Assembly: GCF_001577755.1 (NCBI RefSeq)
Contig: NZ_CP010776.1
Location: 3,968,001 to 4,032,000, forward strand
Source: Rufibacter sp. DG15C
GTDB lineage: Bacteria > Bacteroidota > Bacteroidia > Cytophagales > Hymenobacteraceae
DNA: 64,000 nt
Direction of reading: 5' to 3'
The position numbers were made by a program, and so were the translations under genes. Under the pieces are notes generated by a model. The model ran no database searches. It had not been told where the DNA came from and was given only the letters and a program-made list of their open reading frames with translations. Below, piece by piece: positions 1 through 64,000 of this stretch (position 1 is its first letter; each line of letters opens with the position of its first letter).

Positions 1-44
1 AACATCTTCAAATTTTCAAATCGTCTAATCTTCAAATCTATAAA

Positions 45-902
45 ATGAACCCTTTCAATTACAATCCTGAGCAGTTGCATGACGTGGCCCACCAGGTAAG
101 AAGAGACATTGTTAGAATGGTACACGCCGTGAACTCCGGTCACCCGGGTGGTTCTTTGGGCTGTACTGAGTTCTTGGTGTCTTTGTACTTTAGAGTAATG
201 GACCACAAGTCTGAGTTTAACATGGACGGCTCCAACGAGGACCTTTTCTTCTTGTCCAATGGTCACATCTCACCGGTTTGGTACAGCGTATTAGCTCGCT
301 CTGGTTACTTTGACGTGAAAGAATTGGCCACGTTCCGTAAGCTGAATTCACGCTTGCAAGGACACCCTGCTACCGAGGAAGGTTTGCCCGGCATCAGAAT
401 CGCGTCTGGTTCATTAGGTCAAGGCTTATCTGTAGCCACCGGCGCGGCGCAGGCCAAGAAAATGAACAATGATGACAAGTTGGTATACGTGTTGATGGGC
501 GACGGTGAATTGGAGGAAGGCCAGATCTGGGAAGCCGCCATGTACGCCGCTCACCACAAAGTAGACAACCTCATTGCCACCGTAGACTACAACGGCCAGC
601 AGATTGATGGTCCAGTAGACGCCGTAATGAGCCTGGGCAATCTGCGCGCCAAGTGGGAAGCCTTCGGGTGGAAAGTATTGCATTGCGAGAACGGAAACGA
701 CTTTGTGCAACTGGTTCCTGTCTTGGAGCAAGCCAAAGCCTTGACCGGTAAAAAACAGCCTATTATCATCTTGATGAACACGCAAATGGGTTTCGGGGTG
801 GACTTCATGATGGGTTCACACAAATGGCACGGCGTGGCACCAAACGACGCTCAGTTAGAGCAAGCCTTGGTACAGCTGTCTGAAACCCTGAACGACTACT
901 AG
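45..902 (+). CDS. Transketolase, N-terminal (TPP-binding) subunit
   Basis: Thiamine-diphosphate-binding half of a split transketolase (285 aa), acting in the non-oxidative pentose phosphate pathway by two-carbon ketol transfer between sugar phosphates in the cytoplasm. The sequence shows the SGHPGGSLG motif near residue 31, SGSLGQGLS near 121 and the TPP/metal motif GDGE at 152-155 followed by N183. Its length is that of the N-terminal half only; the other half is encoded at 2325-3284, with a VWA gene between. The ATG at 45 is the only sensible start. The upstream 44 bases are a repetitive TTCAAAT-rich phrase. Family assignment is secure; an active enzyme presumably needs both halves. Confidence 0.96.
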   Translation: MNPFNYNPEQLHDVAHQVRRDIVRMVHAVNSGHPGGSLGCTEFLVSLYFRVMDHKSEFNMDGSNEDLFFLSNGHISPVWYSVLARSGYFDVKELATFRKLNSRLQGHPATEEGLPGIRIASGSLGQGLSVATGAAQAKKMNNDDKLVYVLMGDGELEEGQIWEAAMYAAHHKVDNLIATVDYNGQQIDGPVDAVMSLGNLRAKWEAFGWKVLHCENGNDFVQLVPVLEQAKALTGKKQPIIILMNTQMGFGVDFMMGSHKWHGVAPNDAQLEQALVQLSETLNDY

Positions 903-928
903 TCTCTTATTAAGTAGGTTTACTGCCC

Positions 929-2320
929 ATGGCTTTGTCGCGCGCTTTGTATAGTTGTCTGCTCTGTCTCCTGCTCTGCGGGATGGCGGTGCCGACGTCT
1001 GCGCAAAACAAAGCGGTGGCTCTCAAGAAAACGCGTCTGCTGTTTCTCTTAGATGCCTCGGGTAGTATGCAAGCCAAATGGGAAGAAAGCACGCGCTGGC
1101 AGGTGGCCAAAACCATGCTCGCTAAGATGGCGGACTCCCTGGACTCGTACGGAAACTTGGAGATTGCCTTGCGGGTGTACGGGCACCAAAGCGCGGTGGC
1201 CTTGAAGAACTGCAAGGACTCTAAGCTGGAGGTACCGTTTGCGCCTAAGAACGCGAAAGCCATCAAGCAGAAGTTACAGACCATCACGCCCAAAGGCAAC
1301 ACGCCCATCACGTATTCTCTGCAACAGTCGGCTAATGATTTTCCGGTGAGCGACAACGTACGCAATGTGGTCATCATCATCACAGACGGTGTGGAGAGTT
1401 GCGGCGGTGACCCTTGTGCCACGTCTATTGCCTTGCAGAAAAAGCGCATCTTTTTAAAGCCGTTCATCATTGGCTTAGGCGACGACCCTGAGTACATGAA
1501 GGCGTTCAGTTGCATGGGGCAGTTCTACAATGCCTCAGACATCAGCACTTTCCGGAAGGTCTTGGACAACGTGATTTCCATCGCGCTCAAGAAAACTACC
1601 GTCACGGTGCAGTTAACCGATGAGGCGGGCAAGCCGGTGGAGACCAACGTGAACATGACCTTCTTGAACAACGTCACCGACCACCCCGAGTACAACTTTG
1701 TGCACTATATGGACGCAAACGGCAAGGCTGACGCGGTAGAAGTAGACGCTTTGCTCAGCTATGACCTGGTGGTGAACACTATTCCGGCAGTGATGGTGCG
1801 CAACTTGGACATTAAGCCCGGGCAGAACAATGTCATCAAAGTAAAGGCACCGCAAGGCTCTCTTTTTTTACAGCAGATTGCGCCTACGGCCTACGGACGA
1901 GTGGATGCTTTAATTAGGCCGAAAGGCAGTACCGCTTTGTTACAACCTCAGCCGTTCCCTAGCAAGGTCAAGTACTTGGCAGGCGCTTATGACGTGGAAA
2001 TGCTCACCTTGCCTAGGATCAAAGAGCAAATTACCATCAAGCAAGGCCAAACCACGGTGCTCAACTTTCCGGCGCCCGGCATCATGAGCGTGACCCAGGC
2101 CCTTTCTGGCTACGGTAGTTTATATGTGCTGGAAGCCGAAGGAAGCCAGCGCTGGATTCAAAACCTCCCCGAGACGGGCAGTAAAATTAATTTACCTTTA
2201 CAACCGGGCCGTTACCGGCTGGTATTCAGAGTAAAGAACGCCAGCAGTAGCAAGTTCACAGATGTAAAGGACTTTACCATTAAATCTAATCAAACCACCA
2301 CGGTTAAACTTTTCAATTAA
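929..2320 (+). CDS. Exported von Willebrand factor A domain protein
   Basis: 463-aa protein with a signal peptide (hydrophobic residues 5-22, likely cleavage after TSA before Q26) followed by a VWA domain. The MIDAS metal site DASGS is at residues 42-46, with the later TPIT and ITDG elements. The C-terminal half is a series of beta-rich segments resembling carboxypeptidase-regulatory/Ig-like domains; I cannot name them confidently. It probably acts in the periplasm as a metal-dependent binding protein; no partner is visible. It starts 27 nt after tktN and ends 4 nt before tktC, so it must be co-transcribed with both transketolase genes, although no metabolic link is evident. Confidence 0.85.
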   Translation: MALSRALYSCLLCLLLCGMAVPTSAQNKAVALKKTRLLFLLDASGSMQAKWEESTRWQVAKTMLAKMADSLDSYGNLEIALRVYGHQSAVALKNCKDSKLEVPFAPKNAKAIKQKLQTITPKGNTPITYSLQQSANDFPVSDNVRNVVIIITDGVESCGGDPCATSIALQKKRIFLKPFIIGLGDDPEYMKAFSCMGQFYNASDISTFRKVLDNVISIALKKTTVTVQLTDEAGKPVETNVNMTFLNNVTDHPEYNFVHYMDANGKADAVEVDALLSYDLVVNTIPAVMVRNLDIKPGQNNVIKVKAPQGSLFLQQIAPTAYGRVDALIRPKGSTALLQPQPFPSKVKYLAGAYDVEMLTLPRIKEQITIKQGQTTVLNFPAPGIMSVTQALSGYGSLYVLEAEGSQRWIQNLPETGSKINLPLQPGRYRLVFRVKNASSSKFTDVKDFTIKSNQTTTVKLFN

Positions 2321-2324
2321 TAGG

Positions 2325-3284
2325 ATGAAAGATTTCCCATACACTGAATCAAAAGATACTCGCTCCGGTTTCGGGGCTGGCCTATTGGAACTGGGCCGTA
2401 CCAACCCGAACGTAGTGGCCCTTTGCGCCGACTTGACCGGTTCCCTGAAAATGGACGCCTTCCAGAAGGAATTCCCAGAGCGCTTCTTCCAGGTAGGCAT
2501 CGCCGAGGCCAACATGATTGGTCTGGCCGCCGGCATGACCATTGGCGGAAAGATTCCATTCACGGGTACCTTCGCTAACTTCTCTACCGGCCGCGTGTAT
2601 GACCAGATCCGTCAGTCTGTGGCGTATTCTGGCAAGAACGTGAAAATCTGTGCTAGCCATGCGGGTTTAACCTTGGGCGAAGACGGAGCTACTCACCAGA
2701 TTTTGGAAGACGTAGGCATGATGAAGATGTTGCCGCACATGACGGTCATCAACCCATGCGACTTCAACCAGACCAAAGCCGCCACCATGGCCATCGCTGA
2801 CTTTGAAGGTCCGGTGTACCTGCGCTTCGGGCGCCCGGTAGTGCCTAACTTCACCCCTGCTGATCAGAAGTTTGAAATCGGCAAAGCCTTGATGCTAAAC
2901 GAAGGCACCGACGTGACCATTCTGGCCACCGGTCACCTGGTTTGGAAGTCTATCCTAGCCGGAAAAATCTTGGCAGAGAAAGGCATCAACGCCGAAATCA
3001 TCAACATCCACACCATCAAGCCCCTAGACGCCAGAGCCATCTTGGAGTCTGTGCGCAAAACAGGCTGTGTAGTGACCGCCGAGGAGCACCAATACCACGG
3101 TGGCCTGGGCGAATCTGTAGCCCGCATATTGTCCCAGGAGTTGCCAACGCCGCAGGAGTTTGTGGCCGTGCAAGATACCTTCGGGGAAAGCGGCACGCCA
3201 GACCAGTTGATGGAGAAATACGGCTTAACCGAGCAGGCCATCGTAGCCGCCGTTGAGAAAGTAATTTCGAGAAAAAAGCAGTAG
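2325..3284 (+). CDS. Transketolase, C-terminal subunit
   Basis: 319-aa pyrimidine-binding plus C-terminal half of the split transketolase. The catalytic glutamate is E61 in the GIAEANM motif, followed by the aromatic-rich segment around FANF that packs on the TPP pyrimidine ring; the C-terminal transketolase domain starts near residue 190. It works with the product of 45-902 as a heteromer. The ATG at 2325 lies 4 nt after the VWA stop, implying coupling. A hairpin terminator and a palindromic repeat follow the gene. Confidence 0.95.
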   Translation: MKDFPYTESKDTRSGFGAGLLELGRTNPNVVALCADLTGSLKMDAFQKEFPERFFQVGIAEANMIGLAAGMTIGGKIPFTGTFANFSTGRVYDQIRQSVAYSGKNVKICASHAGLTLGEDGATHQILEDVGMMKMLPHMTVINPCDFNQTKAATMAIADFEGPVYLRFGRPVVPNFTPADQKFEIGKALMLNEGTDVTILATGHLVWKSILAGKILAEKGINAEIINIHTIKPLDARAILESVRKTGCVVTAEEHQYHGGLGESVARILSQELPTPQEFVAVQDTFGESGTPDQLMEKYGLTEQAIVAAVEKVISRKKQ

Positions 3285-3322
3285 TCTGTTATTGACATAT
3301 AGTTAACAGATAGAATATACAG

Positions 3323-3354
3323 AATGGCTGTTCATATTTTGGACAGCCATTTTT
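3323..3354 (+). terminator. Intrinsic terminator after the transketolase/VWA operon
   Basis: AATGGCTGT pairs with ACAGCCATT around an 11-nt loop and is followed by a short T-run. It sits about 40 nt after the tktC stop and abuts the next 38-nt palindrome, giving two hairpins in series. Confidence 0.7.
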
Positions 3355-3392
3355 CGTTTTTAGGCTGTTTTCTGTAAAACAGGCCAAAAACG
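3355..3392. repeat. 38-nt interspersed palindrome, copy 1
   Basis: Complete copy starting CGTTTTTAGGCTG and ending CAGGCCAAAAACG, 70 nt beyond the tktC stop and directly after a separate terminator hairpin. Confidence 0.9.
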
Positions 3393-3490
3393 AAACTGAG
3401 TTCTGGCCAACCTTAGTAACTTGCTACATGATTTCTTTAAGCGGTTTATTTTTATTGAAAACTGTTTACTGCTAACTGTTCACTGTCCTC

Positions 3491-4030
3491 TTGGAAGACC
3501 ACGAGATACTTTCCAAATTCCAGAATCCGGACTCCCGGAACCTGGCCTTCAACCAACTGGTGCGCAAGTACCAGCAGAAGGTGTATTGGCATATCCGGAA
3601 GATGGTGGTGGACCATGACGACGCCGATGACCTGACCCAAGAGGTATTCGTGAAAATCTGGACGAAACTGGAGACGTTCAGGCAGGACGCGCAACTCTAC
3701 ACCTGGATTTACCGCATTGCCACCAACGAGTGCCTCAACTTCTTGAACGCCAAAAAGAAGCGCTTCTTCCTGCCCATCCATGACGTGGCCGCCGAACTGG
3801 CAGAGAAGCTGGACAACTCAGACACCCTTTCTGGCGATGAGATCCAATTGAAACTACAAAAGGCCCTGGTGCGTCTGCCTGACAAACAGCGGCTGGTCTT
3901 TAACATGAAGTATTTTGACGAGCTGAAGTACGAGGAAATCTCCGAGATTCTTGGCACCTCAGTGGGCGCACTAAAGGCCTCCTACCACATCGCCGTGAAA
4001 AAAATTGAAGAGTTTTTGAAGGCAGATTAA
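3491..4030 (+). CDS. ECF-type RNA polymerase sigma factor, cassette A
   Basis: 179-aa sigma-70 family protein with region 2 (about residues 14-82, including the DDADDLTQEVF core-binding helix and LYTWIYRIATNECLN) and region 4 (about 118-176, LRLP-like PDKQRLVF and YEEISEILGTSVGALK helix-turn-helix). It lacks regions 1 and 3, as ECF factors do. The chosen start is TTG at 3491; there is no closer ATG that keeps the N-terminus. It is followed by a single-span membrane protein and a Spy-like protein, an order repeated at 44144-45686 by clear paralogs. I infer that the membrane protein is the anti-sigma factor. Confidence 0.9.
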   Translation: MEDHEILSKFQNPDSRNLAFNQLVRKYQQKVYWHIRKMVVDHDDADDLTQEVFVKIWTKLETFRQDAQLYTWIYRIATNECLNFLNAKKKRFFLPIHDVAAELAEKLDNSDTLSGDEIQLKLQKALVRLPDKQRLVFNMKYFDELKYEEISEILGTSVGALKASYHIAVKKIEEFLKAD

Positions 4031-4065
4031 ACCCTACCTGCCAAAACCCATCTAAACCCTTGAGT

Positions 4066-4512
4066 ATGAAAGAAGAGTTTGATTTAAATAGCTTACCTAA
4101 GCATCATGGCTACCAGGTGCCAGAGGACTACTTTGACAAGTTGCCCCTGCGCATCATGCAAAGAACGGCCTATGCAGCCCCGGTAGCCCAACCGCAGACT
4201 GCCTGGTTCTGGCAGTTGAAGACCGCGTTTGCCGGTGCGGGCTTGGCCTTGGTGTTTGCAGCTTCTTTCTTAATCACGCAGTACACAGACCAGACGCTTT
4301 CTACCCAAGAGGCCATGGCCCAGGTGTCGCAGAAAGATATTTACCAGTACTTAGTTAACCAGGAAGACTTGCAAACCGCAGACTTAGCTGAAGTGACCGC
4401 CGTGAACCCTTCCCAGTCTCTGGAGTTCCTGGACGTGCGCACCGAGGACGTGAGCGAAATAGTCACCCAGGAGATGCTGGAAGAACAAATGGAAACAACC
4501 CCTAATCAATAA
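4066..4512 (+). CDS. Single-span membrane protein, probable anti-sigma factor, cassette A
   Basis: 148 aa from the ATG at 4066 (preferred over a TTG two codons upstream because the paralog at 44608-45141 also starts MK-[DE]-EFDL). A cytoplasmic N-terminus with a YQVPxxYF-type motif (16-23) precedes one transmembrane segment at about 48-70. An acidic periplasmic tail follows. Position after a sigma gene, membrane topology and conserved N-terminal motif suggest it sequesters the sigma factor; it has no zinc-finger anti-sigma signature, so this is inference. It stops 2 nt before the Spy-like gene. Confidence 0.7.
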   Translation: MKEEFDLNSLPKHHGYQVPEDYFDKLPLRIMQRTAYAAPVAQPQTAWFWQLKTAFAGAGLALVFAASFLITQYTDQTLSTQEAMAQVSQKDIYQYLVNQEDLQTADLAEVTAVNPSQSLEFLDVRTEDVSEIVTQEMLEEQMETTPNQ

Positions 4513-4514
4513 GA

Positions 4515-4976
4515 ATGAAATTCAAGAGTATTCTCACCCTGTGCGTCCTGCTTTTCTGGGCGGCTTTCACGCAGGTACAAGCGCAGACAAAAAAGGAAAC
4601 CCCTGAGGAGCGCAAGGCCCGTTACGAGAAAATCAACAACGCCAAGATTGCCTTCATCACAGACAATGTAAAAATGTCTACGGAGCAGGCGCAGCGGTTC
4701 TGGCCTATTTATACTGAGCACGAGTCCCGTAAGCGCGAACTGCGTCACAAGGCTAAGCAGTTCAGAGACGAAAACATTGGCTCCATGACCGATGAGCAGA
4801 TTCAAGCCGGTTTGGAAAGCCGCCTAGCCAACCGCCAGCGGGAACTAGACGCCGAAAAAGAATACATGGAGCGGTACCTTAGAGTAATTACGCCGCGCCA
4901 GTTGGCTCAATTTTACCGCGCAGAACGCGAGTTTACCCAACTCTTATTACAGCGTCTGCAGACGGCAAGCAAGTAA
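4515..4976 (+). CDS. Periplasmic Spy/CpxP-like protein, cassette A
   Basis: 153 aa with a signal peptide (residues 1-23, cleavage before Q24) and a highly charged all-helical mature part. Spy-type LTxxQ-like motifs are visible as MSTEQAQRFWP near 53 and ITPRQLAQFYRAE near 125. Spy/CpxP/CnrX proteins form hooked helical hairpins and serve as chaperones or envelope-stress/metal sensors. Being third in a sigma/membrane/Spy cassette, it may be the periplasmic sensor or a target of the system. A strong terminator follows 24 nt after the stop. Confidence 0.75.
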   Translation: MKFKSILTLCVLLFWAAFTQVQAQTKKETPEERKARYEKINNAKIAFITDNVKMSTEQAQRFWPIYTEHESRKRELRHKAKQFRDENIGSMTDEQIQAGLESRLANRQRELDAEKEYMERYLRVITPRQLAQFYRAEREFTQLLLQRLQTASK

Positions 4977-5000
4977 CATTTCGTTTGGTTTAGTTTTATG

Positions 5001-5032
5001 AAAGGGAGGTCTATGGCCTCCCTTTTGTTTTT
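5001..5032 (+). terminator. Intrinsic terminator after cassette A
   Basis: AAAGGGAGG pairs with CCTCCCTTT around a 7-nt loop and is followed by TGTTTTT, so it is a textbook hairpin plus T-run. The T-run doubles as the left arm of the next palindromic repeat. Confidence 0.85.
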
Positions 5033-5063
5033 GGCCTGTTTTCTGGGAATCAGGCTAAAAACG
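5026..5063. repeat. 38-nt interspersed palindrome, copy 2
   Basis: Copy with arms GTTTTTGGCCTG and CAGGCTAAAAAC, beginning inside the T-run of the preceding terminator. The outermost C is replaced by T. Confidence 0.85.
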
Positions 5064-5120
5064 AATTCTAAAAATCACCAGACTCAAGACTCGCGACTCT
5101 AGACTCAAGACTATAAAAGC

Positions 5121-5128
5121 TATCTTTG
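5121..5128 (+). promoter_or_regulatory. Bacteroidota -7 element (TATCTTTG)
   Basis: Exact match to the TAnnTTTG consensus 18 nt ahead of the aminotransferase ATG at 5147. No clear -33 TTG is seen. The position favours the ATG over a TTG at 5126, which overlaps the element itself. Confidence 0.5.
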
Positions 5129-5146
5129 CGGCTTAATCCGTTTGCT

Positions 5147-6340
5147 ATGCTTTCTGCCCGTCAACTCTTTTTGCAACACCAAGCCCAAACCACAGACTTT
5201 CCGCTACTCCTAGAAGTGGAGCGCGCCGAGGGCGTGTTCATGTATGGTCCTAACGGCGAAAAGTACTTGGACTTGATTTCGGGGATTGGCGTAAGCAACG
5301 TGGGCCACCGGCACCCGAAGGTCATCTCCGCCATTGAAGATCAGTTGGGCAAGTACCTGCATTTAATGGTGTACGGCGAGATTGTGCAGGCCCCGCCGGC
5401 GCAGTTGGCCCACGCCTTGGCGCAGACGCTTCCAGCTGGATTAGATAACGTGTATTTTGTATCCTCGGGCAGTGAGGCCATAGAAGGTGCCATGAAACTG
5501 GCCAAGCGCTTTACAGGCCGCACGGAGATTATCGCTTTTGACAAAGCCTACCACGGCTCCACTCAGGGAGCCCTGTCCTTGAACGGCGCCGAGAGCTTTA
5601 AACGGTCCTTCCGGCCACTGCTGCCAGACGTAAACCACCTTCAACACAACCACCTACCCGACTTAGAGAAAATCACCCACAGAACTGCAGCCGTTGTAAT
5701 AGAAACTGTCCAAGGCGAAGCCGGCGTACGGGTTCCCAGCAAAGATTATATGAAAGCTTTGAGGGCCAGATGCACCGAAGTGGGCGCTCTTTTGGTCCTA
5801 GATGAGATTCAGTGTGGCTTTGGTAGAACAGGCACGTTTTGGGCATTTGAGCAGTTTGGCATTACCCCAGATATCTTGACCTGCGCCAAAGGAATGGGCG
5901 GCGGCATGCCCATTGGGGCTTTCATCTCAAGACAAGAAATCATGCACAGCTTCAAGAATGACCCGATGCTGGGGCATATTACCACGTTTGGCGGGCACCC
6001 GGTTTCCTGCGCGGCTTCTCTGGCTACGCTTAAGGTTATTCAAGAAGAAGGCCTGCTGAATCAGGTCAACGCCAAGGCTGAACGCTTTAAGCAACGCCTC
6101 ACGCATCCAGCCATCAAGAGCATCAGGAACCTGGGTTTGATGATGGCCGCTGAGATGGAGTCGTTTGAGGTATTGAAAGCCGTGATTGATACAGCCATCT
6201 TAAAAGGAGTGCTTACCGACTGGTTCCTCTTCTGTGACAATTCCATGCGCCTGGCTCCTCCCCTTACTATCACCTTTGAAGAGATTGACTTGGCCTGCGA
6301 CATCATCTTAGAGGCCATTGAAGAGCACGTCCATTTTTAG
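5147..6340 (+). CDS. Class III (PLP-dependent) aminotransferase
   Basis: 397-aa fold-type I aminotransferase of the acetylornithine/4-aminobutyrate group. The PLP-binding lysine is K248 in CAKGMGGGMPIGA, preceded by D219 in LVLDEIQCGFGRTG; SSGSEA (106-111) binds the phosphate. Substrate cannot be read from sequence: no arginine-biosynthesis neighbours are present, so ornithine, lysine or another omega-amine is possible. The ATG at 5147 is preferred because a -7 promoter element lies just upstream. The stop codon TAG lies inside the left arm of a 38-nt palindrome (6332-6369). Confidence 0.88.
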   Translation: MLSARQLFLQHQAQTTDFPLLLEVERAEGVFMYGPNGEKYLDLISGIGVSNVGHRHPKVISAIEDQLGKYLHLMVYGEIVQAPPAQLAHALAQTLPAGLDNVYFVSSGSEAIEGAMKLAKRFTGRTEIIAFDKAYHGSTQGALSLNGAESFKRSFRPLLPDVNHLQHNHLPDLEKITHRTAAVVIETVQGEAGVRVPSKDYMKALRARCTEVGALLVLDEIQCGFGRTGTFWAFEQFGITPDILTCAKGMGGGMPIGAFISRQEIMHSFKNDPMLGHITTFGGHPVSCAASLATLKVIQEEGLLNQVNAKAERFKQRLTHPAIKSIRNLGLMMAAEMESFEVLKAVIDTAILKGVLTDWFLFCDNSMRLAPPLTITFEEIDLACDIILEAIEEHVHF

Positions 6341-6369
6341 GCTATTTTCCGGAAAACAGGCCAAAAACG
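6332..6369. repeat. 38-nt interspersed palindrome, copy 3, containing a stop codon
   Basis: Left arm CATTTTTAGGC includes the aminotransferase stop TAG at 6338-6340; right arm GGCCAAAAACG. The last two sense codons (encoding H and F) are therefore also repeat sequence. Confidence 0.9.
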
Positions 6370-6501
6370 GGTATTTAGGAAAGGCCGCTAACCTTTTCTG
6401 GCTGGCAAGAGTACAACACGAGGATTGAGGAAGGCACTCTTTTTAGTGAGTAGTCCTTCCCTCCTTTTTACATTTCTCTTAGATTAACCAGCGCTGCCCT
6501 T

Positions 6502-8259
6502 ATGGAGATTGCCTTCGTCCTGATTTTGCTTTTGGTGGCAATTGTTCTCTTTGCCACAGAAAAGCTGTCAGTAGATATTATTACCCTTCTCCTGCTTATT
6601 GCCCTCACCAGCACCAAGATCATCAGTCCAGAAGAAGCCTTTGATGGTTTTAGCAGCGACTTTATCATCATCCTGGCCTCCATTTTCGTGATCAGCGCCG
6701 CGCTGGAAGACACAGGTGTTCTTGACTTTCTGGTTAATTGGCTCATCAGGAAGGTAGGCAACAAACCCAACTCCCTTCTGCTGTTCATCATGGTGATACC
6801 GGGATTGGTGTCTGCCTTCATGAACAACACCACCGTGACGGCCCTCTTTGTGACGCCTATTGTGGGCGTGGCCAAGAAGATGCAGATCAGCAGTTCTAAG
6901 TTCCTGATGCCTTTGGCCTACGCTTCCATTCTGGGCGGGACGTGTACGTTGATAGGGACGTCCACCAACGTAGCCGTAAGTGGCTACATGGCCAAGGCCG
7001 GATATGAGCCGTTCGGGTTCTTTGAGTTCTCTGGCATCGGTATTATCATCTTCGTGGTGGGCGTGGTCTACATGATGACCATTGGCAAGCGTATGCTACC
7101 CCAAGGTCAGACTCAGGCCCTCACCACCAAATACAACATCAAGACGTACCTCACCGAGGTGATGATCATGCCGGGCTCTCCCTTGATTGGGCAGGTGGCC
7201 TTTACCTCAGACCTCTCTAAAATGGGCTTCCGGATCTTGAACATCATTCGGGCCAAGGACAACTTTCTACCAGACTACCGCACCCGCATCAGGGAGAAAG
7301 ACGTGCTATTGGTGGAGGGCGAAATCAATGATCTGATGAAGGTCAAGGAAACGGAGGGCATTGAGATTGTAGCCGATGTGATTGTAGAGGAAGACTTGGT
7401 TGGTGGCGACATCAGGCTCGCGGAGATTCTGATCACCGGGAAATCTGACATCATCAAACGCACCGTGCGGGAGAGCGACTTTTTGCGCCGCTTTGGCTTG
7501 GTGGTGCTGGCCATATCCAGACAAGGTGAGACCATCCGGACCAAGATTGGGGATGTGCAGCTACAACTGGGGGACATGCTCTTGGTCCAGGGCACCGCTG
7601 ACCGGTTGGAGTTCCTGAAATCCAATCAGCATTTAGCGGTGCTGGATGAATTTAAGCCCATCCTCTTTAAAGGCCGGAAAGGCTTGCTAACGCTAGGCTT
7701 CTTCGTGCTGGCCATTTTGGTTGGTAGCGTAGGGCTCTTGCCTCTGTCCATTAGTTTTATGGGCGCGGCGGTGCTGGCCGTGTTGTTTAAATGCATCTCA
7801 ACAGATAGAGCCTACCAGGTGATTGACTGGCGATTGCTGGTGTTGATTGGCGGCATGACGGCCTTTGGCATGGCCATGCAGAACACGGGCGCAGACAAGT
7901 TTTTAGCTGAATGGATTGTGCGCCTGCTGGAACCGTTTGGGGTCATTGTGATTCTGGGGGGCTTTATCCTGCTCACGGTCTTCCTGACCCAGCCCATGTC
8001 CAATGCGGCGGCGGCGCTGGTGGTATTGCCGGTGGCCTTGCAGACGGCCATCCAATTGGATTCCAACCCGCGCACGTTCGCCATTGCCATCATGCTGTCG
8101 GCCTCGGTGTCTTTGGTGACGCCGTTTGAACCGTCTTGTATTCTGGTATATAGCCCGGGTAAATACAAGTTCAGTGACTTCTTGAAAATTGGCTCTGGGC
8201 TCACAGTCATCCTGATGGCTATCATCCTTTTCCTGGTGCCCATGTTTTGGCCACTGTAA
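6502..8259 (+). CDS. SLC13/DASS-type anion transporter with two TrkA-C domains
   Basis: 585-aa inner-membrane protein of the divalent anion:sodium symporter (SLC13/CitT) superfamily. About 11-12 hydrophobic segments are split by a cytoplasmic insert (about residues 205-380) with two RCK-C/TrkA-C ligand-binding domains. Signature substrate/sodium motifs are GTSTNVAVS (152-160) in the first half and the TQPMSNAAA element in the second. Proteins with this layout transport sulfate, dicarboxylates or similar anions; which one is not decidable here. It has its own start after a roughly 160-nt spacer and ends 3 nt before a palindromic repeat. Confidence 0.85.
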   Translation: MEIAFVLILLLVAIVLFATEKLSVDIITLLLLIALTSTKIISPEEAFDGFSSDFIIILASIFVISAALEDTGVLDFLVNWLIRKVGNKPNSLLLFIMVIPGLVSAFMNNTTVTALFVTPIVGVAKKMQISSSKFLMPLAYASILGGTCTLIGTSTNVAVSGYMAKAGYEPFGFFEFSGIGIIIFVVGVVYMMTIGKRMLPQGQTQALTTKYNIKTYLTEVMIMPGSPLIGQVAFTSDLSKMGFRILNIIRAKDNFLPDYRTRIREKDVLLVEGEINDLMKVKETEGIEIVADVIVEEDLVGGDIRLAEILITGKSDIIKRTVRESDFLRRFGLVVLAISRQGETIRTKIGDVQLQLGDMLLVQGTADRLEFLKSNQHLAVLDEFKPILFKGRKGLLTLGFFVLAILVGSVGLLPLSISFMGAAVLAVLFKCISTDRAYQVIDWRLLVLIGGMTAFGMAMQNTGADKFLAEWIVRLLEPFGVIVILGGFILLTVFLTQPMSNAAAALVVLPVALQTAIQLDSNPRTFAIAIMLSASVSLVTPFEPSCILVYSPGKYKFSDFLKIGSGLTVILMAIILFLVPMFWPL

Positions 8260-8262
8260 AAC

Positions 8263-8300
8263 CGTTTTTGGGGTATTTCCCAGAAATTAGGCTAAAAACG
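8263..8300. repeat. 38-nt interspersed palindrome, copy 4
   Basis: CGTTTTTGGGGTA / TTAGGCTAAAAACG, starting 3 nt after the transporter stop. The inner stem is weakened by mismatches. Confidence 0.85.
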
Positions 8301-8359
8301 CCCATTCCATAAACAGCCAACTGGCAAAAGCGTACCTTTTATAAAACCTGCTTTTGCCT

Positions 8360-8992
8360 ATGCGCTTGATCTGTTTGCTGGTTCTGTGTTGTCTTTTCTT
8401 GGGATGTCAATCTAAGGACGTCCAGGAGGTGCCAGTGACGTCGGTGATTGGAGACTCTCTACTTTTGGATTCTACTGTAGACTCGGTTGCTACAGAAAAG
8501 CAAGACGGAACGCTCACTGCAGTAGGCCCTCCCAAAGACGTGAAACAACAATTACCTTCAGAGTTGGAAGTAGTCTTGGACCAGACCCATGGCATGTGGC
8601 AACTTCCGCTGGTGCAGGACCAATCCTTATCCCGGTTTACCCAAGACCAGCAAGGCCCTTATTTCCTGCAAACTGACTTAGACAAAGACCAAAGGGTAGA
8701 CTACGCCGTGCAGATTACAGATGGCAAAACCGCGACCGTGCTGGCTTTGATGAGACCAAAGCAAGAGGGCCAAGCTTGGCAAGAGAAGGTTTTGGCTAGC
8801 AAACCGATGCTGACGGTTGCTGACACCTTGTACAGTCCATTTACTCTTTCCCTTCCGCAAGAAAGCAGGGATTCCACCCGGGTAACTAAAGGACTAAGCG
8901 GGATTCTCCTACAAGAGGGTAAGCAAACCAGCCTGTTCTATCGGCAAAACCGTAAATGGCACCAGAAAACCTTACCTGCTGGCATCAAATAG
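8360..8992 (+). CDS. Hypothetical lipoprotein
   Basis: 210-aa protein with a lipoprotein signal peptide: hydrophobic residues 3-13 and lipobox LFLGC with C16. The start is taken as ATG 8360 rather than a TTG two codons earlier. The mature part is acidic, rich in D, Q and S, and I do not recognise a family; it may fold as a beta-rich domain around residues 75-205. A TACCTTTT element (-7-like) occurs about 26 nt upstream, so it probably has its own promoter. No functional link with neighbours. Confidence 0.7.
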   Translation: MRLICLLVLCCLFLGCQSKDVQEVPVTSVIGDSLLLDSTVDSVATEKQDGTLTAVGPPKDVKQQLPSELEVVLDQTHGMWQLPLVQDQSLSRFTQDQQGPYFLQTDLDKDQRVDYAVQITDGKTATVLALMRPKQEGQAWQEKVLASKPMLTVADTLYSPFTLSLPQESRDSTRVTKGLSGILLQEGKQTSLFYRQNRKWHQKTLPAGIK

Positions 8993-9075
8993 TTATTGTC
9001 TGCTTACACATTGACCTTTGAAAGAAAGCAATAAGACCAACTGCTTGGTGAAAAAATCAGGAAATCACGATTGGA

Positions 9076-9507
9076 TTACTGAAGCTCTAGAAAATTGATG
9101 GCTTCTTCTTTGATCTCTTCGCGGCCCAAGCCGTCTTTTACGCCGGTGGTAATTTTCTTGATCAGTACTCCTACCACGGCCTTCCTGAAGCCCATTTTCA
9201 TGGCCATGTCAATGCAGAACTCCATTTCATGGTCGTCTACAATGCCGTCGGCCAGCATCATCTCTACCAAATCATAAATCTGGTCAAAGCGGTCCATGTC
9301 ATTGTTGGGCATGGTCAGCTTTATTTTTGAACTGTCAGACAGTAAGGTACGCACCTCTTGGGCGCGCATACCCTTCCGCTCACCAATGGAGATGATGTGG
9401 TCCATTTCTGCTGAGTCAATGTGTCCGTCAATTTTGGCCAAGGCTCCTAAATTGATAATGTGACTCTTGAGCCGTTTGGTCTCCTCGCTCTCAAATAGTG
9501 AAAACAT
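9076..9507 (-). CDS. TerB-like helical protein
   Basis: 143-aa soluble all-helical protein resembling the TerB/tellurite-resistance and DjlA-like acid-residue domain: two halves each with a helix pair and acidic motifs (KIDGHIDSAEMDHI near 25-38 and ADGIVDDHEMEF near 90-101). In TerB such acidic clusters bind metal ions. No ter operon is present, so a role in tellurite resistance should not be assumed. It is monocistronic, divergent from pfkA. Confidence 0.65.
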   Translation of the reverse strand: MFSLFESEETKRLKSHIINLGALAKIDGHIDSAEMDHIISIGERKGMRAQEVRTLLSDSSKIKLTMPNNDMDRFDQIYDLVEMMLADGIVDDHEMEFCIDMAMKMGFRKAVVGVLIKKITTGVKDGLGREEIKEEAINFLELQ

Positions 9508-9784
9508 AGTTCAATTTAGTTAAATAAGGTTTTTTTTGCTTGAAAGATGCAGGCTTGGAGGATACCCAATATCGCAACTTTTTTTACGAGTTTCTAAAAA
9601 AAACGGTGTCGTTTTCTGCTAAAACTGCCAAAATTATAGTGAATTCCCTATAATACTGAAGAGTACTTAACATCAATGCAATTATAGTGCCCCACTAACC
9701 GGCCATAAGACGATGCTCCTTCTAAAACACTGATTGTGATTTCATTTACAATCCTGTAAATTGCTCTCTTGCATTAGAGTAGCC

Positions 9785-10756
9785 ATGAAAAAAATAGCAG
9801 TATTTACGTCTGGCGGCGACGCCCCGGGCATGAATGCCTGCATACGCGCCGTAGTGCGCACTGCAGTCCATCATAAGTTAGAAGTTTACGGCATTGGCAG
9901 AGGGTACAACGGCATGATCCAAGGTGAGATCTACCGTCTTTTTTCTCATTCTGTCAGCAACATCATACAAAAAGGAGGCACCATCCTAAAATCGGCGCGC
10001 TGTCTGGAGTTCCAAACCCCAGAAGGCCGCAAGAAGGCTTTTGACCAAATCTCTAAATTCGGGATTGAGGGCATAGTGGCCATTGGCGGAAACGGGACCT
10101 TCACAGGCGCTGAGATTTTCCACAAGGAGTACGGCATTCCCATCATGGGCTGCCCCGGTACCATTGACAATGACCTGTACGGCACAGATTACACCATTGG
10201 CTATGACACCGCGGTGAACACCGCTTTGGACGCTATTGACAAGATTAGAGATACCGCAGACAGCCATGAGCGCGTGTTTTTTGTGGAGGTGATGGGTCGT
10301 GACTCTGGTTACATTGCCTTGCCGTGTGCTATTGGCGGCGGCGCCGAAATGGTCATGATTCCGGAGACGACCACGTCTATGTCTGAGGTGATTGAAACCC
10401 TGCAGCAAGGCTGGCGCCGGTCCAAAACGTCTTTCATCATCATTGTAGCCGAGGGCGACGACGAGGGCGGTGCCACTGAGATTGCCGCCAAGGTGAAAGA
10501 GGCGCTTCCGCAGATGGACGCCAAGGTAACCATCATTGGCCACGTGCAGCGCGGTGGATCCCCAACCGCCGCTGACCGTTTATTGAGTAGCCAAATGGGA
10601 ATGGCCGCCGTGGAAGGTTTAATTGCCGGCCGCAGCAATGAAATGGTGGGCGTAGTGAACGGAGAAATTGCCTACACGCCTTTCCATGATACCATCACCA
10701 AGAAAAAACCCATCAGTGAAAGCTTCTTAAAACTGGTGCAGGTCTTGAGCGTGTAA
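9785..10756 (+). CDS. pfkA: 6-phosphofructokinase
   Basis: 323-aa phosphofructokinase A family enzyme phosphorylating fructose 6-phosphate in glycolysis. The start is the ATG at 9785, giving the canonical MKKIAVFTSGGDAPGMN N-terminus and numbering that matches the E. coli enzyme (G11, R72, C73). The catalytic PGTIDND motif is at 124-130 and the substrate-binding MGRDSG near 168. The nucleotide/Mg loop reads GGNGT instead of the usual GGDGS, i.e. Asn at 103 where E. coli has Asp; Gly104 as in ATP-dependent enzymes is kept. A small dyad TTTACA-N4-TGTAAA lies at 9745-9760 upstream. A palindromic repeat with an extended stem follows. Confidence 0.94.
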   Translation: MKKIAVFTSGGDAPGMNACIRAVVRTAVHHKLEVYGIGRGYNGMIQGEIYRLFSHSVSNIIQKGGTILKSARCLEFQTPEGRKKAFDQISKFGIEGIVAIGGNGTFTGAEIFHKEYGIPIMGCPGTIDNDLYGTDYTIGYDTAVNTALDAIDKIRDTADSHERVFFVEVMGRDSGYIALPCAIGGGAEMVMIPETTTSMSEVIETLQQGWRRSKTSFIIIVAEGDDEGGATEIAAKVKEALPQMDAKVTIIGHVQRGGSPTAADRLLSSQMGMAAVEGLIAGRSNEMVGVVNGEIAYTPFHDTITKKKPISESFLKLVQVLSV

Positions 10757-10778
10757 TTCTTTTTCCTACAAATATTTA

Positions 10779-10831
10779 TCAGCCTCGTTTTAGACCTGTT
10801 TCACAGAAAACAAGCCAAAAGCGAGGCTGAT
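10779..10831. repeat. 38-nt interspersed palindrome, copy 5, with extended stem
   Basis: The core is 10786-10823 (CGTTTTAGACCTG / CAAGCCAAAAGCG). The flanks TCAGCCTCG and CGAGGCTGA lengthen the stem, so this copy probably acts as the pfkA terminator. Confidence 0.85.
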
Positions 10832-10893
10832 TTGGTTTAAAGGAATTTTAAAGCAGGCTACTGGAGCCTACCTTTTATATTAATTGCATAAAA

Positions 10894-11274
10894 TTGAATC
10901 CCACAACCGCCCTCTTACTTCAAGGAATTTTGCATTGTGCAGAGAGAGATGAAGAAGTGCCCTTGTACAAGGTGCTTGCATTTTTTGACTATGTAAACCA
11001 CTCGCTTCCTACCTACCAGGAATTCAAAGAAAGCATGCAAAGGGCAATCAATTTAGGGTTAATAGAAATCAGGGATGGAGACGTACAACCGTCCATCAGC
11101 TTTAAGATCTGGCGGGAAAGCAAACCAGATTCCTTGAATTTACATCAAGAACGTAATGAGCTTACTCAATTTTTATCTTATCAGCCAAAGTTGGATGCAA
11201 AACCAGTGTTTGTGCTTGTTACAGAAAGGGAATACCAAGACGCACTTGAGATGTACCACAGGAAAAAGGAATAG
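10894..11274 (+). CDS. Hypothetical protein
   Basis: 126-aa soluble protein, family not recognised. Residues 20-65 (LYKVLAFFDYVNH...FKESMQRAINLGLIEI) look like a winged-helix-type three-helix core, so a DNA-binding or PadR-like fold is possible but unproven. The start is TTG at 10894; no in-frame ATG exists nearby. A TACCTTTTAT -7-like element ends about 15 nt before the start, implying a very short leader. It converges on miaA with a palindromic repeat between. Confidence 0.5.
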   Translation: MNPTTALLLQGILHCAERDEEVPLYKVLAFFDYVNHSLPTYQEFKESMQRAINLGLIEIRDGDVQPSISFKIWRESKPDSLNLHQERNELTQFLSYQPKLDAKPVFVLVTEREYQDALEMYHRKKE

Positions 11275-11311
11275 GTACTAAAATGAGGCAGCGCTATAGG
11301 TTCCTTTACAT

Positions 11312-11349
11312 CGTTTTTGGCCTATTTTTCAGAAAGCAGGTCAAAAACA
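11312..11349. repeat. 38-nt interspersed palindrome, copy 6
   Basis: CGTTTTTGGCC / GGTCAAAAACA between two convergent stops (37 nt from one and 28 nt from the other); flanks ACAT/ATGT extend the pairing. Confidence 0.85.
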
Positions 11350-11377
11350 ATGTTATCCCAAGCAATAGATTTTAGAA

Positions 11378-12307
11378 TTAACGACTCTCTGGATCTTCAC
11401 TTATCCTTTGTTGGATGAAGGCTAGAATGTCTTCTTTTTGCGACGGGTGAAACCAAGTGATTTCCTCGTCTCTCCTAAACCAGGTGAGCTGGCGTTTGGC
11501 ATAGCGGCGGCTATTGCGTTTCAGTAGCCTAACCGCTTCTTCAAAGTCATATTCTCCAGCTAAGTAATTAAACAGTTCTGTATAGCCCACGGTCTGCAAG
11601 GCTTGGTGCTGTTGATAGGGCAAAACGCGTTTTACTTCGTCTAAAAGACCTTGCTCCAACATAAGGTCCATTCGGTGATCAATGCGTTGATAAAGCTCAT
11701 TGCGGTCTCTGGTCAAGCCTATTTTGATAGTCTTGAAGGTTCTGGCTTTCTGGCTGGTTTTGGTTCGGAAGGAAGAATACGGCTGGCCACTGCTTAGGCA
11801 AACTTCCAATGCTCGCATTACGCGCTGAGGGTTTTGCAAATCAACTTGTTGGGCATAGACCGGGTCTAAGTCCTGTAATTGTTGGCTTAACGCTTCCAGC
11901 CCTTCTTGCTCCAGTCTGGCAATCAAAGCTTCTCTAACCCCGGAGGCAATTTCAGGCATTTCATCCAGCCCTTCGCAGAGTGCTCGTACATACAAACCAG
12001 AACCGCCGGTGGCAATCACCACATCATGGGTTTGATACAGCTTGTCTAGTAAGTTGAGAGCGTCTTGCTCAAAAGCGCCTGCATTATATTCCTCGGTGAT
12101 GGAATGAGAATCCACGAAATAATGCGTGATGCCTTGCTGTTCCTCTGGGGTTGGTTTGGCCGTACCAATGCTCAGTTCTTGAAAGAACTGCCGGGAGTCC
12201 ATGGATATTACATCCGTGGCAAAGTGCTTGGCCAACTGCACGCACAAGTCGGTTTTGCCAACGGCCGTTGGTCCTACCACCACAATCAGGTATTTATCCG
12301 GTGTCAT
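11378..12307 (-). CDS. miaA: tRNA dimethylallyltransferase
   Basis: 309-aa enzyme transferring a dimethylallyl group to A37 of tRNAs reading UNN codons. The P-loop GPTAVGKT is at 12-19, the family motif SMDSRQ at 35-40 and GTAKPT at 48-53, and the length is normal. The ATG overlaps the stop of the upstream glycosyltransferase as ATGA (12304-12307), so translation is coupled although the two functions look unrelated. Confidence 0.95.
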   Translation of the reverse strand: MTPDKYLIVVVGPTAVGKTDLCVQLAKHFATDVISMDSRQFFQELSIGTAKPTPEEQQGITHYFVDSHSITEEYNAGAFEQDALNLLDKLYQTHDVVIATGGSGLYVRALCEGLDEMPEIASGVREALIARLEQEGLEALSQQLQDLDPVYAQQVDLQNPQRVMRALEVCLSSGQPYSSFRTKTSQKARTFKTIKIGLTRDRNELYQRIDHRMDLMLEQGLLDEVKRVLPYQQHQALQTVGYTELFNYLAGEYDFEEAVRLLKRNSRRYAKRQLTWFRRDEEITWFHPSQKEDILAFIQQRISEDPESR

Positions 12308-13386
12308 ACGTCTGCGTAAATTTTAAGCAAAGCCTGGCTTTCTTTTTCCCAGTTCCACTCTTCCCTGGCCGTCAGGCAGTTCTGTTGCAGTTGGGAATAA
12401 AGCTCTTTGTCATGTAATAGGGATTGTAGCGCGGCTTGCACTTGGCTTACCTCCAACTCAGTCAAAACAGCCACTTCATGCAGCTGATTCAGGGCCTTAT
12501 ATTCTGGGAACGCAATGCACACCTGCGGAATTCCGGCATGCACGTAGTCAAAGAATTTATTGGCCAAGGAATAGAAATAACTGAGGCCATTTTCCTCTAA
12601 AAGCATAATTCCCGCCTTGGCCTTCTGGGTTAGCGTCATTAGGTCTTCAGGAGGTACGTTACCCTTAAACTGTACCTTACCCTCCAGCGCAAGTTGGTAG
12701 GAAAGCCGCTTCAATTCTGCTTCTAAAGGCCCAATTCCGCAAATCATAAGATGAACCTCTACCCCTTGCATGGCGTGTAACAGACATTCCAACCCACGAC
12801 CTACGTTCAGCGCTCCCTGGTAAATGAAATAAGGCGGTTCTTGCTCACTAGCGTTTGTACTCACCTTCCATGGCATGTTGCGCACTAAGCCTACTGGCAT
12901 GTGATATTTGTCTTGAAAATAGCTGGCTAAGGATGTGCTCACGGTATAGGCGCGGTCAGCTCTCTTGAAGGCCAATTCCTCTAAGCTACCCCAGATTTTT
13001 TTAACCAGAGGCCTGTGCACTACCTCGGGCATTTCTGGAAATAGCTCGTGTGCGTCATATGTCACCAGCATCTTTTTAAGCTTGGCCGCCATTACTCCTG
13101 CCAAGGCGGTGTCTGCGTCAACAATCCCCAGAATATCTGGTGAGGCCTTTAAAATCCAAAAAAACAACCGAAGATTGAATTCCAAATAAAACAGTGGGCC
13201 CGTATGAAAGAAGCAGGTAAGCCTGGTTTGCGTGAAATCTGTCTTATCTAGAGGGAGAGAAGCGGGCAACGCTCGGCCTACCAAGCTGACAGCATAGCCC
13301 GCCTTCGCCAAGGCTGAGGCAATGCGCTGCATCCGCTGGTCATGGCGTAAGTCGGTGGTGACCGTAAATAGAATGGATTTAGGCAT
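12304..13386 (-). CDS. Glycosyltransferase family 4-like protein
   Basis: 360-aa GT-B fold glycosyltransferase. The N-terminal domain has the DAHELFPEMPEV acceptor-side motif near 118 that is frequent in Bacteroidota GT4 enzymes. The C-terminal domain carries the donor motifs IYQGALNVGRGLE near 188 and MLLEENGLSYFYSLANKFFDYV near 266. It probably adds a sugar to a cell-surface glycan using a nucleotide-sugar; specificity unknown. First gene of a two-gene operon with miaA. Confidence 0.82.
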   Translation of the reverse strand: MPKSILFTVTTDLRHDQRMQRIASALAKAGYAVSLVGRALPASLPLDKTDFTQTRLTCFFHTGPLFYLEFNLRLFFWILKASPDILGIVDADTALAGVMAAKLKKMLVTYDAHELFPEMPEVVHRPLVKKIWGSLEELAFKRADRAYTVSTSLASYFQDKYHMPVGLVRNMPWKVSTNASEQEPPYFIYQGALNVGRGLECLLHAMQGVEVHLMICGIGPLEAELKRLSYQLALEGKVQFKGNVPPEDLMTLTQKAKAGIMLLEENGLSYFYSLANKFFDYVHAGIPQVCIAFPEYKALNQLHEVAVLTELEVSQVQAALQSLLHDKELYSQLQQNCLTAREEWNWEKESQALLKIYADV

Positions 13387-13543
13387 GGTGAGCGTGTAAG
13401 CAGCGCAATTTGCGTACGCAGCTCCTTTCCCTTGATTATCAATGATGAATGCCTATTATCTGGCTTTAAAATGCTAAATTACACGTTTTCTGAACAAGTG
13501 CCGCAGAGAAATAATTACCCCTTGGGCCAACCGTTTTTTGATT

Positions 13544-16500
13544 ATGAATACTACCCACATGTCTGCAGAAGATAGCTCCCTGGTGACGGCAGCAGCGCAT
13601 TTGATTGATTTGGCTGAACATGTAAGCGGCAGCCGGAAAATGATGTTTGTTTGCGCGCCAGACGGACGCGTATTGGCAGTAAACCAGCAAACCCGGGACG
13701 TATTTTTTAAAGGTGCCTCCTTTCCAGAGCACCTCAACATAAAACAGCTGCTGGAAGATAAATACCTACACAAGTTTGAGAAAAATCTTAGGCAGTTACG
13801 CTCCCGCAAAAACATAAGCGGCTTTCTGCAATCCAATAACAATGCCCTAGGCAACGGCTTATTCTACTTTAAATCAAGCTTGGTTAAACAGGACGGCCAT
13901 GAATTACTTTACCTGGCGGTGCGGTCTGCCTCTGCCGAAGTAATGCCCGTAGGCGACATGTTTGCCTCTGAGTCTAGTTACCGCAGTATTTTTGAAGACA
14001 GCAATGAGCCTCTTTTCATCCTGGATAAAAAAGGCGTTTTCATTGACGTCAACAAAGAAGCGCTAGCCCTTATCCAAGGAACCAAACAAGACCTGACGGG
14101 TAAAACCGTTTTTGAAGCCTTTGACCTGAACCCTTCAGAAAAAATAGCCTTTAAGAAACGGATTCAGGAGGCGTGTGAAGGCAAAGCTCAGAAATTTGAC
14201 TGGTGGTTTAAAGACAGCCAGGACAGCCTCCACCCCATGCTTCTCTCCTTTAAATGTGGCAAATACTTTGGGCAGGAAGTAGTGTTAGGCACGGCCAAAC
14301 CCATGGAAGACAAAGGCCGCTTGCAGGAGACCGGCAAGCAGCGCCTGGACCAGCAAGAGTTTATGGCCAAGCTGATACCAGTAATCGCTGACCTCAAATC
14401 TGCAGATGATATTCTGGCAGCCGCCCTGGACTCGTTTTTGAAAAGGCCGCAAATTGTAGGCGGTGGTGTGTACGTCTACCATCCTACCACGCGCATGGTA
14501 CAGCTGGTAAAAAGCAAGGGTGAAGCTTCTTTCATTCTCCAGGACCAGAGCATTTTGGCCCTTAAACCAGAACTGCTCTCCCAACTGGAGAACAAGCACA
14601 AGAACCGCTCCTTGTTGAGTATTTCCCGCAACTTCCAGCACCTGTTCAGGAAGCGCGAAGTGATTGCGCTTCCCATAAGCACAGACAAAGGGTATCTAGC
14701 GGCCATCATCTTATTGACAGATGATGCCATGCACATTACCAGTACCTTGACGGAATTTATCAACCAAGTGGGCTTTGAGCTCAATTCCTTTCTGTCCAGA
14801 TTTGAGCTACGACAAGAACTGCATCATTCTGAGGGTAAGTACAAAACGCTTTTTGAATCCTCAAATGATGCCATTTTCTTACTAAATAGTTCTCAGATAG
14901 CCGACTGTAATTTTCAGGCCACCATGCTACTAGACTGTGACAAGCAGGACATATTGGGCAAACGGCTAGCCGACTTCTCCCCTGCCCTACAAGCAGACGG
15001 CAGCTCTTCTTTAGAGAAGTCTCTGCAAATGATTGATGAGACCCTCTTAGATGGCAACCCTCAGACCGTGGAGTGGCGCTTGGAGCGCACGGACGGCAAC
15101 ACCATAGACAGCGAAGTCAGCTTTAGTGCCATTCAACTGGAAGGGGTGTCCTTTGTGCAATGCATTGTACGGGACATTACCCAGCGCAAAGAAGCGCAAG
15201 CGCTACTGCGTAAACAGGAAGTTTTGCGGGAGTCCATGCTGCAGTTCAGGTCATTCTTGAGCCAGGTGAATTTGGCTTACATCAGTCTGGATCTGGATTT
15301 GCGAGTGTTGTATGTCAATGACTACTTCTTGCAATACACCGGTTATAAGCGTGAAGAGGTAGTAGGTCAGAATTACTATGAACTTTTTGTTTCTGAGCAT
15401 GAACGCGCCAGCCGCGTGCAGGAGATTCAAAAGGCCTTACACACCCAGTCTTTGCGTAGCTACTATGAATGGGACTTGGTGACCAAATCTCATTCCGTGA
15501 AGATTCTTCGTTGGAACATCATGTTTGAGATGGACGCCGAAGGTAATGTGACCGGCATCACCGCGGTGGGCAAAGACATGACCGACAAGCGCATTGCCAT
15601 GGAAGCCTTGAAAGATAACAAGATCAGGTTGCAGGACTTGTTTGATAATGCCCATGACTTGATCCAGAACATCTCCACAGATAATAAATTTATCTTCGTG
15701 AACCGGGCCTGGAAAGAGAAACTGGGCTACAACGATTATGACATTGAGAACCTGACCCTAACTGATATTGTCCATCCCTACTACAAGGCCAAGCTCATCT
15801 ACCAGCTTAGAAATCTGTACAAAGGTGAGAATGTCAACAAGATAGAAACGGTCTTCTTGACCAAGAGCGGCAAGCCCATTCACTTGATTGGTAGTATCAA
15901 CTGCAGCTGGCAAGACGGAAAACCCATTGCCACCCGCGCCATTCTCCATGACATTACAGACCGTATTAAGGCAGAACGCTTACAAAAAGTCTATTACTCC
16001 ATTGCCAACCTGGCCATTAGCTCTAAAGACTTACCGTCTCTGTACAGTGCCATTCACAGAGAGTTGAGCAAAATCATAGAGACGCATAACTTCTTTATAG
16101 CCCTTTATGATGACGCCAAGCACCTGATTGACTTTGTGTACTATGTAGACCAGTTGGCAGACATGCCCGCCTCCTCCACTACCAGACCTTTCTCCTCTGG
16201 CATGACGGAATACATCATTAAAACCGGTAAACCGCTGTACGCCACCAAGGAAGATTTCTTGCAATTAGAAGCAGAGGGTAAGCTGTCTATTAATGGCGTA
16301 GTGCCAGAGGTAATGCTCTTCTCCCCGCTTTCCATTGGTGAGCGGATCATTGGGGTGATTGCCGTACGCGACTACAAAAACCCCGAGGCCTATGTGCAGA
16401 CAGATATTGAGATTCTTCACTTTATCTCAAACCAGGTGGCTTTGGCCATTGAAAGAAAACGAAACGAGGAGCAAATCAACATCCAAAACGCGCGTTTAAA

Positions 16501-18820
16501 AGCCATCTTTGAAAGTGGTACGCACTTGATGTGGTCGGTTAACCGCAAATACAAGCTTACTTCCTTCAACCAAAACTTCTCTAATGTCATCCAGAATTAC
16601 GGTGTAGCCACGCCGGAATTAGGCATGCAGTTGGGTGACATGGTGCAGCCGTTTATAGCCGAAGAGGATTTTGATTTAATGAAGTCTGCCTATGATCTGG
16701 CCTTTGCCGGGCAAGCAAGACAGTTTGAGTTAGAGTTAAAAAATCCGAGTGGACAGAGCGAATGGCTGGAGATCCTCCTGAACCCCATTTACTTGGAGGA
16801 CGGCAGCTTTGATGATGTTTCAGCGATTGCCTTGGATATTACCGACAAAAAAATTTCACAATTGGCCTTGGCTGAGAATGAGGAGAAGTTCAGGCGCATT
16901 TTTGAGTCCTTCCAGGACATGTACTATAAAACAGATATTGGCGGTGAGTTTGAGCTCTTAAGTCCTTCTGTGCAAGACCTGTTGGGCTACACGCAAACTG
17001 AAGCCATTGGCATGAACGTGAGCGACCTGTACATTAATCCTCAGGACCGCGACCAGCTATTAAATGCCCTGTACACGCAACGTAAAGTAAGAAACTTTGA
17101 AACGGCCCTTAAAACCAAAGACCAAGGCGAAATAGAGGTATTGGTCAACTCCAGGCTCATCACCAACCAAGACGGCGAAGCCATTGCCATTGAGGGCGTT
17201 TGCCGTGACATCACCGAACTGAAAAACACCCAGCGGGAGTTAATCCGTGCCAAAGAACTGGCAGAAAACTCCCTGCAAGTCAAAAACCAGTTCCTGGCTA
17301 ACATGAGCCATGAGTTGCGCACGCCTATGAACGGTATTATAGGCATGATTGATTTGCTGTACCATACCGCCTCTACAGAAGAGCAGATTGACTACATAGA
17401 CACTCTGCGCAAGTCATCAGATGCGCTTTTGGACATCTTGAATGACATTCTGGACCTTTCTAAAATTCAGGCCGGCAAAATGGAGGTGAACCTCTCTGGT
17501 ATTGACTTACATTATACCTTAGATAAAATCCACTCTTTGTTTGCCAACCGCGCGAACCAAAAGGATCTGGAATTCAATTATTTCATCTCTAAGGAGACGC
17601 CGCGCTACATCATCACAGATGAAACCCGCTTGTTGCAGATTCTCTCTAACCTGACCTCCAACGCCATTAAGTTTACCAACCAGGGCACAGTGAGCGTGGA
17701 CGTTAACCAACTGAAAGTTGAAGGCGATGAGCATTTACTGGAGTTCAGGGTAAAAGATTCAGGGATAGGGATTTCACAAGAGGACATCCAGATTCTGTTC
17801 ACCAACTTCACGCAGTTAGACAATTCCTCCACTAAAACCTTCGGCGGAACGGGTCTAGGCCTGGCCATTTCTAAGCAGTTGAGTGAATTGCTGGGGGGCG
17901 AGATTGGCGTTGAGTCTAAACCGGGCAAGGGCAGTACGTTCTGGTTTACCATTAAATGCCGCTTGGCAGAAAACGTAAGCCAGATTAATGAGCAGCTGCA
18001 ATTAGCAAAAGAAACTGAGACCATTGATAAGTTTGACCCAGCACCGGTTGTCTTGTTGGTGGATGACAACCAGATCAACCAAAAGGTGGCCATTAAACTG
18101 CTGGAGCGCTTGGGCTGTACGCCAGACGTGGCTTCCAATGGATATGAGGCCATTGATAAGGCCACTCAGAATACCTATGAAATTATTTTCATGGACATTC
18201 AAATGCCAGAAATGGATGGTGTCACCGCTACCAAGGAGTTAAAGAGACTACTTGGTGCTTCCTGCCCTCCAATTGTAGCCATGACGGCGTACTCTATGAA
18301 AGATGATGCAGAGAAGTTCATGAGCGAAGGATTGGATGATTATATTTCAAAACCGGTGAAAAGCACGGACCTCTCTGACCGCATTAGTAAATGGCGCCAG
18401 AAAAACACATCCACCCCTACCACAGCTGCCCCTATTACACAACCTGAGACGTCCGTAGCAGAGCAAAAGGAAGAGCAGCAATTACTGGATGTGTCGGTGG
18501 TAGAGCAGTTGCGCAGCATTGGAGGCGTAGATTTTGCCTTGCAACTGTATGTGGATTTTGAGGAGGAAACCACTGAATTACTCCAAGACGCTAAAAACCA
18601 AGTGGAGGCACAACATTACGAGGGCATTTTAAGTACACTGCATCAGATTAAGGGTACTGCCTCAACGCTGGGATTAGTGGTGATCACAAGCATAGCCAAA
18701 AGCTTGGAGCATGACATCCGGAAAGGCGAAATGAGCAATGTAGTTTCCGCTTATGCTGATTTAGAATCTAGTTTTGCTAATTTTAAAGCTCACTATCGTA
18801 ATATAATCTTACCAAACTAA
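13544..18820 (+). CDS. Giant soluble hybrid sensor histidine kinase with REC and HPt
   Basis: 1758 aa from the ATG at 13544. Domains in order (approximate): a divergent PAS 25-130, PAS 144-255, GAF 289-415, PAS 429-545, PAS 571-683, PAS 696-805, GAF 814-969, PAS 985-1100, PAS 1116-1225, HisKA 1248-1313 with phospho-acceptor H1256 in SHELRTPMNG, HATPase 1356-1473 (N box SNAIKFT, GTGLGLAIS), REC 1503-1618 with D1551 in FMDIQMPEMDG, HPt 1650-1752 with H1700 in LHQIKGTAST. There is no signal peptide or transmembrane segment, so sensing is cytoplasmic. All residues of a His-Asp-His relay are present; the final Asp is probably in the single-domain regulator 3 nt downstream. The ligand is unknown. 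Confidence 0.92.
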   Translation: MNTTHMSAEDSSLVTAAAHLIDLAEHVSGSRKMMFVCAPDGRVLAVNQQTRDVFFKGASFPEHLNIKQLLEDKYLHKFEKNLRQLRSRKNISGFLQSNNNALGNGLFYFKSSLVKQDGHELLYLAVRSASAEVMPVGDMFASESSYRSIFEDSNEPLFILDKKGVFIDVNKEALALIQGTKQDLTGKTVFEAFDLNPSEKIAFKKRIQEACEGKAQKFDWWFKDSQDSLHPMLLSFKCGKYFGQEVVLGTAKPMEDKGRLQETGKQRLDQQEFMAKLIPVIADLKSADDILAAALDSFLKRPQIVGGGVYVYHPTTRMVQLVKSKGEASFILQDQSILALKPELLSQLENKHKNRSLLSISRNFQHLFRKREVIALPISTDKGYLAAIILLTDDAMHITSTLTEFINQVGFELNSFLSRFELRQELHHSEGKYKTLFESSNDAIFLLNSSQIADCNFQATMLLDCDKQDILGKRLADFSPALQADGSSSLEKSLQMIDETLLDGNPQTVEWRLERTDGNTIDSEVSFSAIQLEGVSFVQCIVRDITQRKEAQALLRKQEVLRESMLQFRSFLSQVNLAYISLDLDLRVLYVNDYFLQYTGYKREEVVGQNYYELFVSEHERASRVQEIQKALHTQSLRSYYEWDLVTKSHSVKILRWNIMFEMDAEGNVTGITAVGKDMTDKRIAMEALKDNKIRLQDLFDNAHDLIQNISTDNKFIFVNRAWKEKLGYNDYDIENLTLTDIVHPYYKAKLIYQLRNLYKGENVNKIETVFLTKSGKPIHLIGSINCSWQDGKPIATRAILHDITDRIKAERLQKVYYSIANLAISSKDLPSLYSAIHRELSKIIETHNFFIALYDDAKHLIDFVYYVDQLADMPASSTTRPFSSGMTEYIIKTGKPLYATKEDFLQLEAEGKLSINGVVPEVMLFSPLSIGERIIGVIAVRDYKNPEAYVQTDIEILHFISNQVALAIERKRNEEQINIQNARLKAIFESGTHLMWSVNRKYKLTSFNQNFSNVIQNYGVATPELGMQLGDMVQPFIAEEDFDLMKSAYDLAFAGQARQFELELKNPSGQSEWLEILLNPIYLEDGSFDDVSAIALDITDKKISQLALAENEEKFRRIFESFQDMYYKTDIGGEFELLSPSVQDLLGYTQTEAIGMNVSDLYINPQDRDQLLNALYTQRKVRNFETALKTKDQGEIEVLVNSRLITNQDGEAIAIEGVCRDITELKNTQRELIRAKELAENSLQVKNQFLANMSHELRTPMNGIIGMIDLLYHTASTEEQIDYIDTLRKSSDALLDILNDILDLSKIQAGKMEVNLSGIDLHYTLDKIHSLFANRANQKDLEFNYFISKETPRYIITDETRLLQILSNLTSNAIKFTNQGTVSVDVNQLKVEGDEHLLEFRVKDSGIGISQEDIQILFTNFTQLDNSSTKTFGGTGLGLAISKQLSELLGGEIGVESKPGKGSTFWFTIKCRLAENVSQINEQLQLAKETETIDKFDPAPVVLLVDDNQINQKVAIKLLERLGCTPDVASNGYEAIDKATQNTYEIIFMDIQMPEMDGVTATKELKRLLGASCPPIVAMTAYSMKDDAEKFMSEGLDDYISKPVKSTDLSDRISKWRQKNTSTPTTAAPITQPETSVAEQKEEQQLLDVSVVEQLRSIGGVDFALQLYVDFEEETTELLQDAKNQVEAQHYEGILSTLHQIKGTASTLGLVVITSIAKSLEHDIRKGEMSNVVSAYADLESSFANFKAHYRNIILPN

Positions 18821-18823
18821 ACT

Positions 18824-19201
18824 ATGGCTGATTCAAAAACCATACTCATTGCAGAGGATAGCTCTGTAATCCTGAACCTTACCAAAAAAATCCTAGAGTT
18901 GCAGAACTACAAGGTGCTGTCAGCCAAGAACGGCGGGGAGGTGATTAAGAAGATTAACGAGGAGAAAATAGACGCTATTCTCATGGACTTGAACATACCC
19001 GTGAAAGATGGGATGGAGTGCACCAAAGAAATTCGCACCTCTTCTAATCCAGAAATAGCCAACATTCCCATTATTGCCGTGACCGGCAATGCCAACAACT
19101 ATACCCTGGAGGAGTTTAAACAAGCAGGCATCAACGCCTACCTGCCAAAGCCTCTGGATTTTGACATGTTGGTGCAGACCGTGAAAGAGTACGTAAAATA
19201 G
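18824..19201 (+). CDS. Single-domain response regulator
   Basis: 125-aa CheY-like receiver. Acidic pocket ED at 11-12, phospho-acceptor D55 in ILMDLNIP, T/S near 85 and K107 in YLPKPL. There is no output domain. The gene follows the giant hybrid kinase by 3 nt, so it is the obvious recipient of phosphate from that protein's HPt domain; its downstream partner is not in the window. Confidence 0.92.
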   Translation: MADSKTILIAEDSSVILNLTKKILELQNYKVLSAKNGGEVIKKINEEKIDAILMDLNIPVKDGMECTKEIRTSSNPEIANIPIIAVTGNANNYTLEEFKQAGINAYLPKPLDFDMLVQTVKEYVK

Positions 19202-19229
19202 GGCTTAGCCCTTAGGGCAAATTAAGTTT

Positions 19230-19508
19230 ATGCAGCTAAAATACACCCGGCCCTTCTTAAGCCGGTTAGAGGATATTTTTGCGGAGTCTGAGTACATGCT
19301 GCGCTATGAGAAAGGCACCTTTAAGTCTGGATTCTGCGTGTTGAAGGATACCAAGGTGGCGGTAGTGAACAAATACTTTCCGCTGGAAGGTAAGATTAAC
19401 TGTTTAGTAGAAATACTAAAATCCATAGAGATTACCCCAGAGGCCCTTCGGCCTGAAAGCCAGGAGTTATACCTGGCAATTAAAAACCAAACGTTGGCCT
19501 CAACGTGA
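19230..19508 (+). CDS. Conserved small protein
   Basis: 92-aa soluble protein without signal peptide or recognised domain. It reads as a beta-hairpin core (FKSGFCVLKDTKVAVVNKYF) followed by helices. Its stop overlaps the GTG start of the metallo-hydrolase (GTGA, 19505-19508), which argues that it is a real translated gene and coupled to it. It is probably in one operon with the kinase/regulator genes upstream. Confidence 0.65.
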   Translation: MQLKYTRPFLSRLEDIFAESEYMLRYEKGTFKSGFCVLKDTKVAVVNKYFPLEGKINCLVEILKSIEITPEALRPESQELYLAIKNQTLAST

Positions 19509-20266
19509 AAATCACTTTATTAGGAACTGGCACCTCACAGGGAGTACCCGTCATTGGGTGCGAATGTGAGGTTTGCCGCTCCCTAGACTACAGGGATAAA
19601 CGGCTGCGGGTATCTGTTCACCTGGAGATTGACGGCAAGAGCCTGGTCATTGATTCAGGTCCAGATTTCAGGCAGCAGATGTTGCGGGAGCGCATTAAAC
19701 GCGTAGATGCCCTTCTCTTTACGCATGAGCATAAAGACCACACGGCCGGTATGGATGATATACGGGCCTTTAATTTTATGCAGCACATGGACATGCCGGT
19801 GTACGCAGACCCTCGCGTATTAAAGCAGCTTCAGCAAGAATTCAGCTATATTTTCACCAATGCCACGTACCCAGGCATACCCCGGGTGGAGCTTTACCCC
19901 ATCCAGAATGAGCCATTTACGGTAATGGGCCAGCAAGTGATTCCTATTGCCGTCATGCACCATAAGCTGCCAGTTTTTGGTTTTAGGATTGGGGACTTCA
20001 CCTACATCACAGATGCCAACTATATTTCTGATGAAGAGAAGGAGAAAATTAAGGGCTCTAAAGTGGTGGTGTTAAATGCCCTCAGAAAAGAGCCTCACAT
20101 CTCGCATTTCTCATTATCAGAGGCCCTTACTCTACTAGAAGAATTGGCACCTGAGCAGGCCTACCTTACCCATATCAGCCATTTACTGGGATTGCACCGC
20201 GAGGTAGAGCAAGAATTGCCACCCAACGTGCGCCTAGCCTATGACGGGCTTACTTTTACTTTATAA
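19505..20266 (+). CDS. MBL-fold metallo-hydrolase, PhnP-like
   Basis: 253-aa metallo-beta-lactamase-fold phosphodiesterase-type protein. The N-terminal GTGTSQGVPVIGC and CEVC cysteine cluster is typical of the PhnP/lipoate-associated MBL group, and the metal motif THEHKDH is at about 77-83. GTG start overlapping the preceding stop. Likely hydrolyses a phosphodiester or cyclic phosphate; no phn genes are near, so the substrate is open. Confidence 0.85.
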   Translation: MKITLLGTGTSQGVPVIGCECEVCRSLDYRDKRLRVSVHLEIDGKSLVIDSGPDFRQQMLRERIKRVDALLFTHEHKDHTAGMDDIRAFNFMQHMDMPVYADPRVLKQLQQEFSYIFTNATYPGIPRVELYPIQNEPFTVMGQQVIPIAVMHHKLPVFGFRIGDFTYITDANYISDEEKEKIKGSKVVVLNALRKEPHISHFSLSEALTLLEELAPEQAYLTHISHLLGLHREVEQELPPNVRLAYDGLTFTL

Positions 20267-20268
20267 GC

Positions 20269-21831
20269 GTGCATCAAAACTCCTACTTCTTAAAGCAACT
20301 CGCACAGAAGCTTCACACGCTATTAAGCGGCTCAACCTGCGCAAGTATGTTCAGCCAGGAGAAAGACGAGTTGATGTTGGAGTTTACGTATGAGGATCAA
20401 TCCATTTTCCTGAAAGCCATTCAAACGCCCACCTTCTCTAGCTTACAAATCCCGCAAAGCTTTAACAGAGCCCGTCAGAACTCAGTGGATTTGTTTGCCC
20501 CCTTGATTGGCCAAAAGGTACTGGAGGTTGTTTCGCATAAACAGGAGAGAAGCTTTTACATCACTTTTACAGAGGGCAAAACACTGTTGTTTAAGCTTTT
20601 CGGGAATAGGTCTAATGTGGTATTGTTTGAAGACGGCAAGGCCACTGAATTATTTCATCGGAAATTATCCAAAGACCTATTGCTGGATTACAAGGCCATG
20701 GATCATGATTGGCGGCTAAACCGGGAGCAGTTTTTAGCAGACCCTGGTTCGCTCAAAAAGATGCTTCCTACCTTAGGCGACCTCCCCTTCTTGTATTTGC
20801 AGGAGAATAAATGGGCCGACAAGGCTCCGCAGGAAAAACTTTACTTGGCAGAGGAAATGGTGGCGTTGCTGGAAAATCCTCCAACGTTCTACCTAACCAC
20901 CGTAGACAAAATCCTGCGTCTTTCTTTACTGCCAGTAGGGACCATTCAAGACACATTTGATAACCCATTGGAGGCTTTAAATGCTTTTGTTCCGCAGTTT
21001 AGGGCGCAAGAGTATTTCCAGAGAAATTATAGTGCCACTAATAAGGCCTTACAACGGCAACTAGAGGTGGCTAATAAAATCTGGTACCAATTACAGGAAC
21101 AGCTGGAACAATGGCACCACGGGACGCCCTATGCCCAAACTGCAGATGTGATTATGGCTAATCTTAGCAACATTCCGGTGGGCACGCAGGAGATGGAGTT
21201 ATTTGATTTCTACCTGAACCAACCTAGGTTGGTAAAGCTGTCCCGAACTGAGACTCCCCAGAAAACGGCAGAACGCTTATACAAGAAAGCCAAGAACCAG
21301 CAGATTGAATGGCGCCTCTTGCAAGAACGGGCCCAGCGCAAGGAAGTGGAAGTGGAAACGTTGACTCAACAACTAGCAGCGTTGGAACAAATTGAAACGG
21401 CCCCTGCCCTGCGCCAGTACCTCAAAAAGCACACGGTTACCCAAACCGTCACCGGCCCCGACCTGCCCTACCATTCTTTTGAGTTGGATGGCTTTAAGAT
21501 TTGGGTGGGAAAGAATGCCAAAGCCAATGACACCCTTACCCTCAAGCATACCCATAAAGATGATTTGTGGCTGCATGCCAAAGATGTTCCAGGATCTCAT
21601 GTGGTTATTAAGCAGGTGCCCGGCAAGGCCATTCCCGTGCGCGTGATTGAAGCCGCAGCCCAATTGGCAGCCTTCTATTCCAAACGCAAGAGTGACACCC
21701 TCTGCCCTGTATTATGCACGCCTAAAAAGTACGTGCGCAAACCTAAGGGTGCCACGGCAGGGTCAGTGATGGTAGAGCGGGAAAAAGTAATTCTGGTAAA
21801 ACCTGAAAACCCATTCAGGAAAACTCCTTAA
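20269..21831 (+). CDS. NFACT/RqcH-family ribosome quality control protein
   Basis: 520-aa protein with an NFACT-N domain, a central coiled coil (about 335-385) and a C-terminal NFACT-R (DUF814) domain containing the signature DLWLHAKDVPGSHVV near 443. In Bacillus the relative RqcH binds split 50S subunits and recruits tRNA-Ala to add alanine tails to stalled peptides; the same role is inferred here. It starts GTG 2 nt after the metallo-hydrolase stop. The gene is somewhat shorter than Firmicutes RqcH. Confidence 0.85.
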   Translation: MHQNSYFLKQLAQKLHTLLSGSTCASMFSQEKDELMLEFTYEDQSIFLKAIQTPTFSSLQIPQSFNRARQNSVDLFAPLIGQKVLEVVSHKQERSFYITFTEGKTLLFKLFGNRSNVVLFEDGKATELFHRKLSKDLLLDYKAMDHDWRLNREQFLADPGSLKKMLPTLGDLPFLYLQENKWADKAPQEKLYLAEEMVALLENPPTFYLTTVDKILRLSLLPVGTIQDTFDNPLEALNAFVPQFRAQEYFQRNYSATNKALQRQLEVANKIWYQLQEQLEQWHHGTPYAQTADVIMANLSNIPVGTQEMELFDFYLNQPRLVKLSRTETPQKTAERLYKKAKNQQIEWRLLQERAQRKEVEVETLTQQLAALEQIETAPALRQYLKKHTVTQTVTGPDLPYHSFELDGFKIWVGKNAKANDTLTLKHTHKDDLWLHAKDVPGSHVVIKQVPGKAIPVRVIEAAAQLAAFYSKRKSDTLCPVLCTPKKYVRKPKGATAGSVMVEREKVILVKPENPFRKTP

Positions 21832-21854
21832 TCATCATTAATCCTTAACCGAAG

Positions 21855-21900
21855 AAGCCGTTTTTGGCCTGATTTCTAAATATCAGGCTAAAAACGGCTT
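21855..21900. repeat. 38-nt interspersed palindrome, copy 7, with extended stem
   Basis: Core 21859-21896 (CGTTTTTGGCCTGA / TCAGGCTAAAAACG), extended by AAGC/GCTT. Lies between convergent genes and is the only terminator-like structure there. Confidence 0.88.
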
Positions 21901-21963
21901 TTCCAAAAAAAAGGATATTGCTATAGCATATTACAGTTAAAGCTTCTTGAGAGCATTGCTATA

Positions 21964-22395
21964 TTATTCATCTGCCAACAACCACTCCAAGGCATCTTCT
22001 GAATTATTAAACAGCTCAAATTTTGTTTTGACTACTAGTTCTGGGTTATGCTCTAGTTGGTCATACAAGCGGACTACATCCATCATCTCCATGCCCTCTT
22101 TTGTAATAAGCCGGGCAAACTTAAGGAGCTTGGATTGCTTTAACAGCGGGGCCATCTCTTTTATAATCCAGTTCTGATCGCCTAGTTCTAGGTAATGAAT
22201 AGCTCTAGCATCACTAAGCCAATACTTGACTTGTGATCCTAAAATGATGTCAGCAAGGCGTTGGTAGACCTCTCTAAACTCAGAGCTTTGGGGATGCTTA
22301 AACCATTCAACATAAAGAAGGGAAAGATCCTTGTCTATTTGAATGCTGATGAGATCATCCTTGAAAACCTGCTGTAAGTGAGGGGTGGGGTGCAT
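21964..22395 (-). CDS. STAS-like hypothetical protein (paralog of 47788-48210)
   Basis: 143-aa soluble protein. Weakly similar in pattern to SpoIIAA/STAS-like domains: central strand plus DAR motif (near 63) followed by KFARLITKEG near 92-101 and a C-terminal ALEWL. The second window copy at 47788 shares the same landmarks (DSR, KFARIMTEDE, AVEWL), showing a Bacteroidota family of unknown function. Monocistronic. Confidence 0.6.
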   Translation of the reverse strand: MHPTPHLQQVFKDDLISIQIDKDLSLLYVEWFKHPQSSEFREVYQRLADIILGSQVKYWLSDARAIHYLELGDQNWIIKEMAPLLKQSKLLKFARLITKEGMEMMDVVRLYDQLEHNPELVVKTKFELFNNSEDALEWLLADE

Positions 22396-22427
22396 AATGG
22401 TGAATGGCTATTTGCGTCCACAAGTAT

Positions 22428-22463
22428 ATAAAAAAGCCTATAACGTTTCTGTTATAGGCTTAG
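22428..22463 (-). terminator. Terminator of tRNA-Leu
   Basis: On the minus strand AAGCCTATAAC pairs with GTTATAGGCTT around a 6-nt loop and is followed by a T-run. Lies 12 nt beyond the tRNA 3' end. Confidence 0.8.
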
Positions 22464-22474
22464 ATTTAATTGAG

Positions 22475-22556
22475 TGCGCGCGGGGAGATTCGAACTCCCA
22501 CACCCGAAGGCACCACCCCCTCAAGATGGCGTGTCTACCAATTTCACCACGTGCGC
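22475..22556 (-). tRNA. tRNA-Leu (anticodon GAG)
   Basis: 82-nt class II tRNA. Read on the minus strand: acceptor GCGCACG, D-arm TGGTGAAATTGGTAGACA, anticodon stem CCATC/GGTGG with loop TTGAGGG (anticodon GAG), long variable arm, T-arm GGGAG-TTCGAAT-CTCCC, acceptor CGCGCGC, discriminator A. The 3' CCA is not encoded. The acceptor pairs except for an A-C mismatch at the fifth pair. Confidence 0.93.
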
Positions 22557-23916
22557 ATTTCTTAAACTGCAACTGTTATGGAGGTCAAGGCTGCAATCCG
22601 GTCACAAATGTATCTGTTCCTTTGAATACCTGCAAGCCCACTTCAAAAATCTTTCCTTAGGCAAGGACAACACTTACTTCTTATTACTCATATTTCATCT
22701 GCCTTAATTTTTTTAACAATTGTCCAAATATAGAAATCCCATTGATGCATTCTCTCTTGTTACTTTTACTTATCAGAAATTACTGCAGTCACCAAACATT
22801 ATTTCAACATGGATTACTAGTTACGTTAAAACCTAAATTTTATATCCTAATAAACAAATTTACTCCAATCATCTATTTCGCATATATTACATTATCCAAG
22901 GCAACCATTTAAACTTAAAAATCACAATCTTAATTACTCTACAACCTAACAATAAATTCATTCTTAATTAAATCCATCTTATAATATTATATGGTAAATG
23001 GATATTATATTTCTTTCAAGTATAAACTCAATCCTTTTAAAGTCAGAAATCTTTAAAATCTAAAACGACCAGATAAAAGGATTTATTGAGCAAAAAAAAG
23101 TAGTGCCCTAAACTTCAATTCGGCGTTGATTTTTCTAGAGGCTGGTCCCACTAGTCCTTCTTCTGAATGTTATGGTATAGACCGACAATCAAGAGGAAGC
23201 GTAAAGCTCTTGCCTGTCTTCACTAATAAAAACCCTAGACAAATATTCTTGCTCAGTATTTCCAGGTTTAACCAGATGAAAAAGAGGAGTACCCTCATCC
23301 CATCCACACAATTAAACTTTGCAAATACTTTCTCGTTAATTACAACCAGAGTAGCTCATTTCGCCTTCAAGTCTATCTGTAAGAGGCGCCCTTTCCATGG
23401 CCTCCTCTCGATTTTGGACATAACTAGCCCAATTCTCAACTAAGCTAGCCTTTGGAAGAGTTATAATTAAACCTCAAGCATAGGTAATATATTATAACAT
23501 CAATATTTACCAGTCGTTTATACCATCTCATCTAATACTCCACTTCACAACTAACCTATCCAAGTTTCATCCTATAGGTCACTCCAAAACCAGTGATTGA
23601 ACGGTTGTGCATAGAAAATGCTAATACTTTTATCATTTGTTAAATCAGACAAATTATCCTCTTACTTATTTTTAGAGAATTAAATTTCAATTACGAATTG
23701 TCTGGTAAACCGAAGCAGGGCAAAGTTGAGCAACGGTGCATATAGTGCTCTGAACTTAACCTTAGATTGGTTTGATCTGAGAACTGGTTACCCTTGTTGC
23801 CACAACCAATTCTATCAAGAATACGTCCTAGCAGAAACCAACTCAACTCAAGATATGGATGGCAGTCCAACCTGATTTGAGGAATCACTCACGTTTGCTA
23901 AACCAGAACTCGTTCC
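22557..23916. other. AT-rich stretch without a convincing gene
   Basis: About 1.36 kb between the tRNA and the DUF1206 gene, visibly richer in A and T than the rest. Open frames here (the longest about 105 codons at 23126-23443) have no family features, no plausible start context and unusual composition. I saw no transposase remnant, tRNA-end duplication or palindromic repeat copy. It may be decayed sequence or an AT-rich regulatory region. Confidence 0.5.
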
Positions 23917-24717
23917 ATGCAACAGAACAAAAAAGATTGGATTGTCAAATATGCCCGTGTAGGCTATGTAGCCAAGGGCATTGTCTATTGCTTAATTGGA
24001 GTGTTAACCGCCATGTACGCTTTAGGAATTGGAGGCGAAAAAGCCTCTAAATCTGATGCCTTCATGGAAGTGAAAGAATTACCCGGAGGCAGCTTTTTAC
24101 TAGGCTTAATAGCTGCCGGTTTAATTGGATATTCCTTCTGGAGATTTACCCAAGCAGTGGCAGACACAGAAAATAAAGGAACAGATTTTAAAGGGATAGG
24201 TAAACGAATAGCCTATTTTATTAGCGGACTTATTTATGCATCAATTGCGTATGTTGCCTTTAAAATAGCCTTGACAAATGGTGGAGGTTCTGGAGAAGGC
24301 GAGTCGCAAAAAATGTTTTTAGCCGAGCTTTTAGATAAACCATATGGTAAATATCTAGCCATCATAGTTGGATTAATTGTGATTGGCAACGGTCTTGTAC
24401 AATTGAAGCGCGCCATTACAGGGTCTTTTATGAAGGACGTACATGGCATGCCGCAAGACCAGTTTAGAGTACTGGAGCGGTCCGGCAAGTTTGGGTATGC
24501 TGCCAGAGGCATCGTCTTTGGGATCTTGGGGTACCTGTTCGTTAAAGCCGCCTGGAACCGCAACCCATCCCAAGCCGAGAGCACTGAGGGCGCTTTTGAT
24601 TTTCTGAGAGACAACCCCATGGGAGACCTTATGCTGGCGGCGGTGGCCATTGGCCTGATAGGCTACGGCATCTTCATGTTCGTCCGTGCCCGCTACAGTG
24701 ACATCTCCTTTAGTTAA
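23917..24717 (+). CDS. DUF1206 membrane protein
   Basis: 266-aa inner-membrane protein made of three repeats, each a pair of transmembrane helices. The repeat signatures are ARVGYVAKGIVYCLIGVLTA near 11, GKRIAYFISGLIYASIAYVA near 90 and GKFGYAARGIVFGILGYLFV near 190. Function of the family is unknown. Codon use shifts from AT-rich in the first third to the normal GC-richer pattern later, as if the 5' end lies at the edge of the AT-rich block. Confidence 0.85.
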   Translation: MQQNKKDWIVKYARVGYVAKGIVYCLIGVLTAMYALGIGGEKASKSDAFMEVKELPGGSFLLGLIAAGLIGYSFWRFTQAVADTENKGTDFKGIGKRIAYFISGLIYASIAYVAFKIALTNGGGSGEGESQKMFLAELLDKPYGKYLAIIVGLIVIGNGLVQLKRAITGSFMKDVHGMPQDQFRVLERSGKFGYAARGIVFGILGYLFVKAAWNRNPSQAESTEGAFDFLRDNPMGDLMLAAVAIGLIGYGIFMFVRARYSDISFS

Positions 24718-24759
24718 ACGCCATAAGGTAGATACTACCAGAATGTTTAACTTGAGGCC

Positions 24760-25692
24760 ATGCAAACCTTACCTTTTTACATAGTTGACGTCTTTGCAGA
24801 CCAACCATACAGAGGAAACCAACTGGCAGTTTTCTTACAGGCCGCAGGTCTAACCACAGAGCAGATGCAGCAGATAGCCCAAGAGATTGGCTTCGCTGAA
24901 TCTGCTTTTGTGTTACAGGACACGCCCATTCCCGCCGGGTATGCCGCCCGGTATTTCACAGTAGAGTACGAGGTGCCTTTCGCGGGGCATCCTACTCTGG
25001 GCACGGCCTATGTGGTGCAGCAGGCGTTGGCCAAGTCTCCCGTCAAAGAGATTCATTTACACTTGCCAGTAGGTACCATTCCCGTGGCCTTCACGTATGA
25101 CCAGGCTCAGCAGCCCGACTTTCTGATGATGCAGCAGATTAACCCGGTCTTTGAGGAGCCGCTGCCTATAGAGGACCTAACGGCCTTGTTGGGCGTGGGG
25201 TCAGAGGCGCTGCACCCAGAATATCCGGTGCAGGTGGTTTCTACCGGCCTGCCCTTCCTTCTTTTGCCTTTGCAGAAACTGGAAGACATGCAGAAGGTGT
25301 CCGTTACCCCAGAGGCGCTTTTTGCCTTCCTGCAGAAGCACCACCTCTACAAAACCCAGCGCCCTGACGGACTGTCTGTGGCGCTTTACCTTTTCTGCCC
25401 CGAGACCTACCAGCAAGACCGCCAGTTAAACGCCAGGATGCTGGCCTATGAGAACGGCAAAGTCATTGAAGACGCCGCCACTGGTAGCGCCAACGGTTGT
25501 CTGCTCGCCTATTTGCTCAAGCATGAATACCTGAACAAGGACGAGCTAGACATTCTGGTGGAGCAAGGCTATGAAATCAACAGGAACGCCACCATCCGCT
25601 TGGTAGGCAAGAAACTGCCAAATGACCAATATGACATCAAGGTAGGCGGTCAGGTGCAGTTGATCTCTAAAGGAGAGTGGTATGTTTCGTAA
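24760..25692 (+). CDS. PhzF-family isomerase
   Basis: 310-aa diaminopimelate-epimerase-fold protein of the PhzF family. The family motifs are DVFADQPYRGNQLAV (10-24), catalytic E47 in GFAESAF, FAGHPTLG near 68 and the C-terminal EDAATGSANGC near 237. Members catalyse isomerisations such as in phenazine synthesis; no phenazine genes are present, so the substrate is unknown. Overlaps the start of the next gene by 11 nt. Confidence 0.9.
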   Translation: MQTLPFYIVDVFADQPYRGNQLAVFLQAAGLTTEQMQQIAQEIGFAESAFVLQDTPIPAGYAARYFTVEYEVPFAGHPTLGTAYVVQQALAKSPVKEIHLHLPVGTIPVAFTYDQAQQPDFLMMQQINPVFEEPLPIEDLTALLGVGSEALHPEYPVQVVSTGLPFLLLPLQKLEDMQKVSVTPEALFAFLQKHHLYKTQRPDGLSVALYLFCPETYQQDRQLNARMLAYENGKVIEDAATGSANGCLLAYLLKHEYLNKDELDILVEQGYEINRNATIRLVGKKLPNDQYDIKVGGQVQLISKGEWYVS

Positions 25693-26986
25693 GCCTTTCT
25701 GTTTTTTTCGGATTCCGGGGATTCTCTTATTCAGCCTTCTGCCATTTTTAGCCTGTTTTGGGCAAAATAGCCCGAAAACGGATTCTACCTATCTCTTAAA
25801 ACCAGACCGCGTTTTTGATGGCCATGACCTGCATCAGAACTGGGCGGTGGTGGTACAGGGAGACCGTATCCTGATGGCAGGACCAGCGAATACTATAACC
25901 CCGCCAGCCAATGCCCGCACGATCACCCTTGCAGGGCAGACGCTTATGCCCGGGCTTATTGAAGGCCACTCGCATCTGCTATTGCATCCCTATAATGAGA
26001 CCTCCTGGAACGACCAGGTCTTAAAAGAATCAGATGCCTTACGCGTGGCCCGCGCCACCGTGCACGCCCGCAACACGCTCCTGGCCGGCTTCACCACCGC
26101 GCGTGACTTAGGCTCTGAAGGTGCTGAATACGCAGACGTGGGCCTGAAGCAGGCCATTGAACAGAACATCATCCCCGGCCCGCGCATGCTGGTAGCCGGC
26201 AAGGCCATCATTGCCACCGGGAGCTACGGTCCTAAAGGCTTTGACCCCGCGTTTGAAGTGCCACAGGGCGCCGAGGCCGCCGATGGCGTGGACAACATCA
26301 TCAGGGTGGTGCGGGACCAGATTGGCAAAGGCGCCGATATCATCAAAGTATACGCCGACTACCGCTGGGGACCTAATGGTGAGGCCCTGCCAACGTTCAC
26401 CGTAGCGGAGCTGAAACTAATGGTAGAGGTGGCCGCCAGCAGCGGAAGGCCTGTGGTGGCCCACGCCAGCACGCCAGAAGGCATGCGCCGCGCCGCCGAG
26501 GCAGGAGTAGAAACCATTGAGCACGGCGATAGCGGCACCCCCGAGGTCTTTAAACTAATGGCCAAGAAAGGCGTGGCGCTCTGCCCTACCCTAGCCGCCG
26601 GCGACGCCATCTTGCAATACAACGGCTGGCGCAAGGGCCAGGACCCGGAGCCTGCCCGCATCACGCAGAAACGCGAAAGTCTAAAAGCCGCCCTGTCTGC
26701 GAAGGTTCCCCTTTGCGTAGGCGGAGATGTGGGCGTTTTCACCCATGGAGACAATGCCCGAGAGCTGGAATTACTAGTGGACTACGGCGTACCTACGCTG
26801 GACGTTTTAAGAGCCGCCACCGCTGGAAACGCCAAGCTATTCCACTTGGACCAGAAGCTGGGCAAAATCCAGAAAGGCCTATTGGCGGACCTGATCTCTG
26901 TAGATGGCAACCCCTTGCAGGATATTTCAGCTACCAGAAAAGTAAGGCTGGTCATGAAAGGCGGCGTGCTATACAAACAACCTTAA
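25682..26986 (+). CDS. Exported amidohydrolase (prolidase/imidazolonepropionase-like)
   Basis: 434-aa metal-dependent amidohydrolase. The metal-binding HSH motif is in GLIEGHSHLL, histidines follow in VVAHAS and IEHGD, and the catalytic Asp is in VGGDVG. Such proteins (Xaa-Pro dipeptidase/imidazolonepropionase group) cleave dipeptides or cyclic amides. An N-terminal signal peptide (about residues 1-27) ends ACFG before Q28. Residues 21-33 of this peptide are encoded by a copy of the 38-nt palindrome (25743-25780), so the cleavage region appears to be built from a repeat. Overlaps PhzF by 11 nt, so co-translated. Confidence 0.88.
   Translation: MFRKPFCFFRIPGILLFSLLPFLACFGQNSPKTDSTYLLKPDRVFDGHDLHQNWAVVVQGDRILMAGPANTITPPANARTITLAGQTLMPGLIEGHSHLLLHPYNETSWNDQVLKESDALRVARATVHARNTLLAGFTTARDLGSEGAEYADVGLKQAIEQNIIPGPRMLVAGKAIIATGSYGPKGFDPAFEVPQGAEAADGVDNIIRVVRDQIGKGADIIKVYADYRWGPNGEALPTFTVAELKLMVEVAASSGRPVVAHASTPEGMRRAAEAGVETIEHGDSGTPEVFKLMAKKGVALCPTLAAGDAILQYNGWRKGQDPEPARITQKRESLKAALSAKVPLCVGGDVGVFTHGDNARELELLVDYGVPTLDVLRAATAGNAKLFHLDQKLGKIQKGLLADLISVDGNPLQDISATRKVRLVMKGGVLYKQP
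25743..25780. repeat. 38-nt interspersed palindrome, copy 8, inside a coding sequence
   Basis: CATTTTTAGCCTGTTTT then AAAATAGCCCGAAAACG, in frame within the amidohydrolase signal peptide. Its left arm matches copies 19 and 20 and its right arm matches copy 10; internal pairing is imperfect (about 12 of 17 pairs). Confidence 0.85.
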
Positions 26987-27007
26987 GACAAAACTTAACA
27001 TAAGGAC

Positions 27008-27065
27008 AGCGGTCCGGCGTTTTCGGGCTACTTTTTAGAAAGTAGCCCGAAAACGCCGGACCGCT
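27008..27065. repeat. 38-nt interspersed palindrome, copy 9, perfect 27-bp stem
   Basis: Core 27018-27055. The two 27-nt arms pair without a mismatch around the loop TTAG. The family's usual GGCC is replaced by CGGG on one side and CCCG on the other, keeping pairing. Probable terminator of the PhzF/amidohydrolase operon. Confidence 0.95.
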
Positions 27066-27341
27066 TAGTATTCAACCTACATGGATTACCTATTTTTGTT
27101 TAACATATTTATATAACCACTGACATTCCAATTAGATGTCTCAAGGAATTCTAACATTGAGTGATTATAAATGAATCTAACATAGGTTCCTCTCAACATG
27201 GCGCAAGCGTCCGCTTTTGTCCAAACATCAACAAACAACAAGAGGAACCTCATCAGGAGGTAACGCTATGGTACTAATCTGACCAAGCACAACTATTTCA
27301 GCTCCATTCCTTCTTTTGTTGGCAATCGGTTTCTTTATAAA

Positions 27342-27380
27342 ACAAGCCGGCCTCCCCTATTCCTAAGGGAGGCGGCTTGG
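27342..27380 (-). terminator. Terminator after the DUF2461 gene
   Basis: On the minus strand CAAGCC-GCCTCCC pairs with GGGAGGC-GGCTTG with one bulge and is followed by TTTTA. Lies beyond palindrome copy 10, so the gene is followed by two hairpins. Confidence 0.6.
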
Positions 27381-27385
27381 ATAAT

Positions 27386-27423
27386 TTGTTTTGGCTTATT
27401 TTCCAGAAAATAGCCCGAAAACG
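27386..27423. repeat. 38-nt interspersed palindrome, copy 10
   Basis: TTGTTTTGGCTTATTTT / AAAATAGCCCGAAAACG, ending 2 nt from the DUF2461 stop. Confidence 0.85.
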
Positions 27424-27425
27424 GT

Positions 27426-28115
27426 TTACACGGTTTCGGCTTTGAGTTCTTGCATGGGACGCATGAAAAAATCGTTCACCGGTTTCACAGCCTGCATCAC
27501 AGCTAGGCATTCATCAAAGAATTGAGGGCTAGTGACCACTGCATCTGTGAACATGTGGCTGGCGTTCCAACTCTTATGCCGCAGCAAATCAATTGCCGGA
27601 TTTTCACTGTCATAACCTTTGGGGGTAGTTTTAAGCTTATCGCCGCCCAGGCCCTTAAAGTATTTCTGAAATGAAGGCGCCGCTACCAAGTCCTGTAGCT
27701 CCTGCCAATTGTAGTCAATCTCCTGCCTAATGGCCTTAAGTTCTGGAGCGGGCGGCATCCAAACCCCACCGGCCAGAAATGACTGGTTGTCTGGGCTTAT
27801 ATGCAGGTAAAAACCCGGGTTGATGGTCTTCCTTCCGCCGTCCGCCATGTAAGCGCAGATATGATCTTTGTAGGGACGCTTGTCATTGGAGAAACGCACA
27901 TCACGGTAAATCCTGAACATCAAATCCCTGGGCTGCTGGTTAGCCACCGCCGGCTCAAACGCGGCCATTGCCGGAAGCAGAGTTTCTAGGAAAGCGATGA
28001 AGTCGTTTTTAGCCGCCTCATACCTTGCCTTGTTCTCAGCAAACCATTCGCGGTTGTTGTTTTTTCTTAAGTCTCTGACAAAATCTAAAGTGGCAGTATC
28101 TAAGTATTTTTTCAT
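27426..28115 (-). CDS. DUF2461 family protein
   Basis: 229-aa soluble protein of the DUF2461 (TIGR02453) family, function unknown. Family landmarks are the N-terminal NNREWFAENKARYE (20-33), RIYRDVRFSNDKRPYKDH near 68-85 and GFYLHISPD near 101. Normal length. Monocistronic on the minus strand, followed by a palindrome and a terminator. Confidence 0.88.
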   Translation of the reverse strand: MKKYLDTATLDFVRDLRKNNNREWFAENKARYEAAKNDFIAFLETLLPAMAAFEPAVANQQPRDLMFRIYRDVRFSNDKRPYKDHICAYMADGGRKTINPGFYLHISPDNQSFLAGGVWMPPAPELKAIRQEIDYNWQELQDLVAAPSFQKYFKGLGGDKLKTTPKGYDSENPAIDLLRHKSWNASHMFTDAVVTSPQFFDECLAVMQAVKPVNDFFMRPMQELKAETV

Positions 28116-28281
28116 GTAATGTATAAGGGCTTTTTGACCAAGATAGAAACACGCTTAGTAGGTAGTAAGTTCTTGAGAGAAGGTGATTCTATGTTAACTT
28201 TTCCCGGCCAAAAGAAAGGAAAAATATCTATATATAACCTGAGCAAAAGGTAACGCCGCCTATACCCTAATGATATCAACG

Positions 28282-28336
28282 ATAAATGCCAGATCCTGCC
28301 TTGCAAGTAAACGGCAAGGCAGGATCTGGCATTTAT
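28282..28336. repeat. Perfect 23-bp inverted repeat
   Basis: Two 23-nt arms (28282-28304 and 28314-28336) pair perfectly around a 9-nt loop. Unrelated to the 38-nt palindrome. There is no T-run on either side, so a canonical terminator is uncertain. Lies between the anti-sigma gene end and the DUF2461 gene start, both on the minus strand. Confidence 0.8.
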
Positions 28337-28368
28337 AACTATCAGTGCTTCTTATTTAAAAGGGAAAC

Positions 28369-28406
28369 TGTTTTCAGCGTATTCCCCAGAAAACAGCCCG
28401 AAAACG
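28369..28406. repeat. 38-nt interspersed palindrome, copy 11
   Basis: TGTTTTCAGCGTA / ACAGCCCGAAAACG, ending 6 nt from the anti-sigma stop. Its left arm is the most diverged of the intergenic copies. Confidence 0.75.
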
Positions 28407-28412
28407 TTTTTC

Positions 28413-29288
28413 TTAGATAGCGCCCATTACGTACATGGCATCTAGGGTTGGATTCACGCTGCCACCTTTGGGCTCTAACGTTACCGCGAAGGCCTGTGCC
28501 TTCTCAATGGTTTTCATGCGGAGAAGGGCATCTGTGGAGGCGGCAATTACGCCGGCGTCTACGGGTTTGCCGTCCACCAAGGCCCACAACTGGTACTGCT
28601 TGTCACTCGGGGCTTTGGGAAGCGAGGCCGGGTCTATGAATACTTCCTTGGTTTCCTGGTTCCAGAAAACCTTGGCGGCGGCGGCGGCATGTTGCGGCGT
28701 CCCTTTCAAAGGGATGGATTGGGTCTGCGGATCACGCACCACGGCCAGAAAATTCTCGGTGCGGTCTGTGCGGTACTCCAGCTGGCTGGTCTCATAAGCG
28801 TACTGCTTAACCGATTGCTGGGCAATGGCCAACTCCTGCTCAGAGTCCTTCCACTGGAAATACAAGTAAAAGTTAGTGGCCGCGCTCATCAAAAGCAGCA
28901 GCATGGCCGCCACGCGCAGCCGCTCGGGCGTAGATTTCTTGCGGGCGTTGAAAAAAGCCTCCTCCATAGAAATCACCTTCGCCTCAGAGGCGTTAGCGGT
29001 AGCTTGTTGGGCAGGTTGCTCAGTCAAATTATTTTCCACCGAAGCGATGGCTTGGGAGCTCTCCATGTTTTGGATTTGCTGCAGGATTCTGTCCTGCAGG
29101 TAAGCGGGCGGAGTTTGGGCATGCTGCAGCGCATAGGCCTCAATGGCCAGGTGCGCCTCTTCCAGCGCGGCCTTCACGGCTGGGTACTGCAAGGCCATAC
29201 GGTCCACATCTGCACGTTCCGTGTCTGTCAGCCCTCCGGCTGCATACACTTCCAGAATCCCGGACTCTATGTACTCCTGTGTGTTCAA
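28413..29288 (-). CDS. Anti-sigma factor, RskA/anti-sigma-K type
   Basis: 291-aa single-span membrane protein. N-terminal cytoplasmic region (about 1-110) with the zinc-less anti-sigma pattern ESGILEVYAAGGLTDTERADV, one transmembrane helix at about 128-145, and a periplasmic anti-sigma-K domain with the signature KQYQLWALVDGKPVDAGV near 240. Follows its sigma factor by 2 nt. Likely releases the sigma factor on an envelope or oxidative signal. Confidence 0.9.
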   Translation of the reverse strand: MNTQEYIESGILEVYAAGGLTDTERADVDRMALQYPAVKAALEEAHLAIEAYALQHAQTPPAYLQDRILQQIQNMESSQAIASVENNLTEQPAQQATANASEAKVISMEEAFFNARKKSTPERLRVAAMLLLLMSAATNFYLYFQWKDSEQELAIAQQSVKQYAYETSQLEYRTDRTENFLAVVRDPQTQSIPLKGTPQHAAAAAKVFWNQETKEVFIDPASLPKAPSDKQYQLWALVDGKPVDAGVIAASTDALLRMKTIEKAQAFAVTLEPKGGSVNPTLDAMYVMGAI

Positions 29289-29290
29289 CG

Positions 29291-29842
29291 CTATTTTATT
29301 AGTTTGGCCAACGTCTTAATGGCCATGCGGGCGCGCGTTTTGACTGTGCCTAATGGAATGTTCAAGGTTTCGGCTACCTCTGTCTGGGTATAGCCGCCGA
29401 AGTACATCATATCAATGATGACTTTCTGGTCTGGGATGAGTTTCTCCGTGATTTCCTTGATTCCAATATGATCGGGTCTAATGCCGTCGCTACTGACCAT
29501 TCCCCCGGTGGTGGCATCCTCCATGGGGTCTGTTTTTGAACTTACGCGATATTGTTTGGACCGGATTTTATCAATGGCCAGATTCCGGCTAATGTTGAGC
29601 ATCCAGGTGAACAACCTGCCTTTTTGCGCGTCATAGCTGTCAAAGGAAGACCAGATTTTCACGAAGCTTTCCTGCAGTACGTCTTCTGCTACTTCTTCTA
29701 CCTTGACTATGCGCAGGATCACGCCGTACAAAGCAGCGGAGTAGTTTTTGTAAAGCAGCGCGATGGCCTTCTGGTCCCGCGCCCTCAACCGCTCTACTAG
29801 AACTTCCTCAGAATCATTTTTTACTGTAGTCTCCAAAAACAA
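29291..29842 (-). CDS. ECF-type sigma factor (SigK-like)
   Basis: 183-aa sigma-70 family factor with region 2 (VAEDVLQESFVKIWSSFDSYD and RLFTWMLNISRNLAIDKIRS) and region 4 (GGYTQTEVAETLNIPLGTVKTRARMA). Start taken as TTG at 29842; a second TTG two codons on is possible. The RskA-like anti-sigma gene 2 nt downstream makes this a classical SigK/RskA-type pair, different from the two sigma/membrane/Spy cassettes in the window. Confidence 0.92.
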   Translation of the reverse strand: MFLETTVKNDSEEVLVERLRARDQKAIALLYKNYSAALYGVILRIVKVEEVAEDVLQESFVKIWSSFDSYDAQKGRLFTWMLNISRNLAIDKIRSKQYRVSSKTDPMEDATTGGMVSSDGIRPDHIGIKEITEKLIPDQKVIIDMMYFGGYTQTEVAETLNIPLGTVKTRARMAIKTLAKLIK

Positions 29843-29939
29843 TATGGCGTTAAGCGTAGCAATAATACATAAACCAAGTATGAAGAAAAAAGGGAAAGGG
29901 ATATTTAATCCCAGTGGTTACATCTTAACCTACAAAAAG

Positions 29940-29947
29940 TAGATTTG
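29940..29947 (+). promoter_or_regulatory. Possible -7 element (TAGATTTG)
   Basis: Exact TAnnTTTG match 110 nt before the aldehyde dehydrogenase ATG. No clear -33 element, so tentative. Confidence 0.3.
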
Positions 29948-30056
29948 TTTAAACATAACCCAGCCCAAAAGTTTAGGTAGGTACCTATACGCTACCACCA
30001 AGAAAAGATTAGTTATTAATACGTAGTTTCTTCCTAAATAATTTAAACCGTCAGCC

Positions 30057-31436
30057 ATGCCCATCCAAACCATCAATCCTTATACCAACCAAGTTGTCAA
30101 AGACTTCGCTCCGGCCACCCCACAAGCCATTGAGCAGGCATTGCAGACCGCCCAAGAGACCTTTGACAACTGGAGGACCTCAGACTTTATGCTCCGCGCC
30201 CAGCTCATGCACAAAGCCGGCAGCGAGCTGGACGGCAACACGGAGCATTACGCCCGCCTGATCTCCTTGGAAATGGGTAAGCCTCTAGCACAAGCCCGCG
30301 CCGAGGTGCAGAAATGCGCCAAGGTCTGCCACTATTACGCAGAGCATGCCCAGGAATTTTTGCAGGACGAGGACATAGTCACCGCCGCTACCCGCAGCTT
30401 CATCAGCTATGAGCCCATGGGCGCGGTACTAGCCGTTATGCCCTGGAATTTTCCGTTCTGGCAGGTCTTCCGGTTTGCCGCGCCGGCCCTGATGGCGGGA
30501 AACGTGGGTATTTTAAAGCATGCCTCCAACGTTCCACAGTGCGCACTGGCAATCCAGGAAGTGTTTGAGAAAGCCGGCTTCCCGAAAGGGTGTTTCCAGT
30601 CCTTGCTCATCGGGTCTAAAGAAGTGGAGACGCTTATCAAGGACCCGCGCATCAAGGCCGTGACGCTGACGGGCAGTGAGGGCGCCGGCGCCACCGTGGC
30701 CTCTACCGCCGGAAGAGAAATCAAGAAAACCGTGCTGGAACTGGGCGGCTCAGATGCATTCATTGTGCTGGCAGACGCGGACATAGAGGCCACAGCGGAG
30801 AAAGCCGTGCAGGCCCGCCTCATCAACACCGGCCAAAGCTGCATTGCTGCCAAGCGTTTTATTATAGAAAAATCCATCGCCGAGCCGTTTATGGCCTCCT
30901 TTTCTGAAAAGATGCAAAAACTGAAAACCGGCGACCCTTTATCAGACGAAGGAATTGACTACGGACCGCTGGCCAGAGTGGACCTGGCCCAGGAACTCAC
31001 CGACCAAGTGGAGCGCTCTGTGAAAGCTGGCGCTCAACTCCTACTCAAAGGCGGTCAGGAAGACAAGGACAGTGCGGTGTTCCATCCGGCTATTTTGACA
31101 AACATTGAGAAAGGAAATCCCGCCTATGAAGAGGAATTCTTCGGGCCGGTGGCCTTGGTGTTTATAGCGAAGGATGCCGAAGACGCCGTACGCATTGCCA
31201 ATGATTCTCCCTTCGGGCTGGGAGGCTCCATTTGGACCAAGGACCTAAAGCGCGGGCAGGAACTGGCCAGGAAAGTAGAGGCCGGCGCCGTGTTTGTGAA
31301 CGCCATGGTGGCCTCTGACCCGGCCCTGCCGTTTGGGGGCATCAAGAAATCTGGGTACGGCCGGGAGCTTTCTTATGTGGGCATCCGGGAATTTGTAAAC
31401 CAGAAAACCATCTGGCTTAGCACGCCTCAGGAATAG
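30057..31436 (+). CDS. NAD(P)-dependent aldehyde dehydrogenase, succinate-semialdehyde type
   Basis: 459-aa aldehyde dehydrogenase. Catalytic C262 in NTGQSCIAAKR, general base E228 in VLELGGSDAF, N131 in MPWNFPFWQ. The MPWNFPFWQVFRFAAPAL pattern and the short length fit the Sad/YneI-like succinate-semialdehyde dehydrogenases that oxidise the GABA-shunt intermediate, but no GABA aminotransferase is adjacent. Its 3' end overlaps the convergent YdcF-like gene by 10 nt. Confidence 0.88.
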   Translation: MPIQTINPYTNQVVKDFAPATPQAIEQALQTAQETFDNWRTSDFMLRAQLMHKAGSELDGNTEHYARLISLEMGKPLAQARAEVQKCAKVCHYYAEHAQEFLQDEDIVTAATRSFISYEPMGAVLAVMPWNFPFWQVFRFAAPALMAGNVGILKHASNVPQCALAIQEVFEKAGFPKGCFQSLLIGSKEVETLIKDPRIKAVTLTGSEGAGATVASTAGREIKKTVLELGGSDAFIVLADADIEATAEKAVQARLINTGQSCIAAKRFIIEKSIAEPFMASFSEKMQKLKTGDPLSDEGIDYGPLARVDLAQELTDQVERSVKAGAQLLLKGGQEDKDSAVFHPAILTNIEKGNPAYEEEFFGPVALVFIAKDAEDAVRIANDSPFGLGGSIWTKDLKRGQELARKVEAGAVFVNAMVASDPALPFGGIKKSGYGRELSYVGIREFVNQKTIWLSTPQE

Positions 31437-32191
31437 CCTAGTAGCTTGTAGGTGATCACCCCTACCCACTCATGGATGATGCGGGTCCAGTCGCGCAGGG
31501 CTTCGGCGGTGGGGATGAGTAGATCGTCTAGGTGGAAACTTCTATCGTGGGTCTGAAAGTCGGCGGGAAACGTGTCGAAGGTCAGGCCCACTTTTTCAAA
31601 ACAGCCCTGAGCGCGCCGCATATGAAACGCCGAGGTGATCAATAGCAGCTTCTGAACTTCTGGGTGCTGGCCCAGCAGTTCCTTGGTGAATTGGGCGTTC
31701 TCTCTGGTGTTCTTGCTGAGCTGCTCTAGCAAGATGTCCTGCTGCGGGACGCCAGCAAACAGCGCGGTCTGCTGCAGGCTTTCGGCCTCAGTTCTGGCTA
31801 CATTTTTAATAGCCCCCGACCCACCCGAGATGATGATTTTTTTGACCTTGCCCATCTTGTAGAGCTGCACGGCATCCAGAATCCGCTCGGCGCCTTCTTG
31901 GTAATGCACCCGGTCATGCGGGGAACGGTTAGGCTCAGTCACGCCGGTGAGGACAATGGCAGCGTCATAGGTTTTCACGTCTTTCATCAGCACTGCCTCG
32001 GGCTCCCAGGCTAGCCAGACCTCATTAGAGATAAAGGGATTAGAAAAGAAGAACAGCAAGACCAAGCCAATCCTGAATGCCCATCGCTTTTTCACCTGAT
32101 TCCGGGAAAACAGGCCAAAAACGAAAAACGCCATGATCCAGAGAAACGGCGAGGTGAAATACTGCAACAGCTTGGAGAGGATAAAGAACAT
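31427..32191 (-). CDS. YdcF/DUF218-family membrane protein
   Basis: 254-aa protein with two N-terminal membrane segments (about 13-28 and 37-55) and a DUF218 domain: AAIVLTGVTEPN near 79, IISGGSGA near 122, ENAQFTKELL near 160, LLITSAFHMRRA near 182. Family members such as ElyC/SanA act in cell-envelope biogenesis; the precise role is unknown. Residues 23-36, the end of the first segment and the following loop, are encoded by a 38-nt palindrome copy (32086-32123). Confidence 0.85.
   Translation of the reverse strand: MFFILSKLLQYFTSPFLWIMAFFVFGLFSRNQVKKRWAFRIGLVLLFFFSNPFISNEVWLAWEPEAVLMKDVKTYDAAIVLTGVTEPNRSPHDRVHYQEGAERILDAVQLYKMGKVKKIIISGGSGAIKNVARTEAESLQQTALFAGVPQQDILLEQLSKNTRENAQFTKELLGQHPEVQKLLLITSAFHMRRAQGCFEKVGLTFDTFPADFQTHDRSFHLDDLLIPTAEALRDWTRIIHEWVGVITYKLLGYS
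32086..32123. repeat. 38-nt interspersed palindrome, copy 12, inside a coding sequence
   Basis: Right half CAGGCCAAAAACG is perfect; the left half (GCTTTTTCACCTGATT) is partly diverged. In frame on the minus strand it encodes FVFGLFSRNQVKKR of the YdcF-like protein. Confidence 0.8.
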
Positions 32192-32271
32192 GATTTCTAT
32201 GGGTCTACCAGCGCCTGTCTTTCAGTTGCATCATGTAAAAGATGAAGTAAGTGAAAGAAAAGTGCGAGAAT

Positions 32272-32496
32272 TTATCCAAAGAAACGCCGCACCAGCCAAA
32301 GCACCAAACTCACCAGAATACTCAATAGCAGCATGGTGGTAAACGGCGCGAAGACTTTGAAGCCCGGCCGGTCCTCGCGCACGTCGCCGGGCAGGCGGCC
32401 AAACCAGTCCATACGCGAACCTAACAGCCAAAGGACCAAGCCCACAACCAAGAGAATGCCGCCAATGATGACCAAAGTTTTGCCGATGGGTTGCAT
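32272..32496 (-). CDS. DUF2905 small membrane protein
   Basis: 74 aa with two transmembrane helices (7-24 and 52-69) separated by the family signature loop LGRLPGDVR-like (FGRLPGDVREDRPGFKVFAP, 32-51). Function unknown; widely conserved in bacteria at this size. Lies upstream of the YdcF-like gene on the same strand with an 80-nt gap, so possibly co-transcribed. Confidence 0.9.
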   Translation of the reverse strand: MQPIGKTLVIIGGILLVVGLVLWLLGSRMDWFGRLPGDVREDRPGFKVFAPFTTMLLLSILVSLVLWLVRRFFG

Positions 32497-32554
32497 ACCA
32501 GTACCAGAGTTGGTTTAGCGGTTATACGGAATTGGAAGCGGTTGTTTCTAGTTC

Positions 32555-32592
32555 CGTTTTCGGCCTGCTTTCCGGAAAACAGGCCGAAAACG
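32555..32592. repeat. 38-nt interspersed palindrome, copy 13
   Basis: CGTTTTCGGCCTGC / CAGGCCGAAAACG. The T-to-C change in the left arm is matched by A-to-G in the right arm, preserving the pair. 38 nt from the topB stop. Confidence 0.92.
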
Positions 32593-32630
32593 GGACACTC
32601 AATTTGATGCGTTCAAAACGGGTGCCGATT

Positions 32631-35096
32631 TTAGTCAAACAGATAGACTACTTTAAACTCCTCGTTCAACTTTAAGGCGGCGTCAAAGCTATTGCCGGTT
32701 TTAGGCGAGATGAAGCCTTTGATCTTGCCGGTCTTGCCTTTGAGGATGAGCGCGGCAATGTGGCTCTCATTGAGCGTGCGGCCGTGCAATTCAAATGGCA
32801 CCACAAATTGGCACCCCTCCCTGAACCGGCTGCAGCCATAGGCGCTCTTGCCCTTCAGCATTTGGCCCTGCTGGCACTTGGGGCAGATCCAGACAGATGG
32901 ATTTTTCACCTTGGGCTCGGCCTTGTCTGGTTGCAGCCCAAAGGCACCGTCTAGCACCGCGGCGGCATCCAGTTTTTCGCCGGAGGTAGGGTCCACCAAG
33001 CCTTTGATGACCGGGGTTTTTCCCTTTTTAAGGAGAGCCTGCACGTGCTTCTCGGTGAGCAGTTTCCCCAGCCAGGTCATAGGCAGCCTGAACTGGCAGC
33101 CCTCCTTATAGCGGGCGCAGCCGTAGGCCTGGCTGCCCTTGACTACGTGGCCGGTTTTGCAGACAGGGCACGCCCCTAACCCTACCGTGGAGGAGGTTCC
33201 GTTTTTGGCCTCTTTTTTGGGTTTCGGCTCTTTTCTGGCGGGTTCTTTGGCCGCGGGTTTAGCCGCTTCCATGGGCTGCAAGGTCACCGACGAGCGGTCC
33301 TGCTTTACCTCCTGCACCATCTCTTCCACCAACTGCTGCAGCTCGCGTAGAAACTCTGTGGCCTCAAACTCGCCGGCCTCTATCTGGCGCAGCTTCTTCT
33401 CCCATTGCCCGGTCATCTCGGCAGATTTTAGAGTGGGGTTTCTAATCACTTGTATCAGGTCGATGCCGGTCTGGGTGGGTAGGATTTTTTTCTTCTCTTT
33501 TCTAATATAATTGCGTTTGAAGAGCGTCTCAATAATGGCCGCGCGCGTAGAAGGCCTACCAATGCCGTTTTCCTTGAGGGCTTCTTTTAACTCGTCATCG
33601 TCCACTTGCTTGCCCGCCGTCTCCATGGAGCGCAGTAAGGTCGCCTCGGTGTAGTCTTTGGGCGGGCTGGTCATCTTACGTTCCAGCAAGGGCGCGTGTG
33701 GGCCGCGCTCGCCGGCGTCAAAATGTGGCAATACCGCTAGTTCTTCTTCCTTCTCCTCTCCTTCTGCCGTAGTTTTTGGTGTAGTTGGTTTGGCTGGGGT
33801 TTTGGTTTCTTCCTGGGCATAGACTACGCGCCAGCCGGGTTCCAGAATCTGCTTGCCTTTGGCCCGGAATGCGTGGTTGGCCGCCTCACCGTTCACCACC
33901 GTGTTACTCACAATACAGTCTGGGTAGAATGCGGCGATGAACCGTTTGGCCACCAGGTCAAACACCTTGGCCTCGGTGCCATATAGATTGCCCGCCGCCG
34001 CGCCCGTGGGTATGATGGCGTGGTGGTCAGTGACTTTATTGTTATTGAAGACCTTGGCAGATTTTCTGATCTTCTTGCCCTGCAGTTCCTGCGTCAGGTG
34101 GCTGTACTCGCGCAAGCCACTTAAGATGTTCGGAATTTTAGGATAAATGTCGTCTGGCAGGTAAGTGGTGTCCACCCTTGGATAGGACACCACTTTCTTC
34201 TCATAAAGGCTTTGCACTGTCTTGAGCGTCTCGTCTGCCGACATGCCAAACTTGTTGTTGCACTCCACCTGCAGAGAAGTCAAGTCAAACAACCTAGGCG
34301 AACTCTCCGTGCCTTTCTTGGTTTCTACGTCTTTGATTTCAAACTCTGAAGGCTTGATCTGCTCCAGAATGGCCATCGCCTTTTCCTCGTCCTTGAAACG
34401 GCCGTTGGTGCTGCTGAACGTCACGTCGCGGTAGACGGTCTTCAATTCATAAAACGGCTCGGGCTTGAAGTTGAGAATCTCCAGGTGGCGCTGCACAATC
34501 ATGGCGAGGGTGGGCGTCTGCACACGGCCCAGCGAAAGCAGCTGCCGGCCCTGCGCGTACTTCAATGTGAAAAGGCGCGTGGCGTTGATGCCCAGGAGCC
34601 AATCACCAATGGCGCGGCTTCTGCCGGCCTGGTACAGCTGGTCAAACTCCTTGCCGTCGCGCAGCTTGGAAAAGCCTTGTCTGATGGCCTCTTCGGTCAA
34701 GGAGGAAATCCATAATCGCTTGACGGGTTTGCGGCAGCGTGCCTGGTGCAAGACCCAACGTTGGATTACTTCTCCCTCCTGCCCGGCATCCCCGCAGTTG
34801 ATGACTTCGTCTGCACCGTCAATCAGTTTTTTGATGACCTTGAACTGCTGCGCTACCCCTTTGTTCTGAATGAGTTTGATGTCAAACTTCTCAGGCACCA
34901 ACGGCAGGTCTGGCAGGTGCCAGCGCTTCCAGTGGGGATTGTAATCATCTGGCTCGTTGAGCTGGCAGAAGTGCCCGAACGTCCAGGTGACCTGGTAGCC
35001 GTTGCCTTCAAAATAACCGTCTTTCCGGCTATTGGCTCCAATCACATGGGCAATTTCACGGGCTACGCTGGGTTTTTCGGCAATGCAGACTTTCAA
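32631..35096 (-). CDS. topB: DNA topoisomerase III
   Basis: 821-aa type IA topoisomerase that passes single strands to decatenate or relax DNA. TOPRIM acidic motif DAGQEGE at 103-109, catalytic Y305 in SYPRVDT. A Lys/Pro/Ala-rich linker (about 610-640) leads to two C-terminal zinc-ribbon-like repeats, CPVCKTGHVVKGSQAYGC and CPKCQQGQMLKGKSAYGC, each followed by a short domain starting near GLVDP or GFISP. Start is TTG at 35096; no in-frame ATG precedes MKVCIAEKPS. A half copy of the 38-nt palindrome lies immediately upstream. Confidence 0.93.
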   Translation of the reverse strand: MKVCIAEKPSVAREIAHVIGANSRKDGYFEGNGYQVTWTFGHFCQLNEPDDYNPHWKRWHLPDLPLVPEKFDIKLIQNKGVAQQFKVIKKLIDGADEVINCGDAGQEGEVIQRWVLHQARCRKPVKRLWISSLTEEAIRQGFSKLRDGKEFDQLYQAGRSRAIGDWLLGINATRLFTLKYAQGRQLLSLGRVQTPTLAMIVQRHLEILNFKPEPFYELKTVYRDVTFSSTNGRFKDEEKAMAILEQIKPSEFEIKDVETKKGTESSPRLFDLTSLQVECNNKFGMSADETLKTVQSLYEKKVVSYPRVDTTYLPDDIYPKIPNILSGLREYSHLTQELQGKKIRKSAKVFNNNKVTDHHAIIPTGAAAGNLYGTEAKVFDLVAKRFIAAFYPDCIVSNTVVNGEAANHAFRAKGKQILEPGWRVVYAQEETKTPAKPTTPKTTAEGEEKEEELAVLPHFDAGERGPHAPLLERKMTSPPKDYTEATLLRSMETAGKQVDDDELKEALKENGIGRPSTRAAIIETLFKRNYIRKEKKKILPTQTGIDLIQVIRNPTLKSAEMTGQWEKKLRQIEAGEFEATEFLRELQQLVEEMVQEVKQDRSSVTLQPMEAAKPAAKEPARKEPKPKKEAKNGTSSTVGLGACPVCKTGHVVKGSQAYGCARYKEGCQFRLPMTWLGKLLTEKHVQALLKKGKTPVIKGLVDPTSGEKLDAAAVLDGAFGLQPDKAEPKVKNPSVWICPKCQQGQMLKGKSAYGCSRFREGCQFVVPFELHGRTLNESHIAALILKGKTGKIKGFISPKTGNSFDAALKLNEEFKVVYLFD

Positions 35097-35103
35097 GGTA
35101 TTC

Positions 35104-35125
35104 TAGTAAAAAGAGGTCAAAAACG
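35104..35125. repeat. Half copy of the 38-nt palindrome
   Basis: Right arm AAGAGGTCAAAAACG is intact just upstream of the topB TTG start. The expected left arm would lie in the start of the gene and is not recognisable. Confidence 0.5.
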
Positions 35126-35405
35126 AATCTCAAAGATACGCATTTTTACCCGCATGAACCAGCCTTAACGCATGCATCCAGATATAGAACTATTACTATA
35201 CAAACACATTTTAACCATCAAAATTCTAAACTCACTACTATCTAAATTACAAGCTATTACCTACACAAACACTAACTGTTCACCCCAAGGAAATAGAGAA
35301 TATTTTGCACATATCCATTAACCCCTGCTTTCTACCCTCGTATTAGTTTCTACGGCCCTGTAAGGCTAGTAAGAAACCATCATTCACCTTAAACTAACAT
35401 ACACT
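35126..35405. other. AT-rich leader region of the low-complexity gene
   Basis: About 280 nt of divergent intergenic DNA between topB and the Gly/Ser/Tyr-rich gene. No gene seen. Must hold the promoters of both; I could not assign them firmly. Confidence 0.5.
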
Positions 35406-36815
35406 ATGAGAAATCGAGAGCATTCTGGTTATGATACTTTCAACACGTATCGTTCAGGTCATGAGAATTCAAGTCGTCAACATTGGGGTAGCTTAGGCAA
35501 CCGTGAGGAGGGCCAAGGCACTCCAGATTACCACGGCCACAGCGGCGTTTCTAGCCGCAGCAGCGAAAGCCCATATAGCAGTCAATCTTCTAACTACGGT
35601 GGCAACCAAACACAAGGAAGCCAGCAAGGCCACACCAGCGGCTGGAGCGGACACTCCATGCAAAACCAAGGCGGAACCGGCTCATCCAATTACAGCTCTG
35701 GCCAAGGCGGCTATGGTTCCTCTCAACACGGTGACTCTAGAAGCTATGGCCAGGGAAGCAGCCACCAAGGAGGCTACGGCTCTTACGGTTCTGGCTCTTC
35801 CAATAGAGGCACCTCTTCTAACTATGGATCGTCACAAGGATCTGGTTACGGATCTTCTCAGCAGAGAGGAAACTATGGCCAGTCTGGAAGCAGCTCCTCA
35901 GGATCATACGGCTCTTCGCCAAGCGGCTCTAGCTACGGTTCTTCATCATACGGACAAGGCAATTCTAGCCAAGGCGCCGGCTCAACCCGTTCTTCTAACA
36001 TAGGTACGTATGGCGGCGCCAGATCTGGCTACGCTGGCTCTTCTTCTGGCAGTAACCCAACCGGCGGCGCCATGGACAGAGGAAATGCCTATGGCAACTT
36101 TGGCTCAACCAATGACTTCCAGGGATCTTCTAACTACGGATCTGGTTCTGGTTCTTCTAACTATGGTTCTGGCTCCTCCAGCCAAGGACACAGTGGCTAC
36201 GGAAGCACCTCGCAATACGGCAGATCTTCACACACTCCTTCTAACTACGGTGGATCTTCTTACGGACAAAGCGGATCTTCTTCTTACGGAGGATATGGCT
36301 CAGGCTCTTCTCATAACCAGCCATCCAGAGGCTACGGCATGGGACAGAATGTAGAGAACCGCGGTGGATTAGGCTACACAGACCATGACCGCAGCTACAC
36401 GTCTCTAAACACCAATCAGTACAGCGGTCCTTCTGGCAACAGAACAACCGGACACGCCAACTGGATGGGTGACACCGACCATGACTATCCTCAGTACAGC
36501 CACGGCAATGCCAATGAGAACCGTTACTCAGAGGATTACAGCCACCCAAGCAACTTCAACAGAAGCACCATGGGTAACCAGTATGAGCAGGACCGCTATA
36601 GCCAGCACCGTGACAACTTTAACCGCAATGACAATGACCAAGAAGAAGGATTCTTTGAGCGCATTGGCCACGGCATTAAAGACGTCTGGAACAGCATAGC
36701 TGGTGATGAAGATGATAGAGGCAATGACAACCGTCGTTATGACAATGACAACCGTTCTTCTGCGGGCGGACCTCCTTATAACTACGGTTCTGGAGCTAAC
36801 ACTCCAGGCTGGTAA
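35406..36815 (+). CDS. Gly/Ser/Tyr-rich low-complexity protein
   Basis: 469-aa protein with no signal peptide or membrane segment. Residues about 30-330 are almost only G, S, Y, Q, N, H, R and T, with dozens of short SSNYGSG / SSYGQG / GGYGS units, and nearly no Lys, Cys or aliphatic residues. Residues 330-400 add Asp/His/Tyr-rich spacers, and the C-terminus has one compact module, EGFFERIGHGIKDVWNSIAG, followed by an acidic Asn/Arg tail. The composition resembles FUS-like prion-type domains with Tyr and Arg stickers. Function unknown; condensate or matrix formation is inference. Monocistronic with a strong terminator. Confidence 0.75.
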   Translation: MRNREHSGYDTFNTYRSGHENSSRQHWGSLGNREEGQGTPDYHGHSGVSSRSSESPYSSQSSNYGGNQTQGSQQGHTSGWSGHSMQNQGGTGSSNYSSGQGGYGSSQHGDSRSYGQGSSHQGGYGSYGSGSSNRGTSSNYGSSQGSGYGSSQQRGNYGQSGSSSSGSYGSSPSGSSYGSSSYGQGNSSQGAGSTRSSNIGTYGGARSGYAGSSSGSNPTGGAMDRGNAYGNFGSTNDFQGSSNYGSGSGSSNYGSGSSSQGHSGYGSTSQYGRSSHTPSNYGGSSYGQSGSSSYGGYGSGSSHNQPSRGYGMGQNVENRGGLGYTDHDRSYTSLNTNQYSGPSGNRTTGHANWMGDTDHDYPQYSHGNANENRYSEDYSHPSNFNRSTMGNQYEQDRYSQHRDNFNRNDNDQEEGFFERIGHGIKDVWNSIAGDEDDRGNDNRRYDNDNRSSAGGPPYNYGSGANTPGW

Positions 36816-36832
36816 CGTATCAGATGCTTAAT

Positions 36833-36867
36833 AAAAAAAGCCCCGCTAACCTTAGCGGGGCTTTTTT
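36833..36867. terminator. Bidirectional terminator
   Basis: AAAAAAAGCCCCGCTAA pairs with TTAGCGGGGCTTTTTT; T-runs on both strands serve the low-complexity gene (+) and the carbonic anhydrase gene (-). Confidence 0.92.
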
Positions 36868-36889
36868 GTGGACCAACATGTATGGGTAA

Positions 36890-37552
36890 TTATTGCATTC
36901 CGTAGATGTGCTCAAAACGCTTGATCATTTTAGTCTGCACGTTGAGGTTGTGAAGGATGCCGTCATGGATGTCATACACCAGGCCATGTAATTGAGGCGG
37001 CTCCTCGTTTTTCATAGCATTCTGGATGATGGACGTTTTAGACAAGTTGATGACCTGCTCAATCACGTTCAACTCCACCAATCTTCTGAAGCGCTGGTCT
37101 TCATCCTCCAGGTCATGAAACTCGTCTTCATGCAACCTGATCACGTCTTTGATGTTGGTGAGCCAGTTGTCAATCAAGCCAAATTGCTTGTCACTGATAG
37201 CCGCTGCTACGCCGCCGCATCCGTAGTGACCCACCACCATGATGTGTTTTACTTTTAAAACCTCAACGGCATACTGTAACACAGACAGTAGGTTCACATC
37301 TGTGTGCACCACCATGTTGGCAATGTTGCGGTGCACAAACATCTCACCGGGCGCAGTGCCAGAGATGTGGCTGGCCGGCACGCGGCTGTCTGAACAACCA
37401 ATGAACAAATACTTGGGGGCCTGCCCTTGCGCAGACCGCTCAAAGAAACCAGGGTCGTTCTGCTTTTTGCTTTCTACCCAATCACGGTTGCCTTTAAAAA
37501 TACGCTCCATGTCTGGGTGCAAAGGCTTGTCATTATTATGAAGTGCTTCCAT
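36890..37552 (-). CDS. can: Beta-class carbonic anhydrase
   Basis: 220-aa zinc enzyme interconverting CO2 and bicarbonate in the cytoplasm. Zinc ligands C53 (CSDSR), H109 and C112 (GHYGCGG), with the D55-R57 dyad. Normal length. It follows the SulP transporter gene by 14 nt on the same strand, which suggests joint work in bicarbonate supply. Confidence 0.95.
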   Translation of the reverse strand: MEALHNNDKPLHPDMERIFKGNRDWVESKKQNDPGFFERSAQGQAPKYLFIGCSDSRVPASHISGTAPGEMFVHRNIANMVVHTDVNLLSVLQYAVEVLKVKHIMVVGHYGCGGVAAAISDKQFGLIDNWLTNIKDVIRLHEDEFHDLEDEDQRFRRLVELNVIEQVINLSKTSIIQNAMKNEEPPQLHGLVYDIHDGILHNLNVQTKMIKRFEHIYGMQ

Positions 37553-37566
37553 ATTGTTTTATTGTT

Positions 37567-39126
37567 TTAGTGAACATTTGAGGCAGTAACAGAGGGGATA
37601 TCACGCAAGGTTAACCTGATATCTTTTTCGGCGGCTACCGTTTTAAAATCTTCAATGGCTTCCAGGACGTCATAGTCAATGTAGGTAGAGGAAGAACCGT
37701 CAATCAACACGTCACTGTCTGCCGGCAGGTGATGCAAGGTCAAGGCCACACTGGCCTTGTTCAAGAAAGTCACGTTCTCACTCAGCTTGATGTGAATCCG
37801 CTCGCCTTCACGCCCTACCACTTTATGGAAGAAGTAAGGCGTTTTGTAATTGGCTTTTAAGATGTAGAAAATGCCTACCACCAAACCAATGGAGATACCT
37901 TTTAACAAGTCTGTAAAGAGAATGGCTAAAATGGTGATGATAAAAGGCAGGAACTGATCCATCCCTAACTTCCATTGTCCTTGGTACAAAGCAGGCTTGG
38001 TGAGTTTAAACCCTACTACAAGCAGCACGGCAGCCAACGCCGCCAATGGCACATATTGCAGGACGTCCGTCAGGAACAGAATACTCATCAACAAGAATAT
38101 GCCATGGAAGAAGCTGGACAGCTTTGTTTGCCCACCGGCATTTACGTTGGCAGAGCTACGCACAATCACCGCCGTTAAGGGAATACCCCCAATAAGGCCG
38201 CTCAAAATGTTACCCAAACCCTGGGCTTTCAATTCACGGTTGGTGGGAGTGTGACGTTTGTGCGGATCCAACTTATCTACGGCTTCCACGCTGAGCAAGC
38301 TTTCCAAACTAGCTACAATGGCCAGCGTAAAGGCCAACATGTAGACGGCTGGACTTGTTAGTACTGAGAAGTCTGGGAATCTAAGTTCTGCCAGAAGCGT
38401 GGCCGGGCTAGTGATTTCTGGCAATTGCACCAAATGCGTTTTGGCAATGGCCAAGGTGGGGAGCGAATTCTGGAAAAGAAAGTTTAAGCCAATAGACAAC
38501 ACCACCGCAATCAAGGCACCAGGCACCAACTTAAAGGCTTTGATTTTTTGCATGAACGGGCGCTCCCACAGCAGGATGACCGCCAAGGAAACCAAGCCCA
38601 CCACCAAAGAACCTACCTGCAACTGACTAAACGCGTAACCAATCTCAGAGAAGGTGTTGCGACCATCAGACTGCAAGAAATCCAGGTTGCCCAAGAAGTC
38701 TTCATCGGCGCCTAAAAAGTGAGGGATCTGCTTTAAGATAAGGATAAGACCAATGGCCGCCAACATCCCTTTAATTACCGAGGACGGGAAGTAAAGCCCT
38801 ATTATACCGGCCTTTAAATAACCTAATACCACTTGGATGACACCTGCCAGAACCACGGCTGCCAAAAAGGCCTCAAATGTTTGCATCTGGGCAATCCCGT
38901 TTACGACGATGACCGTCAAACCGGCGGCTGGACCACTCACGCTTAGCTGTGAGCCACTTGCCCACGACACCACCAAGCCACCAATCACGCCGGCAATCAA
39001 GCCAGAGAAAAGCGGTGCCCCAGAGGCCAAGGAGATACCCAAACACAGCGGCAAAGCCACCAAGAATACCACTAACCCCGCCGACAGGTCTTTTCCAATA
39101 GAATCAAATAGTTTTTTTTCTTTCAT
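37567..39126 (-). CDS. SulP-family anion transporter
   Basis: 519 aa from ATG 39126 (upstream codons lack family similarity). About 12-14 transmembrane segments with the SulP pattern (GLVVSWASGSQLSVSGPAAGL near 48-68; GGIPLTAVIVRSSANVNAGGQT near 315) and a short C-terminal STAS-like domain (about 450-515, VLIDGSSSTYIDYDVLE). SulP members carry sulfate, bicarbonate or other anions; adjacency to carbonic anhydrase favours bicarbonate uptake (BicA-like), by inference. Confidence 0.88.
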   Translation of the reverse strand: MKEKKLFDSIGKDLSAGLVVFLVALPLCLGISLASGAPLFSGLIAGVIGGLVVSWASGSQLSVSGPAAGLTVIVVNGIAQMQTFEAFLAAVVLAGVIQVVLGYLKAGIIGLYFPSSVIKGMLAAIGLILILKQIPHFLGADEDFLGNLDFLQSDGRNTFSEIGYAFSQLQVGSLVVGLVSLAVILLWERPFMQKIKAFKLVPGALIAVVLSIGLNFLFQNSLPTLAIAKTHLVQLPEITSPATLLAELRFPDFSVLTSPAVYMLAFTLAIVASLESLLSVEAVDKLDPHKRHTPTNRELKAQGLGNILSGLIGGIPLTAVIVRSSANVNAGGQTKLSSFFHGIFLLMSILFLTDVLQYVPLAALAAVLLVVGFKLTKPALYQGQWKLGMDQFLPFIITILAILFTDLLKGISIGLVVGIFYILKANYKTPYFFHKVVGREGERIHIKLSENVTFLNKASVALTLHHLPADSDVLIDGSSSTYIDYDVLEAIEDFKTVAAEKDIRLTLRDIPSVTASNVH

Positions 39127-39274
39127 AGTCCCTTCTTCACAGTGTTGTAGAATGTAAAAGGATACAGGGCAGGCGCCCACATAGCCAGTTTATGCTACAA
39201 AGGTGAAGCAGGGAGATTAAGACCGAATTAAAGCCAGATTAAAATTCGATTAAAATGAAAAAAATAGTTGGTGC

Positions 39275-39313
39275 CGTTTTTTAGCCTGATTTCCAGAAAA
39301 CAAGCCAAAAACG
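39275..39313. repeat. 38-nt interspersed palindrome, copy 14 (39 nt)
   Basis: CGTTTTTTAGCCTGA / CAAGCCAAAAACG, one extra T in the left arm; ends 3 nt from the histidine kinase stop. Confidence 0.88.
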
Positions 39314-39316
39314 GTT

Positions 39317-40702
39317 TTAAAGCTGATAGACTTGATGCAGCTTAGGAAAGGAAAGAATCACCTCGGTGCCCTTGTTTACTTGGGAATTCACCAGGATGGA
39401 GCCGCGGTGCAGTTTGATAATCTTCTCAGCCAAGGGCAGACCAATGCCGTGGCCCGAGATGTCGCGCACGTTCTCGGCCCTGAAAAAAGGCACAAACACT
39501 TTGCGCACATCTTCGGGCGTCATACCTATGCCTTGGTCACGCACTTTTAAGATCAGGTCACGGTGCTGCACTTCAATGGAAACGGCTATTGGCGCGTCTT
39601 TCACAGAAAACTTGCTGGCATTCTCCAAGACGTTCACCACGGCAATGAGCAGGAGCGCATCATTGCCCCAGACCTGCAGTTCTTTCTCATCTTCGGGCAT
39701 GTTCTCAAACTGCACGTCCAGCATGATGGAGGGAGATCGTTTCTTGGCTTCTGAGCAGGCCTGCCACACCAGTTCATCCATCTGCAACGCTGCCATGGGT
39801 ATCTTTGAGGAGTCTGTGCTGGCCTGCACCATTTGCAGTAACCCGTTGGAAAGCTGGGCCAGTAGATGGGCGTCTTCTAGGGTAGACTGCAGCACGCGCT
39901 TGTATTCTGGGGCTTCGCGGTCTTTCATGAGGGCTACCTGCAACTCGCCTATCATGGCCGTGAGCGGTGTGCGCAACTCATGCGAGGCGCTGTATACAAA
40001 CGTGCGCTGGGCCTCAAAGGCAATCTCAATGCGATCCAGCATTTTATTGAAGGTCTGCGCCAATTGAGCCACCTCATCTGCGCCTTGGGCCTGTGACACA
40101 CGCAAAGACAAATCTGAGGCATTAATTTTCTCCACCTCAGAAACCACTTTTAAGAAAGGTCTTAGCGCGGCGCGCGCAAAAATCCAGCCTGTCACCACCA
40201 CCACCACCATGGCCGCCACAAACCCAGAGACCAAAATGGTTAACAGGTTCTCCAGGGTGCTCAGGTTGTATAAGTCAATGGAGGAGGCAATGATGAGGTG
40301 CGGCTTGTTGCGGTGCATGTACCTGATGCCTACCACCTGACGGTCGCCGCGCACTTCCCGCACCTCGCCGTTCTCTAGCACCTGTTGCAAAAATGCTGGT
40401 GAGATGTTCAGTTTCCCTTCTCCTTCCGCGAATAGCAGTTTCTGGGTATGGTCATAGACGCGCACCATCTCGCGGGGCAGCATCTGGTAATAGAGCCGCT
40501 GGTCCAGGGCATGCTGCTGTTCACTCACGGTGTCTGCGTCTAGCACAAAGTGGGCCGTGGCATAGGCTCTGTTTAAGATACGGCCGTCATAATCGTTCTT
40601 TCTGGACAGCGAGCTGAAGTAATAGACCGTTACGCAGAAGAGCAACAATATTCCAGCAATGATCGCCGAAAACTGGAGCATCAGTTTGGTTTTGATTTTC
40701 AT
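39317..40702 (-). CDS. Two-component sensor histidine kinase
   Basis: 461-aa membrane kinase: transmembrane helix 10-30, periplasmic sensor about 31-155, second helix about 156-178, HAMP about 180-232, HisKA with H in SASHELRTPLTAM near 245, HATPase about 340-455 (NVLENASKF, DQGIGM, GHGIGLPLA). It phosphorylates the OmpR-type regulator encoded 3 nt upstream. The stimulus is not apparent. Confidence 0.92.
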   Translation of the reverse strand: MKIKTKLMLQFSAIIAGILLLFCVTVYYFSSLSRKNDYDGRILNRAYATAHFVLDADTVSEQQHALDQRLYYQMLPREMVRVYDHTQKLLFAEGEGKLNISPAFLQQVLENGEVREVRGDRQVVGIRYMHRNKPHLIIASSIDLYNLSTLENLLTILVSGFVAAMVVVVVTGWIFARAALRPFLKVVSEVEKINASDLSLRVSQAQGADEVAQLAQTFNKMLDRIEIAFEAQRTFVYSASHELRTPLTAMIGELQVALMKDREAPEYKRVLQSTLEDAHLLAQLSNGLLQMVQASTDSSKIPMAALQMDELVWQACSEAKKRSPSIMLDVQFENMPEDEKELQVWGNDALLLIAVVNVLENASKFSVKDAPIAVSIEVQHRDLILKVRDQGIGMTPEDVRKVFVPFFRAENVRDISGHGIGLPLAEKIIKLHRGSILVNSQVNKGTEVILSFPKLHQVYQL

Positions 40703-40705
40703 GGC

Positions 40706-41383
40706 CTATTCCATCTCCTTTAACACATAGCCCATGCCCACCAGCGTATGAATCAGTTTGGGCGAAAAATCTTTGTCTACCTTCTTGCGCAAAAAATTGA
40801 TGTACACGTCTATCACGTTGCTGCCCGTGTCAAAAGACGTTTCCCAGACTTGCTCAATAATATCTACCCTGGACACGACGCGCTCCTTATTGCGCAAAAG
40901 GTACTGCAAGAGTGCAAACTCACGCGCTGTCAATGAGATGGGCACGCCACTGCGGGTCACGGTTTTCTTTTGGACGTCCAGTTCCAAATCTGCCAATTGC
41001 AACACCTCACTGGAAACACCTTCCTGCACCCGACGCGTCAAAGCCCTAATCCTGGCCAACAGCTCCTGAAACTCAAACGGCTTGACCAAGTAATCATCCG
41101 CACCCGAGTCCAACCCTAGAATCTTATCATCTGTGCTACCCAGGGCGGTGAGCATGAGAATGGGCAAGGTTTGATTTTGCTGCCGAATAGTTTTACATAC
41201 CTCTACCCCGTTCATGCGCGGCAGAATCACGTCCAGAATCACCAGCGCGTATTCATTTTCCAAAGCCAGCTTGGCGCCATAAAAACCGTCATAGGCCAGT
41301 TCCACCTCATAGGTCTGCTCCTCCAGGCCTTTCTTGATAAAGGCGCTTACTTTGGGTTCATCTTCAATGAGCAGTATTTTCAT
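40706..41383 (-). CDS. OmpR-family response regulator
   Basis: 225 aa from ATG 41383 (MKILLIEDEPKVSAF). Receiver domain with phospho-acceptor Asp in LVILDVILPRMNG (about 51) and Lys in LVKPF (about 101); C-terminal winged-helix DNA-binding domain (about 128-224, LTAREFALLQYLL...VDIIEQVWE...NVIDVYINFLRKK). CusR/ArlR-like length and order. Co-transcribed with its kinase. Confidence 0.93.
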   Translation of the reverse strand: MKILLIEDEPKVSAFIKKGLEEQTYEVELAYDGFYGAKLALENEYALVILDVILPRMNGVEVCKTIRQQNQTLPILMLTALGSTDDKILGLDSGADDYLVKPFEFQELLARIRALTRRVQEGVSSEVLQLADLELDVQKKTVTRSGVPISLTAREFALLQYLLRNKERVVSRVDIIEQVWETSFDTGSNVIDVYINFLRKKVDKDFSPKLIHTLVGMGYVLKEME

Positions 41384-41480
41384 GGGCACAGACTGAATGG
41401 GTGAAATGGCAGAAGCGGCAAGATACAACCTAGGCGTTTTGGGTCAATACCTTAGGGAGATTTGTAAAGGGCAAGCCACC

Positions 41481-41518
41481 CGTTTTTGGCCTGGTTTCTG
41501 GAAAACAGGCCAAAAACG
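41481..41518. repeat. 38-nt interspersed palindrome, copy 15
   Basis: CGTTTTTGGCCTGG / CAGGCCAAAAACG, close to consensus, with flanking CC/GG pairs. 17 nt from the efflux-pump stop. Confidence 0.95.
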
Positions 41519-41535
41519 GGACGTTTGGCTAGCAT

Positions 41536-42771
41536 CTATAAACTAGGCTCGGGGGCTACTTCTTCCTCAATGGCTTTGTCCAAGCGCCGTTTGATGACGT
41601 TACCACCAATAAACAAGATGGCTAGACCCGTTACGGTGCACAGTCCCATCACCAGCACCATGGGCAGCGCGGTGCCGTTGTGCAGCAAGCTCACCGCCGC
41701 CGACACCATGGCGCCCACGCCCATGCGCAGACTGCCCATCAAGGCAGCAGCACTCCCTGCATGCCGCGCGAAGGGCGCCAAGGACAGTGCAGATGAGTTG
41801 GGGCTGGTCAAACCCTGCCCGCTCAAAAATAGGAACAGCAGGATCAGTAAACCGGTAATGGAATACCAATCAGCGTAGACGCCATACACCAAAAAGGCAC
41901 CCACCACCGTTTGATACAGCAGTCCGGCTTTTATGATTTGCTCACTGGTATAACGGCGCAAAAAGAGGTGGTTCAGCTGCGGGGAGCCTATCAAGGCCAC
42001 AGACAAAATCGCGAAGATCCAGCCATACTGCTGCTCACTTACTTTGTAAATGTTCATGAACACGTCTGGAGACCCGGCAATGTAGGCGAAGGGTGCCGCC
42101 GCCGCTATGCCACCCACCAGACTGTACACCAGAAACTGCGGATTTCTCAATACCAACCAAAAGTTAGACAGCACTGCCTTGGGTTTAAGCGACATGGACG
42201 GGTCTGCCGGTTTCCCCTGAGGCAATACAAAGTAAATACCCAACAAAATAAGAGCGGTGATGAGGGCCAGGATGACAAACACTGCATGCCAGCCAAACGC
42301 AGCCGTCACGTAACCGCCCACTGTAGGCGCCACCATAGGTGACACCGCAATAACCAGCGTAAGGGTAGAGAAAACCTTGGCCGTTTCCTTGACTGGGAAC
42401 AAATCCCGAACATACGCCTGCGCCGCTACCATGCCAGCGCAACCACCTATGGCCTGCAAAAAGCGCATGGCAATCAAGGCATCCACAGAATTGGTAAAGG
42501 CGCAGCCGATAGAAGCCAGAATGTACAACAACATGCCCGCGTACAAGGGCCGTTTGCGTCCGTAGCGGTCCAACAATGGCCCATACAACAACTGCCCCGC
42601 AGAAATGCCAATTAAATACGCGGTGAGCGAAAGCTGGACCTGTGAGATGGTGGTATTCAGGTCTTGGGCAATGGCAGGAAACCCCGGCAGATACATGTCA
42701 ATGGAAAACGGACTGACCGTACACAGCGCCCCCAAGATTAAGATGATATAGAAATGCTGTTTGCGTGTCAT
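41536..42771 (-). CDS. Bcr/CflA-type multidrug efflux transporter (MFS)
   Basis: 411 aa from ATG 42771. Twelve transmembrane segments; the Bcr/CflA signature DMYLPGFPAIAQDLN near 24-38, MFS motif A YGPLLDRYGRKRPL near 66-79, and QAIGGCAGMVAAQAYVRDLF near 105. Exports drugs such as bicyclomycin or chloramphenicol in relatives; substrate here unknown. Monocistronic. Confidence 0.9.
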   Translation of the reverse strand: MTRKQHFYIILILGALCTVSPFSIDMYLPGFPAIAQDLNTTISQVQLSLTAYLIGISAGQLLYGPLLDRYGRKRPLYAGMLLYILASIGCAFTNSVDALIAMRFLQAIGGCAGMVAAQAYVRDLFPVKETAKVFSTLTLVIAVSPMVAPTVGGYVTAAFGWHAVFVILALITALILLGIYFVLPQGKPADPSMSLKPKAVLSNFWLVLRNPQFLVYSLVGGIAAAAPFAYIAGSPDVFMNIYKVSEQQYGWIFAILSVALIGSPQLNHLFLRRYTSEQIIKAGLLYQTVVGAFLVYGVYADWYSITGLLILLFLFLSGQGLTSPNSSALSLAPFARHAGSAAALMGSLRMGVGAMVSAAVSLLHNGTALPMVLVMGLCTVTGLAILFIGGNVIKRRLDKAIEEEVAPEPSL

Positions 42772-42967
42772 GTTAAATAGGGGAAAAGGCAAAGGTACGG
42801 CAGATAAGTCCGGAATGCGCGCCAACCTCCTAGTTCGGTCCAAACCAGAAGGTATCTACCGGTATACCACTTTCAAGGCCGGCTTGTTAACCAACCACCT
42901 TACAATTCTCCCGAGGTGGCATTTGCTTATGCTATTAATCGCTCTCTCCTTCTAGATGCTTACGCAT

Positions 42968-43005
42968 CGTTTTTGGCCTTTTTTCTGGAAAACAGGGCAA
43001 AACCG
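42968..43005. repeat. 38-nt interspersed palindrome, copy 16
   Basis: CGTTTTTGGCCTTTT / AACAGGGCAAAACCG. The only copy in a divergent intergenic region, i.e. not downstream of any stop. Confidence 0.85.
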
Positions 43006-43084
43006 GTGCAACGGTGAACTGCCTTTTCAAATGGCTGGGAAGAAGATGACAAACATCATTTAGACGGGTATGCAAGCTCATCAT

Positions 43085-43111
43085 TTTGAAAGGGTGCCGC
43101 CGGTACATTTG
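43085..43111 (+). promoter_or_regulatory. Promoter of the universal stress protein gene
   Basis: TTTG at 43085-43088 and an exact -7 element TACATTTG at 43104-43111, spaced 15 nt, slightly short of the usual Bacteroidota spacing. Confidence 0.55.
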
Positions 43112-43116
43112 TATTG

Positions 43117-43138
43117 TGTTACAGGCAGATCTGTAACA
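43117..43138. promoter_or_regulatory. Operator-like dyad (TGTTACAG-N6-CTGTAACA)
   Basis: Perfect 8-bp arms around GCAGAT, placed at the expected transcription start of the universal stress protein gene. The form resembles CRP/FNR-family sites; the binding protein is unknown. Confidence 0.5.
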
Positions 43139-43161
43139 GTCCGCACCAAACTATCAAATGT

Positions 43162-44058
43162 ATGAAAACCATCCTTACGCCCACCGACTTCTCTCCCAAT
43201 GCCCTTAACGCCATTGCCTATGCTGCTCAGCTTGCTTCTGAGGTGAGAGGAAAATTGATCTTGGTCCATGCGCTTCCGTTCCCAACGGGCATCGCTCCCG
43301 CCGAAGTAGGCGTTATCAACCCGCAGGTGGCCTTGAAAGAAGCGTACCTGCATGAACTGGAAAAACTGTCTAAGACCCTGCGTCTGGAGAATGGCTTCAG
43401 GTTTGAGGTGGAGACGTTTTGTGAGGAAGGCCCATTGTACCAATGCTTGGGCAAACTGGCCGTGCAGTACCAAGTAGACATGATTGTGATGGGCACCAAA
43501 GGTGCTACTGGGCTATTGCAAAAACTGGTGGGCACCAACGCCTTGACTATTATGCAACAGGTACACTGCCCGGTGCTGGTGGTTCCGGCCACGGCTAAAT
43601 ACACTGGTCTGCAAAAGGTAGCCTATGCTTCTGATTTTGAGAAAGAAGAGCAAGTATTCTTGCAACAGCTTTTCCCGTTGGTGGCTCCGTTCCAACCAGA
43701 GATTGACGTTTTAAACGTGCAAGCCGAAGAGCAGTTGAACATTGTAGCAGACGGGCAGGTCATTCAAGAGATTGCCACGCAGCACACCAACCTGGCAGTG
43801 CAGATCAAGCAAGTGAAAGCCGCTTCTGTTCTGGCAGGCATTAAACAATACACCCGCGAAAACCCGGTGCAACTGCTGGCGGTAGCCATTGAGAAACGCA
43901 ATTGGTTAGAGGCCCTTTTCCACCACAGCGTTTCTGCGCAATTGGCCTTTGGCAGCAACCTTCCTCTGTTAGCATTGCCGCAGACCCCTTATAAACTAGC
44001 AAAAAAACCAACGGCCAAAGCCCAAACCGCCACGGCTTCGGCTATACCGTCAATTTAA
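43162..44058 (+). CDS. Universal stress protein, tandem UspA domains
   Basis: 298 aa from ATG 43162. Two UspA domains: residues 1-145 with the ATP-binding pattern VMGTKGATGL...HCPVLVVP, and 150-285, where the nucleotide motif is degenerate (VAIEKRNWLEALFHHSVS). Cytoplasmic stress protein. Its upstream dyad and promoter suggest regulation, possibly by a CRP/FNR-type factor. Confidence 0.92.
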   Translation: MKTILTPTDFSPNALNAIAYAAQLASEVRGKLILVHALPFPTGIAPAEVGVINPQVALKEAYLHELEKLSKTLRLENGFRFEVETFCEEGPLYQCLGKLAVQYQVDMIVMGTKGATGLLQKLVGTNALTIMQQVHCPVLVVPATAKYTGLQKVAYASDFEKEEQVFLQQLFPLVAPFQPEIDVLNVQAEEQLNIVADGQVIQEIATQHTNLAVQIKQVKAASVLAGIKQYTRENPVQLLAVAIEKRNWLEALFHHSVSAQLAFGSNLPLLALPQTPYKLAKKPTAKAQTATASAIPSI

Positions 44059-44072
44059 TTAGATAGCTTTTC

Positions 44073-44134
44073 ATGGCACGTCCCCGTTTTTAGGCTGATT
44101 TTCAGAAATCAGCCTAAAAACGGGGACGTGCCAT
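44073..44134. repeat. 38-nt interspersed palindrome, copy 17, perfect 29-bp stem
   Basis: Core 44085-44122. Two 29-nt arms pair perfectly around TCAG. Lies between two convergent stops (26 and 21 nt from the core) and presumably terminates both. Confidence 0.96.
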
Positions 44135-44143
44135 TTTAAAAAC

Positions 44144-44608
44144 TTACTTGGTTCTATTTTCTAGGCGGCGTCTCATTTCCATCATCACGCGGCGGCGTAT
44201 CTGCGCCTCGGCCCTGAACATGGCCATTACCTGCTGCGGCGTCAAAACGGTCTTGAATTCTGAGTAGTAGTTTTTCCGGACGGTGCTCATTTTCACGGCA
44301 TTGTCTAATTGCTGCACCACCAGTTTGTCAGCTTCTTCTGAGGTAAGGTTGTTGATGTTGGTGCCTTGCCCTTTAACTTGCCGGTTTTTGTGGATGGTGG
44401 TTATCTCATTGTCATACCGTTTGTAAATGGGCGTAAGCGCTTTCATTTTATCATCGCTTAGCATGAGGGTTTTCTGGATTTCGCGCAGCTTTACTTGCAG
44501 GAGCCGCTCTTGTAAACGGGGATTGTTTTTGAGGTCTTGGCCTTGCGCCGCTAAGGTTAGCAGCAAACCGGCGCAGATCAACAAGTTCTTTAAAAGTGTG
44601 TTCATCAT
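44144..44608 (-). CDS. Periplasmic Spy/CpxP-like protein, cassette B
   Basis: 154 aa with a signal peptide ending before Q23/D25. The mature helical domain has Spy-type motifs LMLSDDKMKALTPIYKRY near 47 and VLTPQQVMAMFRAE near 119. Paralogous to 4515-4976. The ATG overlaps the preceding stop as TAATG, so it is coupled to the membrane protein. Candidate periplasmic sensor or effector of cassette B. Confidence 0.75.
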   Translation of the reverse strand: MMNTLLKNLLICAGLLLTLAAQGQDLKNNPRLQERLLQVKLREIQKTLMLSDDKMKALTPIYKRYDNEITTIHKNRQVKGQGTNINNLTSEEADKLVVQQLDNAVKMSTVRKNYYSEFKTVLTPQQVMAMFRAEAQIRRRVMMEMRRRLENRTK

Positions 44609-45141
44609 TATAGTAAGGTTTCTTCGTAGGTGTAAGCTTCTGTTTCTGCGAGGGCGGCTAATTCTGCCACTTCTTCATCCGTCAAGGCGGCCAATAGATT
44701 TTCCAAAGACTCTGGCTGCTGCATGACTTTCTTTTGAACAGCCGAAGGGCTGTTTTTCTTATTAAGTGGGTGTGTTTGTGCTACTTCTATCGTCTTCTGG
44801 TTGACAGGCTTTTCAGGTACCGTAGGTGCTGGTGAGGGCATCCCTTTTGTGTTGGTATCTTGCACTGCAACTGGGACCTGCATCTTTTCTGTGCGAGCCA
44901 ATTCTGGCTGTTTGTGTTGCGGACCCCTTAGCAAAAAATAGGCAGCTACAAGCAAGACCGCAATACTGGCCGCCACTGACCAAATCTGCCATGAAGACTT
45001 TTTTTCTTGTGGGTCACCGGTAGTGGCTTCCCTTCTCTTAGCCTCTTGCAGCGTAGTTTGTGTAATGCCCTCAAAGAAGCCCGCCGGTACTTGGTACGGC
45101 ATTTTCTTGCTGCTATTTTCTAGATCAAATTCGTCTTTCAT
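44608..45141 (-). CDS. Single-span membrane protein, probable anti-sigma factor, cassette B
   Basis: 177 aa. MKDEFDLENS N-terminus and YQVPAGFFEGI motif (16-26) match 4066-4512; transmembrane helix at about 52-71; Pro/Gln-rich then very acidic periplasmic tail. Its ATG overlaps the sigma stop as ATGA (45138-45141), so it is made together with the sigma factor, which supports an anti-sigma role. Confidence 0.72.
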   Translation of the reverse strand: MKDEFDLENSSKKMPYQVPAGFFEGITQTTLQEAKRREATTGDPQEKKSSWQIWSVAASIAVLLVAAYFLLRGPQHKQPELARTEKMQVPVAVQDTNTKGMPSPAPTVPEKPVNQKTIEVAQTHPLNKKNSPSAVQKKVMQQPESLENLLAALTDEEVAELAALAETEAYTYEETLL

Positions 45142-45686
45142 ACTTCCTTCATCATAAATGCCTTGACCTTGCTGCTAGCCAGGTGATAATTGGTCTTCAG
45201 TGCAGAAACGGAACTATCCAGAATCTTGCTTATCTCCTCATAAGGCAGCTCATCATAATAGCGCAGGTTAAAAACCAGCCGCTGTTTTTCGGGTAACCGA
45301 AGAATGGCTTCTTGCAACTGCACCAAAATCTGGTCACTGTCGCCGGCGCAGGTATCATGGAGGGTGTCTACCAGTTTTTCATTGATTTCCTCAAAAGAGG
45401 CCAAAAACCGTTTCCGCTCCCTAAACAGGCGCAGGCATTCATTGGTAGCCACGCGGTAGAGCCATGTATACAATTTGCTGTCGCCGGTGAAGGTGTGCAG
45501 GTGTTTGTATACATTAATAAAAGTCTCTTGTAACAGGTCCTGAGCGTCTTCATGGCTGACCACCAACCGCCGTATGTGCCAGTAGATTCTGGTGTTGTAC
45601 CGGTCCATCAAGAGCGTAAAACCCCTGTCTTTGGTGCCAGCCGCCCGAAACAGCGACAAGATTTGCTCATCTGTTGTCTCGTTCAT
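45138..45686 (-). CDS. ECF-type RNA polymerase sigma factor, cassette B
   Basis: 182 aa from ATG 45686, which has an AGGTGG ribosome-binding-like sequence just upstream (a longer frame starts at 45731). Regions 2 (HEDAQDLLQETFINVYKHL, LYTWLYRVATNECLRLF) and 4 (PEKQRLVFNLRYYDELPYEEISKILDSSVSALKTN) match the cassette A factor closely. The linker between them (FLASFEEINEKL) is encoded by sequence similar to the 38-nt palindrome (45374-45408). Preceded by an ECF-like promoter that is mirrored on the divergent lipoprotein gene. Confidence 0.9.
   Translation of the reverse strand: MNETTDEQILSLFRAAGTKDRGFTLLMDRYNTRIYWHIRRLVVSHEDAQDLLQETFINVYKHLHTFTGDSKLYTWLYRVATNECLRLFRERKRFLASFEEINEKLVDTLHDTCAGDSDQILVQLQEAILRLPEKQRLVFNLRYYDELPYEEISKILDSSVSALKTNYHLASSKVKAFMMKEV
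45374..45408. repeat. Possible degenerate palindrome copy inside the sigma gene
   Basis: On the minus strand GTTTTTGGCCTCTTTT followed by GAGGAAATCAATGAAAAAC. The left half matches the family; the right half is poor. Encodes part of the sigma linker. Could be chance. Confidence 0.35.
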
Positions 45687-45719
45687 TCCACCTGGTCCAT
45701 GTAAATGTCCATCATATTG

Positions 45720-45746
45720 CTTAGAAGCCAAACCCGCTAAAAGGTT
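45720..45746 (-). promoter_or_regulatory. ECF-like promoter of cassette B
   Basis: AACCTTT (45740-45746) -N14- TCTAAG (45720-45725) on the minus strand, about 34 nt upstream of the sigma ATG. Same layout as the divergent promoter at 45837-45863. Confidence 0.55.
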
Positions 45747-45836
45747 AAATCAAGGCTTTAATTATTTTTCGAAATGGAGTTTATGGCTTCTAGAAGCGTG
45801 GGAGTGGCTCTGAAAAAAAATTTATAAGTGCCATTT

Positions 45837-45863
45837 AACCTTTCGCTATTTTCCATCTCTTAG
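45837..45863 (+). promoter_or_regulatory. ECF-like promoter of the divergent lipoprotein gene
   Basis: AACCTTT (45837-45843) -N14- TCTTAG (45858-45863). Shares the 11-mer ATTTAACCTTT with the cassette B promoter. Confidence 0.55.
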
Positions 45864-45941
45864 TGACAGTAACCGCGGTAAAACCAATTGCTTTCTATGC
45901 CGCCTACAACATACCCACACCAACTAACAAACCTTTCACAC

Positions 45942-46553
45942 ATGAAGAAAATGAGACACACCTTGGGAGGACTGGCCTTGGCCGTTTCCTTGCTGTTCAC
46001 CGCCTGTCAGAAAGAAGACACGCAGGCCCCACAAGACATTGAATTTGCCTCGGCTGAATTCCAGTTGCCAGACCTGGCAGATTTGGAAACCCCAGAGGTT
46101 ACCATGGGCACTGAAACTGCTGCCTTCACATGCACCCCGCGCGAAGCCAGCAAAGAGAAAATGGAGTTGTTGAAGCGCGCGCTCAAAAACCTGAACCTAG
46201 ATGAAAACCAGAGAGCCGCGGTGAAAGGCTTTGTGCAACAACACCATGCCTGCATTGCGGAGCATATGACTAAAATCAAAGACCTGCATACCTCCTTACT
46301 GGCTAGAGCCAATGCCGTGCGTGAAGACTATGTAAAGGCCTACAAAGCCGGCCGAATTACCAAGGCGCAGTTAGAAGAAAAACTAACGCAGCTACGCGCT
46401 TCTTTAAGAGAAGAGATGGCCAAGCATGACGCCAAACAAACGCACATGCGTGTGCTGCGCAAGTGCCGCCAAGAGCTATTGCAAAAAATTGAATCTATCC
46501 TGAACCCAACCCAGCTCCAGAAATGGAACAACTGGAAAAGCCAATTGGGATAG
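45942..46553 (+). CDS. Lipoprotein with Spy-like helical domain
   Basis: 203 aa from ATG 45942. Lipoprotein signal peptide with lipobox LFTAC (C22). The mature part is long-helical and charged, with Spy-type repeats LNLDENQRAAVKGFVQQHH near 85 and ILNPTQLQKWNNW near 187; four mature cysteines (in CTPRE, HACIAEH, RKCRQ) may bind metal or form disulfides. Divergent from the cassette B sigma gene and carrying the same promoter pattern, so a probable regulon member. Confidence 0.75.
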   Translation: MKKMRHTLGGLALAVSLLFTACQKEDTQAPQDIEFASAEFQLPDLADLETPEVTMGTETAAFTCTPREASKEKMELLKRALKNLNLDENQRAAVKGFVQQHHACIAEHMTKIKDLHTSLLARANAVREDYVKAYKAGRITKAQLEEKLTQLRASLREEMAKHDAKQTHMRVLRKCRQELLQKIESILNPTQLQKWNNWKSQLG

Positions 46554-46570
46554 TCCTTTGAAATAGCCAA

Positions 46571-46610
46571 AAAAGAAGAGGCGTAGCCACTAGCTACGCC
46601 TCTTCTTTTT
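46571..46610. terminator. Bidirectional terminator
   Basis: AAAAGAAGAGGCGTAGC pairs with GCTACGCCTCTTCTTTT around CACTA. Serves the lipoprotein (+) and the cupin gene (-). Confidence 0.9.
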
Positions 46611-46662
46611 AAAATCAACTCATTAGTAAAAATGAGCATACAAGATTTTGTTTGAAGTTCTA

Positions 46663-47166
46663 CTATCGCCCAAAATCATCCTGAACGCGCACAATATCTT
46701 CTTCATTAGATGGATTGGCGGCGTCTGTATGTTGCCAGATTTCGGCTAAAATGCCCCAGTCTTCTAATCCTACCAACCTATGACGCTCTCCTTGCTGCAG
46801 GGTGATTTTATCACCGGCCGTTAGTTTCTGCAGTTCTCCTTCTGCATCAGTGGCACTGGTCACCACGCCTACGGTTCCTTGGATGACTTGCCAGATTTCG
46901 GCGCGGCGGTGGTGGTATTGCCAAGAAAGGCGCTTGTGAGGTGCCACTACCAAAATCTTTGGGCTCAGCTTCCCAGAAATCTTAAGGTCTTCCACTGAGA
47001 TGCCGTCAAAGTAGGTATTGGCAAACTGTTGGGCCTGGCTTTCCTCAATCACAAAAAAACCGCCCCACGGCCGCGTCTGGTCTTGGTTGGCTATGGCAAA
47101 CCCTTGTGCTATGAGCTTTTGCTCTATCTCTTGAAACAATTGCTGTTTCTGATTCTCCTCGGTCAT
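46663..47166 (-). CDS. Cupin, mannose-6-phosphate isomerase type II-like
   Basis: 167 aa from ATG 47166 (a start three codons earlier is possible). Single cupin domain: RPWGGFFVIEE near 33, SWQYHHRRAEIWQVIQGT near 82 (metal ligands H/H/E), and QQGERHRLVGLEDWGILAEIWQ near 125. Resembles the cupin of GDP-mannose pyrophosphorylase/isomerase type II enzymes; could isomerise mannose 6-phosphate released from glycans degraded by the nearby GH genes, but that is inference. Confidence 0.78.
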   Translation of the reverse strand: MTEENQKQQLFQEIEQKLIAQGFAIANQDQTRPWGGFFVIEESQAQQFANTYFDGISVEDLKISGKLSPKILVVAPHKRLSWQYHHRRAEIWQVIQGTVGVVTSATDAEGELQKLTAGDKITLQQGERHRLVGLEDWGILAEIWQHTDAANPSNEEDIVRVQDDFGR

Positions 47167-47233
47167 AAAATTCAAACTACTTTCTTCTTAATCTTCTAAC
47201 TTCACTACTTATCTACTCTATTTAGTGAAACGC

Positions 47234-47271
47234 CGTTTTTTGCCTGTTTTATAGAAAATAAGCCAAAAACG
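47234..47271. repeat. 38-nt interspersed palindrome, copy 18
   Basis: CGTTTTTTGCCTG / ATAAGCCAAAAACG, 38 nt from the GNAT stop. Between it and the cupin gene lies a repetitive TTCTAACTTCACTAC-like phrase. Confidence 0.88.
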
Positions 47272-47309
47272 AATTCTCTACTATAAAGGTAAGACGTGAC
47301 TTGTATTGT

Positions 47310-47756
47310 CTATCTCCTAATCATGTGAATGTGGTCAATGCCGTCTTCGTCGTACACGTCACCAGCTTGTTCAAAGCCTAGGTTTTCATAGAATTTGCGG
47401 GCATATACCTGCGCCCCAATTTTAATGGGTCCCGGGCCAAACAGTTTCTGGCAGTGATCTATTGATGCCTGCATGAGTTGCTTGCCCAAGCCTGTTCCTC
47501 TTACCACCTTACTGGTGACTACCCGGCCAATAGATGCTTCTGCATAACTCACGCCAGGGGGCACAATCCTAGCCGAAGCCTCTAATACCCCGTTTTGGTA
47601 TAAGAGCACGTGGTGGCAAAATTGGTCTTTGTTGTCTAGGTCCAGGAAAACGCAATTTTGCTCCATCACAAACACGTCACTTCGCAGGCGCAAGTTGTCA
47701 TATAACTCAAACGGCGAAAAATCCTGGAAAGGCTTACATTGAAGTAGTACTTCCAT
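47310..47756 (-). CDS. ElaA-like GNAT N-acetyltransferase
   Basis: 148-aa acetyl-CoA-dependent acyltransferase. ElaA-type features: LRSDVFVMEQNCVFLDLDNKD near 29, GRVVTSKVVRGTGLGKQLM near 97 (acetyl-CoA loop RGTGLG), and ARKFYENLGF near 124. Substrate unknown. Likely in an operon with its minus-strand neighbours. Confidence 0.9.
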   Translation of the reverse strand: MEVLLQCKPFQDFSPFELYDNLRLRSDVFVMEQNCVFLDLDNKDQFCHHVLLYQNGVLEASARIVPPGVSYAEASIGRVVTSKVVRGTGLGKQLMQASIDHCQKLFGPGPIKIGAQVYARKFYENLGFEQAGDVYDEDGIDHIHMIRR

Positions 47757-47787
47757 AAAAAAGGCAATAGTAAAGGCTCAAAAATAC

Positions 47788-48210
47788 TTAACTGGTTTGA
47801 CTAGTGAGCCATTCAACCGCAGAAGGTATGTCCTTGAAGTTTTGGAACGCAAACGGAATATTGCCTTCATCCACTACTTGCAAGACACTGTTTTCGCGCT
47901 TCTCGTCTTCGGTCATGATTCTGGCAAACTTCTGAAGTTTGGTGGAATATAAATTCAAGGCAAACAACTCCAGTACGGCTTTGTGTTGATGAAGGCTCAC
48001 ATCCATGTAAGATAACCTGGAGTCTATCATGAGCTTGGTAATGCCGTGTTGCAACAACGTCTTCACCACCTCCTGAAACGCCTGATTGGTCTCAACTATG
48101 TTCATGGACGTAAAGTCTGGACAATACCCAAACAAGATATCATGGGTAGGATCGTACTCCAGCTTTATGAAGCTGTCGCTGTCCAGGTTTATTCTTTTGG
48201 GTTTATCCAT
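47788..48210 (-). CDS. STAS-like hypothetical protein (paralog of 21964-22395)
   Basis: 140-aa soluble protein sharing the layout of the 21964 gene: GYCPDF strand, MIDSRLSY near 62, KLQKFARIMTEDE near 90, and C-terminal SAVEWL. Probably the SpoIIAA/STAS-like fold; function unknown. It precedes the GNAT gene by 31 nt on the same strand. Confidence 0.6.
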   Translation of the reverse strand: MDKPKRINLDSDSFIKLEYDPTHDILFGYCPDFTSMNIVETNQAFQEVVKTLLQHGITKLMIDSRLSYMDVSLHQHKAVLELFALNLYSTKLQKFARIMTEDEKRENSVLQVVDEGNIPFAFQNFKDIPSAVEWLTSQTS

Positions 48211-48467
48211 CTTGCCGTTTCCTATGCTTTTAAGTACAGATCTGGGATATTATAAAGGTATAAGTTCACATAATAACTAACCAACATTTCTCTTTCTGAA
48301 AGGAAGGTAACTAGTACGTAAACTATTTGAAAACCATCTAATTATCTGATCATCAGTCTCAAACGCTGGCACTGTTTGCTTATCCTATTTAGTTAACGCA
48401 AAATCAAAGAGAATACTGGCTTGACTGGTCAGTTCAGCCATCTGTAGTTTACCCAATAGCCTATTTT

Positions 48468-50894
48468 TTACTGTACGGATTTCAACGTGACCTTCCCTTT
48501 TTGCAATCCTTTGCCTTTCACGGTCAACTCCATGGTTCCTTCCTGTTCAGTAGACTGCACCAACACTACCAGTTTTCCGCTGAACAGCTTCATAGTAGGC
48601 AGATGGAACTGCTCTAAGGACGTTGGGTCGCCGTTGCTGGCTGCGCGGTAAGTGCCTTTGCCTTTTACAGAGAAGGTCAGCTGGTTGGTAGCAGTCGGGC
48701 ACAGGTTCCCGTCTTTGTCTACCACAGAAACGGTTACATAAGACAAGTCCTTGCCGTCTGCGGTAATTTCTTTGCGGTCTGCCTCCAAAACAAGCTTGTA
48801 CGGCTTGCCAGCAGTCTTCAATTGTCTTTCGGCTACTGGCTTGCCATCCTTCCCGAAGGCGACTACCTTGACCGTACCCGGCTCGTATTTCACGTCCATC
48901 CACATGAGGCGGTACCGGTTCTGGGGTGTGGCATTGTGCTTCTTCTGGATGCCTTGGCTCTTTCCGTTGATGAAAAGCTCAGCGCTATCATAGTTGGTGT
49001 AGACAAAAACGGGTGTGGTCTGCCCTTCTCTGCCTTCCCAGTTCCAGTGCGGTAAAATATGGAGGGTTCCCTCTTTGGTATTCCAACGGCTCCGGTACAG
49101 GTAGAACCGGTCCTTAGGCAGACCAGCCAAGTCGTTGATACCAAAGTAGGAGCTCCGTGATGGCCACTTGTCATCATAGGGCGTTGGTTCTCCTAAATAG
49201 TCAAAGCCGGTCCAGACAAACTCGCCAATCACCCAAGACTTGTCATCCTGCAAGACAAAGTCATCCTCGGGTAGGTTAGACCAGGAGCAGTATTCTAAGT
49301 CATAGGATGAACTTTGCAAATCTGGGTACTGCTTCTCAATCCCTTTTACCACCGGAAACTTGTAAATTCCCCTTGAACTTACCGTAGAGGCCGTCTCTGA
49401 GCCTAAGATAAAGCCCTGCGGAAAGGTCTTGTACGCCTCCTCATATAAATGCGTGCGGTAGTTGAGCCCCGGAATGTCCATTAAGGCACCAAATCCAGAG
49501 GCCATGGTCGCTTTCACCTGGTCCATGCCCACCGTCACCGGGCGTGTAGGGTCTTCTCTGTGGAAGATGTCCTGCAACCATTTGGCCCGCTTCACGCCTT
49601 CTTCGCCCCATTGGTCGGGCACCTCATTGCCCGAACTCCACATCACAATAGACGGGTGATTGCGCGTGGCGTGCACCAGGTTGATAATGTCTTTTTCGGC
49701 GTAGTCTACAAAGAAGCGGTTGTAGCCGTTTTTCACCTTCGGTTTGGCCCATTCATCAAAGCTTTCGGCCAGGAACATGAAGCCCATCTCATCAGCCAGT
49801 TCCAACTGTTCAATAGACGGCATGTTGTGCGAGCTCCGGATGGCGTCACAGCCCATGTCTTTTAAGATTCGCAACTGACGGCGCAGGGCAGCTTTGTTCA
49901 CGGCCGCGCCCAAGGGTCCTAGGTCATGGTGCAGGCAAACGCCTTTGAACTTGCGCACCTTGCCATTCAAGCTGAAGCCCACATTTGGCTTGTAACTGAT
50001 TTCCCGAATCCCGAAGCGGGTGGTGACCTCGTCTTTCAATTCCTTGCCAGCATACAGCTTGGTCACGGCGGTATACAGATACGGTGTCTCGGGGCTCCAG
50101 AGTTGAGGATTGGCCACTGCTATGTTCTGCTCAAATTCCTTCCCGAAGATTTTGCTGGTGCTATCACTGGCCACGGTTTTGCCTTGGGCGTCCAAAATCT
50201 GAGTAAACAACCGCACATTGCTACCTGAGGCTTTGGTTTTAATGTTCACCTTGGCCAAGTATTTGGAGATAAACGGCGTGGTCACAAACGTACCCCACTG
50301 GTCTATGCTTTCCTGATTTTTCACGATGACCTGCACCTTGCGGTACAAACCCGCGCCCGGGTACCAACGCGAGGACTGCCCTTGGTTACTAAGTTGCACG
50401 GCCAGCGTGTTTTTCTTGCCTTCCTGCACTTGGTCCGTGATGTCAAAATAGAAGTAGCTGTAGCCGTAGGCCCACTCCCCCACTTTTTGGCCATTCACAA
50501 ACACCTTGGGCTCACTCATGGCGCCTTCAAAAACTATCAGGACCTTCTGCCCTTTTTTGTAATGCGGTAACGTGAATTCGTTTCGGTACCAAGCCTCTCC
50601 AATGTACGGCAAGGCACCAGTCCGCCCGGTTTTCTCAGAGGCCACTTTCTCACCGTTCTGCTCTATGGCCACCACCTGCTTGTCTATCTCCTTGTCAAAA
50701 GGACCATAGATGGCCCAATCATGGGGCACCGTCACTTTCTGCCAGCCATTATCATTGAAATTGACTTCAAAGGCTTGGTCGTTCTTGCCTTTCTGGAAGC
50801 GCCAGTTATCTGTTAACTCTGTCACTACCCTGCCCTGCGCAAAGCTTACCTGGGCCGTCAAAAGCAATAAGGCAATCAACCATTTATGTATCAT
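48468..50894 (-). CDS. Glycoside hydrolase family 2, beta-galactosidase type
   Basis: 808-aa secreted enzyme (signal peptide 1-19, cleavage before Q20). GH2 sugar-binding domain (about 25-200), Ig-like domain, TIM barrel with acid/base E424 in SSGNEVPDQ and nucleophile E500 in ILGSETAS, then C-terminal DUF4982-like and GH2 C5-like domains (about 650-808). The SETAS-type nucleophile motif fits Bacteroidota beta-galactosidases. In this block it could remove terminal galactose from complex glycans. Divergent from the next GH2 gene. Confidence 0.88.
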   Translation of the reverse strand: MIHKWLIALLLLTAQVSFAQGRVVTELTDNWRFQKGKNDQAFEVNFNDNGWQKVTVPHDWAIYGPFDKEIDKQVVAIEQNGEKVASEKTGRTGALPYIGEAWYRNEFTLPHYKKGQKVLIVFEGAMSEPKVFVNGQKVGEWAYGYSYFYFDITDQVQEGKKNTLAVQLSNQGQSSRWYPGAGLYRKVQVIVKNQESIDQWGTFVTTPFISKYLAKVNIKTKASGSNVRLFTQILDAQGKTVASDSTSKIFGKEFEQNIAVANPQLWSPETPYLYTAVTKLYAGKELKDEVTTRFGIREISYKPNVGFSLNGKVRKFKGVCLHHDLGPLGAAVNKAALRRQLRILKDMGCDAIRSSHNMPSIEQLELADEMGFMFLAESFDEWAKPKVKNGYNRFFVDYAEKDIINLVHATRNHPSIVMWSSGNEVPDQWGEEGVKRAKWLQDIFHREDPTRPVTVGMDQVKATMASGFGALMDIPGLNYRTHLYEEAYKTFPQGFILGSETASTVSSRGIYKFPVVKGIEKQYPDLQSSSYDLEYCSWSNLPEDDFVLQDDKSWVIGEFVWTGFDYLGEPTPYDDKWPSRSSYFGINDLAGLPKDRFYLYRSRWNTKEGTLHILPHWNWEGREGQTTPVFVYTNYDSAELFINGKSQGIQKKHNATPQNRYRLMWMDVKYEPGTVKVVAFGKDGKPVAERQLKTAGKPYKLVLEADRKEITADGKDLSYVTVSVVDKDGNLCPTATNQLTFSVKGKGTYRAASNGDPTSLEQFHLPTMKLFSGKLVVLVQSTEQEGTMELTVKGKGLQKGKVTLKSVQ

Positions 50895-51070
50895 ATCTTT
50901 TTTATTAAATCGGGTAAAATCAAAAGAAGCTTTAAAACCACTTATCGCCTACCCATTTGAGTCTTTCTTGACAGAATTGTTAGGCCCTAATGGGCTTCAC
51001 TTCCTTTAGCCTTTAAATATATTCAACAATTTCTGGTTATAGGTTTTAACCTCAGATAAGCCAAGGAAAA

Positions 51071-51102
51071 TTGCAACGAAGCGGTTTTTACTGATACATT
51101 TA
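51071..51102 (+). promoter_or_regulatory. Candidate promoter of the GH2/GH92 operon
   Basis: TTG at 51071-51073 and TACATTTA at 51095-51102, a 21-nt spacing that fits the Bacteroidota consensus; 60 nt before the ATG. Confidence 0.4.
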
Positions 51103-51161
51103 CGGCTTCAGAAACTGGAACTGCCTCCCAAATCCATCGTCAGGAAAATCGCTCGTCTCCC

Positions 51162-53834
51162 ATGAAGCTCCAACTGCCTTTCTTCCTCTCATTTGTTTTC
51201 CTGCAATTGTTCTGCCTTCCGGGTTTTTCACAAACCAAATATGAGTTGAACGCCGGATGGAAGTGCCAACCTATTGCAAAAACCAAGGAAACAGGGCAAG
51301 TTCTTTCACAGCCCACTTTTTCTACGGCTGATTGGCTTCCGGCTACAGTTCCTGGCACAGTGCTGACTACCCAGCTCGCCAACAAGCAAATCCCCGACCC
51401 TTTCTATGGGATGAATAACCAACGCATTCCAGATATCTATACTTCTGGCCGTGACCATTACACCTATTGGTTTACGAAAGACTTTCAAGAGAAAGCCCCT
51501 CAAAAGAATGAGCAGGTGTGGTTACATTTAAGAGGGGTAAATTACAGCTGTGAGGTATTCTTGAATGGCCAAAAGCTGAACGAGAAAACGCATGAAGGCA
51601 TGTTCCTGCGCCAGAGTTACAACATTACCCAGCACCTGGCTAAGGGTGGCAACAATCGCTTGGCCATATTGGTGTTTCCGCCAGACCCGGTGGGCAATCC
51701 TAACGGCGGACAGGGCGGGGACGGTACGATTGCTAAAAATGTGACGCATCAATACGTTGCCGGTTGGGACTGGATTCAACCCATCAGAGACAGAAACACG
51801 GGGATCTGGGACAAGATCATCCTAGAAAAAACACAGCAGATTAATCTCAAGAATCCGCATGTGGTGACGCTCGTGCCTGGCAAGCGGAAACCAGAAGGCT
51901 CACAAGCGCCAGCAACAGTGAAGGTGTCTGCTGAGCTTGAAAATCCTACAGATAAAAAAATAGCTGGGGTATTACGCTATACTTTGGACGGGAAAACGGT
52001 TTCGCAGAAAGTGATCCTTCCAGCCCGCACTACGCAACAAATCCACCTCAGGGATTTGATACTGCAGAACCCTAAACTGTGGTGGCCCAACACCTATGGC
52101 GCCCAACACTTGTATAACCTGCAACTGCAGTTTCTGGTCAATGGCAAAACAGTCTCTGATGAAGAAAATGTGCAACTGGGGGTGCGCGAAATTCAAACCG
52201 TCTGGAATGACCACACCCGAAGCATGCAGGTACAGGTGAACGGGCAGAAAATCTTCATCAAAGGCGCCAACTGGATTATCTCAGATGCCATGCTCCGCTT
52301 CAGCAAAGAGCGCTATGATGCTGAACTCAGGTACCACCGCGACATGAACTTAAACCTCATGCGCGTATGGGGCGGGGCCTTACTAGAGCGACCGGAGTTT
52401 TTTGAAGCCTGCGACAAATATGGGCTGTTGGTGATTCAGGACTTCTGGATAACCGCTGACGCCAACGGAAAATGGGTAGACCCCATGAAAAAAGACGACC
52501 AATGGACCCGGCGCAAATACCCAGACAATCATGACTTGTTCCTGGCCTCGGCGGTGGACCAGGTGAAAATGATACGTAACCACCCCTCCCTGGCCATGTG
52601 GTGCGGAGGCAATGAAATTACACCGCCCAAAGACATTCTCACCGCTTTGGAGGATTCCATCTTGCCAAACCTAGACGGCACTCGCTGGTTTATCCCCTAC
52701 TCCAACGCAGACAGTATGTCCTTCAACACCATTGGTGGTGGTGGAGATGGCCCATATACCATTCAGCCCATCAGTCAGTTCTGGGCTTATAGAACCTGGC
52801 CGTTTAACTCTGAGGTGGGTTCTGTAGGCGTGGGGGACATGGAGTCACTAAAACGCTTTATCCCGAAGGAGAACTTAATAGCCCCGCAGTACATGGGCGC
52901 CACCAGTAAACCTACTGAGAAAGTAGATTCGGTCTGGCATTATCACAATTACACGGGTGTGGGCTATGAACAACACCTTCTTCCCTATGGCGCGCCCACC
53001 AGCGTAGAAGATTTTACTAAGAAAGCGCAGTTGGTCAACTATGACCAGTACCGGGCCTTGATGGAAGGCTTCAGTTCGCACATGTGGGATTGGTACACCG
53101 GCACCATCATCTGGAAAACGCAGAACCCCTGGACCTCCATGCGTGGTCAGCTCTATGATTATTACCTAGACCCCAATGCCGGCTTATTCGGACTGAGAAA
53201 TGGTAGCTCCCCGCTCCACATCATGTTTGACCCGGTAGACAGCATGGTCATGGCCGTGAACAACACCTTTGACATTCAACGTGATTTAATGCTGGTGGCC
53301 ACCGCATATGACATGGCCGGCAAAAGCACTTCCCTGGGACAGGTCCTAGTAGAAATTGGCGCCTCAACCTCCAAAAAGTACTTCCCCATTAATAGCGCCT
53401 TACGGAAACTGGCCAAAGAAAAAGGTACCTTCCTTTCGTTACGGCTCCTGGATTTAGACCAGAACATTGTCAGCAACAACTTCTATTGGTTAGCAGATGG
53501 CAAAGGCTGCTACTCAGGCCTGAAAGAGCTAGCCAAAGCTCCTTTACAAGTTGAAGCTAAATTAATAGCGAATGGCAAAATAGCCGTAACGCTTACTAAT
53601 GCTGCCACCAACCCAGTGGCTTTCTTCAATCGGGTATCGCTGGTGAACTCCCAATCCGGGCAACGGCTTCTACCAGTTTTCTACAGTGATAATTACGTTT
53701 CAGTACTGCCTGGTGAGAAGCTGACGATTACCATTGAGTATACGCCAGAAGCCAATGCACCTGCTCCCAGCGTTACTCTAGAAGGCTGGAATGCAGACAA
53801 GCAAACCTACCCTGTTCAGCCTTTGAAACAATAA
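51162..53834 (+). CDS. Glycoside hydrolase family 2, beta-mannosidase/endo-beta-mannosidase type
   Basis: 890-aa secreted enzyme (signal peptide 1-23, cleavage before Q24). GH2 with acid/base E485 in WCGGNEITPP and nucleophile E551 in FNSEVGSVG. The pattern GWDWIQPIRDRNTGIWD (201-217) is typical of mannosylglycoprotein endo-beta-mannosidases and exo-glucosaminidases rather than beta-galactosidases. Together with GH92 and GH125 genes this suggests cleavage of the Man-beta-1,4-GlcNAc core of N-glycans, by inference. Followed after 41 nt by the GH92 gene. Confidence 0.82.
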   Translation: MKLQLPFFLSFVFLQLFCLPGFSQTKYELNAGWKCQPIAKTKETGQVLSQPTFSTADWLPATVPGTVLTTQLANKQIPDPFYGMNNQRIPDIYTSGRDHYTYWFTKDFQEKAPQKNEQVWLHLRGVNYSCEVFLNGQKLNEKTHEGMFLRQSYNITQHLAKGGNNRLAILVFPPDPVGNPNGGQGGDGTIAKNVTHQYVAGWDWIQPIRDRNTGIWDKIILEKTQQINLKNPHVVTLVPGKRKPEGSQAPATVKVSAELENPTDKKIAGVLRYTLDGKTVSQKVILPARTTQQIHLRDLILQNPKLWWPNTYGAQHLYNLQLQFLVNGKTVSDEENVQLGVREIQTVWNDHTRSMQVQVNGQKIFIKGANWIISDAMLRFSKERYDAELRYHRDMNLNLMRVWGGALLERPEFFEACDKYGLLVIQDFWITADANGKWVDPMKKDDQWTRRKYPDNHDLFLASAVDQVKMIRNHPSLAMWCGGNEITPPKDILTALEDSILPNLDGTRWFIPYSNADSMSFNTIGGGGDGPYTIQPISQFWAYRTWPFNSEVGSVGVGDMESLKRFIPKENLIAPQYMGATSKPTEKVDSVWHYHNYTGVGYEQHLLPYGAPTSVEDFTKKAQLVNYDQYRALMEGFSSHMWDWYTGTIIWKTQNPWTSMRGQLYDYYLDPNAGLFGLRNGSSPLHIMFDPVDSMVMAVNNTFDIQRDLMLVATAYDMAGKSTSLGQVLVEIGASTSKKYFPINSALRKLAKEKGTFLSLRLLDLDQNIVSNNFYWLADGKGCYSGLKELAKAPLQVEAKLIANGKIAVTLTNAATNPVAFFNRVSLVNSQSGQRLLPVFYSDNYVSVLPGEKLTITIEYTPEANAPAPSVTLEGWNADKQTYPVQPLKQ

Positions 53835-53875
53835 TCCTTCCTTCCATAAAGACCTTCGCCCCAAATCAACCGCAT

Positions 53876-56179
53876 ATGTACTTGAAAGCATTCACCCATC
53901 TACGGCTTTTGTTGACTTTTTTGGCCAGTGTCACCATAGTAGCCTGCACCCAATTGAACCAGCAGAAAAGCTCGTCAAAATCAACCTCGCTTACTCAGTG
54001 GGTGGACCCGTATATTGGCACCAGTTTCCATGGGCACGTGTTCATGGGCGCGAACGTTCCGTTTGGGGCGGTGCAACTGGGACCTACCAACATGTCGCAT
54101 GGCTGGGATTGGTGCTCGGGGTATCATTACTCAGATTCAACCATTGTGGGCTTCGCGCATACGCATTTGAGCGGGACCGGCATTGGCGACCTAGGCGATA
54201 TTCTTGTCATGCCCACCACCGGTGATGTAACCTTGGTGCGCGGGAGCCTCAAAAATCCCAACAGCGGCTATTATTCTCTATTCTCTCATGCAGAGGAAAA
54301 AGCCAAACCAGGATATTATTCGGTTAAGCTCAAGCGCTACAACATTCAGGCAGAGTTGACGGCTACTGAACGGGTGGGTATGCATCAATACACGTTTCCG
54401 CAGGCAGACCAAGCCAGCATCATCTTTGACCTGAAAGAAGGCATTGGCTGGGACACGCCCACTGAGACGTTTATTGAACAACTGAACGATTCCACCATTG
54501 CAGGCTACCGTTTTTCCAAAGGCTGGGCCAACGACCAGCGCGTCTACTTTACGGCAGTGTTCTCCAAGCCCATTCAAAAATTTGAGAGCTACCAAGTGTA
54601 TGACACCGCCAGTACCACTCCTACTCCGGCCAAGAAAGGCACCCGCATCAAAGGCATTACCCGCTTTAAAACCAAGGCGGGCGAGAAGGTCTTGGTAAAA
54701 GTGGGTATCTCGCCGGTCAGTGCAGAAAATGCCTTGGCCAATATAAAAGCGGAAGTCCCGCACTGGAACTTTGACCAAGTAGTGCGCGAAGCCGACCTAG
54801 CCTGGAACAAAGAATTGCAGAAAGTAGAAATTGAAGCGTTGGATGAGGCCCAGATGCGCACCTTCTACACCGCGTTGTACCATTCCATGATTGCGCCTTC
54901 CATCTTCAATGACCACAACGGCGACTACCGGGGCACCGACAAAAAAGTATACCCCAAAGCTAATTTCACCAACCTCACTACCTTCTCGCTTTGGGATACC
55001 TACCGCGCCGCGCACCCATTGTACACTATCCTGCAAACCAACCGCGTGAACGACATGGTCAACTCCATGCTGGCCATTTACCAACAACAAGGCAAACTGC
55101 CTGTCTGGCATTTGATGGGCAATGAGACCAACACCATGGTAGGCTACAGCGGCGTACCCGTAGTGGCAGATGCTCTTTTGAAAGGCTTTGATGGCTTTGA
55201 CAAGAACCTGGCGTATGAAGCCATGAAAGCCACGGCCATGGGCAATGAATTCGGGTTAAAGAAAGTGAAGGAATTGGGTTTTATTCCGGCAGATGATGAA
55301 GTGGAAAGCGTGGCCAAAGGCCTGGAGTACGCCATCAGTGACGGGGCCATTGCCATGGTCGCCAAGAAACTAGGTAAAGAAGAAGACTACCAATATTTCA
55401 GCAAACGCGCCCAGAACTACCAGAACTACTTTGACAAACAAACACGGTTCATGCGTGGTAGAATCTCCCAAAACAGCTGGCGCACGCCCTTTGACCCGTT
55501 TAAGTCTGAGCACCGTAAAGACGACTACGCCGAAGGCAATTCCTGGCAGTACACCTGGCTGGTACCGCAAGACGTGGAAGGCTTGGTGAGACTGATGGGC
55601 GGTGAAAAGCGCTTCGCGTATAAGCTGGATTCTTTGTTCACCGCGCAAGGTGACATGGGCGAAGGCGCCTCTAACGACATAACCGGTTTAATTGGCCAAT
55701 ATGCGCATGGCAACGAGCCTAGCCACCACATTACGTACCTCTACCCCTATGTAGGACAGCCCTGGAAAACCGCCGAGAAAGTCCGCCACATTATACACAC
55801 CATGTACTCAGATAAGCCTGATGGCATCATTGGCAACGAAGACGTGGGACAGATGTCGTCCTGGTACATTCTCTCTACGCTAGGCTTTTACCAGGTGCAT
55901 CCCTCCAATGGTGCTTTTGTCTTCGGGAGTCCGGCGGTGAAAAAGGCTACGCTTCATTTACCCAACGGAAAAACGCTGGAGATTTCTGCCCCAAAGAATA
56001 GCCGGGAAAACATCTACATTCGGCGGGTCACCCTTAACGGAAAGCCGCTTACCAAGTCTTATATCACGCACAAAGAATTGATGCAGGGCGGGAAACTAGA
56101 TTTTGACATGGGTAACCAACCTAGCCCTACTTGGGGAGTAGCCAAAGAAAGCTGGCCGACCTCTCAACTTGCTGAGTAG
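53876..56179 (+). CDS. GH92 alpha-mannosidase lipoprotein
   Basis: 767-aa lipoprotein (lipobox-like TIVAC, C24) of family GH92, calcium-dependent inverting exo-alpha-mannosidases that trim high-mannose N-glycans. Family motifs: DPYIGT near 43, PFGAVQLGP near 61, GHGYSDS-like SHGWDWCSGYHYSDSTIVGF near 74, GNEPSHHI near 620, and GNEDVGQMSSWYILSTLGFY near 660. Membrane-anchored, so it acts at the periplasm or cell surface. Linkage (1,2 or 1,3) cannot be told from sequence. Confidence 0.92.
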   Translation: MYLKAFTHLRLLLTFLASVTIVACTQLNQQKSSSKSTSLTQWVDPYIGTSFHGHVFMGANVPFGAVQLGPTNMSHGWDWCSGYHYSDSTIVGFAHTHLSGTGIGDLGDILVMPTTGDVTLVRGSLKNPNSGYYSLFSHAEEKAKPGYYSVKLKRYNIQAELTATERVGMHQYTFPQADQASIIFDLKEGIGWDTPTETFIEQLNDSTIAGYRFSKGWANDQRVYFTAVFSKPIQKFESYQVYDTASTTPTPAKKGTRIKGITRFKTKAGEKVLVKVGISPVSAENALANIKAEVPHWNFDQVVREADLAWNKELQKVEIEALDEAQMRTFYTALYHSMIAPSIFNDHNGDYRGTDKKVYPKANFTNLTTFSLWDTYRAAHPLYTILQTNRVNDMVNSMLAIYQQQGKLPVWHLMGNETNTMVGYSGVPVVADALLKGFDGFDKNLAYEAMKATAMGNEFGLKKVKELGFIPADDEVESVAKGLEYAISDGAIAMVAKKLGKEEDYQYFSKRAQNYQNYFDKQTRFMRGRISQNSWRTPFDPFKSEHRKDDYAEGNSWQYTWLVPQDVEGLVRLMGGEKRFAYKLDSLFTAQGDMGEGASNDITGLIGQYAHGNEPSHHITYLYPYVGQPWKTAEKVRHIIHTMYSDKPDGIIGNEDVGQMSSWYILSTLGFYQVHPSNGAFVFGSPAVKKATLHLPNGKTLEISAPKNSRENIYIRRVTLNGKPLTKSYITHKELMQGGKLDFDMGNQPSPTWGVAKESWPTSQLAE

Positions 56180-56200
56180 GGCTACCAATTTGGATTACTT

Positions 56201-56250
56201 TTACAAAAGAAGACCCGGCACTGAATATAGTGCCGGGTCTTCTTTTGTAA
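56201..56250. terminator. Bidirectional terminator
   Basis: TTACAAAAGAAGACCCGGCA pairs with its complement around GAATA; serves the convergent GH92 (+) and GH20 (-) genes. One of the longest hairpins in the window. Confidence 0.92.
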
Positions 56251-56336
56251 ATGGTAGACGATTAATTTCTTCTTACCGCTATTTCAACGCAGATTCTCCC
56301 CTTGAAGGGAGCATCTGCGCTAATTAAAGCTGTTGC

Positions 56337-56374
56337 CGTTTTTAGCCTGTTTTCTGGAAAAGAGACCAAAAATG
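56337..56374. repeat. 38-nt interspersed palindrome, copy 19
   Basis: CGTTTTTAGCCTGTTTTC / AAAAGAGACCAAAAATG, 10 nt from the GH20 stop. Adjacent is a second imperfect hairpin, CGCAGAT..CTCCC / GGGAG..ATCTGCG (56288-56319). Confidence 0.85.
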
Positions 56375-56384
56375 ACTTTTGTTC

Positions 56385-58697
56385 TTACCGCATTAACCAG
56401 CTTTGTGGGATGGGTTGAGGTTGGCTTCCGTTTTTACTGTAGAGCAGTTTAAGTGTGTATCCGCCGCCGCCTTCAATAAAGTCCAGTTCCAGCGGGTGCA
56501 GTCCTTTTTCCAATGCCACCTGCCCACTTTTCTCTAAGGGTGCGTGCAATCCGTCATTGTCTACCACCAAGCGGTTGGCAATATTAAGCACGCCCCCATC
56601 ATCACAAATCAAATAAAAGCTATAAATGCCTGTCTCAGGGATGTCTAAGTAACCTCTAAACTGGATTCCGAAGCTTCCATCCTTAATAGTTAAAGGCACT
56701 TCCAGTTTATCAACCATAATTGTTTCTGTTGCCCTCACAACCGACTGCATGGCTAGGGTATTTTTGAAAAAGCCTTTGTAGTAAATAGCGTTCAGACCAG
56801 TGGTTGTTGTCTTAGCTTGAATTGGAGGAGCCAAGGCTTGCTTTTCATATTGCAGAGTATAAGTGTCTCCTTTCCGACCAGAGGGGATAAAGGCAGAAAG
56901 CTTCAACATTGTGCTTTCTGCGATCGGCTTTAATTTAGGAAGTTCAGGTGAAGAAGAAGTTGGCTCACTGCCATCAGTTGTATATCTTATTGTGAAGTTT
57001 TCGAGTGGTTTGTGAATTTCTAAAAGTGCTTGGTCTGTGAACACCATCCTGTCTGTAAAGCCTTCTAAATCTGGCAGGCGGTACTGTACGTTGAGCGCAT
57101 CTAACCGTGGATAGTGCTGCTTGAGGCGCTGCTGGTAGTTGGTGAAGTTTTTTTCTTTTGACCAAACAGCTTCAGCCAACGCGGTCATGCGGGGCATGTA
57201 CAAATACTCGGCGCGGTTCTCAGAGGGAATATATTCGGTCCAAAGATTGGCTTGGGCGCCTAGAATGGCTTTTGCTTCCTCAGGGTTGAGACTACTAGGT
57301 ACAGGTTGGAAATGGTAGACGTTCTTAAGCGAATTCTTGTCCGGAAGGGCATCAAAATACAAGGGTGCGTTGGGCGTCATGATTACCTTGTTGCCATTAT
57401 GAACGGCTTGCAACGGTGCTTTGGGTACCCAGTTGCGCCAGTACATGACCACCGCCTCAGAGTTGATACCTCCTTCCAATACTTCGTCCCAGCCAATCAA
57501 GGTTTTGCCCTTACTCTTGAAAAACTTCTGCATGCGGTGCACAAAGTAACTCTGCAGTTCCTCCACGCTTTTCAGGCCTTCGCGTTGCATCAAAGCCTGG
57601 CAGGCAGGCGCGTTGACCCAGGTGGTTTTCTCTACTTCATCGGCGCCCAGGTGAATGTATTGACTAGGAAATAGGTCAATGATTTCCTGGAAGACGTTTT
57701 CGGCAAATTCATACGTAGTCTCCTCACAAGGGCAGATGGGCACCGAAAACGTCTTGCCCCAGCCCGCCTCCCCGCAGGTAAGAAACGGATAAGCGTCAAT
57801 GGCGGACTTCATGTGGCCGGGCATGTCAATCTCAGGGATTATTTCTATGTGCCGGGCGCTGGCGTATTGGATAATCTCACGCATCTCTGCCTGCGTGTAA
57901 AAGCCCCCATACATTGTCTTGCCGTTTCTCTGCACCAAATGTCTGGGGTCCAGCGCCATGTCTGGGTTATCCTTGGACTGCCTGATGACCACCGAATCCT
58001 GGTTGTTGAACATGCGCCAGGCGCCTTCTTCAGTAAGTTTAGGGTATTTCTTGATTTCCAGGCGCCATCCCTGGTCATCTGTGAGGTGCAGGTGCAGTTT
58101 GTTGAACTTGTAGAGGGCCAGCAGGTCTATGTATTTCTTGAGGTATTCTTTGGTGAAGAAATGCCGGGATACGTCCAGGTGCATACCCCGCCAACCAAAC
58201 GCTGGTGCATCAGTTATCTGAACTGATGGAAACATCAAGGTGTCATTGGTAGAATTTGTCGCAGACTGTTCTATGGTAACCGGTAGTAACTGCCGAAGCG
58301 TTTGCACGGCCCTAAACATGCCAGCCGGCTCTTTGGCAACCAACCTAACCTGCTTAGGTGTGATGAATATCTGATAGCCCTCTGGAGTAGTAATGGTCTT
58401 ATCCAGTTGTAAAACAATACTGTTGCTTTGTAGTTTTTTGGTTTGCTTTAACCGTTTGCCAAGCCCTCCTGCAAGCATTGCTTGCAACTGCTCTGCTTCG
58501 CTTGCAAAGACTTTGCTTTCTTTGGGTAAGACCAGTCTTGTCTGAGCCGTCAAGGTAAAAGTACCCTGCTGAGGGATTAAGGAGTTAGGGTAAGGGATGA
58601 GGTTGTATTGGTGTTCCTTGGTCTGCCCCCAAACTGAAGCAGGCGCTAGGATCATCAAGAAAGACCAGAGTAAAAGAGGGAGAAGCTGTTTTGTCAT
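56385..58697 (-). CDS. GH20 beta-N-acetylhexosaminidase with PA14 domain
   Basis: 770-aa secreted enzyme (signal peptide 1-24, cleavage before Q25). GH20b-like N-domain (about 30-155), catalytic barrel with the Asp-Glu pair D353-E354 in HLGADEVEKTTW, a chitobiase-type C-terminal Ig-like segment (TTDGSEPT near 575), then a PA14-like carbohydrate-binding domain (about 630-770, AIYYKGFF...LVVDNDG). Removes terminal beta-linked GlcNAc/GalNAc. PA14 may target it to glycan. Confidence 0.92.
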   Translation of the reverse strand: MTKQLLPLLLWSFLMILAPASVWGQTKEHQYNLIPYPNSLIPQQGTFTLTAQTRLVLPKESKVFASEAEQLQAMLAGGLGKRLKQTKKLQSNSIVLQLDKTITTPEGYQIFITPKQVRLVAKEPAGMFRAVQTLRQLLPVTIEQSATNSTNDTLMFPSVQITDAPAFGWRGMHLDVSRHFFTKEYLKKYIDLLALYKFNKLHLHLTDDQGWRLEIKKYPKLTEEGAWRMFNNQDSVVIRQSKDNPDMALDPRHLVQRNGKTMYGGFYTQAEMREIIQYASARHIEIIPEIDMPGHMKSAIDAYPFLTCGEAGWGKTFSVPICPCEETTYEFAENVFQEIIDLFPSQYIHLGADEVEKTTWVNAPACQALMQREGLKSVEELQSYFVHRMQKFFKSKGKTLIGWDEVLEGGINSEAVVMYWRNWVPKAPLQAVHNGNKVIMTPNAPLYFDALPDKNSLKNVYHFQPVPSSLNPEEAKAILGAQANLWTEYIPSENRAEYLYMPRMTALAEAVWSKEKNFTNYQQRLKQHYPRLDALNVQYRLPDLEGFTDRMVFTDQALLEIHKPLENFTIRYTTDGSEPTSSSPELPKLKPIAESTMLKLSAFIPSGRKGDTYTLQYEKQALAPPIQAKTTTTGLNAIYYKGFFKNTLAMQSVVRATETIMVDKLEVPLTIKDGSFGIQFRGYLDIPETGIYSFYLICDDGGVLNIANRLVVDNDGLHAPLEKSGQVALEKGLHPLELDFIEGGGGYTLKLLYSKNGSQPQPIPQSWLMR

Positions 58698-58744
58698 GAA
58701 AATGCCTTAACTGTATAGCCAAATGTACACAGAATATGCCCTTC

Positions 58745-58782
58745 CGTTTTTAGCCTATTTTCTGGAAAACAAGTCAAAAACG
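58745..58782. repeat. 38-nt interspersed palindrome, copy 20
   Basis: CGTTTTTAGCCTA / CAAGTCAAAAACG, between CutC (stop 113 nt away) and the GH20 start on the same strand. Confidence 0.9.
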
Positions 58783-58895
58783 ATTAACTGTTTAACATAT
58801 TTTTCCAACTTAAGGACAATCCTCTATCCAAAACCTCTAAGGCGAAGAATTGAACTGGCTAACAATTCAGTTTGTCAGCTATACTTAACCTTTAG

Positions 58896-59666
58896 CTAGG
58901 CCTCATCTAAGAGTTGTCGCATCCTTTTAATTTGCGCAACATCTGCCACCAACTGATCATATTCTGAAATAGGGCTGTTGCTGGACATGGGCGGATAGTC
59001 CTTCCGGAAAACCATTCCCCCTTCTACCCTACTCCGCACAGAGGCGTGCACTTCTCTCACGCCGGTTTGAGTGATAATCGCCTGCACATTGGTTGGATTG
59101 ATGCCACTGCCCGGCATAATAATCATATCACCTCCGGCGCGCTCTTGCAATTTTTGAATAAGTGAGGCACCCTGCAAAGCGGTTTCCTGTTGGCCAGAGG
59201 TAAGCAGGCGGTCAATGTGGAGGGAGAGTATTTGGTCAAGGGCTTCCAGTGGGTTTCGGGTAAGGTCAAAGGCTCGGTGGAAGGTGATGCTCAACGGTCT
59301 GGCGCAGTCTATCAGTTCCTGGGTACCGGCTACGTCAATGTCCCCGTCTTTGGTCAATGCTCCTAGAACCACGCCGTCCACTCCCAATTCTCGGCACAGC
59401 TGAATATCCCGTTTCATGACTTCCATCTCTTCTTTGGAATAGAGAAAATCTCCGCGGCGCGGACGGATAAGGACATGCAGGGGAATGGAAATACTTTCGC
59501 GCACTAGGCTAATCATGCCGGCGCTGGGCGTGGTGCCACCGCCGGCCAAATAATCGCAGAGCTCTACGCGCTGGGCCCCGCCTTGCTCAGCGGCCACCGC
59601 TGAGGCCACCGAGTCAATGCATATTTCCAGGCTGTAAATCTGGTTAGAGCTTGTATTTACCATCAA
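58896..59666 (-). CDS. cutC: CutC-family TIM-barrel protein
   Basis: 256-aa cytoplasmic protein of the CutC family (named for copper homeostasis in E. coli). Family motifs: LEICIDSVASAVAAEQGGAQ near 10, RVELCDYLAGGGTTPS near 32, VLIRPRRGDFLYS near 62, DGVVLGALTKDG near 96, and SITFHRAFD near 126. It overlaps the glycosylasparaginase gene by 23 nt, i.e. is translated with it. Inserted among glycan-degradation genes with no copper genes near, so a role in amino-sugar catabolism deserves consideration. Confidence 0.9.
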   Translation of the reverse strand: MMVNTSSNQIYSLEICIDSVASAVAAEQGGAQRVELCDYLAGGGTTPSAGMISLVRESISIPLHVLIRPRRGDFLYSKEEMEVMKRDIQLCRELGVDGVVLGALTKDGDIDVAGTQELIDCARPLSITFHRAFDLTRNPLEALDQILSLHIDRLLTSGQQETALQGASLIQKLQERAGGDMIIMPGSGINPTNVQAIITQTGVREVHASVRSRVEGGMVFRKDYPPMSSNSPISEYDQLVADVAQIKRMRQLLDEA

Positions 59667-60621
59667 TCAGCTGTTTGCCCTTGGCATCATGCACCGCGTA
59701 GTTAAAGCCTTTGTGGATGCAGTAACCGCCGTACTCGCCTTGTTTGTTGAGGGCAATGAATCCCACCTGCAAATCTTTCACGTCTTTGTGTTTGGCAATG
59801 ATACGCTCTACGGCCAGTTTGCACGCTTTCTCAGGAGAATTCCCTTGGCGCATCAGTTCTACCACCAAGTGACTGCCTACCATTCTGATGACAGCTTCGC
59901 CCAAGCCAGTAGCCGTGGCAGCCCCTACTTCATTGTCCACGAAAAGGCCCGCACCAATGATAGGCGAATCTCCTACCCGGCCGTGCATTTTAAACGCCGC
60001 GCCGCTGGTGGTGCAGGCGCCGGCTAAGTCACCGTTTGCGTCCAGGGCCAGCATGCCAATGGTATCATGATTTTCAATGTTAATGACCGGTTTGTATTTA
60101 GATTCCTTCAGCCAGTTTTTCCAGTCCTTTTCAGATTCAGGGGTGAGCAGGTTCTCTTTCTTGAACCCTTTGGAGATGGCAAACTCATACGCACCCTGGC
60201 CTACCAGCATTACGTGCGGCGTGTCCTCCATCACCTTGCGGGCCACCGAGATAGGATGCTTAATGTGCTGAAGAAACGCGACCGCGCCACAGTTGCTGTC
60301 CTTGTCCATGATGCAGGCGTCCAGCGTCACTTTGCCTTCGCGGTCCGGGTAGCCGCCGTAGCCTACGGTGCGCACCTTGGGGTCTGCCTCGGGTACGCGC
60401 ACGCCAGCTTCTACCGCGTCTAAGGCGCTGCCGTTTTTAGAAAGGACCTCCCAGGCGGCCGCGTTAGCCGGAATGCCGTGATCCCAAGTTGAGATGACAA
60501 TGGGTTTGCCCGGTTTAGCCGAGTTTAGGGAGCCTCCAAAAGCTTTCACAACCTCAAATCCCCCTCCTAAAAAAGTAGCGCTGAGCGCTGATAGTTTTAA
60601 AAATTTACGTCTGCTGCTCAT
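59644..60621 (-). CDS. N4-(beta-N-acetylglucosaminyl)-L-asparaginase (glycosylasparaginase)
   Basis: 325-aa N-terminal nucleophile hydrolase that cleaves the GlcNAc-Asn bond, the last linkage of N-glycoproteins. The self-cleavage/nucleophile site is HD|TIGM with T187; the following GNxxxGACTTSG segment and GRVGDSPIIGAG match the Elizabethkingia and human enzymes. N-terminal twin-arginine signal (SRRKFLK, then a hydrophobic stretch to about 27) indicates Tat export to the periplasm. Upstream partner of CutC. Confidence 0.94.
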   Translation of the reverse strand: MSSRRKFLKLSALSATFLGGGFEVVKAFGGSLNSAKPGKPIVISTWDHGIPANAAAWEVLSKNGSALDAVEAGVRVPEADPKVRTVGYGGYPDREGKVTLDACIMDKDSNCGAVAFLQHIKHPISVARKVMEDTPHVMLVGQGAYEFAISKGFKKENLLTPESEKDWKNWLKESKYKPVINIENHDTIGMLALDANGDLAGACTTSGAAFKMHGRVGDSPIIGAGLFVDNEVGAATATGLGEAVIRMVGSHLVVELMRQGNSPEKACKLAVERIIAKHKDVKDLQVGFIALNKQGEYGGYCIHKGFNYAVHDAKGKQLIDGKYKL

Positions 60622-60745
60622 ATGCGCGTATGGTTTAAATGCTGTAGGAATCTGTTGTCGAATATTCTTTCATGAAGTACCCTATGCCGTGCCTCCCATA
60701 AAATTGACTAGGTTTTAAGCCTCACTTTTGAAGTCCACGCTCTTC

Positions 60746-60783
60746 CGTTTTTAGCTTATTTTCCAGAAAAGAAGCCAAAAACG
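60746..60783. repeat. 38-nt interspersed palindrome, copy 21
   Basis: CGTTTTTAGCTTA / AGAAGCCAAAAACG between GH125 (stop 69 nt away) and the glycosylasparaginase start. Here GCTT pairs with AAGC. Confidence 0.9.
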
Positions 60784-60852
60784 ATAATATGCCTTATCTG
60801 TATTCAAATGGGAAACTCGGCTCTTACTCCTGCTCTCAAAGATCTGGAATTG

Positions 60853-62280
60853 TTAGGCTTTCAGTAGATGCGGTCGTTCAGCGTGCAACTTCAGAATGAG
60901 TTCGCCGAACAGGGTGTTGGCCCAGGCAAACCATTCTCTGGTGAACTTGCTTGGGTCGTCTTTGTGGAAGGTCTCATGCATGAAGCCCGTACCCGCGTGG
61001 GTGGTTTTCAAGGTCTGCAGGCACTCCTTGATTTCCTGTTCAGACTGGCTGGTCATGGCTTGCATGATGATGCTCATAGGCCAAATCATATCTGGCCCCA
61101 CGTGCGGACCGCCAATGCCTTTGCCAGCCTTGCCCGAGAAGTACCAGGGGTTGTCTTTGCTCAGCGCGAACTTGCGCGTGTTTTGGTACACAGGGTCTTG
61201 CAAAGAGCAGGCACCCAGGTAGGGCATGGCCAGCAGGCTAGGAATGTTGGCATCATCCATGAACAGTTGATTACCGTAACCGTCTACCTCAAACGGAAAC
61301 ACCTTTCCGTACTGCAGATGCTCGGCAACCGCCAACTTTGCCAAGGCAATTTCTACTTCGTTTGCCAGATTTGTGCACTCAGTAGCCAATTGGTTGTCCT
61401 TGGTAATTTTCTGACTCATTTCTGCCAACTGCCGCAAAGACGTTACCGCAAAATGATTGGAAGGCACCAGGAACAAATAGATGGTGGCGTCATCTGAGGG
61501 CCGGAACGTGGAGCAAATCAAGCCTACCGGGTTGATGGGGTTTCCATAGCCGGCGCCCGAAACGGTGTCGGTTTGTTTGGGGGTGTTGCGTTGGAAGGTG
61601 TAAGGGCCTTTGCCCTCTTTGCGTTGCTGTTCTCTAAATGTCTTCACCACCAATTGCATGGCCCGTTGCCAGTCAGTATCAAAAGGGCTGATGTCACCAG
61701 TGGTTTTCCAGTAATGATAAGCCAGCCTAATGGGATAGCACAGCGAGTCAATTTCCCATTTGCGTTCGTGCAGTTCGGGCTTCATGGTGGTGAGGTCAGA
61801 TTTCCACTCACTGCCTTTGGGTCCGTCATTGAAGGCGTTGGCGTACGGGTCAATCAAAATGCACTTGGTCTGCCGATTGATGACGCCTGCCACCAAGTTT
61901 TGCAGTTTCTTCTCCTCCTTGGTAAACGGCAAATACGGCCACACTTGGGCCGTGGAATCTCGTAGCCACATGGCTTCAATGTCGCCGGTAATTACAAACG
62001 TATCTGGCTTTCCATTTACTTCTTTGTAATGAACCGTCGTGTCTAGAGTGTTGGGGAAGCAGTTTTCAAAAAGCCAGGCCAGTTCTTTGTCACCGATGGC
62101 TTTCTTCACCTCGGCCAGCTTTTTCTCAATGGCTTTGCTGGTGAAGTTGCGTTTGGCCAAAGCCGGACGCTTGCTAGTGAACGGCTCACTAGCTGCTAAA
62201 GCGTTGAAAGGGAAACCTACAGCGGCTAGACCCAAGGTGGCGATGGTAGATTTTTTGACAAACTCTCTTCTAGTGGGCAT
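60853..62280 (-). CDS. GH125 exo-alpha-1,6-mannosidase
   Basis: 475 aa from ATG 62280 ([12 protein letters not shown]), a twin-arginine signal with hydrophobic stretch to about 29, chosen over longer frames. GH125 (formerly DUF1237) motifs: [17 protein letters not shown] near 99, [14 protein letters not shown] near 138, and [15 protein letters not shown] near 190. GH125 enzymes hydrolyse alpha-1,6-mannosyl linkages, fitting the N-glycan trimannosyl core. Periplasmic. A 15-bp palindrome lies about 35 nt upstream. Confidence 0.92.
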
Positions 62281-62314
62281 GCGTTCTTTCCTTTTGAAGG
62301 TTCCGTTAGCAAAG

Positions 62315-62329
62315 CATCCAAATTGGATG
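62315..62329. promoter_or_regulatory. Operator-like palindrome CATCCAAATTGGATG
   Basis: 7-bp perfect arms around a central A, 35 nt before the GH125 ATG on the minus strand. Possible regulator site; no cognate regulator is visible. Confidence 0.3.
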
Positions 62330-62534
62330 GATATACCTGCTCTAGGAAACACCTCAGTTATTATGCCTCAATCTATAAAAAACTCTTGTGATTGCTACTT
62401 GCCTACAGATAATGAGAAAAGAATGATGCAAAAATGTTTGGTCAGAAGCCATCTGCTATAATCTGAATAATACTGCCCATAAAGTATTACCAATAGTTAA
62501 GTTGGGGTTGATATTTTGACTTTCTCATCCTTTA

Positions 62535-62573
62535 TTAAAAAGAAACTGCCACCAAAAGCAACTTCGGTGGCAG
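62535..62573 (-). terminator. Terminator after the Rrf2 gene
   Basis: On the minus strand CTGCCACC pairs with GGTGGCAG around a 12-nt loop and is followed by TTTCTTTTT. Confidence 0.8.
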
Positions 62574-62650
62574 CTAAGAAATTGTGAGTAAATAGACCAG
62601 AACTTAATGCTAAAAACCGTCAGGTTTAAACTAATCCAAATCGCTTTGAC

Positions 62651-63127
62651 CTAGGATAAACCAATACCAGGAGACTTCAACTCTGCGGGATCTTGGACGT
62701 TGGTGATAAAGTAGTTACCCGTGGTGATGCCATCTACCAAGGTTTGAATGGTTTTGTCCCGGAACGTCTTAAGCAATTGGTCCCTATACCGCTTTATATC
62801 ATCGTGCAACGGACAAGGATGGGTATCTGAGCATTCCTTCATGCCCATTCCGCATTTCCTGAAAGCCTCTAGTCCATCAATGGTCCGAACCACCTCTAAG
62901 ACATTGATTTGATTGGCCGGACGGTGCAGATAGAACCCGCCACCAGGACCTTTCATGGAGGCAATCACTCCTTTGCGTACCAGGTCTTGTAGAATCTTGC
63001 CCATAAAGTGAGTGGGCAGTTCTAATTCTTTGGCAATTTCCTTAATACCCGACCGTTGGCCCTTGGCGTTGTTCAGGGCAATATAGACAATCGCACGAAG
63101 GGCGTATTCTGTTGTCTTTGATAACAT
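62651..63127 (-). CDS. Rrf2-family transcriptional regulator with Fe-S cysteines
   Basis: 158 aa. N-terminal winged helix (MLSKTTEYALRAIVYIAL, IAKELELPTHFMGKILQDL, GPGGGFYL) and three cysteines C92, C99 and C105 spaced as in IscR/NsrR-type Fe-S binding members. Probably senses iron-sulfur status or nitric oxide. It is downstream of a DUF59 Fe-S maturation gene and a membrane protein on the same strand. Confidence 0.9.
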   Translation of the reverse strand: MLSKTTEYALRAIVYIALNNAKGQRSGIKEIAKELELPTHFMGKILQDLVRKGVIASMKGPGGGFYLHRPANQINVLEVVRTIDGLEAFRKCGMGMKECSDTHPCPLHDDIKRYRDQLLKTFRDKTIQTLVDGITTGNYFITNVQDPAELKSPGIGLS

Positions 63128-63175
63128 GGGTTCTCTTCTGTCCTAGCCTCTTGTTCGTTTACAATCCCAAAGGTA

Positions 63176-63490
63176 TTACATCTGCTCTAGTTGCCGTCTA
63201 CCTTCTTCCGTAATCATTTCTGGCGACCACATGGGCCACCATACCAGATCCACTTGTATGTCTAATAGGGGGAATTTCCTTTTCAATATCTGCTGGGTGG
63301 CGGTCTCAATGGTTGCACTCATGGGGCAGCCGCGGGTGGTAAGCGTTAACTTTACTTTAAGTAGCTTTTCTTCTACCTCTACTTTGTACACCAACCCTAA
63401 ATCCACTATGTTGATGCCTACCTCTGGATCTATTATGTATTTAAGAGTATCCAACACTTGGTCCACAATATCAGGTGCTTGCGTTTGCAT
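63176..63490 (-). CDS. MIP18/DUF59 family metal-sulfur cluster assembly factor
   Basis: 104-aa MIP18/SufT/PaaD-like protein: DPEVGINIVDLGLVYKV near 21-37 and the conserved cysteine in LTTRGCPMSATI near 51. Such proteins help insert Fe-S clusters. Its start overlaps the end of the upstream membrane-protein gene by 20 nt, so translation is coupled. Confidence 0.9.
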   Translation of the reverse strand: MQTQAPDIVDQVLDTLKYIIDPEVGINIVDLGLVYKVEVEEKLLKVKLTLTTRGCPMSATIETATQQILKRKFPLLDIQVDLVWWPMWSPEMITEEGRRQLEQM

Positions 63491-64000
63491 AGGAAAAGGG
63501 TTTTAAGTCATGTACTTTATGTAGCAGCAGCGTAAATACATTGATGGCATATAAGCTGGCCGCTAAGCTTAAGAATAGCGCACCTGCCAGGAGTATGATT
63601 TGCTCCCGCAGTAGTACCCCAACCACTAAAATTACAAACCCTACCAAGTAAGAGATGTTTTGCCAGAACAGTAGTTTATGGTTGTACAGGTCTTTGGGCA
63701 AGGGCGTTTTCACTCGGCCTACATGGTGTTCATAGGCATGCATCCAGACAATGAAAGGAAGCGTTTTGAATGTCTGCCCCAGAATTAGCGCTGTAATAAA
63801 ACCCAAAAAAACAGAGAGGCCATATACCAAATAAATACTGGACAAAAGCGTGCTGGGCAACTCTACAGGACTACTTACTACAAATACCAGCACCATGGGC
63901 AGTAGCAGTAAGAAAAGTGCTACAAAAGTCTGTTTCATGCCCAAATCAAGATCTGGCCGTTGCTTGGTTTTATATGCTGTGTGCACGAAATACAGGAACA
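63471..64000 (-). CDS. Polytopic membrane protein, C-terminal part (5' end outside window)
   Basis: The frame stays open to the window edge (upstream codons read FLYFV before a GTG at 63986), so this is very probably the C-terminal part of a longer protein. Visible: about five hydrophobic helices with VWMHAYEHHVGRVKTPLPKD in a loop, histidine-rich, suggestive of a haem- or metal-binding membrane protein, such as a heme-copper/NnrS-like family, but not identifiable. It is coupled to DUF59 and next to an Fe-S Rrf2 regulator. Confidence 0.6.
   Translation of the reverse strand, partial: FLYFVHTAYKTKQRPDLDLGMKQTFVALFLLLLPMVLVFVVSSPVELPSTLLSSIYLVYGLSVFLGFITALILGQTFKTLPFIVWMHAYEHHVGRVKTPLPKDLYNHKLLFWQNISYLVGFVILVVGVLLREQIILLAGALFLSLAASLYAINVFTLLLHKVHDLKPFSYANAST

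Follow-up and report, generated by a model that had tools for sequence, protein, structure and literature searches.

A 38-bp palindrome family at gene ends of Rufibacter looks more like a docking site for a putative protein than a mobile element or an RNA hairpin

The chromosome of Rufibacter sp. DG15C carries a family of 38-bp palindromes, which looks more like a docking site for a putative protein than like a jumping element or an RNA hairpin. The palindromes occur across the genus, sit at gene ends, have been inherited in place and exist as species dialects, and their two arms are nearly independent and equally conserved; a minority are coupled to ordinary terminators, and copies are rare on the small contigs sampled. 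We lean, at somewhat less than even confidence, towards reading the palindrome as a boundary element, that is, a dyad-symmetric double-stranded recognition site for a homodimeric (or tetrameric) protein of the genus Rufibacter.

Copies in the window and across the genus

The window is the whole 64,000-nt stretch analysed here (NZ_CP010776.1, positions 3,968,001 to 4,032,000). All 21 copies listed by a first-pass annotation were recovered at the same coordinates, and the copy at 39275 was 39 nt long owing to a single extra T. With a cut-off of 14 bits, a symmetric weight matrix gave 23 sites in the window: the 21 and two degenerate ones inside genes, at 30886 and 45372. The copies are as follows (positions within the window, no strand assigned to the palindromes; "minus" marks the strand of the stop).

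3355..3392, palindrome copy, 70 nt past the stop at 3284; an ordinary terminator hairpin adjoins on the upstream side
5026..5063, palindrome copy, 49 nt past the stop at 4976; a terminator hairpin adjoins upstream, in the nearest relative (G009) too
6332..6369, palindrome copy, overlaps the stop of the gene with its end at 6340
8263..8300, palindrome copy, 3 nt past the stop at 8259
10786..10823, palindrome copy, flanked by the arms of an 8-bp outer inverted repeat (10778-10785 / 10824-10831)
11312..11349, palindrome copy, 28 nt past the stop at 11378 (minus); gap called convergent
21859..21896, palindrome copy, convergent gap, 27 nt past the stop at 21831
25743..25780, palindrome copy, 50 nt past the stop at 25692; the listed ORF start of the next gene is probably too long
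27018..27055, palindrome copy, flanked by the arms of a 10-bp outer inverted repeat (27008-27017 / 27056-27065)
27386..27423, palindrome copy, second within one 440-bp convergent gap, after the 27018 copy
28369..28406, palindrome copy, 6 nt past the stop at 28413 (minus)
32086..32123, palindrome copy, within the listed ORF 31427-32191 and close to its start; about 148 nt past the stop at 32272 (minus)
32555..32592, palindrome copy, 38 nt past the stop at 32631 (minus)
39275..39313, 39-nt palindrome copy, 3 nt past the stop at 39317 (minus)
41481..41518, palindrome copy, nearest the consensus among the window copies, 17 nt past the stop at 41536 (minus)
42968..43005, palindrome copy, divergent gene pair on either side
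44085..44122, palindrome copy, flanked by the arms of a 12-bp outer inverted repeat (44073-44084 / 44123-44134)
47234..47271, palindrome copy, 38 nt past the stop at 47310 (minus)
56337..56374, palindrome copy, convergent gap, 10 nt past the stop at 56385 (minus)
58745..58782, palindrome copy, 113 nt past the stop at 58896 (minus)
60746..60783, palindrome copy, 69 nt past the stop at 60853 (minus)

The first-pass annotation had placed 18 copies at a stop codon or within about 115 nt downstream of one; our own gene calls, made with a home-made hexamer caller whose starts are approximate, kept the placement and changed the count to 19 of 21. The two copies it had put inside genes (25743 and 32086) probably owe that status to over-extended start codons, and its single divergent copy, at 42968, was divergent by our calls as well.

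The source genome (G000) is 4.14 Mb, and a 464-kb sample of it held 192 copies, which meant approximately 1,750 copies per genome; mononucleotide shuffles of the same sample gave none. The half-site with up to two mismatches occurred 805 + 835 times genome-wide, and its reversed control 0 times. The family was present in all 16 genomes searched of the genus, which includes Rufibacter immobilis, and the sampled sister genera were without it, so the family had rightly been called lineage-specific. A de novo palindrome search of the sister genera (400 kb, 13 genomes) returned mostly ordinary A-stem-T terminators and one lone copy, and a sparse or very divergent family may exist there. Rfam gave no match in the window at the gathering score. 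Viral carriage was rejected, as one degenerate pattern found no exact match among viral contigs. The covariance-model search scored at most 150 candidates per genome, and its counts are not copy numbers.

Placement between genes and inheritance in place

The copy density was 0.014 per kb in genes versus 2.2-2.6 per kb in co-directional and convergent gaps, and only 7 of 259 G000 copies lay in genes (250 of the 259 were assigned a class). Convergent gaps of 100-500 bp were occupied in 42 of 47 cases in G000 and 30 of 36 in G009, and co-directional gaps in G000 were occupied in 105 of 168 cases at 150 bp or more and in 0 of 77 below 30 bp. One copy per gap was nearly always the rule, and no G000 gap shorter than 250 bp had two. 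In co-directional gaps of 400-800 bp, 54% (G000) and 67% (G009) of the copies were at most 80 nt from the stop, as against 21% and 19% under a uniform null, and divergent-gap copies had a median distance of 104-107 nt from the nearer start. Gap occupancy and near-stop clustering thus bear out the original impression that the copies belong to gene 3' ends.

Several features of this placement count against a boundary protein. Convergent gaps were less often filled below 100 bp (9/24) and above 500 bp (5/11), and co-directional gaps of 150-250 bp showed no near-stop clustering above the null (0.85 vs 0.90; 0.78 vs 0.93). Divergent gaps held 29 of the 259 G000 copies, off the called gene ends.

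The palindrome copies have been inherited in place and their core positions are constrained, as seen in the one relative compared, G009. Among 58 anchored copies, 57 had a counterpart there (90 were tried and 32 unanchored ones left out), and the stop-to-copy distance was conserved (Spearman 0.86, n = 44). In 52 cleaned pairs, identity was 97% at core positions, 64% at variable positions and 43% in the flanks. Chance-corrected identity was 0.145 (0.067-0.228) for the element and 0.212 (0.145-0.270) for the flanks; the element value fell from 0.22 to 0.145 once the ortholog pairs were cleaned, so some replacement of copies is possible.

Five sampled species had a similar copy density and each its own sequence dialect, and the dialects sat at the same loci (9-bit threshold for presence in relatives other than G009; 2 matches in 1,600 shuffled control segments). 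Fits on 19-80 kb of eight further species (G015, G002, G013, G011, G012, G010, G001 and G005) were left unused for low information or inflated counts. The information per site was about 46 bits in G000 and G009 and 35-41 bits in the three other species.

Matched gaps (convergent of at least 100 bp and co-directional of at least 150 bp) were occupied much more often on the chromosome than on small separate contigs, whose nature we assume from their size: 29/49 vs 0/15 on contig 2 in G014, 20/24 vs 1/15 on contigs 4 and 5 in G002, and 11/22 vs 1/7 on contig 2 in G015, and contig 4 of G007 gave 0/7. A conjugation gene was found on G002 contig 4 only, and five proteins of G014 contig 2 had no plasmid hallmark. 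Copies were also fewer in DNA unaligned to G009 (15 in 65 kb) than in aligned DNA (71 in 179 kb).

Arm symmetry and the competing explanations

Arm mismatches per copy were 4.26, compared with 4.256 +/- 0.07 for independently drawn arms, and at co-directional ends the two arms were equally conserved (p = 0.53 and 0.63). Arms that are near-independent and equally conserved suggest that a protein recognises the palindrome symmetrically as double-stranded DNA. The conserved blocks, near positions 5 and 15-16, stand about one helical turn apart, and at positions 10 and 14 a transversion was the commonest alternative, unlike plain mutation. We rejected polarity as an explanation of the centre, which favours TG or CA without following gene direction. 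Two observations count against the protein site: a weak covariation within the 38-mer, described below, and the information per site, which is far above the roughly 11 bits that by our arithmetic would suffice to pick out 1,750 sites in 4.1 Mb and would be unusual for a plain binding site.

Such over-specification, together with the dialects, would fit a molecular drive like that of the DNA uptake sequences of Neisseriaceae and Pasteurellaceae, where a surface receptor favours DNA with the motif, transformation spreads it, dialects follow the receptor and gene ends tolerate it; we consider this rather unlikely here. Evolution in place, near-independent arms, rarity on small separate contigs and the fewer copies in stretches unaligned to G009 all agree with it. 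PMC1852404 and PMC3630211 describe uptake sequences (DUS/USS) as having more than 1,000 copies, species dialects and terminator association, in which the palindrome is alike, and the coupling to terminators recalls that given for uptake signals in PMC1852404. A ComEC homologue is present, but also in 10 of 14 control genomes. However, uptake signals are short, about 9-11 nt in PMC1852404, whereas the palindrome has 38 bp, 7 of 259 copies in genes and few isolated half-sites: only 5 reached 16 bits in the 464-kb sample (1 in the reversed control), and of these 5 one was a palindrome truncated at the edge of a stretch. The count of short words like TTTTTGGCC was modestly above control (16 vs 4). 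So species dialects were found in the five species fitted, but a short motif enriched as single sites was not, and uptake-like single sites were rejected as a candidate. Spacing was no more even than under permuted gap occupancy (CV 0.883 vs 0.781 in G000, 0.835 vs 0.831 in G009), and in G000 it was, if anything, clumped, with 0.978 of the permutations at or below the observed CV. Near-stop clustering in gaps above 250 bp exceeded the tolerance null, and one literature search for uptake signal sequences of Bacteroidetes turned up no paper.

REP or REPIN-like repeats that a RAYT, or some other transposase aimed at hairpins, carried into terminator loops or beside T tracts and that are by now old and fixed are an unlikely source of the family. 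REPs, as passages of PMC3733652 present them, are extragenic palindromes of 20-40 bp with high copy number, mostly in convergent and co-directional gaps, and the 38-mer family falls within this loose definition. The exact nesting of copies at terminator centres and their abutment to T tracts resemble insertion, and 15 of the 16 genomes of the genus contain a Y1_Tnp gene. But G000 itself had no RAYT-type (Y1_Tnp) match at E <= 0.001, where such a gene had been proposed as a check, and 38 of 46 genomes of other genera, which are without the palindrome, have one; this weakens a RAYT-driven origin and is not decisive, since the passages of PMC3733652 see no obvious correlation between RAYT-type genes and REP families and do not strictly require the gene. 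Copies near the Y1_Tnp genes of relatives say little, because gaps so often hold a copy. The flanks of 192 copies had no conserved tetranucleotide of the GTAG/CGTC unpaired-tag type. Further differences from REPs are that positions are common to species (57/58 anchored copies in G009), that gaps hold about one copy each, and that dialects sit at the same loci. A core 97% identical beside flanks of 43% is not how dead insertions would behave. So the family is REP-like if the term is taken loosely, for any extragenic palindrome that is short and present in many copies, but recent mobility finds no support in the shared copies, the conserved stop distance and the nearly empty matched gaps of small contigs. 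BIMEs are gyrase-bound REP clusters of enterobacteria at 3' ends between transcription units; the palindrome shares that site but is mostly single in its gap.

The least probable of the explanations, which we regard as doubtful, is an RNA hairpin at mRNA 3' ends acting as a terminator, RNase target or exonuclease block, and an RNA-processing role had also been proposed at the start. The location at 3' ends agrees with it. Outer stems of at least 6 bp surrounded 8-21% of oriented 3'-end copies vs about 1% of controls, with T-rich sequence afterwards, and outer stems of at least 5 bp with differing sequences recurred at the same places in two species (6 vs 2.1 expected, p = 0.0035); thus the G009 counterpart of the 44085 copy has a 15-bp outer repeat at the same place with a largely different sequence. 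Within the 38-mer, changes on both sides were seen in 48 cells vs 37.2 expected (reached by 10/500 shuffles), a weak covariation, with single positions at z of 3 to 7 (positions 7, 12 and 16 in G000, position 15 in G009) and an overall z of -3.9 in G006. However, pairing in the 38-mer was no higher than in shuffled arms (83.1% of cells vs 82.8%, reached by 122/500), and base pairs gave a covariance model 0.009 bits per position; RNA pairing does not look like the main constraint. The T tract lies in the 5' arm and not past the stem, most copies lack an outer stem, and some copies are in divergent gaps.

Ordinary terminators abut or enclose only a minority of copies. Hairpins ended 0-11 nt upstream of co-directional copies in 18 of 135 cases (G000) and 14 of 99 (G009), with at most 1 downstream-side hairpin at any offset of 0-11 nt; wherever a terminator abuts, the copy comes after it, which again speaks against an RNA hairpin. 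A G+C stem followed by a T tract, as in an intrinsic terminator, was found in the outer-stem subset only and not in the 38-mer itself. Intrinsic (Rho-independent) terminators share the same gene ends and are at times nested with or abutting the palindrome, but the palindrome differs in its conserved sequence and the T tract in its 5' arm, and ordinary terminators are present besides. The fixed length had been taken to argue against independently arisen terminators, and our results support this. Replacement of ordinary terminators was rejected, with no sign of it in their density, which was no lower than in sister genera (27.8 vs 25-40 per 100 kb); this also counts against a boundary protein. 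So does the inconstant place relative to the stop point, as a nested copy would be transcribed before the T tract of its terminator. Any link between the palindrome and termination is a putative one drawn only from position.

A possible boundary system of the genus

If the palindrome is a protein site, the approximately 1,750 copies would mark gene ends and the gaps between chromosomal transcription units, and the bound protein would form a two-sided barrier. It might serve as a backup that stops RNA polymerase at the intrinsic terminator or shortly beyond it, might insulate neighbouring units from each other, or might do both. We infer the protein, its restriction to the genus, its oligomeric state and its action as a barrier, and the dialects may stem from site and protein evolving together. 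The fullest form of this idea, which is possible but which we hold more tentatively, is a genus-private chromosome punctuation, in which one dimeric protein on about 1,750 palindromes, a roadblock or insulator working in both directions, would mark most transcription-unit boundaries of both strands, with site and protein co-evolving into dialects. Such a system would be to bacteria what boundary or termination-factor sites are to eukaryotes.

If the boundary reading is true, it would suggest that palindromes scattered over a genome may form a conserved set of functional sites and need not be a mobile repeat. Tests that tell the two apart are chance-corrected identity compared with the flanks, independence of the arms, distance to the stop, and the filling of matched gaps on other replicons. 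On that reading, a large share of transcription-unit ends would be marked by one protein-bound DNA site, besides RNA hairpins and Rho, and Rufibacter would offer a tractable system for transcription boundaries, insulation and the genome-wide co-evolution of sites with their reader.

Copy number and distribution of the palindrome

All 21 palindromes of the first-pass annotation were found in the window, and the copy at 39275 was 39 nt long. A symmetric weight matrix gave two further degenerate palindromes, at 30886-30923 and 45372-45409, both inside genes and both with counterparts at matching places in the nearest relative (G009); these are either ancient captured copies or coincidences of coding sequence. 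Copy number in the window's genome (G000) was determined on 464 kb, made up of the window and 20 stretches of 20 kb at even spacing, where 192 copies were counted vs 0 in mononucleotide shuffles, which bears out the reading of a family above chance level. Extrapolation from the 169 copies in the 400 kb outside the window gave approximately 1,750 copies per 4.14-Mb genome, and the half-site pattern had 805 and 835 matches genome-wide (reversed control, 0). The palindrome consensus was CGTTTTTGGCCTGTTTTCYRGAAAACAGGCCAAAAACG. Isolated half-sites were scarce in the 464 kb (5 at ≥16 bits vs 1 in the control), short words of the half-site were in modest excess over the control in G000, and no Rfam family matched the window at gathering score.

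The half-site was present in 16 of 16 genomes of the genus with 40 to 2,074 matches per genome, whereas among 104 genomes from the remaining genera of the taxonomic family at least one match was found in 57 and no more than 4 in any, about the level of the reversed control, so the element is specific to the lineage, as had been proposed. A covariance model built from the G000 copies, with up to 150 candidates scored per genome, also had matches in all 16 genomes. When palindromes were searched de novo in 13 of the other-genus genomes (400 kb), ordinary terminators and one lone copy came up. At L115:8561-8598, in a genome (G035) of a genus without the family, a lone near-consensus copy scored 43.6 bits, the next best site in the 60 kb sampled scoring 17.8. 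The degenerate 38-bp pattern, searched in named genomes, which may omit records close to the window's genome, gave one locus, in Rufibacter immobilis. The palindrome sequence differs between species of the genus as a dialect, and with matrices fitted for five species (eight others had too little sequence) the copies per 100 kb were 42.5 in G000, 41.8 in G009, 38.1 in G006, 43.6 in G014 and 46.7 in G003.

REPs are described, in PMC3733652, as palindromes of 20-40 bp with high copy number, most of them with unpaired GTAG or CGTC tags. The element, which had been called REP-like, agrees with this loose definition but does not have the tags; a REPIN persistence model is outlined in PMC8049555. Among the literature matches listed, no description of the family was found for Rufibacter repeats or palindromes, for Bacteroidetes interspersed or repetitive extragenic palindromes (general papers only) or for roadblocks at convergent genes (a review on replication conflicts only).

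Placement between genes and neighbouring terminators

With genes called by a home-made hexamer model, 259 G000 copies were distributed over co-directional gaps (153), convergent gaps (61), divergent gaps (29) and genes (7), and 9 were unclassified. Convergent gaps of 100-500 bp were occupied in 42 of 47 cases in G000 and 30 of 36 in G009; in G000, occupancy was 9/24 below 100 bp and 5/11 above 500 bp. Co-directional gaps in G000 were occupied in 0 of 77 cases below 30 bp and 105 of 168 at ≥150 bp, and divergent gaps of ≥150 bp in 28 of 70, with a median of about 105 nt from divergent-gap copies to the nearer start. Among gaps shorter than 250 bp, none in G000 and one in G009 contained two copies. 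For co-directional gaps of two size classes, 250-400 and 400-800 bp, more copies fell in the first 80 nt after the stop than under a uniform null that keeps a promoter zone free, and no such clustering was found in those of 150-250 bp. Spacing along the chromosome was no more even than under permuted gap occupancy. A degenerate copy at 35088-35125 lies at the 5' end of a topoisomerase III gene, and sites recognisably related to it occupy the equivalent position in G009, G006, G005, G010, G011, G012, G013 and G015.

Ordinary terminators are about as frequent as in sister genera, and those sharing a co-directional gap with a copy usually lie upstream of it or enclose it; a downstream position was found for 1 of 30 G000 cases and 2 of 24 G009 cases. 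Of the co-directional copies, 18 of 135 in G000 had a hairpin ending 0-11 nt upstream of them, as did 14 of 99 in G009; on the downstream side no such offset had more than one. Exact centring in an outer inverted repeat of ≥6 bp was seen for 7.7% of the oriented G000 copies in co-directional gaps and for 18.9% of those in convergent gaps (controls, about 1%), the sequence after the outer stem being T-rich; divergent gaps had no clear excess of outer stems around copies. Outer stems of ≥5 bp were kept at the same places in both G000 and G009 in 6 cases vs 2.1 expected, with largely different sequences. A terminator-like hairpin is thus formed around the element at a minority of sites and not at most.

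Inheritance of copies in place

The ortholog comparison covered 244 kb of G000 and 300 kb of G009, with 68-90% identity in the aligned blocks, and 90 copies were scored, of which 32 were dropped as not anchorable; 57 of the 58 anchored copies had a counterpart, 56 of these distinct. After duplicates and in-gene pairs were taken out, 52 pairs were left, in which stop-to-copy distances correlated at 0.86 (44 pairs) and matched within 10 nt in 75% vs 22% at random. These cleaned pairs were 97% identical at core positions, 64% at variable positions and 43% in the flanks. Shared positions, stop distance and core identity together indicate that the copies are passed down in place, with constraint acting on a fixed set of their positions. 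Chance-corrected identity was 0.145 (0.067-0.228) for the element and 0.212 (0.145-0.270) for the flanks; wholesale replacement of copies by transposition or conversion since the two genomes split is unlikely, and partial replacement is possible. When the gene ends of 20 of the 21 window copies were projected onto distant species, a copy was present in 7/9 testable cases in G006, 7/8 in G014, 7/8 in G003 and 6/7 in G013; remaining species had few testable cases, and the shuffled control gave 2 in 1,600 segments.

Small separate contigs had far fewer copies in matched gaps than the chromosome: 0/15 vs 29/49 in G014 (contig 2), 1/15 vs 20/24 in G002 (contigs 4 and 5) and 1/7 vs 11/22 in G015 (contig 2), with 0/7 on contig 4 of G007. 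Among the small contigs so compared, a conjugation gene (TraG) was found on G002 contig 4 only. Two 7-kb contigs of different species, L158 (G007 contig 5) and L156 (G015 contig 3), carry 3 and 2 copies, and similar copies are common to both. The copies at L093:6348 (G009) and L098:7202 (G014), each within 1 kb of genes of the RAYT-type transposase family Y1_Tnp, are near-identical with identical 12-nt flanks despite different dialects, which suggests recent transfer of the segment. In G000, a 14.7-kb region (C1 4046142-4060849) not aligned to the G009 stretch has 0 copies, and the proteins tested from it include type IX-secreted and RHS-repeat proteins.

Symmetry of the arms and candidate explanations

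The motif could be maintained by an uptake-signal-like drive, and we keep this explanation alive because the information per site, about 46 bits, is far above the need for addressing 1,750 sites; a ComEC homologue is also present, and uptake signals do occur in terminators, as stated in PMC1852404. However, isolated sites are scarce, and this, the copy spacing and the concentration of copies near stops in longer gaps are evidence against such a drive. A palindrome acting as a one-strand RNA signal is unlikely, because both arms were equally conserved at co-directional ends (p=0.53 and 0.63).

Arm mismatch in G000 was 4.26 pairs per copy vs 4.256 expected if the arms were independent, and 83.1% of pairing cells in 100 copies were paired vs 82.8% after shuffling (122 of 500 shuffles as high). 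Changes on both sides were somewhat in excess in these copies (48 vs 37.2 expected, reached in 10 of 500 shuffles), covariation was found at a few single positions, with some overall in G006, and adding base pairs to the model gained 0.009 bits per position. Conserved blocks within each arm were about one helical turn apart. Near-independent, equally conserved arms with this block spacing would be expected of a dimeric protein on double-stranded DNA. We propose that a putative protein of the genus would bind the dyad at the ends of transcription units, where the bound protein may act as a two-sided barrier.
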